Assembly: GCA_003166955.1 (NCBI GenBank)
Contig: PMUI01000086.1
Span: forward strand, 1-64,000
DNA length: 64,000 bases
Reading direction: 5' to 3'
From: Acidobacterium sp.
GTDB lineage: Bacteria > Acidobacteriota > Terriglobia > Terriglobales > Acidobacteriaceae
Under the pieces are notes generated by a model. The model was given only the letters and a program-made list of their open reading frames with translations. It ran no database searches and had not been told where the DNA came from. A program made the position numbers and the translations under genes. The stretch's first letter is position 1. Each line of letters begins with the position of its first letter. Below, piece by piece: positions 1 through 64,000 of the stretch.

Positions 1-462
1 GACTAATCGCGCCGTTCTTGGGAGCGAGCGGAATCCCTGGACAGATTCGCCCGGCAGACTTACGTTGACTTCGTGAGGCGGAGTAGGGCCGCTCATCATA
101 TCGCACGGGGATCAAGTGACGTTCAGAGACATCTCTGGCTGTTCGGCTGTCGGAAATATTGAAACTGTGGATTTGCAACCCCTCATGGGCTTGACTCCTG
201 GATGTGGGCTTAAAGTGCCTAACGCTCGCTAGTTAACCCCACAGCTCCTACGCGGCTCCGCGGCCCTGCCTATAAACGCGCGAGCGAAAAACGCGAGCAG
301 ACCCCTAGCAGACCCCTTATCGTCCGCCTGTGGAAACTTGTCAAGCTATCCGCGCACGGTACAAAAGTGTTGTCTCTAACTCCACACGACTTACATGCCA
401 ACCTACCCAAAGAATTTTGGCAGCTTTTCCAGCCAAACTTGGTATTCTGATAATAGAGGGTA
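1..462. other. No gene recognised; left flank of repeat array
   Basis: All frames are short and lack a recognisable family. The last part (about 400-462) resembles the outer flank of the right-hand repeat array near 32510-32580: both carry a TTGGCAG block and a CTGATAATAGAGGG block before the GC-rich hairpin. The AT-rich block could be a promoter because GATAAT is a fair -10 hexamer, but no well-spaced -35 is conserved between the copies. Whether a gene ends just left of the window cannot be judged. Confidence 0.5.
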
Positions 463-1106
463 AGAAACAAAAAGGCCGCCATCGAGGCGGCCTTTTCACT
501 TGCGGTTTGTTGCCAGGAAGGAGGAAAAGGCGAACTGCGGCGTTGTGTCGCCTTTCTATTCCCTACTCCCTGCTGGCTATTCCCTGCCGCAAAGGGGCCT
601 GTCGCAAGTGATGGCTTTCCAATCACCTGACTCAAATAGGCTCAAGGCGGGACGTTGCAACTCCCGCCGAATCAATCAAGGAGTCAAAAGGTTGACGTAT
701 TTTGAGAAAAGCCGGGGGTGGGACAAAAGGCGAACCCGCGGCGTTGTGTCGCTTTTCTGTTCCCTACTGCCTACTGGCTACTCCCTGCCTTTGAGGGGCT
801 CGTCGCAAGTGATGGCTTTCCAATCACCCGACTCAAATGGGCTCAAGGCGGCAAGTTGCAACTCCCGCCAAATCAATCAAGGAGTCAAAAGGTTGACGCA
901 CTTTGGGAAGAGCCAGGGTGGACAAAGGGCGAACCGCGGCGTTGTGTCGCTCTTCTGTTCCCTACTGCCTACTGCTATTCCCTGCCGCTAAGGGGCCTGC
1001 CGCAACTGATTTCTTATCTGTCATTGCAGTCAAAAGGGCCCGAAGGCATGAGCCTTAAGCACCTGAAGAATCAATCAGGTAGTCAAAAGGCTGACCTGGG
1101 AGGAGG
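463..1106 (+). repeat. Left array of structured repeats (three units)
   Basis: Three head-to-tail units of roughly 190 bp start near 520, 720 and 915. Each carries, in order, a stem AAAGGCGA/TCGCCTTT enclosing a GCGGCG loop, a spacer of the CCCTACTGCCTACTGG type, the hairpin GTGATGGCTTTCCAATCAC, a GGCGGG/CCCGCC hairpin with GTTGCAAC in its loop, and the hairpin GTCAAAAGGTTGAC. The third unit is degenerate after about 1000 but keeps a GTCAAAAGG-type end. The same units occur inverted at 32000-32504. Small open frames inside the array are not coding. The element could be transcribed as structured RNA or be a REP-like DNA element; the sequence alone does not decide. Confidence 0.85.
469..496. 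terminator. GC-rich hairpin with A/T flanks
   Basis: AAAAGGCCGCC and GGCGGCCTTTT are complementary around a 4-5 nt loop, giving an 11-bp stem with A and T tracts on both sides, as expected for a bidirectional intrinsic terminator. It caps the outer end of the left array. The same hairpin caps the outer end of the right array at 32477-32504, so it appears to be a fixed part of the composite element. Confidence 0.7.
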
Positions 1107-1116
1107 GGTACTCGCG

Positions 1117-1377
1117 CTAAATCTTCACCGGGTAATTCGGATCGCCGGGAGTTATCGGGTTGTTTTCGGCGGCGACTGCGGCTTCCGCGGCCTGGAAACC
1201 CATCTTCGAATGCGTGCCGTCGCAGAAGGGCTTGTTGGTTGAGGCGCCGCAGCGGCACAGCGAAAACGCGGGCTTGCCGGTGAGGTCCCACTCCTTGCCT
1301 TCGGCGTCGACCAGCGTCACCACACCTTCCACGCGATAAGGACCATTGGGACGCACCGTAATCTTCACATCAGCCAT
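1117..1377 (-). CDS. CDGSH iron-sulfur domain protein
   Basis: This 86-residue protein carries the CDGSH-type 2Fe-2S motif: CRCG at about residues 41-44, then PFCDGTH at about 50-56, giving the three-Cys/one-His ligand set of the family. The N-terminal half (about 1-38) is a beta-rich segment typical of short bacterial CDGSH proteins. These proteins bind a redox-active, labile 2Fe-2S cluster; their role in bacteria is not settled. It is the gene nearest the left repeat array and its stop codon lies about 10 bp from the array edge, so its transcripts probably run into the array. No partner gene suggests a substrate. Confidence 0.9.
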   Translation of the reverse strand: MADVKITVRPNGPYRVEGVVTLVDAEGKEWDLTGKPAFSLCRCGASTNKPFCDGTHSKMGFQAAEAAVAAENNPITPGDPNYPVKI

Positions 1378-1446
1378 GCGGAATACTCCTGGAGAATCGA
1401 AATCAAGCTGCCCGTCCAGTCTAATCGCAGCGGACGGACGCCGCGC

Positions 1447-2658
1447 CTAACCCAGCGAAGCGGCGGCAACTGGCGCGGGCACGACCGACTCCTGCTCCGC
1501 GTGCACGGTTCTCCTGGCAACGAGGAACCACACGAGCCACGCGGGCGCGGGCCACAGGAAGAGCTTCGAATTGAGCCCGACGGAGAAGATATAAGGCTGC
1601 AACTGCAGCGCGACCATCAGCAACGCAAGCACGCCGACCAGATTCCGCGACCGCGTGCGGCTGGCGCCGTAGAGAAGCGCCGGAATCGCCAGAGCATGAT
1701 CCCACATCCAGGCATACGGCGCTGCCAGAAGCGAAACCAGCATCACGACGCTGCCGTGGTCGAGCCAGTCCCAGGAGTGGCGGCGCGGCCAGAAGTAGAT
1801 TGGCGCCCAGACGCAGGCCACGAGGGCGGGCACGAAAGCGAGCCAGTGTTTCGCGGGGTCGATGGCGTTGCGCAGCATGACGCTGAGGCAGGGGATGAAT
1901 TCGTTGGCGATGCCGGAGTTGCCGGCCCAGTGCATGTACTGCGCAAAGGCGGCGGGATCGATGAGTGCGGTGAGCGCGCAGCTTGCGAGGATGGCCGCCG
2001 CGGCGCCGTAGAGGATGCGCCAGCTGCGGGTGACCACGATCCACGCCAGCAGCACCACGGCGAAGGGCAGGAACAGATGCGGCTTGAGCGTGCAGAGCCA
2101 AAGCGCGGCGCCGGCCCAGAAAGGGTTGGTGCGATGCAGGCGCAGGAAGAGGACCAGGCCCAGGAGCAGGAAGATCGCCGTCTGGCCGGAGATGACGCAG
2201 ATGAGCGCGGGCGGAAAGCAGTAGCCGAGCCACTCGATGTGGTTCGCGGGTTTGCCCAGGGTTTTCCAAAGAAGGCGCACGGAGTAGAGCAGCAGGGCCA
2301 GGATCAGCAGCGACCAGGGCAGCGCCGCGGCTCGCGCGCTGGCCAGGCCCAGAGGCAGGGCGAGCGGGAGGGCCCACGGAGGGTTGCGCATGAAGTAGAC
2401 GCCCTTGCCGTCGAAGCCCGCGCCGTGCTCGATGCGGCTCATCGCGGTGGGGTCGTAGGGATTGCCGTGATGGACGAGCTGCTGGCCGGTGGCCCAGTAG
2501 ACGACGAAGTCGCGCGAGACGGCCAGATGGTGGATGAGCGGCAGGACGGCGAGGAACAAAGCGGTGAGGGCCAGGCCCAAGGCAAACGCCAGCGCCGTCG
2601 CCATCCCGGCGAAGTCGAGGCGGTCGTTGTTCCTGGGGAGCCGGGGGCTTTGGGCCAT
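1447..2658 (-). CDS. GT87-family membrane glycosyltransferase (DUF2029)
   Basis: This 403-residue multi-pass membrane protein has about ten hydrophobic segments. Near the N-terminus are YWATGQQL and GNPYDP, then MRNPPWALPLALPLG, GYCFPPALICVI and TLKPHLF, the pattern of the DUF2029/GT87 family. Known GT87 members are polyprenyl-phosphate-dependent mannosyl- or arabinosyltransferases of envelope glycans; the sugar here is unknown. The neighbour at 2776-3999 is a clear paralogue on the same strand with all these blocks in the same order, so the pair looks like a tandem duplication. The start at 2658 precedes the first membrane segment but has no strong ribosome site. Confidence 0.85.
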   Translation of the reverse strand: MAQSPRLPRNNDRLDFAGMATALAFALGLALTALFLAVLPLIHHLAVSRDFVVYWATGQQLVHHGNPYDPTAMSRIEHGAGFDGKGVYFMRNPPWALPLALPLGLASARAAALPWSLLILALLLYSVRLLWKTLGKPANHIEWLGYCFPPALICVISGQTAIFLLLGLVLFLRLHRTNPFWAGAALWLCTLKPHLFLPFAVVLLAWIVVTRSWRILYGAAAAILASCALTALIDPAAFAQYMHWAGNSGIANEFIPCLSVMLRNAIDPAKHWLAFVPALVACVWAPIYFWPRRHSWDWLDHGSVVMLVSLLAAPYAWMWDHALAIPALLYGASRTRSRNLVGVLALLMVALQLQPYIFSVGLNSKLFLWPAPAWLVWFLVARRTVHAEQESVVPAPVAAASLG

Positions 2659-2775
2659 CAGGTCAATTTTTGCCGCCCACTCACGAACGCCACAATACCC
2701 CTTTCGATACCCAACGATTCCCCTGGGGCGGGCGAGGGCGGAATCGGGAACTCGGCACTGCGAGAGCGTTTGTGG

Positions 2776-3999
2776 TTAGAGCGCCGCCCCGGCCACAACC
2801 GGGTACTGAGCTGTCGCGCCGGAGCGAATGGAGCCGCGGGCCACCAGGAACCACAGGAGCCAGACCGGCGCCGTCCACAAATAGAGAGCCGTCTCGGGCG
2901 CGGGAGCGAAGAGGGGCTGAATCTCAACGACGAGGTAAAGAAGTCCGAGCACCGCAAGCAGCGTGCGCGACTGCGTTCGGCAAGCCGCGAACAGCAGCGC
3001 GGGGATCGCCAGGGACTGGTCGTAGAACCAGCAGTAGGGCGCGACGAGGATCGACACCAGCATCACCAGCGAGCCGTGTTCCATCCAGTCCCAGTGCTCG
3101 TGATGGCGGCGGAAATAGTCGAACACCCAAATTGATCCGACTGCGCAGGGCACGAAGGCGAGCCACTTGATGTTCGGGTTGATGAGATTGCGCAGCGCTA
3201 CGCCGAGGCAGGGAAGGAACTCGTTCGAGATGCCGGAAGTGTGGGCCCAGTGGGCGTACTGGCTCCAGGCAGAGGGGTCGATCAGCGTAGTGACAGCGCA
3301 ACTGAACGCGAGGGCGGCGACGGTTCCGAGCACGATGCGATATTGGCGCTTGACTACGATCCACAGCAGCAGCGCAATGCCAAAGGGCACAAACAGATGA
3401 GGCTTCAGCGTGCAAAACCAGAGCCCAGCGCCGGCCCAGAACGGCCGCGTCCGATGCAGGCGCAGAAACAAAACCAGCCCGAGGAGGAGGAACAGGGAAG
3501 TCTGGCCCATGATGACGCAGATCAGCGCGGGCGGAAAGCAGTAGCCAAGCCAGTCCAGATGCGAGCCATGCTGTTGCGACCCGGGCTGGCCGAACATCTT
3601 CCAGAGAATGCGCACGCAGAGGATCAGCAACGCGAGCATCAGCAGCGACCACGGCAGCGCCGCCACGCTAGCGGAGAAGAATCCCAGCGGCAACGCGAGC
3701 GGCAGGCCCCAGGGCGGGTTCCGCATGTAATTGACCAGCGAGGCCTGGCCGGCGAAGCCGGCGCTGTGCTCCAGCTGCCGCATTTGATCCGGATCGTAGG
3801 GATTAGCGTGGTGCGCTAATTGCTGGCCGGTCGCCCAGTAAATCACGTAGTCGCGCGCGCCCGCCAGATGGCGGCTGACGGGCAGCAATGCAAGGAAAAG
3901 CAAGGTGGTCGCGATGCCGAGCGCGCAGGCAATGGCGATAACGAAGTCCGCAAGATCGGACTTCTTCTTCGCGCCGGACACAGTGCTGCCTTCCGCCAT
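2776..3999 (-). CDS. GT87-family membrane glycosyltransferase (DUF2029), paralogue
   Basis: This 407-residue polytopic protein is paralogous to its downstream neighbour, sharing YWATGQQL, ANPYDP, MRNPPWGLPLALPLG, GYCFPPALICVI and TLKPHLF. It is probably a polyprenyl-phosphate-dependent hexosyl- or pentosyltransferase acting on the outer face of the inner membrane. The ATG at 3999 is preferred over an in-frame TTG 60 bp upstream because the extra residues are low-complexity and polar, although neither start has a clear ribosome site. It lies 117 bp upstream of its paralogue, so the two may be co-transcribed. Confidence 0.85.
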   Translation of the reverse strand: MAEGSTVSGAKKKSDLADFVIAIACALGIATTLLFLALLPVSRHLAGARDYVIYWATGQQLAHHANPYDPDQMRQLEHSAGFAGQASLVNYMRNPPWGLPLALPLGFFSASVAALPWSLLMLALLILCVRILWKMFGQPGSQQHGSHLDWLGYCFPPALICVIMGQTSLFLLLGLVLFLRLHRTRPFWAGAGLWFCTLKPHLFVPFGIALLLWIVVKRQYRIVLGTVAALAFSCAVTTLIDPSAWSQYAHWAHTSGISNEFLPCLGVALRNLINPNIKWLAFVPCAVGSIWVFDYFRRHHEHWDWMEHGSLVMLVSILVAPYCWFYDQSLAIPALLFAACRTQSRTLLAVLGLLYLVVEIQPLFAPAPETALYLWTAPVWLLWFLVARGSIRSGATAQYPVVAGAAL

Positions 4000-4109
4000 T
4001 GCGCCAATTTTACTGTTCGGCGTCGGTCGTGCAGATTCCCCGTTTTGGGGATCGCACAACTCGCCAGGGGATCAGATGTGATCTAAGTTTTGAAAACTGC
4101 GCCGGGCGT

Positions 4110-4343
4110 TCAGCACTTTTTGCACTTGGCCATGATGGCCTTGTGCAGCCGCTCCCGCAGATCCTCCGGCAGCTCGTAGAGCTCGTGGCTGCGGTAGATC
4201 TGGATGGTCGTTCGCGTCGTACTCAGCGTGACCTCGCAATGGTCGCACTCGCGAAGATGTTCCTGAAGGTCGGCGCGCAGGGGAATCGCCGCGTCCTGAT
4301 CGAGCATGTCATCGAGCTGGGCCAAAAACTCCGTGCACGTCAC
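4110..4343 (-). CDS. Putative zinc-finger anti-sigma factor
   Basis: This 77-residue protein contains HLRECDHC at about residues 29-36, the H-x3-C-x2-C zinc motif of ZAS/zf-HC2 anti-sigma domains, with the helical flanks expected for that fold. It ends in CKKC, an extra thiol pair that could make it redox-responsive; that is inference. Its start overlaps the stop of the ECF sigma gene by 4 bp, the usual arrangement for a sigma factor and its cognate inhibitor. There is no membrane segment, so it is probably a soluble anti-sigma factor. Confidence 0.85.
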   Translation of the reverse strand: MTCTEFLAQLDDMLDQDAAIPLRADLQEHLRECDHCEVTLSTTRTTIQIYRSHELYELPEDLRERLHKAIMAKCKKC

Positions 4344-4978
4344 TTCTCACCACCCTGGGCCTGACCATTGCGCCGCTTAAAGTAGCGGCTCAGCCGTTCC
4401 CGCAGCTGCAGGCGCGCCCGCAGCAGCCGCGATTTAACCGCCGGGATGCTGAGTCCCAGCGTCTCTGCCGTTTCCTCCGTCGACAGCCCCTCGACGTCGC
4501 GGAGCACAAACACTACACGGAAGCCCGGCGGCAATCCCTGAATCGTGCGGCGCAGAATATCGGCCATCTCCGACTGCCCGTATAGTGCCTCCGGATCAGG
4601 GCTCCAGTCCGCCAGATCGCGCGGCATCGAGCCTTCCTCAGTCTCGACGTCCTCGTCGATCGAAACCATCCTGCCCGTGCGCCGTTTGCGCAGCCGCATC
4701 AGCGATTCGTTGACCGCGATGCGCACCAGCCAGGTATAAAACTTCGAGTTGCCCTGGAACTGGTCGAGCTTCTGGTACGCCTTCAGGAACGCGTCCTGCA
4801 CTACATCCTCGGCGTCTTCACGGTTCTGGACGATATGCTGGGCGATGCGAAATACCTGGCGGTCGTACTGCTTCACCAGCTTCTCGTACGCCGCCATATC
4901 GCCCCGCCGCGCCCGCTCAACGAGCAGAACGTCGGGATGAACTTCGGCAGCTCCCTGTGGTTGGATGGAAGAGGACAT
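4340..4978 (-). CDS. ECF-type RNA polymerase sigma factor (RpoE-like)
   Basis: The protein is 212 residues from the chosen ATG. Region 2 runs about residues 25-95 and includes DAEDVVQDAFLKAYQ and YTWLVRIAVN. A linker follows, then region 4 at about 140-195 with GLSTEETAETLGLS and AVKSRLLRAR, the helix-turn-helix for the -35 element. The frame stays open upstream, but that part would overlap the divergent gene at 5043 and is not sigma-like, so 4978 is used. It is co-transcribed with the zinc-finger anti-sigma factor through a 4-bp overlap, and diverges from a CuA-type lipoprotein that could be in its regulon. Confidence 0.9.
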   Translation of the reverse strand: MSSSIQPQGAAEVHPDVLLVERARRGDMAAYEKLVKQYDRQVFRIAQHIVQNREDAEDVVQDAFLKAYQKLDQFQGNSKFYTWLVRIAVNESLMRLRKRRTGRMVSIDEDVETEEGSMPRDLADWSPDPEALYGQSEMADILRRTIQGLPPGFRVVFVLRDVEGLSTEETAETLGLSIPAVKSRLLRARLQLRERLSRYFKRRNGQAQGGEK

Positions 4979-5042
4979 GAATGGCTTCAGAATTTGGACA
5001 GCAGCAGACAACGTGGCCTTCCTCCATACTAAACGGCTTGCC

Positions 5043-5462
5043 ATGAACACATCAAAACCGACCGGATCGAAAGCATCCCGATCAATGGCGATACCGGCCC
5101 TTCTGCTGGCGCTGGGGCTCATTCTTTCGATGACCAGCTGCGGCAAAAGGACTCCGACTTACGCCGGCCCTCCGGATACCGTCCGCCAGATTGTGATGAA
5201 GAAGTGGGAGATCGATCCTGCGCTTGTGGAGGTGCCGCAGGGCGCTCGCGTGGAGCTGGTGGTGACCTCGATGGATGTTGAGCACGGCATCGCGGTTCCG
5301 GGTCTGGGCATTCGCGAGCCGGTTCAGCCTGAGCATCCCGCTGTGATTCGCTTGCTTGCGCAGACGCCTGGCGTTTATCCGATGCGGTGCAGCGTGCTTT
5401 GCGGACGGGGGCACGACAAAATGACGGGGGCGATTGTGATTACTGCGCGGTCAACTCCATGA
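5043..5462 (+). CDS. CuA-type cupredoxin lipoprotein (COX2-like)
   Basis: This 139-residue protein begins with a basic N-terminus, a hydrophobic segment (about 15-30) and a lipobox-like LSMTSC with Cys33. The rest is a short cupredoxin domain resembling the CuA domain of cytochrome oxidase subunit II. Visible ligands are His81 in VEHG and, in MRCSVLCGRGHDKM, Cys116, Cys120, His124 and Met127. The Glu normally found between the two Cys is Val118 here. There is no second membrane helix and no oxidase gene nearby, so it is probably a free-standing, lipid-anchored periplasmic copper or electron-transfer protein. It diverges from the ECF sigma gene with a 64-bp gap. Confidence 0.8.
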   Translation: MNTSKPTGSKASRSMAIPALLLALGLILSMTSCGKRTPTYAGPPDTVRQIVMKKWEIDPALVEVPQGARVELVVTSMDVEHGIAVPGLGIREPVQPEHPAVIRLLAQTPGVYPMRCSVLCGRGHDKMTGAIVITARSTP

Positions 5463-5526
5463 TCGCGGGTCACCAATCTCTGATCACTCGTGGCGCAGTG
5501 CTCGGATTGGATCGACACACGCCGCT

Positions 5527-6850
5527 CTACGAGCCGGAAACCAACTTGCAGCGAGAGCTACGGGGATTAACAGCGCGCTCGCGAGCGCGAACGTCGCCGG
5601 GTCCCACGACTTCAGCCCATACAGCTAAAAGGAGGTTGGCCAGGTTCGCGCACGCCAGCAGCAGTACCAGCCCGGCCAGGCTCATCAGAACATAGACAGG
5701 CTTCGCGAGATCATCGACGGCCGGATTCTGTCCCCTGCTTCCATCCTGCAATACCAGTCTCGGTAGCTGTCTATCACTCTTCACCGGCATGGTTGCGCGC
5801 ACCGCGGCGCTCATCGAAACATTGAGCGACGCGGCCGCAGTCGCATCCGGAACTCCCGGCTTGGCGCGCCCCATGACCAGAACCCACCACAACGCCTTGT
5901 TCGTAAGCAGCGACGGCGACGGGGAAGAATCGATATTCTGCGGCGCCACAATCGGCTGCATGCTGAAGGGCAGAAAAACATCCGCTTTGCCCTGTGCCGA
6001 ATAGGCCCCCGTAAAACCCGGCGGATTCACTCCCAGCACTGTCATGGGCGTCGCGTTGACCAGGATGGTTTTTCCAATCACATCCGAGCGGCCAAAGCGA
6101 TTCGTCCACAGCTTGTCGCTGATCACGACCACCGGCCCGCTGCCCACCGCGCCATCATCCGAATCCTGAATGCCGCGCCCCAGCTGCGGTTTTATCCCCA
6201 GCGTCGAGTAGTAATTGCCGGAGACCATCTCCGAGTCCGCGGCCTCGGCCTCGCCGCGAATCGTCAGCGTCATCCGTCCGTACAGCTTGAACGCAAACAC
6301 GTCCGCCAGCGACCGGTTCTCGCGCCGCATCTGCTCGTACACCGGATACGAAAACGACGTGGACGTCTCCCCTTGATGCGATTTCGTCCCAGTAGCCCCA
6401 CATCTCGGTGACCACGCCATCCTTTGGTTCGGTCCACCAGAACATGCGCAGCTGCTCAGGATGCGGCACGTTGAGCCGGTCGAGCAGCATGTGCTGTGCC
6501 GCCGTGAAGATCACGGTGTTCGCGCCGATCCCGAGCGCCAGAGAGCCGATGGCGATCGCTGTGAATCCGGGACTTTTGGCCAGCATGCGCATGGCGTGGC
6601 GCAAATCGCCGCGAAGCTCGTCGAAGCGCCGGGTGCCCCAGGCTTGGCGCGAGTTTTCCCGCACCGCCGCCAGGCTTCCCAGCGCCACCCAGACCCGGCG
6701 CAGGGCCTCTTGGCGCGGCATGCCGGTTCGCGTCAGATCGTCGGCGTAGCTCTCGATGTGAAACTCGAGATCTTCGCTCACCTGACGATCCAGATCCTCG
6801 CGGCGGAACACCGCCCTGAACCGCGTTGCAATCCGGCTGCGTAGTCTCAT
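5527..6850 (-). pseudogene. Frameshifted and truncated MacB/FtsX-type ABC permease
   Basis: The first frame (6850 to about 6390) encodes the N-terminal helix region common in acidobacterial duplicated permeases (FRREDLDRQVSEDLEFHIE), the segment RHAMRMLAKSPGFTAIAIGS and the first transmembrane helix. The reading then shifts by one frame between about 6400 and 6365; the second frame resumes at TSTSFSYPVYEQMRREN and continues through the MacB periplasmic domain to LLLACANLANLLLA at about 5630. After that the sequence is unlike the family, and the expected second half (another FtsX-type unit) is missing. Intact relatives are about 800 residues; about 400 remain. It overlaps the padR stop by 4 bp, so it was originally a regulator-permease operon. 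Confidence 0.85.
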
Positions 6851-7194
6851 AGCTCCTCCGGAAGGGTGTTGAGAATGCCTCCGACCACTTCAGCGAACTG
6901 GTTCCACTTCTTCGCCTCGGCTTCCAGGCGGCGGCGGCCGGCGGTGGTGAGGCGGTAGAAACGCGCGCGGCGCTTGTTCTCGCTCTGTCCCCACTCGCCG
7001 GCGATCCAGCCCTCGTGTTCCAGGCGGTAGAGCGCGGGATAGAGCGAGCCTTGCTGGATTTCGAGGCGGTTCCGGGAGATTTGCTGGATCCGCAGGAGCA
7101 CGCCGTAGCCGTGGAGGGGCCCGAGCGAGACGGCCTTCAGGACGAGCATGTCGAGGGTGCCCTGCAACAGATCGATGGCTGGATCGCCGCTCAT
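6847..7194 (-). CDS. PadR-family transcriptional regulator
   Basis: This 115-residue protein has the PadR winged helix: GTLDMLVLKAV, LHGYGVLLRIQQ and GSLYPALYRLEHEGWI at about residues 12-65, then YRLTTAGRRRLE and a short C-terminal dimerisation helix. It is a typical partner of acidobacterial ABC permeases and overlaps the permease remnant by 4 bp. Just upstream are two copies of the palindrome TCTCC-N11-GGAGA, one covering the ribosome-site region, which suggests autoregulation. The regulator looks intact although its permease is broken, so it may now serve only itself or act on unlinked targets. Confidence 0.92.
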   Translation of the reverse strand: MSGDPAIDLLQGTLDMLVLKAVSLGPLHGYGVLLRIQQISRNRLEIQQGSLYPALYRLEHEGWIAGEWGQSENKRRARFYRLTTAGRRRLEAEAKKWNQFAEVVGGILNTLPEEL

Positions 7195-7201
7195 CTTCCT
7201 C

Positions 7202-7254
7202 TCTCCTAGTTTGTCAGGGAGAGTAGCTGGGCTTCTCCCAGACTGTCAAGGAGA
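7202..7254 (-). promoter_or_regulatory. Two-site palindromic operator and promoter of padR
   Basis: TCTCC-N11-GGAGA occurs at 7202-7222 and 7234-7254. The 11-bp cores are also alike (TGACA read on the minus strand), and the centres are 32 bp apart, about three helical turns. The upstream copy contains a perfect -35 TTGACA (minus strand, 7249 to 7244), and TACTCT about 18 bp later is a weak -10. The downstream copy overlaps the AGGAGAGAGG ribosome-binding region of padR. Binding of two PadR dimers would block both transcription and translation start. Confidence 0.65.
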
Positions 7255-7414
7255 GTGGGCGGGAATTTCTCGTTTTGTGACGAGCAGGGTCCGGGGTCCC
7301 TCGCGCCGGGTCGGGGGCTGCCCGTGCACAAAGAAGCAACATTTTTGGTGCTCTGTGGTTTTCCTCTCTGAAAGCCCTTCCGTTTCGTCTTACTCTGATA
7401 GCAGAGAGGCGTAG

Positions 7415-9850
7415 ATGTCGGTCCCCTTCAGCTCCGGTTTTGGGAAGCAGTTTTTTCTGGGCCTCACCTTTGTTATCGGCGCAGCGTTTGGGTACGCCTC
7501 CGCGCCGGCCCAGACCGACCAATCCGCTCCGCCCCCTAAACAGCAGACCACGACACACCCGAAGCCAGCGCACCCGACTACAGCCCACCACACTGCCACA
7601 CCGAGCAACGCGCACGCCTCGCATAGCGCCGCCGCCAGGATCACGCATACCGCGCACACCCGCACCGTCGCTCATCACCGTCGTCGTCGCCCGCTGACGG
7701 CGCATGAACTGGCTCGGAGCCGGCGTCTGCAGCACGCTTTTGTTGCTTCGTCGCAGCTGCGGCCGATGGCTCAGCAACTGGCGCAGACTCCGACGCCCGC
7801 GGCCTTTGCCGGAGTCAGCAGCTGGGCGCACAGTCATACGGGAGAGGCCGCCGCCGCTGCGTATCTGGCGCTTGGCCATGCGTACCTGCTGCAGCGCAAT
7901 TTCAGCGATGCGGTCAGCGCACTGCATTCCGCGCATGCGGCGGACCGCACTACCGCACAACCGGATGGCGCGCTGGCTGACTACACCGACTACCTGACCG
8001 CTCAGGCGTTTTTGCAGAGCAATCAGCTGCCGCAGGCGGAGGCGGTGCTGAACACCTACGCCGAGAAGTATCCCGACAGCATCTTCGTCGGCAGCGTTCC
8101 GATCCTGCGCGCCAACCTGATGGTGCAGGAGGGCGACCCGCAGGCCGCGCTGGCTGCGCTCAATCCACATCGGCAGGAGCCCGTCGCAGGGAAAGCCGAT
8201 TTCCAGCTTGCGCTGGCGAAGGCTGAGGCTGTGGCCGGCCACAGCGACGACGCGCTGCAGCTGTTCCAGCATGTTTATCTCGACTATCCACTCAGCATTG
8301 AGGCTGGCGTTGCACGCAGCCAGCTGGCTACGAATGGCGTGCTCGCGGCTTTGCCACCGGACAAGCGCCGCGCGCACGCCGACGCGCTGTACAACGCGGG
8401 GCACTATCGCGACGCGGAGGACGAATACCGCTCGCTTGCCGGTCAGCCGAATGTCGACGAGGCCGGCCGCAACGCGCTCCTGGTGGCCGCCGCGGAGTGC
8501 GACTGGAAGATGAAGAGCCTGAGCCAGTCGCAGCTGAACTCGATCCCCGACACAAACGACGAGGCCGGGGCGCGGCGCATGTATCTGCTGATGGAACTGG
8601 CGCGCGACCGGGGTGACGCCACCACGCAGCAGGCGCTGGTCTCGCAGATGGAGACGCGTTTCCCGTCGAGTCCGTGGCTGGCCGAAGCGCTCTACTCGAG
8701 CGGCAACATGTATCTGTTGCTCAAGGATTATCCGCACGCCATCACATACTACGGTGAGCTGGCGACGCGCTTCCCGACGCACAAGTACGCGCCGAGCGCG
8801 CACTGGCGTGCGGGGTGGTTCAACTACCGGCTCGGGCAGTATGCGGAAGCCGCGCGGCTCTTCGATGAACAGATTCGCGTTTATGCGGGGGGCAAGGAGA
8901 TTCCGTCGGCGCTGTACTGGCGCGGGCGCATTTACGAGGATCAGGAACAGAAGCCGTCGTCGGCCTCTGCATACTACCGGACGATTTTGCTGGTGTATCC
9001 GCACTACTACTACGCGATGCTGGCGCAGGATCGGCTGACGCGGCTGGGCGCTGTGACACCGGACATGATCGCGGGCCTTGACACGCTGCAGCCGACGACG
9101 ATTCCGGAACTGACGGACGATGTTCCGGAAGACGATCCGCACGTGGTGAAGGCGCGGTTGTTGGCCAACGCGGGCCTGAATGAATACATTGAGCCCGAGA
9201 TTCGCGCCGCGGACGACAGCGATGAGTGGGGAGCTTTCGCGGAGGCGGAAATCTACGCTTCCTACGGCGAGTCGTGGCACGCGATGCGGTTGCTGAAGCG
9301 GGCGATCCCGTTCTACACGTCGGCGCCCATCGAGGCGATACCGGTGGCGTACTGGCGCATCCTGTTTCCGCAGAATTTCTGGAGCGACATCAAAGCGGAA
9401 GCTGAGCGCAACGGACTCGACCCCTACATGGTGGCGTCGCTGATCCGCCAGGAAACCGAATTCAACCCCGGGGCTATCTCGAACAAGAACGCCTATGGGC
9501 TCATGCAGCTGCTGCCCGCCGTCGGGCGGTCCCTGGCGCGCCAGGAAGGTATGCCCCGCTTCAACACCAGCCAACTGCTGAACCCGTCGACGAATATCCG
9601 GCTTGGCACTCTGTATTTGAAGCAGACGCTGGACAAATTTGGCGGGCAGCCGGAGTATGCGTTTGCAGCGTACAACGCGGGCGACGATCGCGTGATCGAC
9701 TGGCAGAGCATCGGGAATTACCACGGCATCGACGAGTTTGTGGAGTCGATTCCGTTCACCGAGACGCGCGAATACGTGCAGGCCATCCTGCGTAACGAGC
9801 AGATCTACCGCGAACTGGATAAGGTCGTCGCGCAGCGCGCACAGCGCTGA
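7415..9850 (+). CDS. Soluble lytic murein transglycosylase with TPR solenoid
   Basis: This 811-residue protein has a hydrophobic N-terminal signal-like segment (about 10-30) followed by a Pro/Thr/His-rich linker to about residue 85. Next is a long alpha-helical TPR-like solenoid (about 110-620) with repeats such as ALGHAYLLQRNFSDAVSAL and AQAFLQSNQLPQAEAVL. The C-terminal catalytic SLT domain (about 650-790) has IRQETEFNPGAISNKNAYGL, MQLLP and YNAG; the Glu in RQETEF is the predicted catalytic acid. It cleaves peptidoglycan to 1,6-anhydro-muropeptides in the periplasm, like Slt70. The ATG at 7415 follows a GAGAGG ribosome site and diverges from padR. Confidence 0.92.
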   Translation: MSVPFSSGFGKQFFLGLTFVIGAAFGYASAPAQTDQSAPPPKQQTTTHPKPAHPTTAHHTATPSNAHASHSAAARITHTAHTRTVAHHRRRRPLTAHELARSRRLQHAFVASSQLRPMAQQLAQTPTPAAFAGVSSWAHSHTGEAAAAAYLALGHAYLLQRNFSDAVSALHSAHAADRTTAQPDGALADYTDYLTAQAFLQSNQLPQAEAVLNTYAEKYPDSIFVGSVPILRANLMVQEGDPQAALAALNPHRQEPVAGKADFQLALAKAEAVAGHSDDALQLFQHVYLDYPLSIEAGVARSQLATNGVLAALPPDKRRAHADALYNAGHYRDAEDEYRSLAGQPNVDEAGRNALLVAAAECDWKMKSLSQSQLNSIPDTNDEAGARRMYLLMELARDRGDATTQQALVSQMETRFPSSPWLAEALYSSGNMYLLLKDYPHAITYYGELATRFPTHKYAPSAHWRAGWFNYRLGQYAEAARLFDEQIRVYAGGKEIPSALYWRGRIYEDQEQKPSSASAYYRTILLVYPHYYYAMLAQDRLTRLGAVTPDMIAGLDTLQPTTIPELTDDVPEDDPHVVKARLLANAGLNEYIEPEIRAADDSDEWGAFAEAEIYASYGESWHAMRLLKRAIPFYTSAPIEAIPVAYWRILFPQNFWSDIKAEAERNGLDPYMVASLIRQETEFNPGAISNKNAYGLMQLLPAVGRSLARQEGMPRFNTSQLLNPSTNIRLGTLYLKQTLDKFGGQPEYAFAAYNAGDDRVIDWQSIGNYHGIDEFVESIPFTETREYVQAILRNEQIYRELDKVVAQRAQR

Positions 9851-9932
9851 AGACGGCGTGCTATCATCCTCGTTCGCTTGCGGAGCGCTCCCGCGCCCGC
9901 ATTGTTAGAGCCCGCCAGGAGCCACTGCACCG

Positions 9933-12029
9933 ATGATCCTGTCTTCATCCCGCGTTGCACGCCGTTTGCGGATTTACGCCTGTTTTGCGGCACTGCTTGC
10001 CGTGGTTACGGTCGCCCGCGCTCAGGGCACCGACACAGTTACAAATCTGCCCGCGCGGCACGGCATTGCTGTCGCCAACCTCGACACCTCGGTCAAGCCG
10101 GGCGACGATTTCTATCGTTACGCCAACGGGGGCTGGCTGGCCCGCACACAGATTCCCGGCGACCGCGCCAGCATCGGCGTCTTCTCCGCTCTCGCCGATC
10201 GCAGCGGCAAAAATGTCGCGGCCATCATCGAGGAGGAAGCGAAGTCCAGCGCGCCGGCCGGATCGAATGCGCGCAAGATCGCCGATCTCTACAACGCTTA
10301 CATGGACGAGCTGGCCATCGAGACGCGCGCTATGAAGCCACTGGAGCCGCATCTGGCCGAGATTGCCGCGATTCACGACAGGCGCGACCTGGCCGTTGCG
10401 CTGGGCAAGACTCTGCGCGCCGATGTCGATTTGCTGAACAACGCGGTGTTCTCGACGACCAATCTCTTCGGTCTTTGGGTCGCGCCTGGGTTCAGCGATT
10501 CGGGCCACTACATGCCCTATCTGCTGCAAGGTGGGCTCGGGATGCCGAACCGCAATTACTACCTCGACGACAGCCAGCACATGAAAGACATACGCGTGAA
10601 GTACGTCACGCACGTGGCGGCGATGTTCCGGCTCGCCGGCCTCGATGATCCCGAGGCGCGGGCAGGGCGTGTCGACGCGCTCGAGCACGCTATCGCGCAA
10701 ACCCACATCAGCCTCGCCGATATTGAGGACATTGCGAAGGCGAATAATCTCTGGAGCCGCGCGGATTTCACCGCCAAGGCACCTGGACTGGACTGGGGCG
10801 CTTATTTTGAGAGCGCTGGCCTGAGCCAACAAGAGGAGTTCATGGTGTGGACGCCGACCGCGCTGACCGGCGAGTCGGTGCTGGTGGCTTCGACGCCGAT
10901 TGACACGTGGAAGGACTGGCTGACGCTGCACCTGCTCGAGACTTACTCCGAGGTTCTTCCCAGAGCCGTCGCGCAGGAGAGATTTTCGTTCTTCTCCACG
11001 GTGATGTCGGGCGTGCAGCAGCAGCAGCCGCGCTGGCGACTCGGGGTCGGCGTCGTGAATGCTTTTCTGGGCGACGCGGTGGGGCAGATCTACGCGCAGA
11101 AATACTTTTCGCCGGAAGCCAAGGCAGAGGCGCAGGCGATGGTCGCGAATCTGATCGCGGCGTATCACAAGAGAATCGATGCGCTCACGTGGCTGGCTCC
11201 TTCGACGCGCGCCGAAGCGCACGCCAAGCTCGACACGCTCTACGTGGGGATCGGCTATCCCGAGACCTGGAAGGACTACTCCGACTACGAAGTTCGCCCC
11301 GACGACGCCTTCGGCAATGCGTGGCGGGCTTCGCTGTGGTCGTATCACCGGGAGATCGCACGCATCGGCAAGCCGGTGGATCGGCACGAATGGTCGATGA
11401 CGCCGCAGACTGTCAACGCGGTGAACCTGCCGCTGCAGAATGCGCTCAACTTTCCCGCGGCCATTCTGCAGCCGCCGTTCTTCGATCCTGAAGCGCCGGC
11501 GGTGGTGAACTATGGAGCCATCGGGTCGGTGATTGGGCACGAGATCAGTCACACCTTCGACGCGGAAGGCAGCGCCTTCGACTCGAAGGGCCGGGTGCGC
11601 AACTGGTGGAAGCCCGAGGATCACGCGCACTTCGAGGAGCAGGCGGAGAAGCTGGAGAAGCAGTACGACGCTTATGAGCCGTTCCCCGGGGTGCACGTCA
11701 ATGGCAAGCAGACCATCGACGAAAACATCGCGGATCTTGGCGGTGTGACCGCCGCGTACGACGGTTATCGCGCGTCGCTGCACGGAGCCGAGTCGCCCAC
11801 GCAGGACGGCTTTACTGGTGATCAGCAATTCTTTATCGCGTATGCGCAGAACTGGGGCTCGAAGGCACGCGAAGCCTCGCTGCGGCGCCAGGTTCTCACA
11901 GACGGGCACTCGCCGGGCCAGTATCGCGCCGACATCGTTCGCAACTCGGACGCCTGGTATAAGGCTTTCGACGTGAAACCCGGCGAGGTGCTTTATCTCG
12001 CGCCCGACGAACGGGTCCGCATCTGGTAG
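9933..12029 (+). CDS. Secreted M13-family (neprilysin-like) metallopeptidase
   Basis: This 698-residue protein has a Sec signal peptide (about 1-30, ending in VARA). The mature N-terminal domain starts with DTSVKPGDDFYRYANGGWL, a hallmark of M13 peptidases. The catalytic zinc site is VIGHEISHTFD, with His536, Glu537 and His540 by position, and the third ligand lies in ENIADLGG near residue 596. NAVNLPLQNALNFPAAILQPPFF is the conserved segment before the active site. Length matches PepO/neprilysin enzymes, which cut oligopeptides outside the cytoplasm. AGGAG precedes the start by 11 bp. A second secreted peptidase (S10) follows on the same strand, suggesting a scavenging role. Confidence 0.93.
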   Translation: MILSSSRVARRLRIYACFAALLAVVTVARAQGTDTVTNLPARHGIAVANLDTSVKPGDDFYRYANGGWLARTQIPGDRASIGVFSALADRSGKNVAAIIEEEAKSSAPAGSNARKIADLYNAYMDELAIETRAMKPLEPHLAEIAAIHDRRDLAVALGKTLRADVDLLNNAVFSTTNLFGLWVAPGFSDSGHYMPYLLQGGLGMPNRNYYLDDSQHMKDIRVKYVTHVAAMFRLAGLDDPEARAGRVDALEHAIAQTHISLADIEDIAKANNLWSRADFTAKAPGLDWGAYFESAGLSQQEEFMVWTPTALTGESVLVASTPIDTWKDWLTLHLLETYSEVLPRAVAQERFSFFSTVMSGVQQQQPRWRLGVGVVNAFLGDAVGQIYAQKYFSPEAKAEAQAMVANLIAAYHKRIDALTWLAPSTRAEAHAKLDTLYVGIGYPETWKDYSDYEVRPDDAFGNAWRASLWSYHREIARIGKPVDRHEWSMTPQTVNAVNLPLQNALNFPAAILQPPFFDPEAPAVVNYGAIGSVIGHEISHTFDAEGSAFDSKGRVRNWWKPEDHAHFEEQAEKLEKQYDAYEPFPGVHVNGKQTIDENIADLGGVTAAYDGYRASLHGAESPTQDGFTGDQQFFIAYAQNWGSKAREASLRRQVLTDGHSPGQYRADIVRNSDAWYKAFDVKPGEVLYLAPDERVRIW

Positions 12030-12101
12030 GGCGGCGATCGTCACAAAGATTTACGGACCACGGCGCAGCTGTGCTCTGTCGCGGCGGTTCCGTATATCTT
12101 T

Positions 12102-13667
12102 ATGCTCATGAAGATTTCCTTGCTCGCTCGCGCCCCCAGGCGTTCTGCTCTCGCCCTCGCTCTGTTCTCGCTCGCCGCACTGCCTTGCGTTTCTACGTTC
12201 GCACAGTCTGACGCCGACGCCGCAAAAGCCTCCGCAGCTGCGGCCCCGGCGTCTCCAAAGCCGTCGGAAAATCCAGCAGCCGACACACACCCGCTGCCGC
12301 CGCTGCCTGCTGATGCGCACACACAGCAGAGCATCACGCTTGACGGCAAGAAGCTCAACTACACCGTCACGGTCGGCACTCTCATTGCTCGCGATGCGGA
12401 TGGCAAGGCCGCCGGCCAGGTCGTCTACACCGCTTACACGGTTGACGCGCCCAACCGTCCCGTCACGTTTGCCTTCAATGGCGGACCTGGGGCGGCGTCG
12501 GTCTATCTCAACTTTGGCGCCATCGGCCCGAAGCATCTGAACGCGGGCAACGAAGGCGACAGCCCCTCCGATCCTGCAACGCTGATCGACAACCAGGGCA
12601 CCTGGCTCGACTTCACCGACCTCGTCTTCATCGATCCCATCGGCACCGGTTTCAGCCGCTCGCTGGTCGACGCCGACCAGACCCGCAAGCTCTTCTACAC
12701 GACCGAGCCCGACATTGAGTATCTCTCGCGCGCGGTCTACGACTGGCTGGTGAAGAATGATCGCCTGCAGTCGCGGAAGTATCTGGTTGGCGAAAGCTAC
12801 GGCGGATTCCGCGGGCCGCGCATCACCTACTTTCTGCAGTCGCAGCTGGGCGTGGCGATGAACGGTGTGGTTCTGGTCTCGCCCTACCTCAATCCAACCA
12901 TCGAGCAGAATGGCGATTTGTCGCCGCTGCCGTGGCTCGTCACGCTGCCTTCGATCACCGCCGCGAATCTCGAGCGCAAGAACCAGCTGACGCCGGAGGC
13001 GATGAAGTCGGTGATCGACTACACGCTCGGCGACTACCTGCTTGCACTGGTCCATGGCCGCGACCAGGCCTCGACGGACGCGATGATCAAAAAGGTGACC
13101 GACATGACGGGCCTCGATCCGACGTTCGTCAAGGAGTCCGGCGGGCGGCTCGAAATTGGCGCTTATCTGCGCGAGGTTCATCGCGAGCAGGGCAAGCTCG
13201 GCTCAGTGTATGACTCCAACGTGACCATGTTCGATCCGTTTCCGTACGCGCCAGAACAGCGCGCCAACGATCCGCTGCTGGCAACGCTGATCGCGCCGAC
13301 GACTACCGCGATGGTCGACTTCGTGACGCACACTGTCGGCTGGAAGGTCGATGCGCGCTACAACGCGCTTTCGTATGACGTGGCCGAGCACTGGAACCGC
13401 GATCAGGAGCTGCGGGGCGGCTCAGTGACGCAGCTGCGCCAGGCGGTCGCCGCCGATCCCAAGCTGCGGGTGATGATCGTCCACGGGTGGAACGATCTGT
13501 CGTGCCCCTTCATGGGCTCGATTCTGACCATCAACCAGATGCCGATCATGGGCGATCCGAGTCGCGTGTCGGTGAACGAATTTCCTGGCGGGCACATGTT
13601 CTACACGCGCGAGGGGAGCCGGGTTGCGTTGCGGAAAGATGTGATGGAGATGTTCGACAAGCACTAA
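12102..13667 (+). CDS. Secreted S10-family serine carboxypeptidase
   Basis: This 521-residue protein has a signal peptide (about 1-36) and a Pro/Ala-rich linker. The S10 alpha/beta-hydrolase fold shows NGGPGAAS at about residue 127, the nucleophile motif VGESYGGFRGP with Ser near residue 230, HGWNDLSCPF in the C-terminal third carrying the catalytic Asp, and GGHMFY with the catalytic His. The order and spacing fit serine carboxypeptidases acting at acidic pH, a group common in acidobacteria. Translation may start at the first ATG or at an ATG two codons later. It is downstream of the M13 peptidase with a 72-bp gap. Confidence 0.92.
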   Translation: MLMKISLLARAPRRSALALALFSLAALPCVSTFAQSDADAAKASAAAAPASPKPSENPAADTHPLPPLPADAHTQQSITLDGKKLNYTVTVGTLIARDADGKAAGQVVYTAYTVDAPNRPVTFAFNGGPGAASVYLNFGAIGPKHLNAGNEGDSPSDPATLIDNQGTWLDFTDLVFIDPIGTGFSRSLVDADQTRKLFYTTEPDIEYLSRAVYDWLVKNDRLQSRKYLVGESYGGFRGPRITYFLQSQLGVAMNGVVLVSPYLNPTIEQNGDLSPLPWLVTLPSITAANLERKNQLTPEAMKSVIDYTLGDYLLALVHGRDQASTDAMIKKVTDMTGLDPTFVKESGGRLEIGAYLREVHREQGKLGSVYDSNVTMFDPFPYAPEQRANDPLLATLIAPTTTAMVDFVTHTVGWKVDARYNALSYDVAEHWNRDQELRGGSVTQLRQAVAADPKLRVMIVHGWNDLSCPFMGSILTINQMPIMGDPSRVSVNEFPGGHMFYTREGSRVALRKDVMEMFDKH

Positions 13668-13727
13668 CAAGACAGCGAAAGTCGAGCGAGAAGCGAGGGA
13701 ACGGAGAGCGGGGGGCGAGGCGAGTCC

Positions 13728-14216
13728 CTAAGCTTCTTCGCGCAGTGCGTCGGGGGCATGCGCGATGCGCATCAGCTTGCCGTGGTCGAGCCAGTCGAGT
13801 GAGCAGCGCTCGCAGTCGGAGAGAATCACGTTGCCGGGACCCGCATAGAAGTGGGTGTCCATGGTCTGGCGGCAATGGGGACAGTTGAGGCGGCGGTTCA
13901 GCTCGCTGCGATCCGGAGCTTGCGGAATCATGCCGCCGTCGTGTCCGGCGCGGAGCGTCTGCACCAGGTCGGCAAAGATGTCCATGTCGATCAGCATGCC
14001 GCGGCAGCGCGTGCAGTAGCGAATGCGCGCGCCCGAAAACGACGCATCGACCAGGCCGATCATGCAGACGGGACACGGCTCATCGGTGGGTTGGCCGAGG
14101 ACGCGCACGCCGTCGTCATTCTTCTCCGGAAAGACGAGGCTGCCGCAGTAGTCGCAGGTCAGGCTCTCTGCGCCCGACTCCAGCCACATCGGTGCGCCGC
14201 AGGAAGGACAGTTCAT
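13728..14216 (-). CDS. Multi-zinc-ribbon protein
   Basis: This 162-residue protein contains three paired CxxC sets: CPSCGAPM with CDYCGS (about 3-27), CPVCMIG with CTRCRG (about 49-74), and CPHCRQT with CERCSLDW (about 113-140). Each pair could bind one zinc ion, as in TFIIB-type zinc ribbons. It lies 10 bp downstream of an SPFH protein that itself ends in a zinc ribbon, so the two are almost certainly one operon and may work together. The ATG at 14216 starts directly at the first ribbon and has GAGG about 8 bp upstream. No enzyme domain is visible. Confidence 0.8.
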   Translation of the reverse strand: MNCPSCGAPMWLESGAESLTCDYCGSLVFPEKNDDGVRVLGQPTDEPCPVCMIGLVDASFSGARIRYCTRCRGMLIDMDIFADLVQTLRAGHDGGMIPQAPDRSELNRRLNCPHCRQTMDTHFYAGPGNVILSDCERCSLDWLDHGKLMRIAHAPDALREEA

Positions 14217-14226
14217 TGCGCCCGCC

Positions 14227-15201
14227 TCACTGAGCTTTGCCGCACTCCGGGCAAAACTTCGCCGCACGCGCCATCGGCTTTCCGCACGCCGTGCAGAATT
14301 TCTGCGCGGTTGCTCCTGGGGCCACTCCGGAATTCAGGATCTCGCTGGCCGACATCGAGCCCGCCAGCGCGCGACCCAGTGAAATGCCCGCGCCGATACC
14401 CACGCCGGCCCCGGCTGCTCCGCCAGGGTTGGCAGCGGCTGTGCCGAGGGCCTGGGCGGATTCAAACTGCGTATAGGTGCCCAGGTTGCCGGCCATCTGG
14501 ACGTCGATGCGCTGGTCCATCACCTTCGTCAGCTCGTCGGGCATGGAAATGTTCTCGACGGTGAACTGATTCAGCTCCAGGCCGAGCGCCGCAAACGACG
14601 GCTGCACGGCGTCGGCAATTTTCTGGCCGAGCGCCGCCTGGTTCTTCGCCATGTCGAGAAACGCCACGTCGCTGGCCGCGAACACGTCGGTCATCCGCGC
14701 GATGATCGACTCGCGCAGCTGGCCGTCGACGTCCGCGACATAATAGGTTTCGCGGGTGCCGCTGACCTCGGTGAAGAACTTGCGCGGGTCCTTGATGCGC
14801 CAGGAATAGATTCCGTAGCCCCGCAGCCGCACTGCGCCAAATTCCTTTTCGCGGATGGTGATCGGCGTCGCGGTGCCCCACTTCTGATCTATTTGCAGCC
14901 GCGTCGAGAAGAAATAGACGTCGGACTTGAAGGGCGACTCGAAGCCCTTGTCCCAGTTCATCAGGTCGGTCAGCAGCGGCAGGTTGCGCGTGTTGAGCGT
15001 GTGCAGGCCGGGGCCGAATACGTCGGCAATCTTGCCTTCATCCACGAAGGCCGCCAGCTGCGATTCGCGGACGGTCAGCTGTCCGCCGTTCTGGATCTCC
15101 ATGTCCTCCATGGGATAACGCCAGGCCAGAATCCCATCTTCCGGCTCGCTCCACTGGATGACATCGATGAGCTGTTTGGTTAGAAATTCCCGCAGGGACA
15201 C
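14227..15201 (-). CDS. SPFH/band-7 domain protein with C-terminal zinc ribbon
   Basis: This 324-residue protein starts REFLTKQLIDVIQW, followed by the SPFH-like domain (about 20-240) of the virion-core-protein-like/YdjI group, including TVRESQLAAFVDEGKIADVF and GAVRLRGYGIYSWRI. A glycine/alanine-rich stretch (about 255-290) leads to a zinc ribbon with CTACGKPM and CPECGK at the C-terminus. The GTG start at 15201 has AGGAGG 5 bp upstream, much better than the open frame 31 codons farther up. Relatives are thought to form membrane-associated scaffolds; the function is not established. It is in an operon with the zinc-ribbon protein downstream. Confidence 0.82.
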   Translation of the reverse strand: MSLREFLTKQLIDVIQWSEPEDGILAWRYPMEDMEIQNGGQLTVRESQLAAFVDEGKIADVFGPGLHTLNTRNLPLLTDLMNWDKGFESPFKSDVYFFSTRLQIDQKWGTATPITIREKEFGAVRLRGYGIYSWRIKDPRKFFTEVSGTRETYYVADVDGQLRESIIARMTDVFAASDVAFLDMAKNQAALGQKIADAVQPSFAALGLELNQFTVENISMPDELTKVMDQRIDVQMAGNLGTYTQFESAQALGTAAANPGGAAGAGVGIGAGISLGRALAGSMSASEILNSGVAPGATAQKFCTACGKPMARAAKFCPECGKAQ

Positions 15202-15479
15202 GTGCTCCTCCTGATTTTCCGACTGCACTCTAGCACCGGGGGCTGGCGATGCCACTCCCACAAACGAAGCAGTGGATGGCTGGATACGGGACATTGGTTG
15301 GGAGCGCGCGGGCCGTTAAGATATTGGATAATGACTGTTCCGTAATCGGGCTACACCATGCGGTTTTCGCTCTCACCTCGGTCCGACCGTCCGCCCGCCT
15401 CGAAGCGTGTGTGCCTCGGACCCCGTCTCGTGCAACTGCATGCCCGGCGAGCGGAACAGTGCAGTCGCAGGGGCGAGCC

Positions 15480-16661
15480 GTGCTGACCTACGCCATCGGC
15501 TTCGTGCTGGACGTGCAGCTGGCGTGCTTCGCGATCGTGCTGACCTGCATGGCGCTCCAGGACCGCGGCAACAAGAGCCTGCGCTGGCTTGCCTACGGAT
15601 ATATTTCCGGTTTCGCCGGCGCGATTCTCGACATGGGCGGGCACTGGCTGCCGCACTGGCTTTCCACCGGCGTTTTTATAGAAGCCGCGCCCATAGGGTA
15701 CGGCTGCTTTTACACCGGAGTCGCGCACTTTGTCCGGCGCGGCATTCGTGCACGTTGGTTTTGTCTGCTACTGATTCTCGGCGGGCTGCCGTTCTTTTTG
15801 AGCTGGAGCGTAAGCGGCCGCCTGAACTCCGGCGCCGCGCTGCAGGACGGGATCCTCGCGGTTGAAACGGCTCTCACCGCGGTTCTGCTCGTCACCCCGT
15901 CGGACCGGGAAACGCGCTGGCCGCGGCGGACGATGGCTGCGTTTCTCGCCGTCTACTCCGCCGTGGAGTTTGCCCGCGTCCTGGTCTTCCTTATCACTGA
16001 CAAAACGCCCGGCCAGGCGGCGCCCTGGGTTGAAGACGCCAGCGGGATCGTCTACGTGGTTTCCTGTTCGGTGTTGCCGCTGGCGTTTATCTGGATGATG
16101 AACACGCGTCTCCTCGTCCACCTCAATCGCCAGTCGATGATCGACCCACTGACGGAACTGCTTAACCGGCGCGGTCTGCAGGCTGCGGCTGAAGTGGAGC
16201 TGGCCCGCTACGCGCGCGCGGGCCACGACCTCGCTGTGGTCGTACTCGATTTGGATTTCTTCAAACTGCTCAATGATCGCTACGGTCACGCCGCCGGCGA
16301 TGCCATGCTCTGCGAGTTCTCGGTGTTTCTGCGCGGCATGATCCGCGAAACCGACGTCGCCGGACGCATCGGAGGCGAAGAATTCGTGCTGATCCTGTCC
16401 GGGCTCGGCCCGATTGCCGCCCTCGCCACCATCGAGCGGCTCCGTCGCACCGTGTCCGAGCACCCGTTCCAGCCCGGATCGCGGCTCACTCGCATCACCG
16501 CCAGCTTCGGCATTACGGTTTCGGCAGGGCGCAGGAACCTAACCTGGGATGTGCTTCAGCACGAAGCTGACCTGGCTCTGTACGCCGCCAAGCGCGATGG
16601 CCGCAACCTCTCGCGCCTCTATGACGAATCCCTGGCCGCCGAAACCTCCGACATCGCATAG
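15480..16661 (+). CDS. Membrane-anchored diguanylate cyclase (GGDEF)
   Basis: This 393-residue protein has six or seven transmembrane helices (about 1-205) and a C-terminal GGDEF domain (about 225-385). The active-site loop reads RIGGEEF, an active GGEEF variant, and the I-site RxxD is present exactly five residues before it (RETD), so product feedback by c-di-GMP is expected. DLDFFKLLNDRYGH carries the metal-binding Asp and substrate-binding residues. The GTG at 15480 with AGGGGCGAG upstream is preferred; the frame is open for another 77 codons, but those are not membrane-like. It makes c-di-GMP from two GTP, with input through the membrane domain. Confidence 0.88.
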   Translation: MLTYAIGFVLDVQLACFAIVLTCMALQDRGNKSLRWLAYGYISGFAGAILDMGGHWLPHWLSTGVFIEAAPIGYGCFYTGVAHFVRRGIRARWFCLLLILGGLPFFLSWSVSGRLNSGAALQDGILAVETALTAVLLVTPSDRETRWPRRTMAAFLAVYSAVEFARVLVFLITDKTPGQAAPWVEDASGIVYVVSCSVLPLAFIWMMNTRLLVHLNRQSMIDPLTELLNRRGLQAAAEVELARYARAGHDLAVVVLDLDFFKLLNDRYGHAAGDAMLCEFSVFLRGMIRETDVAGRIGGEEFVLILSGLGPIAALATIERLRRTVSEHPFQPGSRLTRITASFGITVSAGRRNLTWDVLQHEADLALYAAKRDGRNLSRLYDESLAAETSDIA

Positions 16662-16674
16662 CGTCGCCCCCGGC

Positions 16675-16712
16675 AAAACAAAAGGCGCGGGAATCATCTT
16701 CCCGCGCCTCGG
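16675..16712 (-). terminator. Intrinsic terminator of lon, possibly bidirectional
   Basis: GGCGCGGGAA (16684-16693) and TTCCCGCGCC (16699-16708) form a 10-bp stem with a 5-nt loop. On the minus strand it is followed by a TTTTGTTTTG tract, so it should end lon transcription; on the plus strand only TCGGTTT follows, a weaker stop for the cyclase gene. Confidence 0.8.
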
Positions 16713-16737
16713 TTTCTGGAATTCTGAACGTCGCGGA

Positions 16738-19173
16738 TTAGACTGTGTGCTGCAGCACTTCTTCCCGTAACTGTTCGTCGTGACGCTCCTCCGCGTGTGA
16801 GTGGGGCAGCGCCACCGCCAGGACGTCCTCAATGCGGCTGGCGTAGTGGATGTCGACGCCTTCGGTCTGTTCCGGCATCAAATCTTCTTCCACATTCAGC
16901 CGATTCTCTGTCGGAAGAATGATCGTCTGGACGCCTGCGCGTTTGGCGGCAAGGAATTTCTCCTTGATGCCGCCAACCGGCAGAACATTGCCGCTCAGTG
17001 TGATCTCGCCCGTCATCGCCGTCAGCGGACGCACCGGCCGATCGGTCAGCAGCGAGACCAGAGTCGTCGCCATGGTCACGCCCGCCGAAGGACCATCCTT
17101 CGGAATCGCGCCGGCCGGCACGTGGATGTGCAGGTCGGTGTCTTTCAGGAGATCCTCTTCCAGTCCCAGCGACTTTGCATTGGAGCGCACCCAGGTGAGC
17201 GCGGCCTGCATGGATTCCTGCATGACCTCGCCGATCTGGCCCGTCATCGTAAAGCCGCCCTTGCCCTTCATCCGGTTGGCTTCGATGAACAGGATATCGC
17301 CGCCCGCCGGCGTCCACGCGAGACCGACGGCCACGCCTGCGCGCTTGGTGCGCTCGGCAATCTCGGTGTCCACGCGGACCTTGATGCCGCCGAGGAATGC
17401 CTGAATCACGTCGTGGGTGACCACCAGCTTGTCCGTGTTGCCTTCGGCGATGCGCCGCGCCTGCTTCCGGCACAGCGTCCCAATCTGTTGTTCCAGCTTG
17501 CGGACGCCGGCCTCGCGCGTGTAGTGGCGCACGATGTAGCCGATCGACTCGTCGGGAAACTCGATGTTCTCCGCCGTGATCCCGTTCTCCTTAATCTGCC
17601 GCGGGATCAGATACCGGAACGCGATGTGCTTCTTCTCCTCCTCCGTGTACCCCTGCAACTCGATGATCTCCATGCGATCCCGCAGCGGCTCCGGCACGGT
17701 GTCGAGCACATTGGCCGTGCAGATGAAGAGCACCTTCGACAAATCGAAGGCCTGATCGAGGTAGTTATCCCGGAACGTGTTGTTCTGCTCCGGATCGAGA
17801 ATTTCCAGCAGCGCCGACGCCGGATCGCCGCGAAAATCGCGTCCCAGCTTGTCCACTTCATCCAGCATGAACACCGGATCGTTCGCGCCCGCACGCCGCA
17901 GGTTCTGAATAATCTGCCCCGGCAGCGCGCCGATGTAGGTCCGGCGATGCCCGCGCAGCTCCGCCTCGTCGTGCATGCCGCCGAGGGAAATGCGGCGGAA
18001 CTCCCTGCTCAGCGCGCGCGCCACGCTGCGCCCCAGCGAGGTCTTGCCCACGCCCGGAGGGCCGACGAAGCACAGGATTGGCCCCTTCATGTCGGCCTTC
18101 AAACGCCGCACCGACAAATAATCCAGAATGCGATCCTTCACCTTCTTCAGGTCATAGTGATCCTCGTCGAGGATCTCCCGCGCCTTCGAGATGTCCACTG
18201 CCGTGCCGGACGACTTCGACCACGGCAATACCGCCAGCCACTCGATGTAGTTGCGCGTCAGCGAGTAGTCGGCCGCCATGGGCGACATGCGCGAGAGCCG
18301 GTTCAGCTCCTTCAGCGCCTCTTTCTTCGTCTCCTCCGGCATACCGGCCGCTTCAATCTTCTGCTTCAGCTCCTCGATGTCCCTCTGGCCCTCGTCCATC
18401 TCGCCGAGTTCCCTCTGGATCGCCTTGAGCTGTTCGCGCAGGTAGTAGTCGCGCTGCGACTGCTGCACCTGATCCTGCACTTCGGTCTGAATCTTGTTGC
18501 GCAGCTGCTGGACCTCGAGCTCTTTCGCGAGGTGTTTGTTGATGCGCTCCAGCCGTATCGCCACGTCCGGCGTCTCGAGAAGCTCCTGCTTGTCGGTCGT
18601 CGCGAGGAACGGCAGAGAAGAGGCGATGAAGTCGACCAGCCTTCCCGGCTCATCGATATTCATCGCAATCGTCTGCAATTCGTCGGAGAGTGTCGGCGAG
18701 GCGGTGACGATCTGCTGGAACTGCGTGACCACATTGCGCTGTAGCGCCTCAGTGGAGGGGTTCTCCGCCGCGGGAGCCTCGGGCACCTTCTCGACCGACG
18801 CCACCATGAACGGCTCAATGCGCGAGAACTCGCCCAGCCGTACACGCTCCGTACCTTCGGTGAAGACAAAAAGGCTCTGATTCGGCATTTTGACAACCTT
18901 GTGCACGGTCGCCAGGGTGCCAAACATATGCAGGTCCTGCGGTTGCGGCGTGTCCACGCGCGCATCGCGCTGTGCCACCACCACAATGCTCTTTTCCTCG
19001 CCCAGTGAATTTATCAACTGGATCGAGCTTTCCCGGCCCACCGTCAGTGGCAGCACGGCGTGAGGGAACAAAACCGTGTCCCGCACCGGCAGGATCGGCA
19101 GTCCCTTATCGTTGTCGCCTTCCCGCTTATTCGGGTCGCCGGGTTGAATTACACTGATGAAATCGCTAGCCAT
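16738..19173 (-). CDS. lon: ATP-dependent Lon protease
   Basis: This 811-residue LonA protein has the N-terminal substrate-binding domain (about 20-220, starting [19 protein letters not shown]), a helical region and the AAA+ module with Walker [10 protein letters not shown] and Walker [12 protein letters not shown]. The C-terminal Ser-Lys protease carries Ser696 in KDGPSAG and Lys739 in GGIKEK. Length and order match housekeeping LonA, which degrades misfolded and regulatory proteins in the cytoplasm. The start follows AAGGAC about 6 bp upstream. The C-terminal tail is charged and His/Glu-rich. A strong terminator follows the gene. Confidence 0.98.
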
Positions 19174-19461
19174 GAGTGTCCTTATATCAAATAATTACTC
19201 ATTGGATTCCGCAAGTTTAAAAAAGTCTCACAGGCAAGGCCCGGACCTGCCGAACGGCTCCTCCCTTTCTTGCCCGGAAGAGCCTTAAATTACTCTGGAT
19301 ATGGATAGTTACGTCCGCCAGTTCCGCCCTTCTCCCCGGGGGCGCCTCCCCTCCACTGGCTTATCGGCAAACTCTTGTGCGCGATGAGATGCCTCCCCTG
19401 CGCCCCGGTTGTGCGCCATGCCGGGCCGATTGCACCCGCGCCCCAATTCGGTAATATCAGC

Positions 19462-20283
19462 CTACGCCCTCGTGGCCGCCCCGTATCTTCCCAGCTCCCG
19501 CACCATGGAGCAGTGTTTGGCGAGCATTTCGAGGGCCACGTCCGCCGTCCGAGGCTCTTCGAGCTGGTAATCGGCATAAAACACGTACTCCCAGGGACGC
19601 CCCGGCACTGGCCGCGATTCGAGCCGCGTGACGTTCGTGCCCAGCCCCGCGAAGACCTGCAAGGCCTCGACCAAACTCCCGGGCCGATTCTCAACCTTAA
19701 ACGCGAGGCTCACTTTGTCGGGCTGCGGAGCTGGCTCCATCCGCTGGCGGGTACGGATGAAAAAAAAACGCGTGTAATTCTCCGCATTATCTTCGATGCC
19801 AGCCTGCAAAATTTCCCCGCCGTAGTGGCTGGCCGCCTGCGCACTGGCGATGGCCGCCACGCCGGGGTCGCGGAGCTCCATGAGCTGCTTGACGCTGCCC
19901 GCGGTGTCATAGAACGCAGCCGCCTCGATCGCGGGATGCTCCCGGAAGAAATGCCGGCACTGTGCCAGCGCCACGGGATGGGAGTATGCCTGGCGAATCC
20001 GATCGAGCGTTACTCCGGGCACGCCAATGAGGTTGTGGCGGATGCGCAGCAGCCACTCGCTTTCGACCGCGACGTCGTGCGAGAGCAGCAGATCGTAGTG
20101 CTCGAGCACGGAGCCGGCGAGCGAGTTCTCAATCGGGATCATCGCCGCGTCCACCGTGCCCGCGCATACGGCGGCGAAGACCTCGGCGGAAAAAGCGCAG
20201 GGCAGAAGGGTTGCCTCGGGCCGCGCTTTCAATGCAGCTTCATGGCTGAAAGAGCCGAGCTCGCCCTGGATGGCGATGCGCAT
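19462..20283 (-). CDS. pheA: Prephenate dehydratase
   Basis: This 273-residue monofunctional enzyme starts MRIAIQGELGSFSHEAA, the family signature. The catalytic domain (about 1-180) includes IPIENSLAGSV, ASAQAASHYGG and NYTRFFFI, with the TRF motif needed for catalysis. The C-terminal ACT domain (about 190-265) has NRPGSLVEALQVFAGLG and LESRP, the phenylalanine-binding signature, so feedback inhibition by L-Phe is expected. It converts prephenate to phenylpyruvate in phenylalanine synthesis. There is no chorismate mutase domain. It is divergent from the small stress genes on the right. Confidence 0.96.
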   Translation of the reverse strand: MRIAIQGELGSFSHEAALKARPEATLLPCAFSAEVFAAVCAGTVDAAMIPIENSLAGSVLEHYDLLLSHDVAVESEWLLRIRHNLIGVPGVTLDRIRQAYSHPVALAQCRHFFREHPAIEAAAFYDTAGSVKQLMELRDPGVAAIASAQAASHYGGEILQAGIEDNAENYTRFFFIRTRQRMEPAPQPDKVSLAFKVENRPGSLVEALQVFAGLGTNVTRLESRPVPGRPWEYVFYADYQLEEPRTADVALEMLAKHCSMVRELGRYGAATRA

Positions 20284-20399
20284 CTGCGACCTTCCTCCGT
20301 TTCATTTGTATCGCAACGGCAACCCCTGGCGCTGGCTTGCCCTCTATCCATAGCGTTGGACCGGAAAAGCACAGACAGCAAGGAAAGGAGAAGGTTGAG

Positions 20400-20552
20400 A
20401 TGCTTTGGACATTATTCGTGATCCTGCTCATTGCCTGGCTCGTGGGGCTGATCGGGTTTCACGTTGTTGCCTGGTACATCCACATTCTGCTGGTGGTGGC
20501 GCTTGTGGTGCTCATCATCCAGCTGATCAGCGGGCGCAGGCCGGTTGTATAG
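20400..20552 (+). CDS. Small lmo0937-family membrane protein
   Basis: This 50-residue protein is nearly all membrane: two hydrophobic helices (about 2-20 and 25-43) separated by a short turn and ending in SGRRPVV. The pattern LWTLFVILLIAWLVGLIGF and the GRRP tail are typical of the lmo0937/DUF5670 family, whose members are often stress-induced. The ATG at 20400 has AGGAGAAGG upstream. It is 40 bp upstream of a CsbD gene on the same strand; such pairs are common in soil bacteria and are probably controlled by general-stress or ECF sigma factors. Confidence 0.85.
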   Translation: MLWTLFVILLIAWLVGLIGFHVVAWYIHILLVVALVVLIIQLISGRRPVV

Positions 20553-20591
20553 GCGGGCACTGCGCCAACACCGAAACAAAGGGGACCCATT

Positions 20592-20906
20592 ATGAACTCG
20601 GATCAGATCAAAGGGAAAGCCACTCGGGTGGCAGGCAAGGTGAAGCAGGGCGCCGGGGAAATGACCGGCAATAACCGTCTCGCTAATAGCGGCGTAGCAG
20701 ACCAGGTGAAGGGCGCCGCCCAGGAGACCTGGGGCAACGTGAAGGACGCCGCTCACGAGGCCGGGAAGACACACCAGGAAGAACGGCAACACAAATCCAC
20801 CGAAATGCGCGACAATATTGCGAACAAGGTGGAGGACACCAAAAACAGCGCGAACGAGAAGATCGACCAGTTCAAGGATCAGCAGCGCCAGCGCCGTTCC
20901 GCATAG
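20592..20906 (+). CDS. CsbD-family stress-response protein
   Basis: This 104-residue, highly charged, helical protein begins MNSDQIKGKATRVAGKVKQGAGEMTGN, which matches the CsbD consensus, and the motif recurs at about residues 35-55 (VKGAAQETWGNVKDA). The C-terminal half (about 60-104) is a longer Lys/Asp/Glu-rich helix than in the shortest members. CsbD proteins are induced by envelope and general stress; their molecular role is unknown. It is downstream of the lmo0937-like gene and ends before a strong intrinsic terminator. Confidence 0.92.
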   Translation: MNSDQIKGKATRVAGKVKQGAGEMTGNNRLANSGVADQVKGAAQETWGNVKDAAHEAGKTHQEERQHKSTEMRDNIANKVEDTKNSANEKIDQFKDQQRQRRSA

Positions 20907-21003
20907 CGATAGCGGTTCGGCCTGTCAGTCGCTACTGTTCCACAAAGACCCGGGGGTGCGGTGCCAATTGGCCTGATCGCCCCCAGGGTGCATCTACCTC
21001 ACC

Positions 21004-21037
21004 GGGCTCGCAGGCAACTGCGAGCCCCCTTTTTTTG
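21004..21037 (+). terminator. Intrinsic terminator after csbD-like gene
   Basis: GGGCTCGCAG (21004-21013) pairs with CTGCGAGCCC (21018-21027) around a GCAA loop and is followed by eight T residues, a textbook intrinsic terminator. A partial second copy of the right arm (GGCAACTGCGAGCCCTC) follows at about 21043-21060, perhaps a decayed duplicate. Confidence 0.9.
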
Positions 21038-21088
21038 CCCGCCGGCAACTGCGAGCCCTCTCTCTTCGTCCCCTCTCCTTCACGCACA

Positions 21089-21478
21089 TCATCGCGAAAG
21101 GCCGTTTTCCTGCGCCGCTTCCCACTTTTCCCGTGGGCAGATCTTCTCCAGCTGATCCAGCAGCTCATGCGGACGGTAGGACGAGCAATGATGCTGCTCG
21201 CCCCCGCACGGCCCGTGACCGCTGGGCGAAACCGTCACGATCGGGATCTCGCGCCGGATCGCCCGCAGCCGGTCGATCAGCTCCCGGCAGCTCATCTCCG
21301 CCATCTCCGTGTCCATCACGATGCCGTCCACATTCGGAAACCGGGCCAGCGTCTGCACAGCCTCTTCCGCGCTGTACGCGGTCACCACATTCAGCAGCGC
21401 CGTCTCAATCACCAGCTTGCGCGTTGAAATATTCCCCGGAGACCGCTTATCCACCACCAGAAAACAAGGCCGAATCAT
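21089..21478 (-). CDS. Stand-alone receiver-domain protein
   Basis: This protein of about 129 residues begins [16 protein letters not shown], with an acidic residue in the first strand of a CheY-like fold. The likely phosphoacceptor is Asp in [10 protein letters not shown], and EIPIVTVSP is a plausible fourth strand ending. The later part ([12 protein letters not shown]) is unusual, and the conserved Lys of active receivers is not obvious, so it may be a divergent or pseudo-receiver. There is no output domain. An alternative ATG lies 21 codons upstream. It is divergent from the chemoreceptor gene, which suggests a signalling link, but no kinase is nearby. Confidence 0.65.
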
Positions 21479-21598
21479 GCTCGGTGAGATGCCGGAACCG
21501 TTCGTCCGGAAATCACACAAGCCGATGTCATGAAACGCCACCGTCGCGTCGATATTTCCTTCATAGCGAACCCCCAGGCCCGAACCTCAACCCTCCCC

Positions 21599-21625
21599 TC
21601 ATGGTTCATGTCTTACCGCCGATAA
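21599..21625 (+). promoter_or_regulatory. Sigma-28 (FliA)-type promoter for the chemoreceptor
   Basis: GCCGATAA at 21618-21625 matches the flagellar sigma-28 -10 consensus exactly. TCATGGTT at 21599-21606 matches 5 of 8 positions of TAAAGTTT, and the spacing is exactly 11 bp. It lies about 95 bp upstream of the methyl-accepting protein start, a gene class that sigma-28 often controls. Confidence 0.55.
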
Positions 21626-21720
21626 GGATGCTGTCGGCAATCGCCTCGGGCAGTCCAGCCCTGCGGCGCGCCGCGGATTCGGGCAGATCCCCGCATCGAC
21701 AACGAAAGGGTGTCCTCGCT

Positions 21721-23442
21721 ATGTCGTTTGTCCGCAACCTTCCCAACGCCCGCAAATTCACGTATGCCTTCGGCATCATCTGCCTCCTCTGCGCAGGTCT
21801 CGCGGGCTACAGCTTCTTCACCCTGCGCGGTATTGCCGCCAAGGCTGCGGATATCGGCGACAATGGCGTCCCTTCCGTCATCAATGTCGCGGAAATGCGC
21901 AACGACGCCAATAGCGTCCGCAGGGCCGAGCTCGCTTTGATCCTCTGCCCCACAACGGAATGCACCACCCACTACCAGCAGGTGCGCCAGAAGGCCATCG
22001 ACGAAATACACTCCACCGGCAAACTCTACGAGCCCCTCATCAGCTATCCCGGGGAACGTGAGCTGTACCAGAAATTTACCTCCACCTTTGCCCAATATCT
22101 GGAGGTCAGCGATCACTCCATGGCGGATCTGACGGCCGGTAATAAGGTGGATGCGACCCAATTGCTCCTGGCTCCCGACGAAGTTAACTCGAACGCTGTG
22201 ACCCTCAAAGCTGCCGATGACGACCTGCAGCTCATAGCCCGCGAGTCGTCGAAAGAAGCCGCGACCATGGCCGCCGACAGCACCCGCACCACCTGGGTCA
22301 GTCTCCTCACCACCCTCATCATCATCGTCCTCTGCGCCATCATCGGTTCCCAGCTCAATCGCTTCGTCACCCCCCGCATTCGCCGGGTGATGGCCATGGC
22401 AGAACGGCTCGCCGCAAAAGATCTCACCGCCCGCGTCAACGTCACCGCTACCGATGAGCTCGGCCGCATGGGCGAAGCCCTCAACGGCAGCGTGGACGCC
22501 CTCTGCGAAGTTCTGCGCTCGGTCGCCCGCAGCGCCGACACCCTCTCCGCCGCCACCACCGAAATCACCGCCAGCGCCGGGGAAAGCTCCACCAACGCCA
22601 GAAACCAGTCCGCCATGACCAGCCACATTGCCACCGCTGCCGAGGAGATGACCGCCACCATCGGCGAGATCAGCAGAAACGCTGAAAGCGCTTCCACGTC
22701 CAGCCGCGTCTCCGCTGAAACCGCCGCCCAGGGCGGACAGGTCATGCAGGCCGCTGCCAGCACCATGGAGAAAATCGCCGCGGCCACCAACTCCGTCTCC
22801 GAAAGAATCACCTCCCTCTCCCTTCGCTCCCAGGAGATCGGCAACGTCGTCAATGTCATTCAGGAGATCAGCGAGCAAACCAACCTCCTCGCCCTAAACG
22901 CCGCCATCGAAGCCGCCCGCGCCGGCGAGCACGGTCGCGGTTTCGCCGTCGTCGCCGGCGAAGTCCGGCGCCTGGCCGAGCGCACCAAGGCTGCTACCGA
23001 AGAAATTGGCGGTACCATCCGCAGCATCCAGGATGAAACCCGCCAGACCCTCGAGGTCATGCACGACAGCCGCTCCGCTGTCGAAACCGGCATGGAAGAA
23101 ACCGCCAACGCCCGCAAGAGCCTCGACGCTATCATCGACTCCTCCAAACAGGTCGAGCACCAGATTCAGCTCATCGCCTCGGCCGCTACCGAGCAGACCG
23201 CCGCCTCCGGAGAGATTTCCGAATCCGCCGGCCGCATCTCCCAGCTCGCCACCCAGAACACCCAGGGAGCCGAAGAAGCCGTCCAGGCCCTCAGTGAACT
23301 CTCCCTGCTCGCCTCCGACCTCGATGGCATCATCCGCCAGTTCCAGCTCGACGACGGCGGCAACCACACTTCCCGTCCATCCTCGACCGCTTCCCGCCAG
23401 CCTTCGCCGGTACCGGCGTTGCGCCCGGCTCATTCGTCCTGA
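21721..23442 (+). CDS. Methyl-accepting chemotaxis protein
   Basis: This 573-residue receptor has an N-terminal helix (about 12-30), a periplasmic four-helix-bundle sensor (about 40-185) with an unusual Cys pair in [12 protein letters not shown], a second membrane helix (about 195-215), a HAMP domain (about 216-270, [14 protein letters not shown]) and a long cytoplasmic signalling domain. The hairpin tip reads [44 protein letters not shown], in which [18 protein letters not shown] is the conserved CheA/CheW contact region. The C-terminus is Ser/Pro-rich and lacks a CheR-tethering pentapeptide. A sigma-28-like promoter lies upstream, but no other chemotaxis gene is in the window. Confidence 0.93.
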
Positions 23443-23563
23443 TCCATGCAGCCGGCACACATCCGCCGCTCCGACTCCTGCCGGAGGGGTTTCTTCTTTC
23501 GCTTCCCGCGCGCAATCCGTGACAGCGGTCACATCGCCGCCACCCCTCGGGCGGCGATTATAT

Positions 23564-23593
23564 TTGTCGCGGTCCGCCGTTGAGGTTTATAGT
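23564..23593 (+). promoter_or_regulatory. Candidate sigma-70-type promoter of the lipoprotein gene
   Basis: TTGTCG (23564-23569) and TATAGT (23588-23593) are separated by 18 bp, ending about 48 bp before the lipoprotein start. A perfect short inverted repeat, GTGACAGCGGTCAC, lies just upstream at about 23519-23532 and could be an operator; this is inference from symmetry only. Confidence 0.4.
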
Positions 23594-23640
23594 GTTTCTC
23601 CGGATGGCCCGCTTCACGAGTCACGAAGTGGAGGACTCCG

Positions 23641-24267
23641 ATGATCTCTCTGCGCAGTTTTTCGATGATCGCTTTTGCCGGGGTGGTTCTGGCCGGCTGC
23701 TCCAAATCCGACAGCTCTGCCCCACCGGTCCCTGCTGCTACCCAGCCTGCGGCGGCTCCGGAAGTCATCACCGCCAAGACGGCCTTCTGGGAGATGTACA
23801 AGACCGCCCACGCCTGGTCCTCCGACGCTGAGCCGATTCGGATCACGGCGAAGGAAGTCCCCGGATACAAAAACGCCAACGGCAAAGCGGGGATGTGGGA
23901 AGCGGTCTTCGGCTCGCCCAGCCGCGGCAGCTACCGGACCTTCACCTACGCCATCGCCGATGCTCCGCCCCACATCTCGAAGGGTGTGGCTGCGGGCCTG
24001 GCACTTCCCTGGGGTGGTGCGACCCGCGACGCGATGCCCATCGATACGTCGATGTTCACCATCGATTCCGATGCCGCTTACGCGGCTGCCGCAGCCGACG
24101 CCTCCGCTGTCCTGAAGAAGACGCCGAACCTGCAGGTCACCGATTTCGAAATCGGCGACACCTATAAGTTCCAGACTCCGGTCTGGTACATCGTGTGGGG
24201 AACCAAATCCGCCGGCTACGCGGCGATCGTCGACGCCAGCACCGGCAAGGTGCTTAGCCACAAATAG
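23641..24267 (+). CDS. Lipoprotein of unknown function
   Basis: This 208-residue protein has a signal peptide and a clear lipobox, VVLAGCSK, with Cys at about residue 20, followed by a Pro/Ala-rich linker to about 40. The rest is a compact domain with TAKTAFWEMYKTAHAWSSDAE near its start and WYIVWGTKSAGYAAIVDASTGKVL at the end; the latter resembles the terminal strand pattern of PepSY-like domains, a weak similarity. It is probably an outer- or inner-membrane-anchored periplasmic protein. A promoter-like sequence precedes it. It converges with the PExPT-type gene, with only 6 bp between stop codons. Confidence 0.75.
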   Translation: MISLRSFSMIAFAGVVLAGCSKSDSSAPPVPAATQPAAAPEVITAKTAFWEMYKTAHAWSSDAEPIRITAKEVPGYKNANGKAGMWEAVFGSPSRGSYRTFTYAIADAPPHISKGVAAGLALPWGGATRDAMPIDTSMFTIDSDAAYAAAAADASAVLKKTPNLQVTDFEIGDTYKFQTPVWYIVWGTKSAGYAAIVDASTGKVLSHK

Positions 24268-24273
24268 CTCAGG

Positions 24274-24474
24274 CTACTTTCTCTTCGCGCTGTCAGGACC
24301 GCGAAGGGAATTGCGCGCCCGCGCATAGCCAATGCCGGCCGCGCTCACAATCAGGCCCAGCACCAGAGTTGGGTTTTCCGGCGAGTCGTCGCACCCGGTG
24401 ATCTGCGCGTGTGCCCGCAGCGAGGCGGCCAGCAGGAGCAGAACAACGGGAACCATGGTTCCGATCTTTTTCAA
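24274..24474 (-). CDS. Very small PExPT-type C-terminal sorting-signal protein
   Basis: The protein is 66 residues if translation begins at the TTG at 24474, which has GGGAGG 7 bp upstream and yields a basic start (KKIGTM). An ATG six codons later has no good ribosome site. Residues about 7-24 form a signal peptide ending in RAHAQ. Then come only about eight residues (ITGCDDS) before PENPT, a hydrophobic stretch LVLGLIVSAAGIGYA and the basic tail RARNSLR. This tripartite end matches PEP-CTERM/PExPT-type exosortase substrates, a group I recall from acidobacteria. Almost nothing would remain between the two processing signals. No exosortase gene is in the window. Confidence 0.7.
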   Translation of the reverse strand: MKKIGTMVPVVLLLLAASLRAHAQITGCDDSPENPTLVLGLIVSAAGIGYARARNSLRGPDSAKRK

Positions 24475-24533
24475 AGGTGAGCCTCCCAAGTCTCCTGGTG
24501 AAAATCTCGATGCGTTTTCTGTCCTCCGCGTAT

Positions 24534-26444
24534 CTACGGTCGCGTCCCCAACTCGCTGTTCGCCACGCCCACGGCCAGCGGCGTGACCACCGGCGTGGCC
24601 GCACCCACAAACTCGGTGAGGGTTTGATTATTGAAGCTGGTCGTCCAAACATTACCGGACCCGTCAATAACGATGGTCGTGGGATCCTCCAGTCCTGCCT
24701 CGTAACCAGTCGAGGGGGTAATCGCGTTGCCGCTCGAACTGAGCTCGCTGATGCAGTTGGAGTTTTGGTTTGCGGCCCAGACGTTGCCGGAGCCGTCGAT
24801 GGCGACACTATCGGGTGCCCACAGTCCCCCAACCTGGTAGGCTCCGTAGCCATTTGCGCCGGAGATGATCGTCCCCGAGGAATTGAACACCGTGAAGCTG
24901 TTGCCCTCGATGTTCACGACCCAGACATTACCGGAGTGGTCGACGGCGACGCCGAGGGGGTCGGCTAACCCGCCGCCCGTGTAGGGGCTGGAGCCGGAGG
25001 CCGTGCCTGCGGAATTGAACTCGCTGACGCTGTTGACTTTGCCTGAGTTCGCGACCCAGACATTCCCGGAAACATCGACGGCAATGCCATAAGGATTGCT
25101 CAGGCCGCCGCCCGTATCGCCGGTGCCGTCGGGCGAAAGGAACGTGCTCGTCGAGGGATCGTACTCGGCGATGCTGGCGTTGCCGGAGTCCGCAGTCCAG
25201 ACATTCCCGGAGGCGTCGATAGCGATGTGAACAGGGGAACTGAGCCCGCCGCCGGTAATCCCGGAGCCGGAAAGCGGGTTCCCCGAGGAGTCAAACTCGC
25301 TGATGCTGTTGCCGCCGGCGTTCGTGACCCACACGTTCCCCGTGGCGTCGATGGCAATGCCATAGGGACTGCTCAGCCCGCCGCCTGTATAGCCGCCGGA
25401 GCCGGAAAGGGCCGCACCGGAAGAGCTGAACTCGCTGATGGTGCTGTCGTTCTCGTTCGCGGCCCAGACATTGCCGGAGTCGTCAATGGCGATGCCATCG
25501 CTTTGACCCAGCCCGCCGCCGGTGTAGGTGACGGCGATGGTCCAGTCATTCGGCGCGCCGCTCAGGCTTGGCTGAAAGGGCGCGGTCGACGTCGACAAGC
25601 CGAAGAGCGAGCCCACATTGGCGCCGGGGTTGTGCGCGATGTTGATGGCCGCGGTCGCTGTGTCGGTCGGTGCGGTGGCGCCATTTTTGGCATTGCTGAA
25701 GAGCGTGGTGCAGCCGGACGAGCCTGGGCCGCTGGAGTTGATGCAGGCGGCGAGAATATCGGCCAAAGTGTCGATCTCGCTTTGCGGCACGGTCCCGTTA
25801 CCTGCGGGCGTGGTCGTAAGGGCCAGGCCGGTACCGAGGTTCGCCAGATTGAACGCGCTCAGCGCCGCATTGGCCATGCCCGTCGCGGCCAGCGCGGTAT
25901 TTGAACCGGCCATATCTGCCGCATCGGTGGCGAAGCCGGCCAGAGCGTAGGCCGCCGCGACGGTCGTCACTTCATTCATCTGGATGGAAGACGGCAGTCC
26001 GGTGAAGGCGTTTCCGGAACACTGGCCCAGCACGGCCATCAGGCCGGCTGCGGAGTTCGGGCCAAAGCCCGCGGTGCCGCCGACCGAATAGAGATAGACC
26101 TGCTGCGCCGTGGGGGAACCACACGAGTACTCGTCTGACGTGATCGTGAATCCGCCCGTCGAGTTGGTCGTTACAAAACTCCGGTTGCTCCCATCCGTGT
26201 TGCCGGTACCGGTCAGCAGCGAAGCCGACTGCGGTCCGTTTCCCGCCGCCAAGGCAAACAGGTAGACGCTGGCTCCCTGGATGGGCTGCTGTCCCCCGTG
26301 GACCTTGCCCCTGATCGGTGCGCTCTTCAGGGCTGTGGGGCTCGGAGCGGGATTGGACACCGGCTCATGCGTTGCGATCCGCGCGACGGAGCAGCCGGTA
26401 AGGAGAATAGCGGAACTGGCGAGCAGCTTCCACGCGTGGGGCAT
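24534..26444 (-). CDS. Lipoprotein with seven-bladed NHL-type beta-propeller
   Basis: This 636-residue protein starts at the ATG at 26444 (GGAG 8 bp upstream) with a lipobox ILLTGCSV at about residue 19. Residues about 45-75 ([20 protein letters not shown]) form a small Ig/carboxypeptidase-regulatory-like strand set. A Thr/Ala/Asn-rich middle (about 130-290) follows. The C-terminal half holds seven repeats of about 44 residues with the pattern GGGLSxPYGIAIDxSGNVWVxNxxxNSISEF, which fits a closed seven-bladed propeller of NHL/Vgb type. It is probably surface- or periplasm-exposed. Ligand unknown; such propellers bind proteins or glycans or act as lactonases, but no catalytic residues can be assigned. 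Confidence 0.85.
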
Positions 26445-26630
26445 GAGAAGGTCTCCGTTCACTGCCTGAATGAGGGGAGGACTTAGGGGCCGAACGACGT
26501 GCACTTAGGGGCAAAAAGCCGGCAGAGCTCAGGGGCCAGGAGGAGGAGACTTCTGGATGCCGGAGCGAGCAGAGGATGGCATGCAGCGTAGCATGGCTGG
26601 CTTGAATCCGGCAATTGGAAATCGCAGCAG

Positions 26631-27128
26631 CTAGTTGTTTTCGAAGGGAATGTCGGCGTTGCGCAGCCCCAGCTTTGCGCCAATCGAGTACCCGACCATC
26701 GCCACCGCCGGCCACGTCGCGATGAATCGCCCCTGACCGTCCAGCAGTCCGCTGTCCGCGTTCAGGCTGAGGAACGTGAGCCATAGCTTGTCCGTCGCGC
26801 CGCAGTGGTAGCAGGCCAGGGGTCCGGTCGGCATGTCGAGCACGTGCAGGCCCCAGAGCATCCACCAGATCAGGCCCAGCATCCACGGCAGCGTCGCGCT
26901 CTCGGTAGGGCGCAGCTTGGTGAAGCCCACGCCCGCGATCAGGGGCACGATGAAGGACACCACCAGCGTCGCGAGCGGCGGCACGTATGAGGGATGAAAC
27001 AGGCCGATCGCTCCCAGCGAGAGCGCCCAGACCACCAGGCAGAGCACCAGGTGGAACAGAAACCACATCGCCTGGTACAGCACCCGGGTTTCATGAGGCC
27101 CCAGCGTCTCAACTGGTCGCGAATTCAT
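26631..27128 (-). CDS. Small polytopic membrane protein, unknown
   Basis: This 165-residue protein has about four hydrophobic helices (about 18-45, 50-72, 83-100 and 138-158). A loop of about residues 105-120 contains CYHCG, a CxxC pair that could bind metal or form a disulfide. I do not recognise the family. It is divergent from the DapA-like gene on the right and 187 bp from the NHL lipoprotein gene on the left. The gap to that gene holds a short direct repeat (CTTAGGGGC twice) but no other gene. Confidence 0.65.
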   Translation of the reverse strand: MNSRPVETLGPHETRVLYQAMWFLFHLVLCLVVWALSLGAIGLFHPSYVPPLATLVVSFIVPLIAGVGFTKLRPTESATLPWMLGLIWWMLWGLHVLDMPTGPLACYHCGATDKLWLTFLSLNADSGLLDGQGRFIATWPAVAMVGYSIGAKLGLRNADIPFENN

Positions 27129-27227
27129 CTCGATCTTCCGTTTCGCACCTAATCCTCAGACTATCGCGCAATCGCGTGCGCCGCGCGTTTTTCCCGCTCT
27201 TCTTCGGTAACTCATTACAATCGTTCT

Positions 27228-28319
27228 ATGCTTCTCGATGGTGTCTTTCCGGCGATCACTACTCCGTTCTACCCCGACGGGCGTCTCTATTTGAAGAAGC
27301 TTGAGCACAACGTCGAGCGCTACTCCCGCACGCCCTGCGCGGGAATGGTCATCCTCGGCTCCACCGGCGAAGCCATCATGCTTGGCGACGAAGAATCGCG
27401 CGATGTCCTTCGCCACGCCGCCTCCGCCGCCGCTCCCGATAAGGTTCTGCTCGCCGGCGTTGGCCGCGAAAGCCTCACCGAGACCCTCCGCCTCGCCGAG
27501 TACGCCGCCGAGCGCCAGTACGACGCGGTCCTCGTCCGCACCCCGCACTACTACGCGCCCTACTACGGACTCACCAACAGCGCCGGCGGCCTGACGAGCA
27601 ACGCCAGCGGTATGCTCACCTATTACCGCGCGCTCGCCGACCGCTCCCCGCTCCCCGTCGTGCTTTACAGCATCCCGAAATTCACGCACTGCGAGTTGCC
27701 CCTCGAGCTCGTCGCCGAGTTGGCGCAGCACCCGAACATCATCGCCATCAAAGATTCCTCGGGCAGCCTCGAACGCCTTGCCGCTCTGGTCGCCGCCACG
27801 CGCTCGGCGCCCAAACGCACCGTGCTCGTCACGCCGGTGTTTACGGCTTTCACCAGCCGCATGATGATCGCCGAATCCGAGGCCGCCATGATGCCGGGCT
27901 TTTTCTCCGCCGACCTGCTTGCGGGCACCACGCCGCTAGCCGCTTTGGAGCCAGTCATGAAAACTACCCGCAAGAAGGAAGTGGGCTTCCAGGTTCTCAC
28001 CGGCTCGGCCGACAACCTGCTCCCTGCGCTCGAGGCTGGCGTTAACGGAGCCGTGCTTGCCTTTGCTGCGCCCGCACCGCAGGCCTGCCAGGAGATCTAC
28101 ACCGCCTGGAAAGAGAACGACCCCGTCGTCGCCCGCGAAAAGCAGCAGCGCCTCGTCGACAGCTCCCGCATCGTTACCGGCAAGTACGGAGTTCCCGGGC
28201 TCAAGCACGCCTGCGACCTCAACGGCTACTATGGCGGCGTGCCGCGCATCCCGCTTCTGCCGCTCACGGTCGATCAGAGAGTCGAGGTCGCCGCCGCCAT
28301 GTCCGACCTCCGCAACTGA
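27228..28319 (+). CDS. DapA/NAL-family class I aldolase (dihydrodipicolinate synthase-like)
   Basis: This 363-residue (beta/alpha)8 lyase has GVFPAITTPF at the start, the pyruvate-binding loop ILGSTGEAIML at about 42-52, catalytic Tyr147 in VVLYSIP and Schiff-base Lys175 in IIAIKDSSG. Classical DapA is about 295 residues; this protein has an extra segment of about 16 residues (GLTNSAGGLTSNASGM, about 114-129) before the Tyr and a longer C-terminal part, so a substrate other than aspartate semialdehyde is possible. It lacks neighbours of the lysine pathway. The next gene is a STAS protein after a short repeat. Confidence 0.85.
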   Translation: MLLDGVFPAITTPFYPDGRLYLKKLEHNVERYSRTPCAGMVILGSTGEAIMLGDEESRDVLRHAASAAAPDKVLLAGVGRESLTETLRLAEYAAERQYDAVLVRTPHYYAPYYGLTNSAGGLTSNASGMLTYYRALADRSPLPVVLYSIPKFTHCELPLELVAELAQHPNIIAIKDSSGSLERLAALVAATRSAPKRTVLVTPVFTAFTSRMMIAESEAAMMPGFFSADLLAGTTPLAALEPVMKTTRKKEVGFQVLTGSADNLLPALEAGVNGAVLAFAAPAPQACQEIYTAWKENDPVVAREKQQRLVDSSRIVTGKYGVPGLKHACDLNGYYGGVPRIPLLPLTVDQRVEVAAAMSDLRN

Positions 28320-28326
28320 GCGAACT

Positions 28327-28370
28327 GCCTCCTGGCTCCAGGCTCCAAGCTCCAGGCTCCTGCCTGCCGT
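28327..28370 (+). repeat. CTGGCTCCAGG-type tandem repeat
   Basis: Degenerate 7-14 bp units (CTGGCTCCAGGCTCCAAGCTCC) fill the short gap after the aldolase gene. The same repeat type is expanded at 31603-31690 and appears in reverse orientation near 47119-47160. Confidence 0.65.
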
Positions 28371-28433
28371 TATGCGATAATCGCTCGACTTCCGCTGCTA
28401 ACGGCTCAACACGCACCGACGAGGGCCTTCCCG

Positions 28434-28790
28434 ATGTCTCACCCCGCAGCGCCAACGCCTGTCCTGACGATCGAGGTTGAGCGCTGCCCCGACAGCGTCG
28501 CCATCGTGCGCTGCCACGGCAAGCTGGTTGCGGGGGCGACCGAGGTCCTCTCCAACGGCGTTCGCCCGCTCATTCCGGATTGCCGGCGGATCGTCCTCGA
28601 CCTGTCCGACCTGCAACACACCGACAGCACGGGGCTTGGCGCTCTGGTTCGCCTGTACGTCGCGGGCAAATCGGCAGGGTGCAGCTTAGAACTCACCCAT
28701 CTGAGCCAGCAGATTCGCAACCTGCTTGGGCTCACCCATCTTCTGGATGTGTTCACGATCATCGGCGAAAGAGGCGTCAAGCTGATGTGA
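28434..28790 (+). CDS. STAS-domain anti-sigma factor antagonist
   Basis: This 118-residue protein is a single SpoIIAA-like STAS domain. Visible parts are VAIVRCHGKLVAG (strand and turn), VLDLSDLQHTDSTGLGALVRLYV with the conserved phosphorylatable Ser in DSTGLG, and a C-terminal helix LLGLTHLLDVFTI. In the known systems the unphosphorylated form releases a sigma or response protein from an RsbW-type kinase. No kinase or phosphatase gene is adjacent, so its partner is elsewhere. It may be co-transcribed with the aldolase gene 115 bp upstream, although a repeat lies between them. Confidence 0.9.
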   Translation: MSHPAAPTPVLTIEVERCPDSVAIVRCHGKLVAGATEVLSNGVRPLIPDCRRIVLDLSDLQHTDSTGLGALVRLYVAGKSAGCSLELTHLSQQIRNLLGLTHLLDVFTIIGERGVKLM

Positions 28791-29153
28791 TCTGCACTCG
28801 TCACCTCTGGGCTCCGCTGCCGTAGCGAAGGAACACATAGCGCCCTCGTCACCTTGACAATGCTTCCTCCGAAGCGAAGTATAAGTGAGCCCCTCCAGGA
28901 GCAGCACTCTTCAGCATCCCCTCATCGACTCCTGCTGAGCACAGGCCCCAGGTTCCCCCATCCACGAAATGTAAGCAGCGCCGGGCCCGCAGTTCCCGCA
29001 CCGCTCTGACTCACACCATCTCCGCAGCCACCGCGCACGGAACTTCGCGGGCGCCCACATTCCTGGTTTGGGGATGATGGGTTCACAACGCGCTCGCGCG
29101 CGTCCGTTAGCCGCGCTCGCGGAGAGGCAAAGCCCCAGGGAGGGCACCTCACT
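28791..29153. other. Intergenic, no gene recognised
   Basis: Short frames only. A TTGACA at about 28855 with AAGTAT 17 bp downstream is a possible promoter for the secreted protein at 29154. A stretch near 29085-29122 is rich in CGCTCGCG-type inverted repeats, similar to the CGCGCTCGCGAGCGCG palindrome at 5574-5589. Confidence 0.5.
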
Positions 29154-29981
29154 ATGAATCACCGCACGCTCGTTTCACTCGCACTCTCCAGCCTCTTCGT
29201 CGCATCGGCCGTCGCCGCCGCCGCGCAGGACACCACTCCGCCGCCCCCGCCCAAGGTCCTCGTTATTCAGCGCGAGTACCTCAAGCCTGGCAAGGCCGGC
29301 GCCATCCACGTCAAATCGGAAGCCAACTTTATCAAGGCCGTCAACGACGCCAAATGGCCCACGCACTACATCGCCATGGACTCCCTGTCCGGCCCCACCC
29401 GCGCCCTCTACATGTTTGCCTATGATTCGTTCGACGCCTTCGGTAAGGCTCAGGAGGCGCAGGCCGCTAACGCCAAATTATCCGCTGCCATCGATGCCGC
29501 ATCCCTGGCTGACGGCGAATTGCTGACCCGCTACGACGGCCAGGTCTTTGTCTACCACCCGGAGATGAGCCTCCATGCCAGCGTCGACGTTTCTCACCAG
29601 CGCTACTGGGAGTTCACCCTTTTCACCATCAAAGTGGGCCGCGAGAAGGAGTGGAATGAGCTCGTCAAGATCTATATTGACGGCTTCAAGGACGTGCCCG
29701 ACGCTCACTGGGCGGTCTACGACAGTAACTACGGCGAGAACAATGGTGGCGAATGGGCCGTGATCACCCCCATGCGCTCGCTCGCCGAAGTCGACAAGGG
29801 CTTCGACAACGGTAAAGCCTTCTTCGATCGGCTTGGCGACCTCGGCGGCCAGCACGTCGCTGAGCTCGCGGCCCACTGCATCGAGTCCAGCCAGAAGAAC
29901 CTCTTCGTCGTGAATGCGAAGGAGAGCTACGTCGACGCCAGCTGGTCCACCACGGCTCCGGAAATCTACGGCCAGCACTGA
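29154..29981 (+). CDS. Secreted protein, possible dimeric alpha/beta-barrel type
   Basis: This 275-residue protein has a signal peptide (about 1-24) followed by a Pro-rich stretch. The mature part has two similar halves, each with a strand such as VLVIQREYLKPGKAG or YWEFTLFTIKVGREKEWNEL followed by helices, as in NIPSNAP/antibiotic-monooxygenase-like ferredoxin folds; this is judged from the pattern only. No catalytic residue can be named. A second protein of similar design follows at 30172, suggesting a small secreted operon, although a hairpin repeat lies between. GGGAGGG precedes the start by about 9 bp. Confidence 0.7.
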   Translation: MNHRTLVSLALSSLFVASAVAAAAQDTTPPPPPKVLVIQREYLKPGKAGAIHVKSEANFIKAVNDAKWPTHYIAMDSLSGPTRALYMFAYDSFDAFGKAQEAQAANAKLSAAIDAASLADGELLTRYDGQVFVYHPEMSLHASVDVSHQRYWEFTLFTIKVGREKEWNELVKIYIDGFKDVPDAHWAVYDSNYGENNGGEWAVITPMRSLAEVDKGFDNGKAFFDRLGDLGGQHVAELAAHCIESSQKNLFVVNAKESYVDASWSTTAPEIYGQH

Positions 29982-30010
29982 GCAGGTTCAGCAGGTTGGT
30001 GGACACCGTA

Positions 30011-30060
30011 ACCCTGAGCGACCCCCTGGAGTGAGCGCAGCGAGCTCCAGGGGAGTCAAA
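30011..30060 (+). repeat. Intergenic hairpin repeat (ACCCTGAGCGA type)
   Basis: CCCCTGGAG (30023-30031) pairs with CTCCAGGGG (30045-30053), flanked by ACCCTGAGCGA and AGTCAAACGACC. This resembles widespread intergenic repeats in acidobacterial genomes in which CTGAGCGA and GTCGAA-type ends flank a variable hairpin. It lies between the two secreted-protein genes and could weaken read-through. Confidence 0.65.
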
Positions 30061-30171
30061 CGACCTCTGGAGGCCCATCCCCAGGCCCTCCGCCGGTTTT
30101 TTCAATCTCGGACCGCGCCCGGAGCCTTCAATCCGGGCGTGATCGCCCCCTACCCACGAAAGAGAGACTCT

Positions 30172-30975
30172 ATGCAACGCACTCGCTTCTTCCTTGCGGC
30201 AGCCGCCGCGCTCGCCTTCTCCACCACACTATTCGCACAGACCTCGTCCCCCGGCTACCACTCCGTGACCTGCTACAAGCTGAAACCGGACAGCTCCGCC
30301 GCCTTCAACAAGTTTGAGTCCGAAGAAGTTCACAAGATCGCCCAGGCACGCGTCGACGCCGGCGAACTCACAGGCTGGTTTTTGCTGCGCGCCGCGTTGC
30401 CTTTGGGCGAATCGGTCGACTGCGACTTCCTCATCGTCTCTCTCTATCCCAAAACGCCGCATCAATTCGCCGGAGAGGCGCTCGCCAACGCAGTGCGTAA
30501 GTCGGGCCTGAACATCACTCCGGACGACTACGTCCGCCATCGCGAGGCCGTTCTCAAAATCATGTCGGTCGCCGTCTTCCAGAACGAGGCCGCGGTCGGC
30601 ACACCGAAAAAAGGGGACTTCTTCCAGGTCAACTACATGAAGGTGGCCGACGCCAACTTCAATGACTGGATCGCCTACGAGAAGAAAGTCTGGCAACCGA
30701 TCGCCGAGTCGCTGGTGAAAGACGGCAAGGAGGACGCCTGGTCCCTGAACGTCCAGGTCATGCCCTTTGGATCCGATCTGCCGTACCAGGCTGTCACCGT
30801 CGACGTTTTCCCCAATGAAGACGCCGTCTGGGCCCAGGACACACAGTTCATCGATCGCTTCCATAAAGTGCATCCGGACATGGAGGCCGGCACCACCATG
30901 GAGCACTTCGAGAAGCTCAGAACCCGAGGCCTGGTGAATTTGTACTCCCTCGACGACATCGTGGGTGCCCCCTAA
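30172..30975 (+). CDS. Secreted protein of unknown function
   Basis: This 267-residue protein has a signal peptide (about 1-23, ending LFAQ). Two halves again show a strand-helix pattern: YHSVTCYKLKPDSSAAFNKF and FFQVNYMKVADANFNDWIAY both look like the first strand and helix of a ferredoxin-like domain, so an internal duplication similar to the gene upstream is likely. Sequence similarity between the two proteins is low by eye. The frame is open far upstream, but the ATG at 30172 begins the signal peptide. No metal or catalytic site is evident. Confidence 0.7.
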   Translation: MQRTRFFLAAAAALAFSTTLFAQTSSPGYHSVTCYKLKPDSSAAFNKFESEEVHKIAQARVDAGELTGWFLLRAALPLGESVDCDFLIVSLYPKTPHQFAGEALANAVRKSGLNITPDDYVRHREAVLKIMSVAVFQNEAAVGTPKKGDFFQVNYMKVADANFNDWIAYEKKVWQPIAESLVKDGKEDAWSLNVQVMPFGSDLPYQAVTVDVFPNEDAVWAQDTQFIDRFHKVHPDMEAGTTMEHFEKLRTRGLVNLYSLDDIVGAP

Positions 30976-31275
30976 ACCCTTTCTACAAGGAGCAGCGGTC
31001 CCGACCGGTCCTCCTTATATGCCACCGCGGCGATATTTCGCGGCAACAAAAAAGATGTGAGCGAGCATGAGCGATATTGAACAGCCTGGCTGCTGGGCTG
31101 TCCTTACACTCATGCTTGTACTTCCTCTCTGGTCCGCCGTCCATTGCTGAGCGGCGGCCATCTTTTGGTCCGTTTCCCTCGGGGCCGATGAGCTATATTG
31201 CACAGAAAAAGTTGCAGGGCTACAGGTAGACTCTCCAACAAAGGCTTCCCATTTGGGAAACGAAGGGAGCGCACG

Positions 31276-31515
31276 ATGGCCCACCTTTCAAGACCAGGTT
31301 TTCCCCACAGACTTAACCCAGACGGCAGCTACGATTCAATTTGCACCGTGTGTCTCGCGACGGTGGCCACAGTTCGAAAGGAAGAGCAGCTGTATCCCAG
31401 CGAACTGGCACACCTCTGCGATCCACTCCGTCTCTATCAAGTCAGCCAGGGCTCGACCGCCCTTGCGGTCCGCACAAAATGGGCCGCCTCCTCCTGCTCA
31501 TTGGATCCTGATTAG
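31276..31515 (+). CDS. Small conserved Cys-containing protein
   Basis: This 79-residue protein starts at an ATG with AAGGGAG about 6 bp upstream. The core reads PGFPHRLNPDGSYDSICTVCLATVAT, followed by ELAHLCDP. The CxxC plus the later HxC set could bind one metal ion. The pattern of FPHR-NPDG-DSICxxC is one I have seen in small hypothetical proteins of acidobacteria, so I treat it as a real family of unknown function. It has no signal peptide. It is preceded by about 300 bp with no other credible gene. Confidence 0.65.
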   Translation: MAHLSRPGFPHRLNPDGSYDSICTVCLATVATVRKEEQLYPSELAHLCDPLRLYQVSQGSTALAVRTKWAASSCSLDPD

Positions 31516-31602
31516 CTGGGAACTCCGGCGCACAGCCGGGCGCCCATCCTTTCCAGTCGCGTTTTTCCCGAGAGAGGGTGAGACTGCAATCTCCACCACC
31601 TG

Positions 31603-31690
31603 CTGGCTCCCGGCTCTCAGTTCCTGGCTCCCAGCTCCTGGCTCCCGGCTCTCAGTTCCTGGCTCCCAGCTCCTGGCTCCCGGCTCCCGG
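31603..31690 (+). repeat. 35-bp perfect tandem repeat of CTGGCTCCC type
   Basis: A 35-bp unit (31603-31637) is repeated exactly at 31638-31672 and followed by a partial third copy to 31690. The unit itself is built of CTGGCTCCC, CGGCTCTCAGTTC and CTGGCTCCCAGCTC sub-blocks. There are no unique spacers, so it is not a CRISPR array. Confidence 0.85.
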
Positions 31691-31750
31691 AGGTAACCTC
31701 GCTTCCGCTCTCCAAGGTTTCGCCGTCTAACTCTCTTTGGGGATTCCGAA

Positions 31751-31996
31751 GTGTTTTCTGACGAGCCTAGTCTTTCCCGAGTCATGATCTACACCACAGG
31801 GCAGCAAGTCCGCGTCATGCACAGCGGAGCCGTCGGCCGAGTCTTCCTCAAGCTCCCCCTCCGCGACGTCTACCTCGTCCAGTTCCCAGGCTTTCCCGTC
31901 GTCGAGAAGATCTACAACGGCTGCGACCTCGAACCCGCTACGGGCGTCGAGAACCTCCCTCAGCAGCCCGCCGAGATCCACCACCCCGGCGCCTGA
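31751..31996 (+). CDS. Small protein, unknown, probably SH3-like
   Basis: This 81-residue protein starts at GTG with GGGGA about 7 bp upstream; an ATG 11 codons later is an alternative. The core GQQVRVMHSGAVGRVFLKLPLRDVYLVQFPGFPVVEKI has the alternating pattern of a small beta-barrel (SH3/KOW-like). Third codon positions are almost all G or C, which supports coding. Its stop lies only a few bases from the right structured-repeat array. I do not recognise the family. Confidence 0.6.
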   Translation: MFSDEPSLSRVMIYTTGQQVRVMHSGAVGRVFLKLPLRDVYLVQFPGFPVVEKIYNGCDLEPATGVENLPQQPAEIHHPGA

Positions 31997-31999
31997 ACG

Positions 32000-32504
32000 G
32001 CAGGGAGTAGGCAGTGGGCAGTAGGGAATAGAAAAGCGACACAACGCCGCGGGTTCGCTTTTTCTCCGCCCCTGGCTTTGCTCAAAGTACGTCAACCTTT
32101 TGACTCCTTGATTGATTTGGCGTGGCTTACTGTTTCCTGCCTTGAGCCCATTTGAGTCCGGTGATTGGAAGGACATCACTTGCGACAGGCCCCTCAAAGG
32201 CAGGGAGTAGGCAGTAGGCTATAGGGAATAGAAAGGCGACACAACGCCCCGCGGGTTCGCCTTTTCTCCACCCTGGCTCTTTTCAAAGTTCGTCAACCTT
32301 TTGACCCCTTGATTGATTTGGCGGGAGTTGCAACTTCCCGCTTTGAGCCCATTTGAGTCAGGTGATTGGAAAGCCATCACTTGCGACGGACCCCTCAAAG
32401 GCAGGGAGTAGGCAGTAGGGAATAGACACACGCCGCAGTTCGCCTTTTCCTCCTTCCTGGCAACAAACTGCAAGTGAAAAGGCCGCCTTGATGGCGGCCT
32501 TTTT
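32000..32504 (-). repeat. Right array of structured repeats, inverted copy
   Basis: Read on the minus strand, this holds the same units as 463-1106: the capping hairpin, the GGCGA/TCGCC stem, the CCCTACTGCC spacer, GTGATGG/CCAATCAC, the GGCGGGA/TCCCGCC hairpin and GTCAAAAGGTTGAC. The stem arms read AAAAGCGA/TCGCTTTT at 32032-32062 and AAAGGCGA/TCGCCTTT at 32232-32264, so the pairing is kept although the bases differ. In the unit near 32100 the GGCGGG hairpin has decayed. The array points toward the left one, about 31 kb away. Confidence 0.85.
32477..32504. terminator. GC-rich hairpin capping the right array
   Basis: AAAAGGCCGCC and GGCGGCCTTTT pair around TTGAT. This is the same hairpin as at 469-496, with a changed loop and an unchanged stem. 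With A and T tracts on both sides it can act as a terminator in either direction. Confidence 0.7.
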
Positions 32505-32632
32505 GTTTCTTGCCCTCTATTATCAGGATACCAAGTTCGGGGAATCAACCTGCCAAATATTTTGGCTTGGAAGTCGTTTGATGGCAGCGTTTGTTACTTT
32601 GGTGAAGCGGTGGGAACTTGACAAAGAGAGCC

Positions 32633-32716
32633 AGCGTTCGGCGCTCAGCCTTCAGCGTTCAGCCCGTTCGACTCGCCTGCGGCGCGGACTCGCTCAGGGC
32701 AGCTGCTCAGCGTTCA
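32633..32716 (+). repeat. GCGTTCAGC...CTCGCTCAGGG repeat overlapping a gene end
   Basis: The block starts with GCGTTCGGCGCTCAGCC and CCCGTTCGA, has a short GC-rich stem, then CTCGCTCAGGGC and GCTCAGCGTTCAGG. Related copies lie at 39718-39801 and 55697-55764. Its right end runs into the last codons and stop of the YjbQ gene at 32694. Confidence 0.7.
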
Positions 32717-33092
32717 GGAACTGCAGCGTTAGTTCGCGTTGGCGGGGGCCGTCGAGTTCGACGAGGATGACGCGCTGCCAGGTGCCGAGGACCAGCGATC
32801 CCGACTCGACCGGCAGAGTGAGCGCGGTGCCAATGAGCGACGACAGAATGTGATCGGGCACGTGCTCGGGGTTATGGGGATGGCGGTAGCGGAGCTTCGG
32901 CATCATGGCCTCGAAGGCGTCGAGCATGTCGAGGTCGGTGCCGGGGTCGAGGTCGGCGGTGGTGAGGGCTGCCGTGGTGTGGAGGACGTTCACGAAGCAG
33001 ATGCCGGAGGCGTTGGGCAGGTGTTTTTCGAGCTGCTCGGTAATGTCGAGGATTTCGCGCTTGCGGTGGGTGGCGATGGTGAGTTTGGGCAT
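32694..33092 (-). CDS. YjbQ/UPF0047-family protein
   Basis: This 132-residue protein matches the YjbQ family along its length: MPKLTIATHRKREILDIT at the start, ICFVNVLHTTAALTTADLDPGTDLDML with conserved His and Asp residues, the HPHNPEHVPDHILSSLIG metal-site region, and LVLGTWQRVILVELDGPRQRELTLQ near the end. Members form trimers with a metal site; some show thiamine-phosphate synthase activity, but the native role is unsure. The last residues (LNAEQLP) and the stop codon come from the repeat at 32633-32716, so the native C-terminus has been replaced. Confidence 0.93.
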   Translation of the reverse strand: MPKLTIATHRKREILDITEQLEKHLPNASGICFVNVLHTTAALTTADLDPGTDLDMLDAFEAMMPKLRYRHPHNPEHVPDHILSSLIGTALTLPVESGSLVLGTWQRVILVELDGPRQRELTLQFLNAEQLP

Positions 33093-33296
33093 GTGGGTTG
33101 CTTTGATTCAGGATCTCAGAGAACCCGGTTTTCGGGGCCGATGCGAGTCGATACTTCCCACTTGCCGGTCTTACGGCAACGGACGAGCTTTCGCCATCAG
33201 GGCCACCCAGCCGGCTAAGAGGGGCGAGCTTCCCGCGCACTGGTATATCATCCTGACATTCTTTGACAAGTGATTCCGGAACGGAAGTCCCGCTGG

Positions 33297-34019
33297 ATGC
33301 GTGCAAAATACCTGTTCTTTGTGCTCCTGGTCGCGTTCTTCGCCAGTACCGCAGACCCTCAGGATGCCACGCATCACCCTATCCACGACTTTTTCTTCTT
33401 TAACGGCCCTGGCGACTTCAACCGCAATGTCTTTTACAAGAATAAGCTGGAGTTTTCCCTCGAGAGCGGCTGGGAGCCCATCAATATTCCCTTCGTGTAC
33501 AACTTCGTGACGGGCAGCACGTATACCACCTGGCCGCTCCATTACACGCTGGAACCCAATATTGCTTCCGTCCGCTGGACCATCGATCACATCGATTGGC
33601 CCAGCATCCTCCGCGGCACGACGGACTACACATTCAGCGGGACCTATGTGGACATCCCTCGCGGCCCGGAGACCCGCTACTTTGCGTTTCTCTTTGGAAT
33701 ACGCCGTAACTTCATTCGTCCGAACTGGAGGATGGTTCCTTACTTTGATGCCCACGGAGGGGTGGGCAATATTAACGCCAAGGGGCCAGACGGGGTGCTC
33801 TACGCCCAGGGGCAGGATCTGACCTTCACGTTGATGAATGGCAGCGGGATACGCTACGACTTCAACCCCCGATTCAGCGTCGATGCCGGCGCGACCTACC
33901 AGCACATCTCCAACTTCTACCTGTCAGAGCCCAAATATTACGATTACGGCATCAACGTCTGGGGCTCGATGGTCGGCTTCAACATTCGCATTGGAAAAGC
34001 CAAGCCCCTGATGCAGTAG
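33297..34019 (+). CDS. Acyloxyacyl hydrolase, PagL-like lipid A 3-O-deacylase
   Basis: This 240-residue outer-membrane protein has a signal peptide (about 1-22) and alternating beta-barrel strands. The C-terminal segment YQHISNFYLSEPKYYDYGINVWG carries the PagL-type His-x-Ser pair followed by an acidic residue and the NxG-type turn, matching the catalytic His-Ser-Glu arrangement. LEPNIASVRWTIDHID and FLFGIRRNFI are typical strands of this family in acidobacteria. It would remove the 3-O-acyl chain of lipid A in the outer membrane. The ATG at 33297 starts the signal peptide; nine codons upstream are open but polar. Confidence 0.82.
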   Translation: MRAKYLFFVLLVAFFASTADPQDATHHPIHDFFFFNGPGDFNRNVFYKNKLEFSLESGWEPINIPFVYNFVTGSTYTTWPLHYTLEPNIASVRWTIDHIDWPSILRGTTDYTFSGTYVDIPRGPETRYFAFLFGIRRNFIRPNWRMVPYFDAHGGVGNINAKGPDGVLYAQGQDLTFTLMNGSGIRYDFNPRFSVDAGATYQHISNFYLSEPKYYDYGINVWGSMVGFNIRIGKAKPLMQ

Positions 34020-34149
34020 GTGAGAGCTCATAATCCTGGCACGAACATCGACAGACAGGATAGCTGATCCGAGTGTGTTGTCGGCGATACGTAAATTACT
34101 AGCTGGTTGAGAGATGCTTCGATCCGCGCCGTTCCGCGACAATTGCGTT

Positions 34150-34262
34150 TGGAGGCAGACCGATCGAAGCTTCCGCTCGCTCAGGGCCATCAGGTCCTTG
34201 TCCGAGGGTCCTTGCCCCCGACAGGGTGACGCAGCGGCCCGCGAGCGTGCTCAGGGAGTCGG
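34150..34262 (+). repeat. Degenerate CTCAGGG-type intergenic repeat
   Basis: The block contains CCGCTCGCTCAGGG at its left and GAGCGTGCTCAGGG at its right, around GTCCTTG...CCCCGACAGGG. It resembles the CTCGCTCAGGG repeat family, but only part aligns by eye. The right edge enters the last codon and stop of the gene at 34251. Confidence 0.45.
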
Positions 34263-34718
34263 GAAACCCGCCCCGTTGGTGCGGATGTATGTCGTCGAGG
34301 CACCATTCGAGGTGGCGACGAACTGGGTAGGGCTCAGGAACCGGATGCTGTTGGTGGTCACCACGCCCATCGGCACCGGCGGCGGTGCCGGCGTGCAGTT
34401 GCCGCCGATGCAGATCTGTTTCGGTGAGAAATCCTGCCACTTGTAGCTTAGCGTGCCCTGCGCGGCGTTGAACTGGTAGACGCCCGAAAGCATGAAGCTC
34501 ATGCCCTGATGATTTTGGGTCGTCGACTGGATTCGGCCGTTGGCCGTGAAGCTGGTGGTGATCATCAGCCCGGAGGGCAGGTTCCAGTTCACCGTCGCAG
34601 ACCAGGTGCCGACCAGGGCCTGAGAAGACTGTGCCTGGGGCTGCTTTGGCTGCGAAGGAAGTTGGGCCGGCGACGCCAAGGCCAGCGCGCAGAGCAACGG
34701 AAGCAGGTTACGGGCCAT
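34251..34718 (-). CDS. Small secreted protein, unknown (lipocalin-like pattern)
   Basis: This 155-residue protein has a signal peptide (about 1-18) and a Gln/Ser/Pro-rich linker. The mature part reads LVGTWSATVNWNLPSGLMITTSFTANGRI and FMLSGVYQFNAAQGTLSYKW, a series of beta strands starting with GTW as in small lipocalin-like domains. A loop contains CIGGNC, a possible disulfide. The stop codon TGA falls in a CTCAGGG repeat. GGGGGCGAC precedes the start. Function unknown. Confidence 0.6.
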   Translation of the reverse strand: MARNLLPLLCALALASPAQLPSQPKQPQAQSSQALVGTWSATVNWNLPSGLMITTSFTANGRIQSTTQNHQGMSFMLSGVYQFNAAQGTLSYKWQDFSPKQICIGGNCTPAPPPVPMGVVTTNSIRFLSPTQFVATSNGASTTYIRTNGAGFPTP

Positions 34719-34945
34719 GTCGCCCCCCCAAAGTCCCGAATTCGAGGATTCACTTTACCAGATTCCAGCAGCCGCCTTCAAGCAGCAATAAGCGGCTTTC
34801 CGGATATTACGCTTTGTCAACCGCGTGCTTCAATGTTCACCAGGTCTTAGTTTCCGGGTTGCGGGTCTTACGGCCAAAGACGCAGTTCTTTCGGCGGCCA
34901 ACCGTTTTGAGAAGGCTGAGTCTTTTTCGGGGGCGCACCTCCCGC

Positions 34946-35578
34946 TCATCGCTGATCCTGCGGAGGAACTGACGGCTGCTGCGGAGCCCGTTGAACCCCG
35001 CGTCCATTAGCCGCGCAGCGGTGGCAGACCCAGTCGCCGAACTTCGCGTAGTCGGCATCGTTCAGCTCCCGCCTGACCTGCGCCATTGCCTCCTCGAGAA
35101 TGTCATCACGTTGCTTCATCAAGTCATCGAGCCTGGCTCGCTTTGCCGGCGAGCAGTCACGTGGGCATCCCTGCTGTTCGGTGTTAAAGCTGACTTCTAC
35201 CGTATGGAGTTGCTCGTAGGCTATGAGCGCGATGTTGCGGAGCGGCTGCTCCTCGGTGTCCGAGATGCCGATGTGCTTCGTGTACTGCTGCGGGGCGGGA
35301 ATCTTCTCCTTGCCTTCGGATACCGCCTCCCTAATCGCGTTGTCTTCCCGCCCAACCCGCATGACCCAGCCGTAGTAGTCACTGGGAGAGGGTGAGTAGG
35401 TGTACGGACCAATCTCTCTCTGGCTGGCGGCGTTCCCGTTGGGCCGCTGAGCAGACGAAGAACCAGATTCGGATTGCGGCTCAGGGTTTTGGGCCCGTAG
35501 GCCCGGTATAGCAACGAGCAGGCAGCCAGCCAGCAGCCCGACGATAAGCGTCGATCCGCGCCAGAGTGGAATAATCAC
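34946..35578 (-). CDS. Secreted protein of unknown function
   Basis: This 210-residue protein starts at GTG with GGGGAG about 8 bp upstream and has a signal peptide (about 1-29). After a Ser/Gln/Asn-rich linker comes a helical domain (about 60-190) with three Cys-containing segments: GCPRDCSPAKRARLDDL and WVCHRC. The C-terminal tail is Pro/Gln-rich. The CPRDC and CHRC pairs might form disulfides or bind a metal. I do not recognise the family. The two neighbouring small secreted genes lie on the same strand, but gaps are over 200 bp. Confidence 0.6.
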   Translation of the reverse strand: MIIPLWRGSTLIVGLLAGCLLVAIPGLRAQNPEPQSESGSSSAQRPNGNAASQREIGPYTYSPSPSDYYGWVMRVGREDNAIREAVSEGKEKIPAPQQYTKHIGISDTEEQPLRNIALIAYEQLHTVEVSFNTEQQGCPRDCSPAKRARLDDLMKQRDDILEEAMAQVRRELNDADYAKFGDWVCHRCAANGRGVQRAPQQPSVPPQDQR

Positions 35579-35922
35579 GGACAGTCTCCCCTTTCAATAC
35601 AGTGAACGCCCCGACGTAAGAGTCGTCATTCGAGCCAGAGTGTTCTTGTTCGGACGAACCTAGCTGATCATTTGTGGTCCGTCTCTACCATTCCTCGATT
35701 GAGGTAGTTACCAGAAGCATGGGAATGCACTCATTGAGAGAGATTCTGGCTTTGCCGCGTGGACGGCGGGAGGCGTTCTCGGTGATGAATGGTGCAGTGA
35801 ACGCGTGGTAGACCTGCGGAAACATTTGCTGTTTCTGCGAGGTTCACAGTGAACTGAAATCCTCGGCATCCGGCGCGAGTGGCTGGCTGACTCGACCTCA
35901 CGGGCTCAGAGGGCTTGGCGAC
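35579..35922. other. Intergenic, no gene recognised
   Basis: No frame here has a recognisable family or good ribosome site. Base composition is less GC-rich than the flanking genes. No hairpin with a T tract was seen. Confidence 0.5.
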
Positions 35923-36288
35923 CTACTGCGCCTGCTTGAAGAACTTCTCTCCGGCGACCGTAATGGTTGTCTGATTGATATAAACGATGCTCCAGCGAAT
36001 GTGCCCGGGCTTAAGAGGCATTGGGTATTGGAGGTCCAGAATCCCTCCTCTTGCCGAGGCCTGCCACCTGCAGGTGCCGGAGTAAAGGACCTTGCCTTTG
36101 TTGGTGAATCCGCAAGTGCCGCTTTGCTCGACCACCAGCGTGTTGACCTTGGCCTGATTGGCCCAGTATCCAATCGGCGCCGCCGCGCCCTGCGCCCTGG
36201 CGGTCTGGCTGCTCATCACGCCCAGCATCATGCATGCAAAAGCCAGGGAAAGTGCACTCGAAGAGAAGGACCTGCGAACGCTTTTCAT
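35923..36288 (-). CDS. Small secreted protein, unknown
   Basis: This 121-residue protein begins at the ATG at 36288 (GGAGG 11 bp upstream) with a signal peptide (about 1-32, ending TARAQ). The mature region, about 88 residues, has a Cys pair (SGTCGFTNKGKVLYSGTCRW) that probably forms a disulfide and a C-terminal beta segment VYINQTTITVAGEKFF. An earlier in-frame start is open but spoils the signal peptide. I do not recognise a family. Confidence 0.6.
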   Translation of the reverse strand: MKSVRRSFSSSALSLAFACMMLGVMSSQTARAQGAAAPIGYWANQAKVNTLVVEQSGTCGFTNKGKVLYSGTCRWQASARGGILDLQYPMPLKPGHIRWSIVYINQTTITVAGEKFFKQAQ

Positions 36289-36689
36289 TTTCTGAATAGC
36301 CTCCGTTGCGGTTGATGAAACCTGCATAGGTGGGGAGGGGGAATTGTGATGCGAATTTAACACGACAAGGCGGTCCAACGTGGGCATTTAAAGAGAATCA
36401 TGGAGGACGTGGCCCGAACTGATCGAAGCAAGAAAGTGCGGCAGGCTGCCGATTATTAGCGCCGTTCGGGCTGCCGCTACACCTCTCGACCTCTCGACGT
36501 CCCTGAGTGACCACGAGTTCCGGCTGGGTTGTTTGAATGCTAAGTCAGTGAGGAGCGCGTGGTGTTGCATAGGCTGAACTCAGCGGAGACGCTGATTCAG
36601 ATACGGAAGCATGGGCCCGACTTGAGCCGGACCTGGATAACGCCGGTTTCGAGCATAATGGAACGCCGCTTCTTCCCCGGGGCGAATGC
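36289..36689. other. Intergenic, no gene recognised
   Basis: The region between the small secreted gene and the membrane protein gene contains only short unsupported frames. A C/T-rich segment near 36480-36500 shows CTCTCGACCTCTCGACG, a short direct repeat. Confidence 0.45.
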
Positions 36690-37760
36690 TCAGACCGTTC
36701 CTGGTGCGTTCACCGCGGCAGCTGGCGGCGGAAAGAGAATGTCGCCGAGCGGCTGGTAACGGCCGCCGTAGAAGAGCAGCGCGTACTGGCGGACCGCGGT
36801 GCTGAGTGGCCCACCGACAGCGATCCAGACCAGCAGCGCGATGGCGAAGGCTACCACGCCAAGCAGGACCTCGATAAAAATCCCGATGATGGCGGCTGCG
36901 CCTGTCGCATCGGAGAAGGCGGCGTGGATTCCGAACTCGACGGCGACAACAGCAAGGCCACAAATGATCGCTGGAATGATCAGGACGACGACGAGCGCGA
37001 TCACAGCGACGATCGGCAGCAGAACGCGCAGCAGAGCGTAGACAAAGAAGGCGCCTTTTTCTCGCCGGATGCGAGCCCACACCGCGGTCCACGCCTGGCC
37101 GGCGGTTGCATTCTGGAGCGCGTAGTGGGGCAGCATGAGATCGCGAAGAATCAGGTCGACGGCGATCCCGAGGAGCACGATCAGAAAGATGATCGGAATC
37201 AGGGGCAGGACGAGAGCGAAGATCGCTCCGAGACTGGGATGGCCGCCCGCGGCCACGTTCCGAAACAGTCCCCAAAACGCCGCCGCGAACGGGATTGCGA
37301 TCAGCACCAACAGCAGGAGAAAGCAGAGCCCCACGACAAAGTTCAGCCAGAAGAAGCGCGTGGCCTGGGTGCGGTAAAGATGCCAGCCTGGCCGAATCTC
37401 TTTGATGTTGTGGATCAGACAATGAAAGTACGCGAATCGCAGCCGGGTGATCAGGTAATAGAGGAAGAAGCAGAGCAGGATCACTAACAGCGACATCGCC
37501 ACAGCCGCGGCGATCCTTTCGGGCGTGAAGGTGAAGGGCGAATACGAATAGCCCAAGGAGTGGAATTTGGATCCGTGGTTCGAGGAGGAGTGGCGACCGC
37601 CGAAGTTCGAGTAATTGAAACTTCCCCCGGAGCCTCCCTCGGTAAGCAGTGCAACCAGGCACAGCTTGAGATAGGTGCCCCAGCGGAACGGCCTGAAGAG
37701 GAACGCTCTGGTTCGTTGAATAGCGGGAGAAATGGCATCGGAGGCAGAGATGGCGTACAT
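36690..37760 (-). CDS. Polytopic membrane protein of unknown function
   Basis: This 356-residue protein starts at an ATG preceded by GAGGTT. It has a conserved-looking N-terminal segment SDAISPAIQRTRAFLFRPFRWGTYLKLCLVA, a Gly/Ser/His-rich loop (about 45-72) and six long hydrophobic helices (about 80-345). The layout resembles the membrane domain found in front of some glycerophosphodiester phosphodiesterases and related uncharacterised proteins, but no catalytic domain is present. No transport motif is visible. It stands alone, divergent from the repeat-rich gap to the right. Confidence 0.6.
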   Translation of the reverse strand: MYAISASDAISPAIQRTRAFLFRPFRWGTYLKLCLVALLTEGGSGGSFNYSNFGGRHSSSNHGSKFHSLGYSYSPFTFTPERIAAAVAMSLLVILLCFFLYYLITRLRFAYFHCLIHNIKEIRPGWHLYRTQATRFFWLNFVVGLCFLLLLVLIAIPFAAAFWGLFRNVAAGGHPSLGAIFALVLPLIPIIFLIVLLGIAVDLILRDLMLPHYALQNATAGQAWTAVWARIRREKGAFFVYALLRVLLPIVAVIALVVVLIIPAIICGLAVVAVEFGIHAAFSDATGAAAIIGIFIEVLLGVVAFAIALLVWIAVGGPLSTAVRQYALLFYGGRYQPLGDILFPPPAAAVNAPGTV

Positions 37761-37930
37761 AGAGAACCTCGTTGGGGAGGCCAATTTTACTGCAAAACTG
37801 GCGGATGGGAACTAAGTTTCGGGAAGGATTCGAGTACACTCGCGCGCCCGGGAAGCAGCGGCAGGAAAAGCAAGGCTCCACCGCTTTAGATTTCTTTCGG
37901 CCGCTTCGCGACCGATTCCCCTTCGGGGGG

Positions 37931-38004
37931 TCCTTCGACTGCGCGGCGGGAAGTGATGTGCACCGCTGGAAGGAGCTGTGGCGGCGCTCCGCTCAGGATG
38001 ACAG
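37931..38004 (+). repeat. TCCTTCGACTGCGC...CGCTCAGGATGACAG intergenic repeat
   Basis: The ends TCCTTCGACTGCGC and CGCTCAGGATGACAG are those of a well-known intergenic repeat type in acidobacteria and other bacteria. The middle varies and contains CACCGCTGGAAGGAGC. It lies between two genes without touching either. Confidence 0.7.
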
Positions 38005-38041
38005 ATCTAACTTGATGACAGAAATTGTTCGATGTTAGCTC

Positions 38042-38701
38042 TTATTCGGAACGGGCGAAGGCGGGGAGGCTGCGGAGGACGTCTTCGGGTTCGGGGCGGA
38101 CGCGGAAGTCGGCGTGAGCTTCGGCGTAGAGAACTTTGCCCTCGGGGGAGAGGACGTAGGTGGCGGGCACGGGGAGCTTCCAGGATTCTTCGCCATTGAC
38201 GAAGGGGATGTTGAGCAGGATGCCGCGGTAGTAGCGCTGCAGGTAGGCGGGGACGGTCCAGACCAGGCCGAACTTTTCGGCGACGGCGCAGCCCGCGTCA
38301 GTGAGGAGTGGGAAGGGGATGGCGTGCTGGCCGGCGGTGAAGTCGGACTGGCGCTGGGTTTGGGGTGAGATGCCGACGACCAGGGCGCCGCGTTCGCGGA
38401 GGGCGGGGTAGAGGTCGCGCCAGGTTTCGAGCTCGGTGACGCAGTAGGGGCACCAGCGACCGCGGAAGAAATTGACGATGAGGGGGCCGAGGGCAAGCAG
38501 GTCGGTGGAGCGGACGATTTTGCCGGAGAAGTCGGGCAGGGCGAAGCTGGGGGCGGTGGCGCCGGCGGGGAGGATGCGGTCTTCGATGCCGGTGCGGAAG
38601 AGCTCCTCGATGGAGCGCTCGCCGATGGCGAGGCGTTCGGGCTGGACCAGGTTGCGGGTCTGGGCGGTGATCTCGTCGAGCTGGTCCTGGAGGTGCGGCA
38701 T
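38042..38701 (-). CDS. Peroxiredoxin-like AhpC/TSA protein
   Basis: This 219-residue thioredoxin-fold protein has a helical N-terminal extension (about 1-45), then PAGATAPSFALPDFSGK and the active-site segment FFRGRWCPYCVTELETW at about 78-94. The peroxidatic Cys of AhpC proteins is in this place, but here it is followed by a second Cys to give CPYC, as in peroxiredoxin-like/thioredoxin-like reductants. It probably reduces peroxides or disulfides in the cytoplasm. It is divergent from the secreted protein at 38835 and shows no operon partner. Confidence 0.87.
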   Translation of the reverse strand: MPHLQDQLDEITAQTRNLVQPERLAIGERSIEELFRTGIEDRILPAGATAPSFALPDFSGKIVRSTDLLALGPLIVNFFRGRWCPYCVTELETWRDLYPALRERGALVVGISPQTQRQSDFTAGQHAIPFPLLTDAGCAVAEKFGLVWTVPAYLQRYYRGILLNIPFVNGEESWKLPVPATYVLSPEGKVLYAEAHADFRVRPEPEDVLRSLPAFARSE

Positions 38702-38834
38702 ACGTCTTCAGTGTAATCGCGGAGTTGCGTTCCGATGCTGTGAAATGGCGGGAGCGTATTACGATGGTGGGCGGATGAGCACTCCATCGTGTCAACGTCG
38801 GACACGCCGGAGATCCGGAAGAAAGGGGACGAAG

Positions 38835-39710
38835 ATGACGATGCGGAGATTGCGGAGTGTGCAGTGGGCGGGATTGGCGGTTCTGCTGTGCGGGTTGGCC
38901 TCGGTATGGGGCCAGGCGCCGGGCTATACGCCGGTCACGGTGGTGGTGACGGATGCGTCGGGCGCGGCGATTCCGGGGGCGGAGATTCGCGTGACGCCCG
39001 GGAGCCCTGCGGGAGACCATCTCATCACGGACGAGCATGGGCGCGTCCAGCTGGGGATGCCGGCGGGGAAATACCAGGTGCAGGTGTCGGCTCAGGGATT
39101 CATGCCGAACAAGGGGGATCTGGTGGTGGCGGATAAGCCCCAGACGCTGACGGTGACGCTGGCAGTGGGGCAGAGTGGTGGACCCGCGGTGACTCCGGAC
39201 CCCGCTCCGATGCAGCCGAGCGCGGTGCCGCTGGAGTCGACGGTGGAGAAACCGCACGCAGAGGGCGCGAGCGAGCCGGCGCCGGCGGTGGTTCTGACGA
39301 TTATCGGGACAGGCGGGCTGCGCGGGGTTTTTACGCCGGCAACGCTGCAGTCGTATCCGCAGCAGACGGTGACGATTTTCGATCATCACACCAACAAGCA
39401 GGAGACCTACTCCGGCGTGCCGCTGGTGGATCTGCTGGCGAAGCTGGGCGTGGCGCGGGGGAAGGACCTGATGGGCAAGGCGCTGGCGCAGTACGTGGTG
39501 GCGACGGGGTCGGACGGGTACAAGTCGGTGGTGGCGCTGGGCGAAGTGGATCCGGAGTTTCATCCTGGCGTGGTGCTGGTGGCCGATGCGATGGACGGCA
39601 AGCCCCTCGATGCGAAGGTGGGGCCGTTCCGGCTGGTGGTGACAGAGGATAAGAGGCCGGCGCGGAGCGTGCGGAATCTGGTGCGGATTGAGGTGCGGAC
39701 GGCGGAGTGA
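38835..39710 (+). CDS. Secreted protein with carboxypeptidase-regulatory and molybdopterin-oxidoreductase-like domains
   Basis: This 291-residue protein has a signal peptide (about 1-26), then a carboxypeptidase-regulatory-like Ig fold (about 30-115: VTVVVTDASGAAIPGAEIRV, ITDEHGRVQLGMPAGKYQV). After a Pro/Ala-rich linker comes a domain (about 155-290) resembling part of the molybdopterin-dependent (sulfite oxidase-like) fold: VPLVDLLAKLGV, YVVATGSDGYKSVVALGEVDPEF and VGPFRLVVTEDKRPARSVRNL. The Cys that binds Mo in true sulfite oxidases is not seen, so this may be a cofactor-free binding module. AAGGGGAC precedes the start. Confidence 0.72.
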   Translation: MTMRRLRSVQWAGLAVLLCGLASVWGQAPGYTPVTVVVTDASGAAIPGAEIRVTPGSPAGDHLITDEHGRVQLGMPAGKYQVQVSAQGFMPNKGDLVVADKPQTLTVTLAVGQSGGPAVTPDPAPMQPSAVPLESTVEKPHAEGASEPAPAVVLTIIGTGGLRGVFTPATLQSYPQQTVTIFDHHTNKQETYSGVPLVDLLAKLGVARGKDLMGKALAQYVVATGSDGYKSVVALGEVDPEFHPGVVLVADAMDGKPLDAKVGPFRLVVTEDKRPARSVRNLVRIEVRTAE

Positions 39711-39717
39711 TCAAACC

Positions 39718-39801
39718 GGCGTTCAGCGTTCGGCCCATTCGACGCGGTCGCTCGCCGATGCGAGCGACCTTGCTCAGGGCAGGCTGTTCGGCGTTCAGAA
39801 A
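39718..39801 (+). repeat. GCGTTCAGC...CTCAGGG repeat at a gene start
   Basis: The repeat starts GCGTTCAGCGTTCGGCCCATTCGA, has the inner hairpin GGTCGCTCGC-CGAT-GCGAGCGACC (39746-39769), then TTGCTCAGGGCAGGCTGTTCGGCGTTCAG. It lies 8 bp after the previous stop codon and covers the first codons of the next gene. Confidence 0.75.
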
Positions 39802-40453
39802 AGCGGCGAGGGGTTGGGTGGTGGCTGTTGCGGTTGCGATGGCGGGTTGGGCCCTGCCGGGGGTGGTTGCGGCGCAGGGTGCTGGGCAGAACCTGGGGTC
39901 GGGCGCGCCCGTTCCGAAAGCGCTGGCTCCGTATACGACGTGCGTGTTTACGGATGGACTGCGGGTGATGGAGGTCGATCCGCTGGAGCCGGGGGTGACG
40001 TCGCGGCCGGTGGAGACGGCTGCGGGAGTGCAGCGCATTGATGTAGAGGCAGGGGCGCGGGTGATGTTCGCGTATCCGCTGACTGATTTTTTCGCGAATG
40101 CGAAGGTGGAGATGCTGCCGGCGGCGAATTATGCGGAGCTGAAGAAGGCGCTCGTCTCCAATCTGCATTATCTGGAGGCGGAGCGGGGCGGTCCGATGCC
40201 GGCGCGGGCGCTGCCGGTGGGTCTGCACGGGTTTGAGGTGCATGGCAACGATCGGCAGAAGCTCGAGGGCAATGTGCTGGGGATGTATCTGCTGTTTGAC
40301 GATAGCGCGCACGTGGCGACGACGGTTTATTTCCTGAACCAGCAGGCGTGGCAGCGGAAGTTCCAGACGATGGATGAGTACGGGCGGCTGCGGGACAGTT
40401 TTCTGCGGAATTACACCGGGTGCGTGCGGGAGAACCAGGGGCTGGGGAAGTAG
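39758..40453 (+). CDS. Secreted protein of unknown function
   Basis: Using the ATG at 39758, the protein has 231 residues: a basic leader (RATLLRAGCSAFRKAARG), a hydrophobic core (VVAVAVAMAGWALPGV) and a cleavage region VAAQG. The leader up to about residue 15 is encoded by the repeat at 39718-39801. GTG codons at 39818-39823, preceded by GAGGGG, could instead start a shorter form, but that would lack the positive n-region. The mature part is about 190 residues with two Cys (TTCVF and TGCVR) and no recognised domain. It may be co-transcribed with the gene upstream. Confidence 0.65.
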   Translation: MRATLLRAGCSAFRKAARGWVVAVAVAMAGWALPGVVAAQGAGQNLGSGAPVPKALAPYTTCVFTDGLRVMEVDPLEPGVTSRPVETAAGVQRIDVEAGARVMFAYPLTDFFANAKVEMLPAANYAELKKALVSNLHYLEAERGGPMPARALPVGLHGFEVHGNDRQKLEGNVLGMYLLFDDSAHVATTVYFLNQQAWQRKFQTMDEYGRLRDSFLRNYTGCVRENQGLGK

Positions 40454-40505
40454 GCGGGGCTGGAGTCGATCGTGATCATTCGCTGGGCGCAGAGCCCGGC
40501 GTTTT

Positions 40506-40991
40506 TTATTCGAACTGGTTCAGGTCGGTGTCGGGCGCGGGGTGGCCGAGGGTGCGGCACATGGCGACGATCTGGCCCTTGTGGTGGAAGGCGTGGGTGA
40601 GGAGGTGGTGGAGGATGAGCGCGGGCGTGCGGACCGCGGTGTCTCCATCGGAGAAGTGAAGTTGCATGTTCCCGTTGAGGTGCTGTTCGCTGAGGCGTGA
40701 CAGATAATTCTGCGTCTTGAGGCTGACGGTGCGCTGGAGGGTCCGGGCGTGGGAGACGGTGGGGTGGTCGGCGGGGTCTTCGTCCTCGACAAGGAGCGCC
40801 TGGAGAGTGCGGATCCAGAAGGCTTCGCAGTTGAGGATGTGGATCACCTGGGTGCGGAGGGTAGGGAAGCCGAAGCCGGGGACTTCTTTTGTGTAGTCGG
40901 TGGGAGGGAGCATCGCGAGGTGATCGAGCAGGAGAGTGAGGCTGGCGTGGGTCCAGGTGTGAAATTTGCGAATACCGGCGAGGGTGAACAC
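40506..40991 (-). CDS. DinB-family protein
   Basis: This 161-residue four-helix protein starts at a GTG with GGAGG 3 bp upstream. His residues in the DinB-like metal positions are visible: QVIHILNCEAFWI at about residue 50 and HHLLTHAFHHKGQIVAM at about 127-143; HHKGQ is a hallmark of the DinB/YfiT fold. Members act as metal-dependent thiol transferases or hydrolases; the substrate cannot be assigned here. It follows the UbiD gene on the same strand after a repeat. Confidence 0.85.
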   Translation of the reverse strand: MFTLAGIRKFHTWTHASLTLLLDHLAMLPPTDYTKEVPGFGFPTLRTQVIHILNCEAFWIRTLQALLVEDEDPADHPTVSHARTLQRTVSLKTQNYLSRLSEQHLNGNMQLHFSDGDTAVRTPALILHHLLTHAFHHKGQIVAMCRTLGHPAPDTDLNQFE

Positions 40992-41040
40992 GGGCCTCCG
41001 TTGGGTTCTGATTCATGTTAGCCCCAACTTAATTGAACGA

Positions 41041-41087
41041 CCCCACCCTGGCGCGCGAAAAGCCGCGCACCAGAATGGGGCACCCGG
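41041..41087. repeat. CCCCACCCTGG...CCAGAATGGGG hairpin repeat
   Basis: CCCCACCCTGG and CCAGAATGGGG are near-complementary arms around GCGCGC...CGCGC, followed by CACCCGG. It begins 4 bp after the UbiD stop codon. A second copy sits 8 bp after the trmFO stop at 51772. Confidence 0.75.
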
Positions 41088-41090
41088 TTC

Positions 41091-42671
41091 TTACTCGAGG
41101 CCGAGTTTCTTCCAGAGTGCGTTGATGCGGGATTTTGTCACAGTGTCCATTACAATTTCTTTCGGCCAGGGGCGATTGAAGCCTTCGGCGGGCCATTTGC
41201 GGGTTGCGTCGATGCCCATTTTGCTGCCGTAGTTGGGCAGGCGCGAGGCGTGGTCTAGGGAATCGATCGGCCCGAGGGTGAACTGGATGTCGCGCTCCGG
41301 GTCGATGTGGTTGGCGACGCGGAGGGTGACTTCGGCCAGGTTCTGTACGTCGCAATCTTCGTCGACAACGATGATGCATTTGGTGAACATGGCCTGGCCC
41401 ATGGCCCAGATGCCGTTCATGACCTTGCGCGCGTGGCCCGCGTAGCTTTTGCGGATGGACACGATCATGAGATTGTGGAAGACGGCTTCGATGGGGAGAT
41501 TGATGTCGACGATTTCCGGCAGCGTGAGGCGGAAGAGCGGGAGGAAGATACGCTCGACGGCTTTGCCCATCCACGCGTCCTCTTGCGGCGGTTTGCCGAC
41601 GATGGTCGCGGAGTAGATGGGGTCCTTGCGATGGGTGATGCAGGTGAGGTGGAAGACGGGATAGTCCTCGGCGGCGGTGTAGAAGCCGGTGTGATCGCCG
41701 AAGGGGCCTTCGGGGCGGAGTTCGTCGAGGGAGACGTAGCCTTCGAGGATGATTTCGGCGTGGGCTGGGACTTCGAGGTCGACAGTCTCGCACTTCACCA
41801 GCTCGAGCGGTTCTTCGCGGAGAAAGCCTGCGATGAGGAACTCTTCGACTTCAGGCGGCGCGGGAACGATGGCGGAGAAGGTGGTGGCGGGGTCGGTGCC
41901 GATGGCTACGGCTACTTCTAATTTGTTGTTCGCGATGTTGCCGGGGGCGATGTTCATCGTGCCGCCGGCAGTTTCGGCCATCGTCTCAACCCGCGAAGAT
42001 GCATCGCCCGCTACGGCGCGCAGCCGATCGCGGAGATGCTCGGCGGCGTTTTTCTGGCGTTGCCAGTGCATGCCGGTGGTTTGGCCGTCGTAGACCTGCA
42101 TGCGGTACATGCCCATGTTGCGCTTGCCGGTGCGGGGGTCGCGCGTGACGACGCAGGGCAGGGTGATGAAGCGGCCGCCGTCGAGGGGCCAGCACTGCAG
42201 GATGGGGAACTGGTCGAGGGAGAAGTTGTCGCGGAGGATGACTTCTTTACAGGACGCGTCTTTGGCGGAGATAGTTTTGGGGAAGGCGTTGCCGATGGCC
42301 GCGAGGTGCGGCAGCATTTTAAGTTTTTCGAGGAGCCCTTCGGGAGATTTGATTTCGAGGAGGGCGCGGATGCGGCTGGCGATCTCATCAAGGGAGCCCG
42401 AGTCGGGATCGAGGCCGAGGGCGAGCTTCATGCGGCGTTCGCTGCCGAACTGATTCATGAGGACGCGCGCGCCGGGATGACCCGTGATGTTTTCGAAGAG
42501 TAGAGCGGGGCCGCCGGGCTTCGCTTTCGCGTTGCGGTCGAAGCCGGATTTCGAGACACGGTCCGTGATTTCCGCGATTTCGAGGACGGGGTCTACTTCT
42601 TCGCGGATGTGGCGGAGCTCGCCGGCTTTGTCGAGGACTTTGATCCAGTCTCTGAGGTCGTCGCAGGGCAG
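41091..42671 (-). CDS. UbiD-family (menaquinone biosynthesis-type) decarboxylase
   Basis: This 526-residue protein matches UbiD decarboxylases that use prenylated FMN. Visible are LRDWIKVLDKAGELRHIREEVDPVLEI at the N-terminus, VSIRKSYAGHARKVMNGIW, VVDEDCDVQNLAEV and GSKMGIDATRKWP near the C-terminus. The conserved N-terminal part (about 70 residues) lies upstream of the first ATG at 42458, and no ATG, GTG or TTG occurs before the in-frame stop at 42704. The best start is CTG at 42671, with GGAGAG 7 bp upstream. It likely removes a carboxyl from an aromatic quinone precursor. It follows the efflux operon by 65 bp. Confidence 0.85.
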   Translation of the reverse strand: MPCDDLRDWIKVLDKAGELRHIREEVDPVLEIAEITDRVSKSGFDRNAKAKPGGPALLFENITGHPGARVLMNQFGSERRMKLALGLDPDSGSLDEIASRIRALLEIKSPEGLLEKLKMLPHLAAIGNAFPKTISAKDASCKEVILRDNFSLDQFPILQCWPLDGGRFITLPCVVTRDPRTGKRNMGMYRMQVYDGQTTGMHWQRQKNAAEHLRDRLRAVAGDASSRVETMAETAGGTMNIAPGNIANNKLEVAVAIGTDPATTFSAIVPAPPEVEEFLIAGFLREEPLELVKCETVDLEVPAHAEIILEGYVSLDELRPEGPFGDHTGFYTAAEDYPVFHLTCITHRKDPIYSATIVGKPPQEDAWMGKAVERIFLPLFRLTLPEIVDINLPIEAVFHNLMIVSIRKSYAGHARKVMNGIWAMGQAMFTKCIIVVDEDCDVQNLAEVTLRVANHIDPERDIQFTLGPIDSLDHASRLPNYGSKMGIDATRKWPAEGFNRPWPKEIVMDTVTKSRINALWKKLGLE

Positions 42672-42736
42672 GGATGTCTCTCCGGTGTGGGGTCGATTCC
42701 ACTATAGAACGTTGGAGAGGACGCGGGCGGCGCTGT

Positions 42737-45700
42737 TCACTCGCGGGCGAGGAAGTAGTAGACGGCGGGGGTGACGATGAGCGACAGGGCCATGGAGATG
42801 AGGAGGCCGCCGATTACCGCGATGGCGAGGGGTTGGAGCATTTGCGAGCCGGAGCCTAACGCGAAAGCGAGGGGAAGCATGCCGGTCATGGCGGCGAGGG
42901 CGGTCATGACAATGGGGCGGAGGCGGCGGCGGGCGGCCTGGATCATCGCGTCGCGGGCGCTCATGCCTGCCTGGCGGAAGCGCTGATCGGCGTCGAGGAG
43001 GAGGATGCCGTTTTTGGCGACGATGCCGATGACCATGATGAGTCCCATGAAGGACGCGACGTTGAAGGTGGTGCGGGTGATGAGGAGCGCGAAGATGACG
43101 CCTGCGGTGGAGAGGATGGAGGAAACCAGGATGGAGGCGGGGGCGGAGAAGCTGCGGAACTCCGCGAGGAGGACGCCGTAGACCAGCACGAGGGCGAGGA
43201 GGAGAACTTGTAACAGTTCATGGAACGATTGCTGTTGCTCCTGATACGTGCCGCCGTAGGTGACGCGGACGCTGGAGGGCAGGTGGAGATCGGCGACGGT
43301 TTTCTGGACGCGGGTGATGGCCGTGCCGAGGTCAGAGCCTTCGAGACGGCCGGTGACAGTGACCATTTGCTGGAGGTTTTCGCGGAGGATTTCGTTTTGC
43401 GGGGGGAGCTGCTCGACGTGGGCAAGAGAGCCGAGGGTCGCCATTTTGCCGGTGGAGCCGAGGAAGACGGTGTTCTCGATGGCGTCGAGGGAGACGCGGT
43501 GGGTGTCGTCGAGGCGGACGCGGACGGTATAGGGGCGGCCGTTCTGGATGAGGGGCTGCGGGGTGGGCAGGCCGTCGAGGATGGAGGTGGCGTCGGTGGC
43601 GACTTCGGACGTAGTGAAGCCGAGGCGGGCGGCGAGGCCGGGGTCAACCTGGAAGGTGGTGGCGGGACCGCTGATGGTGTTGTCGATGCCGTTCTCGACG
43701 TCGACGACGCCGGGGACTTTGGAGATCGCATCGCCAACGCGCGGGGCGAGCTGATTGAGGAGGTCCTGGTTGGTGGAGTAGAGCTTGATCTGCACGGGTT
43801 CGGGGGAGTTGGAGAGGTCGCCGATCATGTCCTGGAGGACCTGAATGAATTCGACGTCGAGCTCGGGCTCGGCGGCCTTGATGCGCAGGCGGGCGTCCTC
43901 CATGACTTCGTCGATGGCGCGGCTGCGCTTGTCGCTGAGCAGGACGGTGAAGTCGCCGGTGTTGGCTTCTGTAACAGCGGCTAGTCCCATTTGCAGGCCG
44001 GTGCGGCGGGAGGTGGTAGTGACTTCGGGAATTTGGTGGAGGATGCGGTCGATGTGGAGGAGGACGCGGTTGGTCTCCTGCAGAGACGAGCCGGCGGGCA
44101 TGATGTAGTCGAGGACGAAGGCGCCTTCGTCCATTTCGGGGAGCAGGTCGGAGCCGAGCGCTCGATAAGCAACAAACACTGTGACAATGAGCAGACCGCA
44201 GGCCGCGGCGAGCCACAGGGGTTTGGCGAGTGCGCCGCGGAGGATGCGCTCGTGTATGCGGAGGACGGGCGCCATGAGGCCGTGGTGGTGCTGGGATTCC
44301 AATGCGGGCGGCGCAGCGTCGATGGGGATCACGTGAGGGCGGCGATTGTTGCCGCGGAGGAGGGTGAGGGAGAGGGCGGGGGTCCAGGTGAGGGCGAGGG
44401 CGAGGGAGGTGAGGAGGGCGACGGTCATGGTGAGGGCGAGCGCGCGGAAGAAGGTTCCGGTGACGCCGGTGACCGAGATAAGGGGGAGGAAGACAACGAT
44501 GGGGGTGATCGTCGAACCGATGAGTGGATGGGTGATTTCTGCGAGGGCTTTGCGGACGGCTTCGATGCGGTTCTCGCCTGCTTCACGATGGAGGGCGATG
44601 TTTTCGACGACGACGATGGCGTCATCAATGACGAGGCCGACGGCGGCGGCGAGTCCGCCGAGGGTCATGAGGTTGAAACTCTGGCCCATGGCCCAGAGCA
44701 CGATGAATGTAACAAAGATGGTTACAGGAATGACGAGGCCGGCGACGAGGGAAGAGGTCCAGTCGCGCAGGAAGAGGACGAGGATGATGGCGGCGAGGAT
44801 GAGCCCGATCAGGATCGCATCGCGGACGCTGGCGATCGAGTCGCGGACGAGGTGGGACTGATCGTAGAAGGGCGTGATGGAGACGCCTGCGGGAAGACTG
44901 GCGCGGAGCTGAGCGATGGCGGCGGTGACTTGATTGGCGACAGCGACGGTGTTTGCATCGGGCTGTTCGAAGATGTTGAGGAGGACGGCGGGCTGGCCGT
45001 TGGAAGTAACGATGGTGTAGACGGGCTCGGTGGCGGCGGTGACCTGGGCGACGTCGGAGAGGTGGATGGGGACGCCGGCGGGCGTGGCTTTGACGGAGAT
45101 GGCGGCGAGCTGATCGAGGCTCGAGGCCTGGTCGCCGACGAGCGAGAGGATGAGCTGGTGGTTGGCTTCGTAGAGGCCGGGGGACTGGACGAGGTTGGTT
45201 TGCTGGATGGCGTTGACGAGGTCGGAGATGGTGAGCGAGGCGGAGATGAGCTTCGCGGTGTTGGGGATGATGTGGAATTCGGGGACCTGGCCGCCCTGGA
45301 TGGTGACGGTGGAGACGCCATCGAGGCGATTGAGGGGCGGCTTGAGTTCGTAGGTGGCTAGTTCCCAGAGGCGCGTTTGCGAGACGGTGTTGGAGGTGAG
45401 GGCGTAGCCCTGGATGGGATCGAGGGTGGCGAAGGTGAGGCGGTTGGTGGTGATGACTGCGGTGGAGGGGAGCGACTGCTGGACGCGGGCGACGGCAGCG
45501 TTGACGAGCTGGAGGGTCTGGAACATGTCGACGTTCCAGTTAAAGAAGAGGCTGACCTCGGCGGAGCCGCGGCTGGTGATGCAGCGGACGGTGACGAGGC
45601 CGGGGACGGTGTTGACGGCGTCTTCGATGGGGCGGGTGATGGTGACTTCCATCTGCTCGACGGGCATGACGCCGTTATCGACGCCGATGACGACGCGGGG

Positions 45701-45850
45701 GAAGTTGGTCTGCGGGAAGACGGCGATGGGGATGCGGAAGGCGAGGTAAATGCCGGCGACGGCGAGGACGATGGTGAAGAAGAAGATGCTGCGCGCCCAG
45801 CGCGAGAGCCAGAAGGAATTTTCGGTGGAAGGCGGAGGGGCGGCGCTCAC
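42737..45850 (-). CDS. RND-family efflux pump inner-membrane transporter
   Basis: This 1037-residue transporter has the RND architecture: TM1 at about 18-38, a large periplasmic loop (porter domain), TM2-6 (about 335-530), a second periplasmic loop and TM8-12. IPIAVFPQTNFPRVVIGVDN follows TM1 as usual. TM4 carries the proton-relay Asp pair in GLVIDDAIVVVENI. GSDLLPEMDEGAFVLDYIMPAGSSL is typical of the CzcA/AcrB group. It exports drugs, metals or lipids with proton antiport; the substrate is not predictable. It overlaps the adaptor gene by 4 bp and forms the operon tolC-MFP-RND. Confidence 0.95.
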   Translation of the reverse strand: MSAAPPPSTENSFWLSRWARSIFFFTIVLAVAGIYLAFRIPIAVFPQTNFPRVVIGVDNGVMPVEQMEVTITRPIEDAVNTVPGLVTVRCITSRGSAEVSLFFNWNVDMFQTLQLVNAAVARVQQSLPSTAVITTNRLTFATLDPIQGYALTSNTVSQTRLWELATYELKPPLNRLDGVSTVTIQGGQVPEFHIIPNTAKLISASLTISDLVNAIQQTNLVQSPGLYEANHQLILSLVGDQASSLDQLAAISVKATPAGVPIHLSDVAQVTAATEPVYTIVTSNGQPAVLLNIFEQPDANTVAVANQVTAAIAQLRASLPAGVSITPFYDQSHLVRDSIASVRDAILIGLILAAIILVLFLRDWTSSLVAGLVIPVTIFVTFIVLWAMGQSFNLMTLGGLAAAVGLVIDDAIVVVENIALHREAGENRIEAVRKALAEITHPLIGSTITPIVVFLPLISVTGVTGTFFRALALTMTVALLTSLALALTWTPALSLTLLRGNNRRPHVIPIDAAPPALESQHHHGLMAPVLRIHERILRGALAKPLWLAAACGLLIVTVFVAYRALGSDLLPEMDEGAFVLDYIMPAGSSLQETNRVLLHIDRILHQIPEVTTTSRRTGLQMGLAAVTEANTGDFTVLLSDKRSRAIDEVMEDARLRIKAAEPELDVEFIQVLQDMIGDLSNSPEPVQIKLYSTNQDLLNQLAPRVGDAISKVPGVVDVENGIDNTISGPATTFQVDPGLAARLGFTTSEVATDATSILDGLPTPQPLIQNGRPYTVRVRLDDTHRVSLDAIENTVFLGSTGKMATLGSLAHVEQLPPQNEILRENLQQMVTVTGRLEGSDLGTAITRVQKTVADLHLPSSVRVTYGGTYQEQQQSFHELLQVLLLALVLVYGVLLAEFRSFSAPASILVSSILSTAGVIFALLITRTTFNVASFMGLIMVIGIVAKNGILLLDADQRFRQAGMSARDAMIQAARRRLRPIVMTALAAMTGMLPLAFALGSGSQMLQPLAIAVIGGLLISMALSLIVTPAVYYFLARE

Positions 45851-47340
45851 TTGTCGTCGTTCCCCTTGCCGGCTGCTGGCTTTGCGTCGTCGGATTTGTC
45901 GGAATCTTCGGTCGGCGCTGTGACTTTCACGTGGGTGCCGTCGTCGAGCGAGGCAGCGCCGGTGGTGACGACCCGCTGGCCTGCGTTGAGGCCGGTGAGG
46001 ATCTGGGTCAGGCCTGCGTCGGCGATGCCGGTAGTGACGGCGGTCTGGTGGGCGACGCCGTCGGCGCCGATGACCATGACGGTGGATTTGCCGGAGGTGG
46101 CGACGACGATGGCTTCACTCGGGACGACGATGGCTTTGGGGGCGGTGCGTCCGGCGATGGAGACGTGGACGGCGGTTCCGGGGCGGAGATTGCCTTTGGC
46201 GTTTTCGAGGCGGACCCAGACTTCGACGGTGGTGCTGCCGGGATCGAGGGCGGGGCTGACGAGGGTGATTTTTCCGTTGACGGAATCGGCGAGGCCGGGG
46301 ACGGTGACGGAGGCGGGGTCGCCGGATTTCAGTAATTGTGCCTGCGGCTGTGACAAATGCGTCTTCGCCAGCAGGGCGGAGGTGTCCATCACGGTGATGA
46401 GGGGCGCGCCGGAGGCTGCGGTTTCGCCAGCGTAGAGGGGGCGGTCAGTGACGACGCCGGAGATGGGGCTGCGAATTTCGGAGTAACTGAGGGCGGCTTC
46501 GGCTCCCTGATATTTGCCGCGTGCGGATTCGAGTTGGCCTTTGGCGGCTTTGAGAGCGGCTTCGTGGCTGACGGCTTTCATTCCTTCGAGGTGTTTTGCG
46601 GCGGCGTCCCAGGCGGCCTTGGCCTGGACGAGGGCGGCCTGGGAGGTGTCGAGGTCGCGGCCGGAGATGGCTCCCTGGGCGAAGAGCTGCTTGCGGCTGG
46701 CGACGATGCTTTGGTTGAGGTCGAGATTGGCTTTAGCCTGGGCGAGGTCGAGCTCGGCCTTCTGGTAGTCCTCGGGGACGGTGGCTTTGATGGAGGTTTG
46801 GTAGGTGGCGTCGGCGGCGTCGAAGGAGCCCTGGTTGTCGGTGACGGAGGCGGCGAGGTCGCGATTTTCGAGGATGGCGAGGAGTTGGCCTTCTTTTACG
46901 TGGGATCCGCGCTGAACGTAAAACTTTTTGACCGGGGCGGTGATTTTCGGCGAGATGGCGGCTTGGGCGATAGGGGCGAGGACCGCGTCTGTGACGATGT
47001 GCTCGGTGATGGACTGGACCTGGACGGTTGCGGCCTGGACGGAGACGGCGGTTGGCTCGGGGGATTCTTTCCTGGAGCAACCGGCGAGGAGCAGAATGGC
47101 GAACGGGAGAGCGAGGAGCCGGAAGCTGGAAGCGGGAAGCGGGAAGCTCGAAGCGGGAAGGGCGAAGCGTCCCTCAGGGGCTAAAGCCCGAGTTCTTCTC
47201 TGCGCTGAATGGCACGGCTGAAGCCGTGCCCCTTCAAAGCACAATTGTCGGAGATGCCAAAGAAGCTGTGCCCCTTCAAAACGAGAAGCAGGTCGAGTTT
47301 CTTTATCGCGAACATCGCGTGTCATGTGGCGTGGGGTCAT
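45847..47340 (-). CDS. RND efflux periplasmic adaptor (membrane fusion protein)
   Basis: The core is typical: lipobox ILLLAGCSRKE, barrel-sandwich strands AAISPKITAPVKKFYVQRGSHVKEGQLLAIL, a long helical hairpin (about 210-300), SEIRSPISGVVTDRPLY and the membrane-proximal beta barrel. The ATG at 47340 lies 3 bp after the tolC stop. Between that ATG and the signal sequence the reading frame crosses about 70 codons made of intergenic-type repeats (47119-47285), with no ATG or GTG close to the signal. The true start is therefore uncertain: either the repeats are translated as an N-terminal extension, or a rare codon such as TTG or CTG is used. Confidence 0.85.
   Translation of the reverse strand: MTPRHMTRDVRDKETRPASRFEGAQLLWHLRQLCFEGARLQPCHSAQRRTRALAPEGRFALPASSFPLPASSFRLLALPFAILLLAGCSRKESPEPTAVSVQAATVQVQSITEHIVTDAVLAPIAQAAISPKITAPVKKFYVQRGSHVKEGQLLAILENRDLAASVTDNQGSFDAADATYQTSIKATVPEDYQKAELDLAQAKANLDLNQSIVASRKQLFAQGAISGRDLDTSQAALVQAKAAWDAAAKHLEGMKAVSHEAALKAAKGQLESARGKYQGAEAALSYSEIRSPISGVVTDRPLYAGETAASGAPLITVMDTSALLAKTHLSQPQAQLLKSGDPASVTVPGLADSVNGKITLVSPALDPGSTTVEVWVRLENAKGNLRPGTAVHVSIAGRTAPKAIVVPSEAIVVATSGKSTVMVIGADGVAHQTAVTTGIADAGLTQILTGLNAGQRVVTTGAASLDDGTHVKVTAPTEDSDKSDDAKPAAGKGNDDK
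47119..47285 (-). repeat. Composite repeats inside the adaptor 5' coding frame
   Basis: Two repeat types occur side by side: CTTCCCGCTTC-type tandem units (47119-47160, minus strand), and a GGGGCACGGCTTCAGCCGTGCC hairpin flanked by GGGCTTTAGCCCCTGAGGG (47167-47232), with a second GGGGCACAGCTTC copy at about 47262-47280. The CCTTCAAA-GGGGCAC module also forms the inside of the MITE-like element at 53443-53605. Confidence 0.75.
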
Positions 47341-47343
47341 CGT

Positions 47344-48720
47344 TTAGAGGGTTCCGGTGAGGGTTTGCAGGTTGGCGCGGGCGACGTGGTTGCGCAGGAT
47401 GCCGTCGGCGAGCGCGGCTTCAGCCAGGGCTAGGGCGGATTGCGCGTCGACGACTTCGAGGGCGGTGGCTTCACCGTTGGAGTAGCGGAGGCGGGTGAGG
47501 CGGAGGCTTTCGCGGGCGGTGTCGACGCTGGTGCGGAGTGAGGCGACCTGGCCGGAGGCGATGAGGGCCTCATGGTAGAACTCGTCGAGCTGCGCGATGA
47601 GCTGGCGCTGCGTGTTGGTGAGCGTGGCCTGGGCGGCCTTCTCGCGGAGCTCGGACTGGCGGACTTTGTCGTGGGTGGCGAACCAGTCCCAGACGGGGAA
47701 ATCGATGGAGGCGGAGGCGGAGTAGCCAAGATTGTGGACGCGGTCGGGTCCGTTGACGGCGATCTGCGGGGCATCGATCCCGTAGGTGTAGTTGAAGCCG
47801 AGGGCGGGGAAGTATCCGGCGCGGGCGGCGAGTACTTCGCTGTGCGCGGCGTGGAGGGCTTCGAGGGCGCTGCGGAGGTCGGGGTTGTTGTGGGCGGCGG
47901 CCGCTTCGATGCTGGGCTGGTCCGGGAGCGAAGCAAGCTGGTCCGGCTCGGCGAGGGTGTAGGGCGTGCGCGGATCGGGGAAGAGGAGGACGCCGAGGTC
48001 GAGGCGGGCCTTTTCCGCGGCGAGGGTGGCGTCGTCGAATTCGCGCTGGCGCTGCTGGAGGGCGAGGTCGGCTTTGACGACGTCAGCGTGGGCGACTTCG
48101 CGGCCATTCTCGAGTTTTTGGGTGAGGTCGTCGAAGGCTTTGGCTTCGTCGAGGGCGCGGCGGGCGACGTTGACTTTCTCGGCAGATGAGAGGACGCCGA
48201 AATACGCGGCGACGGTGCGGGAGACCAGATCGCGGCGCGCACTTTCGAGGTCGGCGGTGGATTGCGCGGCGAGGGCACGGGCGCGGCGATAGTCGGCGAG
48301 GGCGGCGAAGCTGATGTTTTCGTTGACGAGGAGCTGGGCGGCGTATTCGCGGATGGCGTTGTTGGCGATGAAGCGGGGCGCGGCCTGGTTGCCGACCTGG
48401 CCGGCCTGGTTGAGGACGCCGTTGGGTTGGGTATAGAGGTATTGGCCGTGAGCGTCGGCGTTGGGGAGCATGGCGCTGCGGCTAATGGCGGCGTCGAGGC
48501 GGGCGGAGCCGCTGGTGGCGACGGCGGTGGCGTAGAGGGGATCGTTCCTGAGGGCGGCGGCGATGACCTGATCGAGGGTTAAAGTGGGTGCGGGCGCGGT
48601 GGCAGACGAGGATGACGCGGCCTGCGGCGGAGCTTCAGCGAGCGCGGTCCGGGCGCAGAGCGGTGCGATACAGACGAACAGGACTGTGCATCCCCTTGCG
48701 AGGAGGCCGGACCGTGACAT
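47344..48720 (-). CDS. TolC-family outer-membrane efflux protein
   Basis: This 458-residue protein has a signal peptide (about 1-28) and an Ala/Pro/Ser-rich linker. Two outer-membrane efflux repeats follow: the first begins LTLDQVIAAALRNDPLYATAVA (about 48-70), and long helices plus strands run to the C-terminus, with LRYSNGEATALEVVDAQSALALAEAAL near the end, a hallmark of the second repeat. It forms the outer-membrane channel of the tripartite pump with the adaptor and RND genes downstream. The first gene of the operon, it has a spacer of the GCCAGTAGCC repeat type just upstream. Confidence 0.92.
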   Translation of the reverse strand: MSRSGLLARGCTVLFVCIAPLCARTALAEAPPQAASSSSATAPAPTLTLDQVIAAALRNDPLYATAVATSGSARLDAAISRSAMLPNADAHGQYLYTQPNGVLNQAGQVGNQAAPRFIANNAIREYAAQLLVNENISFAALADYRRARALAAQSTADLESARRDLVSRTVAAYFGVLSSAEKVNVARRALDEAKAFDDLTQKLENGREVAHADVVKADLALQQRQREFDDATLAAEKARLDLGVLLFPDPRTPYTLAEPDQLASLPDQPSIEAAAAHNNPDLRSALEALHAAHSEVLAARAGYFPALGFNYTYGIDAPQIAVNGPDRVHNLGYSASASIDFPVWDWFATHDKVRQSELREKAAQATLTNTQRQLIAQLDEFYHEALIASGQVASLRTSVDTARESLRLTRLRYSNGEATALEVVDAQSALALAEAALADGILRNHVARANLQTLTGTL

Positions 48721-48814
48721 GGCTGGAGGATAGCAACGGCAGCTTAAGAATGGCTGAAGGGGCGGGGAGCCAGTAGCCGGGAGTCCGTAGCTGTTAGCCT
48801 GGCAGCGAAGGAAG

Positions 48815-49621
48815 CTAGCGGGGTTTTTGCTCGGTCATGAGCTGGGCAAATTCGGGCGTGGCGCGGAGAGAGGCGAGGGTCTGGTCCTCAAGGAGCTTTT
48901 TACGGTCGGTAAAGCCCTCGTCGAGGGCCTTGCGGAGATACTCGATGGCTTCCTCATTCTTGCCGGACTCGGCGAAGAGTTTGGCGAGGCAGTAGTCCTG
49001 CTGGGCGCGGTCGTGAGCGGGCAGAGCCTCGTTGACGAGCAGAGCCGATCCTGACTGGAAGACCTTTGGGTCAAGGGCGAAGGCGGTGCGGTAGGCCTCG
49101 ATGCCCAGGTCAACTTTGCCGCGAGCGAAGAAGGCGGTGCCGAGGTTGCTGTAGATGGGGGCGGATTTCGGGTCGAACTGGATGGCCTTTTGGTAGTAGC
49201 GGATGGCCTTGCTGTAGTTCTTTTTCGCGTAGTAGATGGCGCCGAGGTTGTTGAGGGCTTCAGGATAATCGGGGCGGAGCTGGAGGGCGCGCTGGTAGTC
49301 GTGGCGTGCCTGGTCGACGGCGAAGAGATGGTGGTAGGCCATGCCGAGCTTGTTCCAGAGAACGGCAGATTTGGTGGGCTCCTGATTGTAGGCGTCGATG
49401 GCCTGGAGATATTGCTGGTGGGCCATGGCGAGATCACCGCGGACCTCGGGGGTCAATGCGGGAGTGCCGGCCTGAGCGTGGGAGCTCGACGGCTGGGCGG
49501 TAGAGAGCGCAGGGGCGGGCGATGCAAGCTGTGGGGTTTGGGCGCGAGCGAAGGTGGCCGCAGGAGCAGCGAGCAGGGCGACGACGGCCATCGGAATGGC
49601 AAGGGCAAAACAGCGCTGCAT
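48815..49621 (-). CDS. Periplasmic TPR protein
   Basis: This 268-residue protein starts at an ATG with AGGGAGG 5 bp upstream and has a signal peptide (about 1-27). After a Ser/Pro/Gln-rich linker, three to four tetratricopeptide repeats are visible: AVLWNKLGMAYHHLFAVDQA, ALNNLGAIYYAKKNYSKAI, IYSNLGTAFFARGKVDLGI and a more divergent one to about residue 220. It is a protein-protein interaction scaffold in the periplasm; the partner is unknown. It lies upstream of tolC on the same strand with a 94-bp gap and may belong to the efflux transcript, but this is uncertain. Confidence 0.85.
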   Translation of the reverse strand: MQRCFALAIPMAVVALLAAPAATFARAQTPQLASPAPALSTAQPSSSHAQAGTPALTPEVRGDLAMAHQQYLQAIDAYNQEPTKSAVLWNKLGMAYHHLFAVDQARHDYQRALQLRPDYPEALNNLGAIYYAKKNYSKAIRYYQKAIQFDPKSAPIYSNLGTAFFARGKVDLGIEAYRTAFALDPKVFQSGSALLVNEALPAHDRAQQDYCLAKLFAESGKNEEAIEYLRKALDEGFTDRKKLLEDQTLASLRATPEFAQLMTEQKPR

Positions 49622-49893
49622 AAGCGCCTCCCTGACCGTTCTCGCAAGTGGAAAACTCAATTGCGCCGCCCTGGCGAGGATGGGTCGCCAGGACCCCTGG
49701 GGGAACGGCCCAGCCCGAGGGCTGGATTGATTCTTATGATGACTCCAAAAACGGGAAAAAGGAAGTAGGCCGTGTGACGAGGCGCACCGGGGTAATGGGG
49801 GGGCGATGCGGGGAGCAGGTGCGGCCAGGTGGCGGCGGGGGGAGGCGATCGGCCCGCTGGTGTGGGATGGTTTTCATCCATAATTGAAGGCGG

Positions 49894-50430
49894 ATGACGA
49901 CGATTCGAGCGGCGACGGCGGACGATGCGGGTTTGATTCTGGATTTTGTGCGGGAACTGGCGGAGTATGAGCGCGCGCCCGGTGCGGTGAAGGTGACCGA
50001 GGCGGAGTTGGTGCGGGATGCGTTCCCTGACGCCGGCGGGGAACGCTATTTTGAGGCGATCATTGCGGAAGAAGATGGCGAGCCAGCCGATTCGCCAACT
50101 TCGGGCGAACAGGGACCCCGGCGCGAGGCGGCGGGTTTCGCGCTGTTCTTTCCGGTGTACTCGACGTGGCGTGGGCGGGCGATGCATCTGGAGGATCTTT
50201 TTGTGCGGCCTCGGTTTCGGGGGCGGGGGATTGGAAAGGCTTTGCTGACGAAGGTGGCCGCGCTGGCGGCGGAACGTGGGTGCGTGATTCTGTACTGGCA
50301 TGTGCTGGACTGGAATACTCCGGCGATTGAGTTCTACAAGACGCTGGGCGCGGAGCCACTGGAGGAGTGGACGCGCATGCGGGTGACGGATGAGGCGCTG
50401 ATGGCGCTCGCGGGCCTGAGCCAGCCATGA
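49894..50430 (+). CDS. GNAT-family N-acetyltransferase
   Basis: This 178-residue protein is a GNAT acetyltransferase with TIRAATADDAGLILDFVRELAEYE at the N-terminus, HLEDLFVRPRFRGRGIGKALL containing the acetyl-CoA pyrophosphate-binding RxxGxG (about 122-128), and VLDWNTPAIEFYKTLGAEPL at the C-terminus. The latter pattern is typical of diamine/spermidine or thialysine acetyltransferases. An Asp/Glu/Ser/Gly-rich insert (about 60-77) is absent from most relatives. Its stop overlaps the trmFO start by 4 bp, so the two are translationally coupled, although no functional link is known. Confidence 0.9.
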   Translation: MTTIRAATADDAGLILDFVRELAEYERAPGAVKVTEAELVRDAFPDAGGERYFEAIIAEEDGEPADSPTSGEQGPRREAAGFALFFPVYSTWRGRAMHLEDLFVRPRFRGRGIGKALLTKVAALAAERGCVILYWHVLDWNTPAIEFYKTLGAEPLEEWTRMRVTDEALMALAGLSQP

Positions 50431-51764
50431 GAATCCGAGTCATTGGTGGGGGGCTAGCGGGGCCGGAGGCGGCGCTGGTTGCGGCGCGGATGGGCGCTGA
50501 GGTCGATCTCTACGAGATGCGGCCGGTGCGGACGACGCCCGCGCACGAGACGGCGGATTTTGGCGAGCTGGTTTGCTCGAATTCCCTGAAAAGCGAAAGC
50601 GAGAATACCGCGCCGTGGCTGCTGAAGCAGGAGATGCGGCGGGCTGGGTCGCCGCTTCTGCAATGTGCCGATGCGAGCGCGGTGCCGGCGGGGCATGCGC
50701 TGGCGGTGGATCGGGTGGAGTTTTCGCGGCTGATCGGGGAGAAGATTGCGGGCGAGGCGCGGATCAGGGTGCATCGCGAGGAGGTGACGCAGATCGGGTC
50801 TGGGAGCGGATTTGAAGACGGGATCACGATTGTGGCTTCGGGTCCGCTGACGTCGTCGGCGCTGTCGGAGGAGATTGCGCGGCTGACGGGGAGCGAACAC
50901 CTTGCGTTTTACGACTCGATCAGCCCGATCGTCGAGGCGGACTCGATCGATCGCGAGCGGGTGTATCTGGCGGCGCGGTATGACAAGGGGACGGCGGACT
51001 ACATTAATTGTCCGATGAACCAGGCGGAGTATGAGGCGTTCCACGATGCGCTGCTGACGGCGGAGAGCGTGGAGGCGAAGGAGTGGGAGAGCCTGGAATA
51101 TTTTGAGGGGTGTCTGCCACTGGAGGAGCTGGCGCGGCGTGGGCGGGACACGCTGCGGTTCGGGCCGATGAAGCCGGTGGGGCTGATCGATCCGCGCACG
51201 GGGAAGATGCCGTGGGCGGTGGTGCAGCTGCGGGTGGAGAATATGCGGGCCGACTCGTATAACCTGGTGGGATTTCAGAACCACATGAAGTTCGGGGAGC
51301 AGGCGCGGATTTTTCGGATGATTCCGGGCCTCGAGCAGGCGAAGTTTTTGCGCTACGGGCAGATTCATCGGAACACGTACATCAACGCGCCGCGGGTGCT
51401 GACGCCTCGGTTGAATATGAAGCAGCACCCTGGGATCTTTTTCGCCGGGCAGATTTCCGGGGTGGAGGGGTACACGGAGTCGATCGCAACGGGGATGCTG
51501 GCGGGGATGTATGCGGCGACGATGGCGCGGGGCGGGAGGCCGGAGCCGGTGCCGCGGGGAACAGCGTTGGGGTCGCTGGTGCGGTACATAACGGAGGCGG
51601 ATGCGAAGAGGTTTCAGCCGGCGAATATCACGTTCGATCTGCTGGAACCGCTGGATGAAGCGACTCGGCGCAAGGTTCGGGACAAGCGGGAGCGGCGCCG
51701 GATGCAGTGCGAGCGGGCGCTGGAGATTTTTGACGGGTGGTTCAAGGCGGAGTGCAGGGTCTAG
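50427..51764 (+). CDS. trmFO: tRNA (uracil-5-)-methyltransferase, folate/FAD-dependent
   Basis: This 445-residue flavoprotein begins with the FAD-binding fold MRIRVIGGGLAGPEAALVAA. DFGELVCSNSLKSES contains Cys50, and EYFEGCLPLEELARRG contains the second conserved Cys, the pair used in methyl transfer. TPRLNMKQHPGIFFAGQISGVEGYTESIATGMLAG is a strong TrmFO signature. It methylates U54 of tRNA with methylene-tetrahydrofolate. It is coupled to the GNAT gene upstream. A CCCCACCC hairpin repeat follows the stop codon and may end transcription. Confidence 0.97.
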   Translation: MRIRVIGGGLAGPEAALVAARMGAEVDLYEMRPVRTTPAHETADFGELVCSNSLKSESENTAPWLLKQEMRRAGSPLLQCADASAVPAGHALAVDRVEFSRLIGEKIAGEARIRVHREEVTQIGSGSGFEDGITIVASGPLTSSALSEEIARLTGSEHLAFYDSISPIVEADSIDRERVYLAARYDKGTADYINCPMNQAEYEAFHDALLTAESVEAKEWESLEYFEGCLPLEELARRGRDTLRFGPMKPVGLIDPRTGKMPWAVVQLRVENMRADSYNLVGFQNHMKFGEQARIFRMIPGLEQAKFLRYGQIHRNTYINAPRVLTPRLNMKQHPGIFFAGQISGVEGYTESIATGMLAGMYAATMARGGRPEPVPRGTALGSLVRYITEADAKRFQPANITFDLLEPLDEATRRKVRDKRERRRMQCERALEIFDGWFKAECRV

Positions 51765-51771
51765 AAAACTA

Positions 51772-51821
51772 CCCCACCCTGGCCGCGCCAACAGCGGGCG
51801 CGACCAGAATGGGGCACCCGG
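51772..51821. repeat. CCCCACCCTGG...CCAGAATGGGG hairpin repeat, second copy
   Basis: The arms CCCCACCCTGG and CCAGAATGGGG are identical to those at 41041-41080, while the GC-rich inner stem differs (GCCGCGCC...GGGCGCGA), as expected if structure and ends are kept. It lies between trmFO and purQ. Confidence 0.75.
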
Positions 51822-51851
51822 AAATGTGACCTGCTAACCTTATAAGTAGCG

Positions 51852-52550
51852 ATGAAATTCGGCGTTCTTGTCTTTCCCGGATCGAACTGCGACCACGACA
51901 CTTATAACGTTGTGGAGACGCTCGCGCATCAGCCCGTGACGTTTTTGTGGCACGATTCGCCTTCCCTTGAAAACTGCGACGCGATTCTGGTTCCTGGCGG
52001 GTTTGCGTATGGGGATTATCTGCGGACTGGCGCGATTGCGCGGTTTTCGCCGGTGATGCAGTCGGTGCGGAAATTCGCGGCCGATGGCGGGCTGGTGCTG
52101 GGAATTTGTAACGGGTTCCAGATCCTTTGCGAGGCGGGGTTGCTGCCGGGCGCGCTGATGCGGAATGCCGGGCTGAAGTACATCTGCAAACAGGTTCATC
52201 TGCGGACGGAGACGACGGATTCGCCGTTTACGCGGACGCTCGAGAAGGGTCAGGTGCTGAAGATTCCCATCGGGCACATGGAGGGGAATTATTTCTGTGA
52301 TGAGGCGACGCTGGCGGAATTGAAGAGTCAGGATCGGATCGTGTTCCGGTACGCGACGCCTGCGGGCACGGTGACTCGGGAGGCGAATCCGAATGGGTCG
52401 CTCGAAAACATCGCGGGCATCCTGAACGAGGGGCGGAATGTGCTGGGGATGATGCCGCATCCGGACCGGTCGAGCGAGGCCATGCTGGGTTCGACAGACG
52501 GATTTAGAATTTTCGAGTCGCTGGTGGGGGCGTTGGCCGAGCAAGCATGA
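51852..52550 (+). CDS. purQ: Phosphoribosylformylglycinamidine synthase, glutaminase subunit
   Basis: This 232-residue class I glutamine amidotransferase has [12 protein letters not shown] at the start, the nucleophile Cys86 in [10 protein letters not shown], and the His-Glu pair in [13 protein letters not shown] near residue 210. It supplies ammonia to PurL in purine synthesis (step FGAR to FGAM). No purL or purS is next to it, so the complex is assembled from distant genes. Its stop overlaps the next gene by 4 bp. Confidence 0.97.
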
Positions 52551-53341
52551 TCGACATCCATCACCATTTGTTGTTCGAAACGGACGACGGCCCCAAAGAT
52601 ATTGAGAGCTCCGTGGCGCAGGCGGAGGTGGCGATGGCCGACGGCATCACGCACATCGCGTGCACGCCGCATGCCAACGACACATTTGAGTTCAACCCTG
52701 AGAAGAACCGGGAGAAACTGGAGGCGATTCGCGCGCGGATGGGGGACGCGCTGACGCTGGGCCTCGGCTGTGACTTTCATCTTTCCTACGAGAACATCGA
52801 AGACGCGCTGAAACATCCGACGAAGTTCACCATCAATCAGGGGAAATACCTGCTGGTGGAGTTTGCGGAGTTCATGATTCCGCAGAGCATCGGCGATACG
52901 TTTTACGAATTCACGGTGAAGGGAATAAGGCCGATCATCACGCATCCGGAGCGGAATCCGATCCTGCAGAAGGAACACCAGAAGATGGCGGAGTGGATGC
53001 GTTCGGGTTGTTTGGTGCAGATCACGGCTTCGTCGCTGGTGGGACGGTTCGGCAAGCGGGCGCAGGTGCTGGCGTGGGATCTGCTGGAGAAGAACTGGGT
53101 GCACTTTATCGCGACGGACGCGCACAACCTGGAGGGGCGGCGACCGGCGATGCGGCCGGCGTACGAGATGCTGGCAAAGAAATACGGCGAGGGGACAGCG
53201 GCGCGGTTGTGCACGGAGAATCCGCGGGCGGCGTTCGAGAACCGGCCGCTGGGACCGCAGCCGGAGCCGGAGGGGGTTTACGTCTACGAAGACGAGCCAT
53301 CGAGGAAGCGTGGGCTGATGGGGAAGCTGTTCGGGAAGTAG
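52547..53341 (+). CDS. CpsB/YwqE-type PHP-family tyrosine phosphatase
   Basis: This 264-residue PHP-fold metallohydrolase shows the metal motifs in order: DIHHHLL (about 3-9), TPHAND (about 40), [17 protein letters not shown] (about 125) and ATDAHN (about 190). This set matches manganese-dependent CpsB/YwqE phosphatases that dephosphorylate the tyrosine kinase controlling exopolysaccharide export. No matching kinase gene is in the window, but envelope-polysaccharide genes lie 3-10 kb downstream. It is translationally coupled to purQ by a 4-bp overlap, an unexpected pairing. Confidence 0.9.
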
Positions 53342-53442
53342 GGGACGACCGACAGCGTTCTGCGTTCAGCGTTCGGAATGGCCACCCGGCCTATCCTTCA
53401 TGCCGACTCGGCTTATCCTCCGCCCGTAGTTCGCTTTCTTAG

Positions 53443-53605
53443 GGAACCTCTGATTTAGTGGCGAACCATCCCTCAGCGGCTAAAGCCAACCTGATATTAC
53501 AGTTCTTAGGGCAGAGCTGAAGCTGTGCCCCTTCAAAACTGGCGAGTTTTTCCCACAGGCTGTGAAGGCGTGCCCCTTCAAGACCGAGACTTAATCAGAG
53601 GTTCC
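53443..53605. mobile_element. MITE-like element with TTAG target duplication
   Basis: The 163-bp element starts GGAACCTCTGATTTAG (53443-53458) and ends with the inverted sequence, GGAACCTCTGATTAAG on the other strand (53605 to 53590), 15 of 16 matching. It is flanked on both sides by TTAG (53439-53442 and 53606-53609), a 4-bp target duplication of the YTAR type known for IS5-family elements. The inside contains GGCTAAAGCC and two GTGCCCCTTCAA-type modules. It has no coding capacity. It is inserted at the stop codon of the hemerythrin gene. Confidence 0.75.
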
Positions 53606-54046
53606 TTAGCGGAGGCCGTGATTATTCAGATGGTCTGAGTATTTCTTGTCGGACTTCTGGATGTGGTCGACGAGCCACTGCTGGAGAAAATTCAGGACAG
53701 CGACGATGTTGGGCTTGCGGCCTTCGATCAGGTCGGTTTTGTATTTCTCGACGTCGGCCATCAGCTTATTGTGCTGGGACTGGTGCGGGGCGAAGTCGGG
53801 ATAGCCGGTCTGGCGCATGGCGACTTCTTCCTGGAGGAAATGGGTGCGGGTGTAGACGGCGAGCTGGCCGACGACGTCGCGGATGACATCGTCGCCCTTG
53901 CCGACGACGTCGCGGATGACATCGTCGCCCTTGCCGACGCGCATGGCATCGGCTAGTTCGTTGATGATCTCAAAGAGCTTCTTGTGTTGCGCGTCGAACT
54001 GGTGAACGTGAACGCTATAGGACTCATTCCACGCAAAAGTGGACAT
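53606..54046 (-). CDS. Bacteriohemerythrin with internal duplication
   Basis: This 146-residue di-iron oxygen-binding protein has all expected ligands: His21 (DAQHKKL), His69 and Glu73 (THFLQEE), His88 and His92 (PHQSQH), His128 and Asp133 (DHIQKSD). In the helix between His21 and His69 the segment GKGDDVIRDVV occurs twice in a row (residues 38-48 and 49-59), from an exact 33-bp tandem duplication. Its stop codon TAA lies in the target duplication of the MITE-like element. It probably senses or carries O2 in the cytoplasm. Confidence 0.92.
   Translation of the reverse strand: MSTFAWNESYSVHVHQFDAQHKKLFEIINELADAMRVGKGDDVIRDVVGKGDDVIRDVVGQLAVYTRTHFLQEEVAMRQTGYPDFAPHQSQHNKLMADVEKYKTDLIEGRKPNIVAVLNFLQQWLVDHIQKSDKKYSDHLNNHGLR
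53870..53935. repeat. Exact 33-bp tandem duplication inside hemerythrin gene
   Basis: Two identical 33-bp copies, 53870-53902 and 53903-53935, with no differences. The unit encodes 11 residues, so frame and roughly three helical turns are kept. Perfect identity implies a recent event or active length variation. Confidence 0.9.
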
Positions 54047-54141
54047 TGCTTATCTCCCGAACCGCGGCTCACAGATACTTATCGGCAAACGGAGGGGGAA
54101 GATGAGGGAAGCCAGTAGCTGGGTGGCCGGTAGGTGAGTGG

Positions 54142-54885
54142 CTAGAGGCCGAGGCCGCCGTCGACGGAGAGAATCTGGCCGGTGATGAAATGGGGACCGG
54201 TGGCGAAGAAGAGGACGGCGGCGGCGACGTCGGCCGCGGAGCCGTTGCGCTTCATGGGCGTGCGGCGGGCGAAGTGCTCGAACTCGGGGTCGACTTCGCC
54301 GTTGACGATCATGCCGGGCGCGACGCAGTTGACGCTGATCTCGGGCGCCCAGGCTTTGGACATGGTGCGGGTGAGCATGTGAAGGGCGGCTTTGGAGGTG
54401 CAGTAGTGGGCGTGCGTGGGCCAGGGGTGCAGTCCGCCGAGGGAACCGATGTTGACGATGCGGCCGCGCGCGGCTTTCAAATGCGGATAGGCGGCCTGCG
54501 CGGTGAGGAAGGGGGCGCGGGTGTTGGTTTCGAACATCGCGTCCCACTGCTCGACGGTGAGGGCTTCGAGGGCGGCGGTTTCGTAGCGGCCGGCATTGTT
54601 GACGAGGATGTCGAGGCGCGAGAAGCGGGCGATGGCGGCGTCGACGGCGGCGCGGATCTGAGCGGGGTCGCGGAGCTCGGCGCGGAATGCGGCAGCCTCG
54701 ACGCCAAGAGCCTCGAGGTCGGCGACGGTTTGCTGCGCTTCGGGTTCTGAGTCGCGCCAGGTAATGGCGACGGACGCGCCGGCTTCCGCCAGAACGAGAG
54801 CGATGGTGCGCCCGATGCGTTTAGCCGCGCCGGTGACGAACGCAATCTTCCCCTGTAATGGGCCGTGCAGTGGGCGCGGATGCAT
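54142..54885 (-). CDS. Short-chain dehydrogenase/reductase
   Basis: This 247-residue SDR has the NAD(P)-binding motif FVTGAAKRIGRTIA (about 15-28; the KRIG form is typical of pteridine-reductase-like members and favours NADPH), ILVNNAG (about 92-98), catalytic Ser in NIGSLGG (about 146) and Tyr-x3-Lys in YCTSK (about 160-164), then NCVAPGMI and ITGQILSVDGGL. It likely reduces a small carbonyl or pterin substrate, which cannot be specified. It stands alone on the minus strand next to a lipoprotein gene in the opposite direction. Confidence 0.93.
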   Translation of the reverse strand: MHPRPLHGPLQGKIAFVTGAAKRIGRTIALVLAEAGASVAITWRDSEPEAQQTVADLEALGVEAAAFRAELRDPAQIRAAVDAAIARFSRLDILVNNAGRYETAALEALTVEQWDAMFETNTRAPFLTAQAAYPHLKAARGRIVNIGSLGGLHPWPTHAHYCTSKAALHMLTRTMSKAWAPEISVNCVAPGMIVNGEVDPEFEHFARRTPMKRNGSAADVAAAVLFFATGPHFITGQILSVDGGLGL

Positions 54886-54987
54886 GGCCCGATTCTAAAT
54901 CCTTGGCTGCAGGCAACCTCATTTAGCAGAATGCAACCGGCGCGCGAGGCGAGGACATCCTACAATAAGAGCAAAGGACCTCCCTCC

Positions 54988-55662
54988 ATGTTCAGGCCCA
55001 CGCTGTTCGGAGCCATCGCCGCAGGCTGTGCGCTGGCGATGTGCGCGGGCTGCGCCGGAACGGGCGCGGCCGGTAAGGCGAAACTGAAGACAGCGGCCAT
55101 TGCGCCGGACGATGTGGCGCTGCACCCCAATCCCAACGCACCTTATATGTTGCCGGGCAGCGAGATGCCGCACCTGATTGCGCGGGCGACGGCGACAGAG
55201 GCGCAGAATGCAGGGCTTTGCGATCCTGGCGTGCTGTCGGTGGAGGAGATCGCGGGCGACGTGAACGGCGTTTTCCGGTCGGTGAAGCTGGCGTTCATGA
55301 ATCGCGGGCCGGCACCGTGCCGGTTGGGAGGCTATCCGAGTATCGCGCTGCTGAATCCGGAAGGGGAGAACATCGGCAGCGTCGCCATCGAGAAGGTTAG
55401 CTCGGAGGCGGTGACGGCGGAGCTGTCGAGCGCGCACCTTGCCGCGGCAAGCAGCGGACCGGCGCCTACGGTGACGCTGATGCCGCACGCGGTGGCGGCG
55501 TTCCAGGTGGTGTGGACGACGGGCGCGGAGTGCTCGCGGGTTGCGCGGATTCTGGTGACGGCGCCGGGCACGAGGCGGGCGTTCTCGATTACGCAGCCGA
55601 TGCGGATTTGCCCTGGGAAAATCCAGGTGACGGAGCTGCGGCTGGACGAGGGGAACGTCTGA
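54988..55662 (+). CDS. Lipoprotein with DUF4232-like domain
   Basis: This 224-residue protein starts at an ATG (AGGA upstream) with a signal peptide and lipobox LAMCAGCAG (Cys about 22). The mature domain (about 70-215) reads LCDPGVLSVEEIAGDVNGVFRSVKLAFMNRGPAPCRLGGYPSIALLN, the pattern of DUF4232-type beta-sandwich domains with two Cys that may pair. Such proteins are membrane-anchored and exposed to the periplasm; function is unknown. It is transcribed away from the SDR gene. Confidence 0.78.
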   Translation: MFRPTLFGAIAAGCALAMCAGCAGTGAAGKAKLKTAAIAPDDVALHPNPNAPYMLPGSEMPHLIARATATEAQNAGLCDPGVLSVEEIAGDVNGVFRSVKLAFMNRGPAPCRLGGYPSIALLNPEGENIGSVAIEKVSSEAVTAELSSAHLAAASSGPAPTVTLMPHAVAAFQVVWTTGAECSRVARILVTAPGTRRAFSITQPMRICPGKIQVTELRLDEGNV

Positions 55663-55664
55663 GA

Positions 55665-55764
55665 GCAGGCAACAGGCAACAGGGAATAGGCAACAGCCGC
55701 CGTTCAGCCCGTTCGAGAGGCCCACTTGCGTGGACTCGCTCAGGGTGGGCTGTTCGGTGCTCAC
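55665..55764 (+). repeat. Mixed intergenic repeats (GCAACAGG tandem and CTCAGGG type)
   Basis: AGCAGGCAACAGGCAACAGGGAATAGGCAACAG (55665-55692) is a short tandem array akin to the CCCTACTGCC spacers of the structured arrays. It is followed by CCGTTCAGCCCGTTCGAG, a small hairpin and CTCGCTCAGGGTGGGCTGTTCGG, a copy of the family at 32633 and 39718. The right edge touches the stop of the next gene. Confidence 0.65.
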
Positions 55765-57140
55765 GCCGGATGACGTTTTGGCGAAGATGGTTTGTGGGCG
55801 AGGGCGACGCCGGCTAATGCGATCAGGGGCGGGAAGCATTCGAGGGTGTAGCGCGGCTCCGGGGCTTCCAGGGTGGCGAGCAGCGCGCAGCGCAGCAGCA
55901 CGAAGGCGAGGATGACGCCGGAGAGGCGCGGGCGCTTCAGGAATCCGATGAGCGCGAGGATGAGGTAAGCCAGGTTCAGCGCCGCGTATCCAAACGCGAA
56001 CGCGGTCTCGCTGTGATGGCGGCGGTATTGCCACCAGCGCAATTCAATCCAGAGCATCTCGGTGCGGGGGCGGAGCCCCATGTCAGCAACCCGCGCCAGG
56101 GGCAGCGCGACGTAATAGCGGAAGGGATGAGCGCGGATGCGCTCGGCGGCGAGGGCGGCGAAGCGCGCGTCGATCTGTGGTGTCAGGGTGGTGACGCGGT
56201 TGTAGTCGTCGATGAGGTCGCGAGTCTCGACGTATTGCGCGGGTGAATCGAAGGCGCGGGCGGGCAGGTGCGCGAGGTCGATGACGTCGGAGTTTTCGTT
56301 CCAGTAGACCTCCCAGGTGCAGGCGAAATCGACGCAGACGGTTTTGGTCCAGCGATTGAATCCGGGGTCGGTGGTGTATCCGGGGTCGACGGCATATCGG
56401 GGCGCGAGCGGCTGAAAGACGTGGAAGGTGCGCGCGTTGCGGAGGGTCCAGGGGATGAAGGGCAGGATGGAGAGGAGTCCGCAGAGGAGCGCCCAGCGGA
56501 TCATGGGTGCGGCGGGCTTGATTCCAACAGCGGGGCGACGCGATCCATAGAAGACGAGGGCGGGGCAGAGGGCGACGGCGACCAGTGCGCCGTCGGGGCG
56601 CAGCAGTGTGGCGTAACTCCACGCGGCGGCCAGGGTGAGTGCCCACGGCCAGCGCGGCGAGGCGAGGAAGCGATCGAATGCGTAGAAGGCGAGGGCGGTG
56701 GAGAAGAGTTCCAGCGTTTCTGTAAGGGGAGTGGCGGCGTAGTTGGCGGTGAAGGGGCACAGCACGGCGAGCCAGAGCGCCCACCAGCCGGCGCGTGGAC
56801 TCCAGATGCGACACGCGAGGGCGGCGATAAGGAGACAGGTGGCGAGATCGATGGCGATCTGGGCGAGCATGACGGCGTGGTAGTGCTCCATGCCGAAGAG
56901 GGTGAAGCAGAGTATCAAAAAGAGTGGGTAGCCGGGCAGGCGTATCAGGGTTGGGTCAATGCTCGTGCCGTTGGATATGCCGTACACGCCGTGGAGCATC
57001 CAGTTCTTCGCAATGCCGCCGTAGATGAGGGGGTCGCCGTCGACTTCGGGGTAGGCGTGGATGAACCAGAGGCGCAGGGCGGCTCCGGCGGCGAGGGCGA
57101 GCAGCAGGAGCCACCATTTTCTGAAGGCTGCGGAAGGCAT
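55761..57140 (-). CDS. GT39/PMT-type membrane glycosyltransferase
   Basis: This 459-residue polytopic protein has about 11 membrane helices. The first loop contains GDPLIYGGIAKNWMLHGVYG, with the Asp expected for catalysis in the GT39/ArnT (GT-C) fold, then GTSIDPTLIRLPGYPLFL. It is clearly related to the gene at 62185, which has the same block GIDPTLIRLPGYPLFL and a similar C-terminal periplasmic part. It likely transfers a sugar from a polyprenyl-phosphate donor in the inner membrane. It is divergent from the synthase gene at 57236; a short AGTAGCGAGTAGC tandem repeat lies between them at 57155-57180. Confidence 0.82.
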   Translation of the reverse strand: MPSAAFRKWWLLLLALAAGAALRLWFIHAYPEVDGDPLIYGGIAKNWMLHGVYGISNGTSIDPTLIRLPGYPLFLILCFTLFGMEHYHAVMLAQIAIDLATCLLIAALACRIWSPRAGWWALWLAVLCPFTANYAATPLTETLELFSTALAFYAFDRFLASPRWPWALTLAAAWSYATLLRPDGALVAVALCPALVFYGSRRPAVGIKPAAPMIRWALLCGLLSILPFIPWTLRNARTFHVFQPLAPRYAVDPGYTTDPGFNRWTKTVCVDFACTWEVYWNENSDVIDLAHLPARAFDSPAQYVETRDLIDDYNRVTTLTPQIDARFAALAAERIRAHPFRYYVALPLARVADMGLRPRTEMLWIELRWWQYRRHHSETAFAFGYAALNLAYLILALIGFLKRPRLSGVILAFVLLRCALLATLEAPEPRYTLECFPPLIALAGVALAHKPSSPKRHPA

Positions 57141-57235
57141 TGGGGATATTAGAACAGCCAGTAGCGAGTAGCGAGTAGCTGGTGGCTGTCCGCGATTGAG
57201 CGAGTCGGCAATATCGTAGGATTGAATGAGCCATC

Positions 57236-60200
57236 ATGAAGCAGGTTTTTTTTGATCCGCGGCAACGACGCCACAAGATATTCCGGCGGCTCAGCGATGT
57301 ATCGATCGTATTGCTGACTGTAGTGGGCGCTGTGTTCGTGTTCAGCGTGCTGTCGAAGCAAACGCTGCCCGAGTTGCTGCTGCCGGCTCAGAAGCGCAAC
57401 GTGAAAGCGCTGAAGGAACGGCAGCCGGAGCTGGCGAAGAAGGCGGCGGCGCGGCCGGCGCGGCGCAAGACGCAGCTGCATGCTTCCGAAGTGGTGCTGA
57501 ACCAGGATGAGGGGCTGCGGGCGGCGTTTTACGAGAACGACGAGGCCAGCTACTCGATCCTGAAGGCGCACATTCACCAGATCGACATGCTGTTTCCGGA
57601 CTGGCTGCACGTGGTTGCGGCGGACGGAAACCTGGTGGGCGCGACCCCGATGTTCCCGGTGCATTTTTACAGCGTGGTGGATGCGGCGGGGGTTCACGGC
57701 GTCGATCCACAGAACCGGGTGAAGACGACCATCGAGGCGGGGAAGGAAGACACCGAGGTCTTCCCGATGCTGAACGACTACAACACGCTCAGCCAGGAGT
57801 GGAACGGGGACGCGATCGGGAAGATGCTGGAGAATCCCGCGGCGCGAGAGCGGCTGCATGTGCAGCTGGACAGATTTCTGTATGCGAACCCGGAGTACAA
57901 AGGAATTTGCCTCGACTTCGAGATGGTTCCCGACGAGGACGAGAAGCTCTACGCGGACTGGATCGCGGAGGTGCACAACGATTTTCACGGGAAGAACCTG
58001 CGGATTTACGTGAACGTGCAGGCGGGAGCGGACGATGAGACGATGCGGCGCCTGGCGGAGGCCAGCGACGGCATCATCCTGATGAACTACGACGAGCACG
58101 AGGAGACGAGCGATCCAGGACCGGTGGCCAGCGAGCCCTGGTTTGAGGACAATCTCCGGCGCGTGCTGAAGCTGGTGCCGAAAGAGAAGATCATCTGCGG
58201 CATCGGCAACTACGGGTTCGACTGGGCCGTGACCATGCCGGAGAAAGGCAAAAAGCCGCGGGTGGTCGACGTGGATGACCTGTCGGTGCAGGACGCGTGG
58301 CAACGGGCGGCCGACGCGGATGCGCAGGTGGGGTTGCTGGGCGACGAGCTGAATCCTCATTTTGCTTATGACGACGAGGATGCCCATCTGCGGCATGAAG
58401 TGTGGTTCATGGACGGCGTGACGGCACTGAACGAACTGCGCGCCGGGCGGCAGATGGGGCTGCGGACGTTCGCGTTGTGGGTGCTGGGCAAAGAGGATCC
58501 GTCATTGTGGCAGGTTTGGGATCATCCGAGCGCTCCCAATGCGCCCGAGCTGCTGCGCAGTGTGCCGCCAGGCCAGAATGTGGACACGGAGGGTGAGGGA
58601 GACATTCTGCGCATCGTGGCGCGGCCGCAGACCGGCGAGCGCACGATCCAGATGGACGCGGACAATTTCACGGTGACCGACGAAACCATGGTGCGGCTGC
58701 CGCGCTCCTACATGATCCAGCAATACGGGTACGACCCGCACCGGCTGGCGCTGAGCTTCGACGACGGGCCCGATCCGGTGTGGACCCCGAAGATCCTCGA
58801 TGTGCTGAAGAAGTACAACGTGAAGGCTACGTTCCTGGTGATCGGGGAGGACGCCCAGAAGGACATCGGGCTGCTGAAGCGCTATGTTCGCGAGGGCCAC
58901 GAGATCGGCAATCACACCTTTACGCATCCGGATATCAGCGAAATCTCCTCGCGGCAGCTGGAGCTGGAACTGAACTGGAGCGAGCGGCTGTATGCGGCGG
59001 AGCTGGGGCTGCAGCCGCTGTATTTCAGGCCGCCGTATTCGATCGACCAGGAACCGGATACGAATGACGAAGCCGCGCCGGCGTACCGGATCCAGCAGAT
59101 GGGTTACACGATCATCGGCGACAAGATCGACACCGACGACTGGAGCGAGCACCCGCCCAAATCGCCGCAGGAGATCACGGCGAGCGTTCTGCAACAGCTG
59201 GACGAAATGAAGGCGCACCCGTGGATGCGGGGCAGCATCATCCTGCTGCACGACGGTGGGGGAAACCGCGCGCCCACAGTAGCCGCGCTCCCGCTGCTGA
59301 TTACGACGCTGCGGGCGAAGGGCTACGAGATTGTGCCGGTGTCGCAGCTGATGGGCAGGACTACGGCGGAAGTGATGCCGCCGATTGCGGCGTCGATGCG
59401 CTGGCAGGCGCGCATTGACTGGGTGGCGTTCTTCCTGTTTTCGTTTTTCGCAAATTTTGTCGTCTACGTTTTCTTCGTCGGCGACGTGCTGATGAGTTCG
59501 CGTCTGGTTTTGATCGGAGTCTTCGCAACCATCGACCGGATCCGTACGCGGCGGATTCCGCCCGGCGTCTATGAGCCGCGAGTCGCTGTGCTGATCCCCG
59601 CCTACAACGAAGACAAGGTGATCGTGCGGACCATTCGCTCCGTGCTGAAGTCGGATTACACGAACCTGCGGGTGATTGTGATCGACGATGGGTCGCTGGA
59701 TCGGACCTTTGACGTGGCGAAAGAGGCGTATCCGAAGGAGATCGAAGAGGGGCGGCTGCTGGTGCTGACCAAACCGAATGGAGGCAAGGCGGAAGCGCTG
59801 AATCAGGGGCTGGATCACGTGGAGGAGGAGGTCTATGTCGGCATCGACGCCGACACGGTGATCGCGCGCGACGCGGTTTCGAAGCTAGTACGGCATTTTG
59901 CGGACGAACAGGTGGGCGCGGTGGCAGGCAATGCCAAGGTCGGCAATCGCATCAACACGTGGACGCGCTGGCAGGCGCTGGAGTACATCACGAGCCAGAA
60001 TTTTGAGCGGCGCGCGATGGATCTGTTCAACGTGGTGACAGTGGTTCCGGGCGCGATTGGGGCGTGGCGGACCGCGGCGGTGAAGAAGGCGGGCGGCTAT
60101 CCCGTGAATACCGTGGCTGAGGATGCGGACCTGACGATGGGCCTGTTGGAAGAGCCGTACAAAGTGATCTACGACGATCGTGCGCTGGCGTTCACCGAGG

Positions 60201-60730
60201 CCCCGGCGACGGCGCGCAGCCTGATGCGGCAACGGTTCCGCTGGTCGTTTGGGATTTTGCAGGCGGTGTTCAAGCATCGCGCGGCGGCGAGGAAGAATCC
60301 GGCGATGGGATTCTTCGCGCTGCCGAATATTCTGGTGTTCCAGATTTTGCTGCCGCTGGTATCGCCGTTCATCGACATCATGTTCGCGTGGGGCGTGGTG
60401 CAGTACTTGATCGACAAGCACTACCATCCGGAGACGGCGAGCGCGAGCACGGTGGAGAAACTGCTGACGTATTTTCTGGCGTTTCTGGCGATCGATTTCC
60501 TGACGTCGCTGCTGGCGTTTTCGCTGGAGCCGCGGCATCCGGCGAACAAGGGCGACGGATGGCTGCTGTTCCATGTGTGGCTGCAGCGGTTCAGCTACCG
60601 GCAGATCTTCTCGATTGTGCTGTTCCGCACCCTGAAGCGCGCCCTGGAGGGGCGGCCGTTTAATTGGGAGAAGATTGAGCGGACGGCGCGGATGTCACGG
60701 CAGACGGAGAAGATTGCGGCTGGGCCGTAG
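57236..60730 (+). CDS. Three-domain GH18-like/polysaccharide deacetylase/GT2 synthase
   Basis: This 1164-residue protein has an N-terminal membrane helix (about 22-42), a GH18-type domain (about 80-420) with ICLDFEMV at about 222-229 in place of DxxDxDxE, a CE4 NodB deacetylase domain (about 495-690), a second membrane helix (about 725-755), a GT2 domain (about 780-1000) and three C-terminal helices. CE4 motifs: SFDDGPDP, NHTFTH, YFRPPYS, TDDWSEH and LLHDGG. GT2 motifs: PAYNED, DDGS, DAD, EDADLTM and QRFRW. All are intact. It resembles PgaC/chitin-synthase-type enzymes and probably makes, deacetylates and edits a beta-linked N-acetylglucosamine polymer. Confidence 0.92.
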   Translation: MKQVFFDPRQRRHKIFRRLSDVSIVLLTVVGAVFVFSVLSKQTLPELLLPAQKRNVKALKERQPELAKKAAARPARRKTQLHASEVVLNQDEGLRAAFYENDEASYSILKAHIHQIDMLFPDWLHVVAADGNLVGATPMFPVHFYSVVDAAGVHGVDPQNRVKTTIEAGKEDTEVFPMLNDYNTLSQEWNGDAIGKMLENPAARERLHVQLDRFLYANPEYKGICLDFEMVPDEDEKLYADWIAEVHNDFHGKNLRIYVNVQAGADDETMRRLAEASDGIILMNYDEHEETSDPGPVASEPWFEDNLRRVLKLVPKEKIICGIGNYGFDWAVTMPEKGKKPRVVDVDDLSVQDAWQRAADADAQVGLLGDELNPHFAYDDEDAHLRHEVWFMDGVTALNELRAGRQMGLRTFALWVLGKEDPSLWQVWDHPSAPNAPELLRSVPPGQNVDTEGEGDILRIVARPQTGERTIQMDADNFTVTDETMVRLPRSYMIQQYGYDPHRLALSFDDGPDPVWTPKILDVLKKYNVKATFLVIGEDAQKDIGLLKRYVREGHEIGNHTFTHPDISEISSRQLELELNWSERLYAAELGLQPLYFRPPYSIDQEPDTNDEAAPAYRIQQMGYTIIGDKIDTDDWSEHPPKSPQEITASVLQQLDEMKAHPWMRGSIILLHDGGGNRAPTVAALPLLITTLRAKGYEIVPVSQLMGRTTAEVMPPIAASMRWQARIDWVAFFLFSFFANFVVYVFFVGDVLMSSRLVLIGVFATIDRIRTRRIPPGVYEPRVAVLIPAYNEDKVIVRTIRSVLKSDYTNLRVIVIDDGSLDRTFDVAKEAYPKEIEEGRLLVLTKPNGGKAEALNQGLDHVEEEVYVGIDADTVIARDAVSKLVRHFADEQVGAVAGNAKVGNRINTWTRWQALEYITSQNFERRAMDLFNVVTVVPGAIGAWRTAAVKKAGGYPVNTVAEDADLTMGLLEEPYKVIYDDRALAFTEAPATARSLMRQRFRWSFGILQAVFKHRAAARKNPAMGFFALPNILVFQILLPLVSPFIDIMFAWGVVQYLIDKHYHPETASASTVEKLLTYFLAFLAIDFLTSLLAFSLEPRHPANKGDGWLLFHVWLQRFSYRQIFSIVLFRTLKRALEGRPFNWEKIERTARMSRQTEKIAAGP

Positions 60731-60740
60731 CGCTCTCACG

Positions 60741-62135
60741 ATGACCACAGCGGAGATGGCGGCGGGACGCTGGGCGCGCGCGAGGCGAGTAGCGGCGTTT
60801 GCCGTGGGTGCGCTGGCGATGACCGGGCCGGCGATTCTGAACGGGTATCCGCTTCTGTATCCCGATTCGATGACGTATCTCGAGGATGGGCGGCGCGTGG
60901 CGCGCGCGCTGTTTCTGCACCAGACCTCGGCGTATTACGGAATGCGGTCGCTGCTTTACAGCCTGGTGATTCTGCCGCTGCATCGCAACGTGGATCCATG
61001 GCCGGTGGTTGTACTGCAGGCGCTTTTAACGGCGTGGTTGCTGTGGCTGACGGTACGGTCGATCGCGCGCGGGCATCAGGCTGTGAAGTATGTCGCGACG
61101 GTGGTGGTGCTGAGCGTGGCAACGAGCCTGTCGTGGTATGTGAGCCTGATCATGCCGGACATCCTGGGGCCGGTGTTGTATCTCGCCATCTATTTGCTGG
61201 TGTTCGCGCGGGAGACGCTGGCGCGCTGGGAGAAGTGGGTTCTGGTAGCGGTTGCGTGGTGGGCGGCTGCGTCGCACGCGACGCATTTGATGCTCGGCGT
61301 GGGACTGTGCACTGTGCTGGCGGCGGTGCTGGCGCTGCGGCGGGACTGGCCGAGGATGCGGGGCGTTGCGGAGGCAGCGCTGGCTCTGGTGCTGGCGGTG
61401 GGCGTGCCGATGGCGCTGAACGTGTATCTGTACGGGACGCCGTCGGTGCAGGGGGAGAGTCCGCCGTATCTGACGGCGCGCACGATTGCGGACGGCCCGG
61501 GGCGGTGGTATGCCGAGCGCGATTGCGGGCAGCGGTTCGCGGTGTGCGCTTATGCGGGGCGGTTTCCCGACGACGCGGACGGTTTCCTGTGGGACCCGGC
61601 AGGGATTTATCACATCGCGCCGAAGAGCGTGCAGAAGCAGATGGAGAAGCAGGATGTGGCGTTCGCGCTGGCGGCGGCGCGGCGATATCCGTGGGCGCAG
61701 CTGCGGCGGTCGATGGCCAATTTCCGCGATCAATTGCTGACGTTTGGCGTGGATGATTTCGACCCCAACGACTGGTTGCTGAGCCAGTTCGACACGACGC
61801 TGCCGGGAAGAAAGGCGCAATACGAGAGGACCCGTCAAGCGCGGGATCTGCTGCCAATGGAGGCGTTCACAACGGTGCAGAACTGGGCAGTGCTTGCGGC
61901 GCTGGTGGCCATGGGGATTCTGCTGCCGCTGGTGGGGCGGGTGCACGCGGAGCGGCTGAGGCCGCTGGCTCTGGCGGCGATCACGGCGCTGGTTGTTGTG
62001 GGCAATGCGCTGGTGACGGGGACGATGTCGACGCTCGATGAGCGGCTGCAGAGCCGCGTGGTGTGGCTGCTGCCGCTGGCGGCGGTGATGCTGCTGCTGG
62101 CGTGGATGGATCGGAAGCGGCCATCGAGAGGCTGA
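60741..62135 (+). CDS. Polytopic membrane protein, possible GT-C-type
   Basis: This 464-residue protein starts at an ATG 11 bp after the synthase gene and has about 11 hydrophobic helices. The first loop reads ILNGYPLLYPDSMTYLEDGRR, in the place where GT-C enzymes keep a catalytic Asp, and a long periplasmic segment (about 245-370) contains two Cys (RDCGQRFAVCAYAGRF) that may pair. I do not recognise the family for certain; it may be a sugar transferase or flippase helper. Its tight spacing with the synthase and the GT39-type gene suggests one transcript. Confidence 0.7.
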   Translation: MTTAEMAAGRWARARRVAAFAVGALAMTGPAILNGYPLLYPDSMTYLEDGRRVARALFLHQTSAYYGMRSLLYSLVILPLHRNVDPWPVVVLQALLTAWLLWLTVRSIARGHQAVKYVATVVVLSVATSLSWYVSLIMPDILGPVLYLAIYLLVFARETLARWEKWVLVAVAWWAAASHATHLMLGVGLCTVLAAVLALRRDWPRMRGVAEAALALVLAVGVPMALNVYLYGTPSVQGESPPYLTARTIADGPGRWYAERDCGQRFAVCAYAGRFPDDADGFLWDPAGIYHIAPKSVQKQMEKQDVAFALAAARRYPWAQLRRSMANFRDQLLTFGVDDFDPNDWLLSQFDTTLPGRKAQYERTRQARDLLPMEAFTTVQNWAVLAALVAMGILLPLVGRVHAERLRPLALAAITALVVVGNALVTGTMSTLDERLQSRVVWLLPLAAVMLLLAWMDRKRPSRG

Positions 62136-62184
62136 TCACGAGGGGCTGATAGAGTGGGTTCAGATTTTTTCTTCGGACAGCTCT

Positions 62185-63597
62185 TTGGAAGATTTGCGGA
62201 CGCAGCGGCGCGACAGGCTGATGGTGGCAGCTCTTTTGGCGGCGGGGCTGGCGCTGCGGGTTTTCTTCATTGCGCATGGCGTCTCACAGGATGACGATTC
62301 GGATGTTTACCAAGAGCTGGCGCGGAACTGGTTCCATCATGGCGTGTACGGGTTTTCCGGCGACACCGGGATCGACCCGACGCTGATCCGGCTGCCTGGC
62401 TATCCACTGTTTCTGGGCATTGTGTTCTCGATTTTCGGCGATGGGCACATGCGGACGGTGGAGCTGCTGCAGGCGCTGCTCGATCTGTGTGAATGCTGGC
62501 TGATTTTCGATACGGCGCGACGGGAGGTCTCGCAGCATGCGGGATGGGTGGCGCTGACGCTGGCGATGCTGTGCCCGTTCACAGCAGGGTATGCGGCCAG
62601 CGGGATGACGGAGAGCCTCTCGATCGGGTGCGTGGCGCTGGCGATCTGGTCGACGGCGCGACTGCTGCGTGCCGTGCGAGCCAACCAGAGCACGGTGCTG
62701 CCGATGGCGGGATTGGTCGTCGCGCTGGCGTGTGCCATTCTGCTGCGGCCGGATGGCGTTCTGCTGCCGGCGGCTTTTTGCACGGGTCTGTTCTGGTACG
62801 CGAAGGGACAAGCAGGTGCGGCGCGGGCGCTGCGCCTTGCTGTGCTGGCCGGAGTGCTGGCGGTGCTGCCGTTAGTCCCGTGGACGATCCGGAATTATCG
62901 CGTGTTTCATGTGGTGCAGCCGCTGGCGCCGAGGAACGCGAACAATCCTGTAGAATTTGTGCCGAACGGTTTTCACCGCTGGATGCGCACCTGGTCGATC
63001 GAGTTTGTGAATACCGGAACGGTGGCGTGGAATATGGGGACCGACCCCATCGGCCTCGATGTGATCCCCGCGCGCGCTTGCGACCCGGGCCCCGAGTGTA
63101 CGGAGATGGCAGCGGTGATCGCGGCTTACAACGTGCACAATGCCATCACGCCGGAGCTGGACGCGCGCTTCGGTGCGCTGGCGGATGAGCACATCCGCAG
63201 GCATCCGCTCGAGTATTACGTCGAGATGCCGGTGCTGCGGGTTTTGGATATGTGGCTGCGGCCGCGTACGGAGCTGTTTGACATCGATGTGTTCTGGTGG
63301 CGGATTCACGAGCATCCGCTTGGCAGCGGCATCGCGATCGGGCTGGCTGCGGTGAACCTGGGATATCTGGTGCTGTCGGTGATCGGATTTACAACACACC
63401 GCGTGCCCCTGGCCATCCCGCTGCTGCTGTACGTCCTGCTGCGCTGTATTTTGTTGGGGACCCTGGAGAGTCCCGAGCAGCGATACACCATGGAGGCGTT
63501 TCCGATCCTGTTTCTGGGGGGTGGGTGCGCGCTGGCGGGAAGCGGAGAGGGTCGGAGGCGGCGGGCCATTCTTCGTTCCAATACGGAACCGGGTTAA
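62185..63597 (+). CDS. GT39/PMT-type membrane glycosyltransferase, paralogue
   Basis: This 470-residue polytopic protein shares with the gene at 55761 the blocks ELARNWFHHGVYGFSGDTGIDPTLIRLPGYPLFL, MLCPFTAGYAASGMTESL, LLRPDG and PLVPWTIRNYRVFHVVQPLAPR, plus a similar periplasmic domain with two Cys. It probably transfers sugars from polyprenyl-phosphate carriers. The start is unsure: TTG at 62185 gives a basic N-terminus (RTQRRDR), ATG at 62221 starts directly at the first helix. It is the third gene of the synthase operon. The pair flanking the synthase suggests a duplicated function in polymer decoration. Confidence 0.82.
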   Translation: MEDLRTQRRDRLMVAALLAAGLALRVFFIAHGVSQDDDSDVYQELARNWFHHGVYGFSGDTGIDPTLIRLPGYPLFLGIVFSIFGDGHMRTVELLQALLDLCECWLIFDTARREVSQHAGWVALTLAMLCPFTAGYAASGMTESLSIGCVALAIWSTARLLRAVRANQSTVLPMAGLVVALACAILLRPDGVLLPAAFCTGLFWYAKGQAGAARALRLAVLAGVLAVLPLVPWTIRNYRVFHVVQPLAPRNANNPVEFVPNGFHRWMRTWSIEFVNTGTVAWNMGTDPIGLDVIPARACDPGPECTEMAAVIAAYNVHNAITPELDARFGALADEHIRRHPLEYYVEMPVLRVLDMWLRPRTELFDIDVFWWRIHEHPLGSGIAIGLAAVNLGYLVLSVIGFTTHRVPLAIPLLLYVLLRCILLGTLESPEQRYTMEAFPILFLGGGCALAGSGEGRRRRAILRSNTEPG

Positions 63598-63606
63598 ACT
63601 CCCTGC

Positions 63607-63885
63607 ATGCTCTTCATGGTGGTCGAGTCTTTCCGGCATGGTGACGCGCGCCCGGTGGGCGAGCGATTCCAGCGGCGCGGGCGGATGATGCCCGACGGGC
63701 TGACGTATCACGCGAGCTGGGTGGATCTGGCGGGCCGGAGGTGTTTCCAGATTATGGAGGCGGCCGACGAGGGGCTGCTCCGGGAGTGGATGGGGAACTG
63801 GGACGATCTGGTGGATTTTGAGGTGATTCCGGTAATGACGTCGGTGCAGTTCTGGTCGAAGACCGAATTGGGAGCAGACGCGTAA
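63607..63885 (+). CDS. DUF3303-family small protein
   Basis: This 92-residue protein reads MLFMVVESFRHGDARPVGERFQRRGRMMPDGLTYHASWVDLAG and ends VIPVMTSVQFW, matching the DUF3303 family of small dimeric alpha/beta-barrel-like proteins. Its function is not known. It begins 10 bp after the GT39-type gene, so it is probably the last gene of that transcript. Confidence 0.88.
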   Translation: MLFMVVESFRHGDARPVGERFQRRGRMMPDGLTYHASWVDLAGRRCFQIMEAADEGLLREWMGNWDDLVDFEVIPVMTSVQFWSKTELGADA

Positions 63886-63975
63886 ATCGGGCGCGGTGTT
63901 TCATTGCGCGACTGTGCTCCGGCGGGGCGCTGCCGATAGAATCGTTAGAGCAAACTACCGGAAACTCAGGTGCCC

Positions 63976-64000
63976 ATGTTGACCGTATCGACCACGCCTG
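63976..64000 (+). CDS. Start of a further gene, cut by the window end
   Basis: An ATG at 63976 is followed by eight open codons (MLTVSTTP) to the window edge. CAGG lies 4 bp upstream, a weak ribosome site. Too short to classify; it may not be a gene. Confidence 0.25.

Follow-up and report, generated by a model that had tools for sequence, protein, structure and literature searches.

Two inverted arrays in the window

The window, a 64,000-nucleotide stretch of an Acidobacterium sp. contig (PMUI01000086.1, positions 1 to 64,000, forward strand), carries two arrays of an element of ∼113 nt, here termed A. Five A elements are present at a distance of ∼200 bp from each other, three on the plus strand and two on the minus strand. 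The first array opens with a conserved promoter-like region (342–462, +; 91.1 bits with model R2, of which this copy is part) that includes TGGTATTCT at 440–448 (+), followed by a terminator-like leader hairpin, AAAAGGCCGCC-ATCGA-GGCGGCCTTTT (470–496, +; z of −2.89 for the RNA fold of 440–510). Three plus-strand units follow, each with a linker stem and an A element: the stem at 526–555 with A at 589–701 (107.2 bits with model R1), the stem at 726–756, containing one G-U pair, with A at 790–902 (111.7 bits), and the stem at 925–954, containing an A-U to G-C change and a G-U pair, with a diverged A at 987–1100 (92.7 bits). The stop codon of a convergent CDGSH-type gene (1117–1377, −) lies 16 bases beyond the third A element.

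The second array reads on the minus strand from its own conserved promoter-like region (32512–32619; 67.5 bits with R2, this copy also being part of the model) and terminator-like leader hairpin (32477–32503). It continues through a linker segment whose stem has lost the 3′ arm (32415–32448), an A element (32287–32399; 109.6 bits with R1), a linker segment with the stem (32230–32265), a second A element (32086–32198; 110.9 bits) and a linker segment whose stem carries a G-C to A-U change (32029–32063). A convergent 81-aa open frame (31751–31996, +), which gave no Pfam or NCBIfam match, has its stop at the end of this array. Neighbour directions taken from the longest frame misnamed both neighbours in the window and were discarded. 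Model R1, built from own-genome copies with the window copies among them, recovers the 3 + 2 A elements, and the arrays are 86% identical in a BLAST match over 543 query bases. The two arrays of ∼190-bp units described in the first-pass annotation are thus confirmed, in mutually inverted orientation and with units of ∼200 bp.

The linker stem is found where that annotation placed its first, compensated stem (AAAGGCGA/TCGCCTTT, AAGGGCGA/TCGCTCTT and AAAAGCGA/TCGCTTTT). In the six copies with both arms (five in the window and one at contig C140; the sixth window copy at 32415–32448, −, which has lost its 3′ arm, was excluded), all 48 of the 48 pair cells hold standard pairs. One pair shows a single A-U to G-C double change and another occurs as GU in three copies, GC in two and AU in one. 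The observed number of paired cells and the covariation score were reached in 49/500 shuffles, the counts of doubly changed pairs and cells in 77/500 and the pair types in 318/500. Since shuffles reproduce these values, the signal of the stem does not exceed chance; the stem and one compensated double change exist, and the inference of selection on pairing drawn from them is not confirmed. The description of four hairpins in the same order in every unit was also too strong, because the GGCGGGA/TCCCGCC hairpin is missing from some units: when the five A elements are folded singly, those at 589, 790 and 32287 form it at minimum energy, and it is absent from those at 987 and 32086.

Conservation and structure of the A element

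With model R1, 24 A copies were found at 15 loci of the own genome, 8 of which hold tandem copies, and two divergent copies in one of 11 other genomes of the genus. Restriction to the copies first seen, which had been named as evidence against an undescribed RNA family, therefore applies in part. In an alignment of 23 copies, 31 of 118 columns are invariant, mean column identity is 74%, and invariant blocks, with conserved boxes that include UCAAAUGGGCC, AUCAAUCA and GUCAAAAGG, alternate with varying stretches. The A element is constrained at the nucleotide level. It apparently does not encode a peptide. Frame +1 seems open and yields an appealing peptide, which made a protein-coding repeat attractive, and this candidate was rejected on account of stops in 7 of 23 copies, lengths other than the usual 113 in four of 23, and a pN/pS of 0.73, within the range of shuffled columns (0.90 ± 0.16, 60 shuffles).

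The cells of the outer helix of A comprise 98 Watson-Crick, 37 G-U and two A-C pairs and one other. Covariation among own-genome copies is at chance level, its score being reached by 162/500 shuffles. When the two divergent copies are added, pair 22/37 is GC in 23 copies and AU in two, and the score is reached by 27/500; three of the measures are then reached in 27–35/500 shuffles and two in 90 and 258/500. A lack of covariation beyond chance, the second observation that the first-pass annotation would have held against its proposal, is thus seen in the own-genome copies and somewhat relieved by the divergent ones. Folded singly, one of the five window copies has a z below −2 and the other four are not unusually stable.

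No Rfam family (4227 families) reached its gathering score in the window or at 20 related loci, and a further search gave sub-threshold hits only, supporting the view that the layout matches no named RNA family. Acido-1 (RF01686) and Acido-Lenti-1 (RF01687) are described as candidate noncoding RNAs of Acidobacteria (PMC2864571); they resemble the present cassettes in this respect, but neither model reaches its gathering score here. The exact A motif was absent from viral contigs, and one match in a Balneolaceae contig, from a genome-contig collection that may lack the own genome, covers 25 model positions only and was taken as chance. With two mismatches allowed, 100 genomes of the family gave 22 matches in the own genome and one in each of two others, the latter likewise taken as chance (reversed control, one).

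A shared promoter-like region with differing contents

The promoter-like region is a conserved stretch of ∼120 bp in which TGNTATNCT is invariant in 58 aligned copies; these were collected by a pattern including the TGGTAT stretch with up to four mismatches, which favours conservation of that stretch. It is present in all 12 genus genomes, 11 by BLAST and the twelfth (G105) by R2, and BLAST gives 29 matches to it in the own genome, partly fragments, and 39 in one genus genome. The region lies upstream of 10 of the 15 A loci and in each of these shares its strand with A; the other five have a fragment only or no full region (L005, L007, L010, L035, fragment only, and L052, at a contig edge). 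It also stands before genes for CxxH proteins and before arrays of 21 bp.

Cassettes are ordered alike: the promoter-like region, a GC-rich, T-tailed hairpin that usually starts 15–55 bases further on, and then the payload. The terminator-like hairpin, previously described as a cap, sits at the promoter end, just behind the likely transcription start, instead of closing the array. It was found in 65 of 91 leaders, compared with a mean of 0.45 and at most one in 20 rounds of two-base-block shuffles; the other 26 lack it under the criteria applied. Its inner arms occur in 34 different forms with pairing kept. Pairing preserved through sequence change, which the first-pass annotation saw in its first stem, goes well beyond shuffles in the leader hairpin and in no other part tested. 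The GC-rich stem, the T run and this maintained pairing fit an intrinsic terminator, termination itself being predicted. A hairpin just behind the promoter could also stop transcription altogether and leave the payload untranscribed, or it could serve transcription from the opposite side.

Contents differ between species. At six places with A in genome G000, the downstream flank is 70–83% identical between species and the payloads are without similarity; at place L018/L113, a CxxH gene in one species faces an A element in the other. A payload is present in both species at the matched places, which were located through promoter loci, so that empty sites could not show. CxxH frames were found at 11 of 105 promoter loci examined. 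One CxxH gene pair has a pN of 0.040 and a pS of 0.188 over 160 codons, and two more distant pairs have pN/pS values of 0.33/0.50 and 0.24/0.32. At 11 own-genome loci without a CxxH frame, the 21-bp arrays show a lag-21 match of 0.38–0.44 against 0.26–0.31 at other lags. The arrays of the window belong to a genus-wide family of intergenic cassettes united by one promoter type and a stop-like hairpin, whose contents vary with the species.

In other genera, similar promoters are followed by a possible two-site relative. Sites of the CTAAGTSATTGAAAA type were found at 48 places, 11 being second sites and six having no good second site at +72; the remaining 31, selected on spacing, give a second site 72 bases on from 31 of 37 first sites. 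With up to three mismatches, the motif occurs in 32 of 399 genomes, compared with one of 399 for the reversed control. Of 18 loci inspected, L286 alone, which lies inside the family, has the G-run end in the stretch displayed; a class-wide spread was therefore dropped, and no claim is made past the family. Two mutually exclusive helices were considered for this element, since 2 of 31 copies pair at all 18 positions. The scores are reached by 110 and 259 of 500 shuffles, neither helix clearly exceeding them, and the doubly changed cells of the first helix in 23/500. Perfectly pairing copies can also arise from template switching in quasi-palindromes.

Proposed attenuated cassettes and alternative readings

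The preferred reading, with a probability of roughly 0.45, takes each array to be the payload carried by a putatively transcribed, mostly noncoding, attenuated intergenic cassette with exchangeable payloads. The early leader hairpin would attenuate transcription, and payload RNA would be made only upon permitted read-through. Within the transcript, A elements may serve as repeated binding modules, each offering the outer helix and the conserved boxes, and could titrate or attract a partner molecule, either protein or RNA. Payloads would be swapped among the dispersed copies through recombination between common promoter and leader sequences. Sponge or decoy RNAs of the CsrB type have repeated binding modules, and the presumed cassette transcript likewise has tandem modules; the cassettes differ in their many dispersed loci and in having no known partner, and the likeness would be one of working only.

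Somewhat unlikely is a reading at the DNA level, in which the repeated words (GTGAT/ATCAC, TCAAA and, in possible relatives, CTAAGTSATTGAAAA) serve as operators, placed directly or inverted beside a promoter, and the hairpins are by-products of inverted sites. The 72-base spacing, with an inverted similar site lying (by eye) between the two, fits such protein-binding arrays, as do the helices of the other-genera element, which do not clearly beat shuffles, and the 21-bp period, which corresponds to two DNA helical turns. The constant strand of A relative to the promoter-like region (10/10) and the G-U bias of its helix argue for the transcribed cassette instead.

It is unlikely that the arrays are functionless remains, namely degenerate members of a CxxH gene family and of minisatellites, homogenised within the genome by gene conversion. 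CxxH genes do follow the same promoter-like region and leader, a CxxH gene and an A element face each other at L018/L113, linkers between A elements are of low complexity, and the linker stem of array 1 persists in array 2 with one arm lost. Invariant blocks next to varying stretches in 23 A copies argue against decay, as do the promoter-like region and leader hairpin maintained also in cassettes without a CxxH frame.

Dispersed intergenic repeats with palindromes are familiar from bacteria, ERIC being another of the BOX, RUP and REP/REPIN kind. The cassettes share the dispersed palindromic copies with these and add a common promoter-like region, a leader hairpin, a same-strand order and places of payload exchange. 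REP/REPIN sequences associated with RAYT are described as alternating in orientation between neighbouring copies (BIME; PMC2817692) and as bearing a GTAG or CGTC tag at one palindrome end (PMC3733652). Mobility as a non-autonomous element, be it a REP/REPIN, a MITE or an integron-like cassette, would account for the many dispersed, often tandem copies (8/15 loci) in a genome with three Y1 transposase (Y1_Tnp) genes, but is highly improbable: no A or promoter match lies in the 9.4 kb around those genes, terminal or flanking inverted repeats are absent (array 2 has only an internal 12-nt overlapping palindrome and array 1 none), downstream flanks are common to different species, and the window copies are direct repeats, not alternating. 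The REP-type identity that the first-pass annotation had weighed against itself is not supported by these comparisons.

A wider form of the attenuated-cassette reading is doubtful. Many attenuated promoters would occupy fixed chromosomal places throughout the genus, and the module behind each, whether A arrays, 21-bp arrays or CxxH zinc-finger genes, would be exchanged and homogenised per species, making an undescribed noncoding gene family whose transcription control is conserved and whose content turns over, with CxxH proteins as possible array partners. If true, a single promoter type together with an early terminator would control a multi-copy noncoding gene family whose contents change faster than their places, and the cassettes would allow a direct test of the means by which regulatory repeat families stay uniform inside a bacterial genome. 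The cassette setting itself supplies the CxxH proteins as candidate partners. One of these, encoded behind the promoter-like region at L119, resembles the zf-C3Hc3H and WRC zinc fingers (PF13891 and PF08879) at scores below the curated cut-offs (22.9 vs 27 and 19.3 vs 28.6 bits).

Two inverted arrays and their conserved core

The window holds an inverted pair of repeat arrays with units of ~200 bp, array 1 at 463–1100 on the forward strand and array 2 at about 31998–32503 on the reverse strand. They are 86% identical across 543 query bases (BLAST), and the two arrays of repeated units described by the first-pass annotation are indeed present. From promoter to end, each array runs through a promoter-like region, a hairpin with a T run, a linker, an A element, a linker, the next A element and so on, the A element being the conserved unit core of ~113 nt. 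In these two arrays the far end lies against a convergent open frame at its stop codon, namely a CDGSH protein (stop at 1117) beside array 1 and an 81-aa frame (stop at 31996) beside array 2. The linker at 565–600, 765–800 and 32200–32225 is of low complexity, with words like CTATTCCCTACTGCCTACTGG, and more copies occur elsewhere in the genome.

A model built from 23 own-genome A copies (R1) found five A elements in the window and 24 at 15 loci of the genome; 17 of the 24 are in tandem, at 8 loci, with a spacing of 174–201 bp. Beyond this genome just two divergent copies (32–35 bits) were found, both in G101, one of the 11 other genus genomes; the other ten gave no copy reaching E 0.001. In the alignment of 23 copies (the 24th, partly masked, was left out), 31 of 118 columns are invariant and mean column identity is 74%, with invariant blocks next to varying ones. 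No coding signs were seen in the own-genome copies. The outer helix contains 37 G-U against 2 A-C, as would be predicted for an RNA transcribed from the strand of the promoter. Overall covariation is nevertheless at chance level in the own-genome copies; with the two G101 copies added, it is modest (27–35 of 500 shuffles by three measures, 90 and 258 of 500 by the other two).

The stem for which compensation had been claimed is located in the linker, outside the A element. It is kept in 6 of the 7 copies examined (five in the window and one on contig C140), and all 48 pair cells of these six form pairs, with one double change and one further pair occurring as GU, GC and AU. However, this signal was matched by 49, 77 or (pair types) 318 of 500 shuffles and is not beyond chance. 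The seventh copy (32415–32448) has lost one arm. Outside the window, the 27-nt linker stretch was found on C140 only, in a search of the loci collected that allowed up to 6 substitutions and no gaps.

Rfam gave zero matches for the window and 20 related loci, in agreement with the earlier view that no named RNA family has this layout. No description of such an element was found in the open-access literature searched, and the retrieved passages of candidate papers name none. A match to a REP-type element is not supported; Y1 transposases are encoded in the genome, but none beside the element.

The promoter-like region and the leader hairpin

The region before the arrays spans ~120 bp; BLAST matched it 29 times in the own genome, with fragments among the matches. 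It is present by BLAST in 11 of 12 genus genomes (39 matches in G100, 26 in G106, 20 in G101 and 15 in G103), and the twelfth, G105, has 6 matches to a model of the region (R2). The stretch TGNTATNCT, which we take from the familiar consensus to be an extended −10, is invariant across 58 aligned copies, themselves picked from 76 found by a pattern that contained this stretch. With at most 18 candidates scored per genome, R2 matched in 23 of 200 family genomes: all 8 genus members drawn and, more weakly, 15 others, including g70, another genus (14, 7 and 5 matches in its genomes), and G096 (8).

A hairpin with a T run follows the region in 65 of 91 leaders, against an average of 0.45 for shuffled leaders, and has 34 different inner arms. 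It is the sole structure here in which pairing is clearly kept while the letters change. The cassettes, each comprising promoter-like region, leader hairpin and payload, would be transcribed, and their transcription may be subject to attenuation. At L006/L058 (contig C39 of the own genome) the leader-hairpin loop contains, as though inserted, a stretch that itself carries a long inverted repeat; at L008 (C38, also own genome) two A elements are flanked by two leader-hairpin copies, followed by a 21-bp-array stretch.

Cassette payloads and their differences between species

As read from sequence, the promoter-like region and the leader hairpin of the cassettes are conserved, the arrays are strand-consistent, and there is constraint at nucleotide level. 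The full promoter region lies upstream of 10 of the 15 A loci, on the same strand as A in 10/10; the other five lack a full one. Among 105 promoter loci inspected by script after 8 duplicates were dropped, 11 carry a CxxH frame, 11 own-genome loci without such a frame are periodic at 21 nt (lag-21 match at least 0.38), and the remainder contain A or other contents. The CxxH frames behave as genes; pN is 0.040 and pS 0.188 for a close pair. Binding partners of the payload may be envisaged.

Small CxxH proteins share the promoter region at L113, L123, L146, L147, L159, L177, L078, L112, L116 and L119, the last with weak similarity to zf-C3Hc3H/WRC domains. Arrays of 21-bp units like CTCGGCCGAGTTTGCATCAAA stand behind it at own-genome L057, L059, L060, L063, L067, L069–L072 and L080, and more weakly at L079; they often have an open frame after a ribosome-site-like stretch, and by eye the frame varies among genomes. 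Another repeat type, with words like GGAATCAAATTC, follows the promoter region or A element at L026, L047 and L065 of the own genome.

Loci of two species were paired by their downstream flanks, most sequence stretches holding little upstream DNA; payloads were compared for a subset of pairs, the six A places and three others. At five places carrying A in the own genome (L007, which lacks the promoter region, L018, L047, L064 and L068), flanks are 70–83% identical; in the other species the place is taken by an array (of the 21-bp type or different in another way), a CxxH gene or some other element, with no payload similarity by BLAST at E 0.001. The sixth is array 2 of the window, whose convergent frame is 78% identical across 208 bases to G106 sequence at L187; there the promoter is followed by an additional stretch and a different array, and no payload similarity was found. 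21-bp arrays present in both species align at 68% (L070/L121) and 70–74% (L072/L185); the L081/L174 pair, without A, gave no payload alignment. Judged by these comparisons, payloads differ where flanks agree, and they may be exchanged by recombination.

Candidate relatives outside the genus

In g70 and a few others, the weaker promoters are followed by an element that has two copies of CTAAGTSATTGAAAA and ends in a G run. An extended first-site motif (up to 2 mismatches) occurs 34 times in G128, 23 in G070, 5 in G150 and 2 in G167; its reversed control had zero matches. The loci collected contain 48 places with the motif; 11 are second sites, and among the 37 that remain, 31 are followed by a second site at a distance of 72 bases. 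These 31 elements were aligned without gaps, and covariation in their helices was not clearly above shuffles. The hints of homology to A come only from place, order and some words. G-run ends like CCCAGGGGGGAGGGGGG are also seen on cassettes at G100 loci such as L137, L144, L151 and L154, and at L225–L233 of other genera; they could form a quadruplex or, from the opposite side, provide a C-rich stretch.
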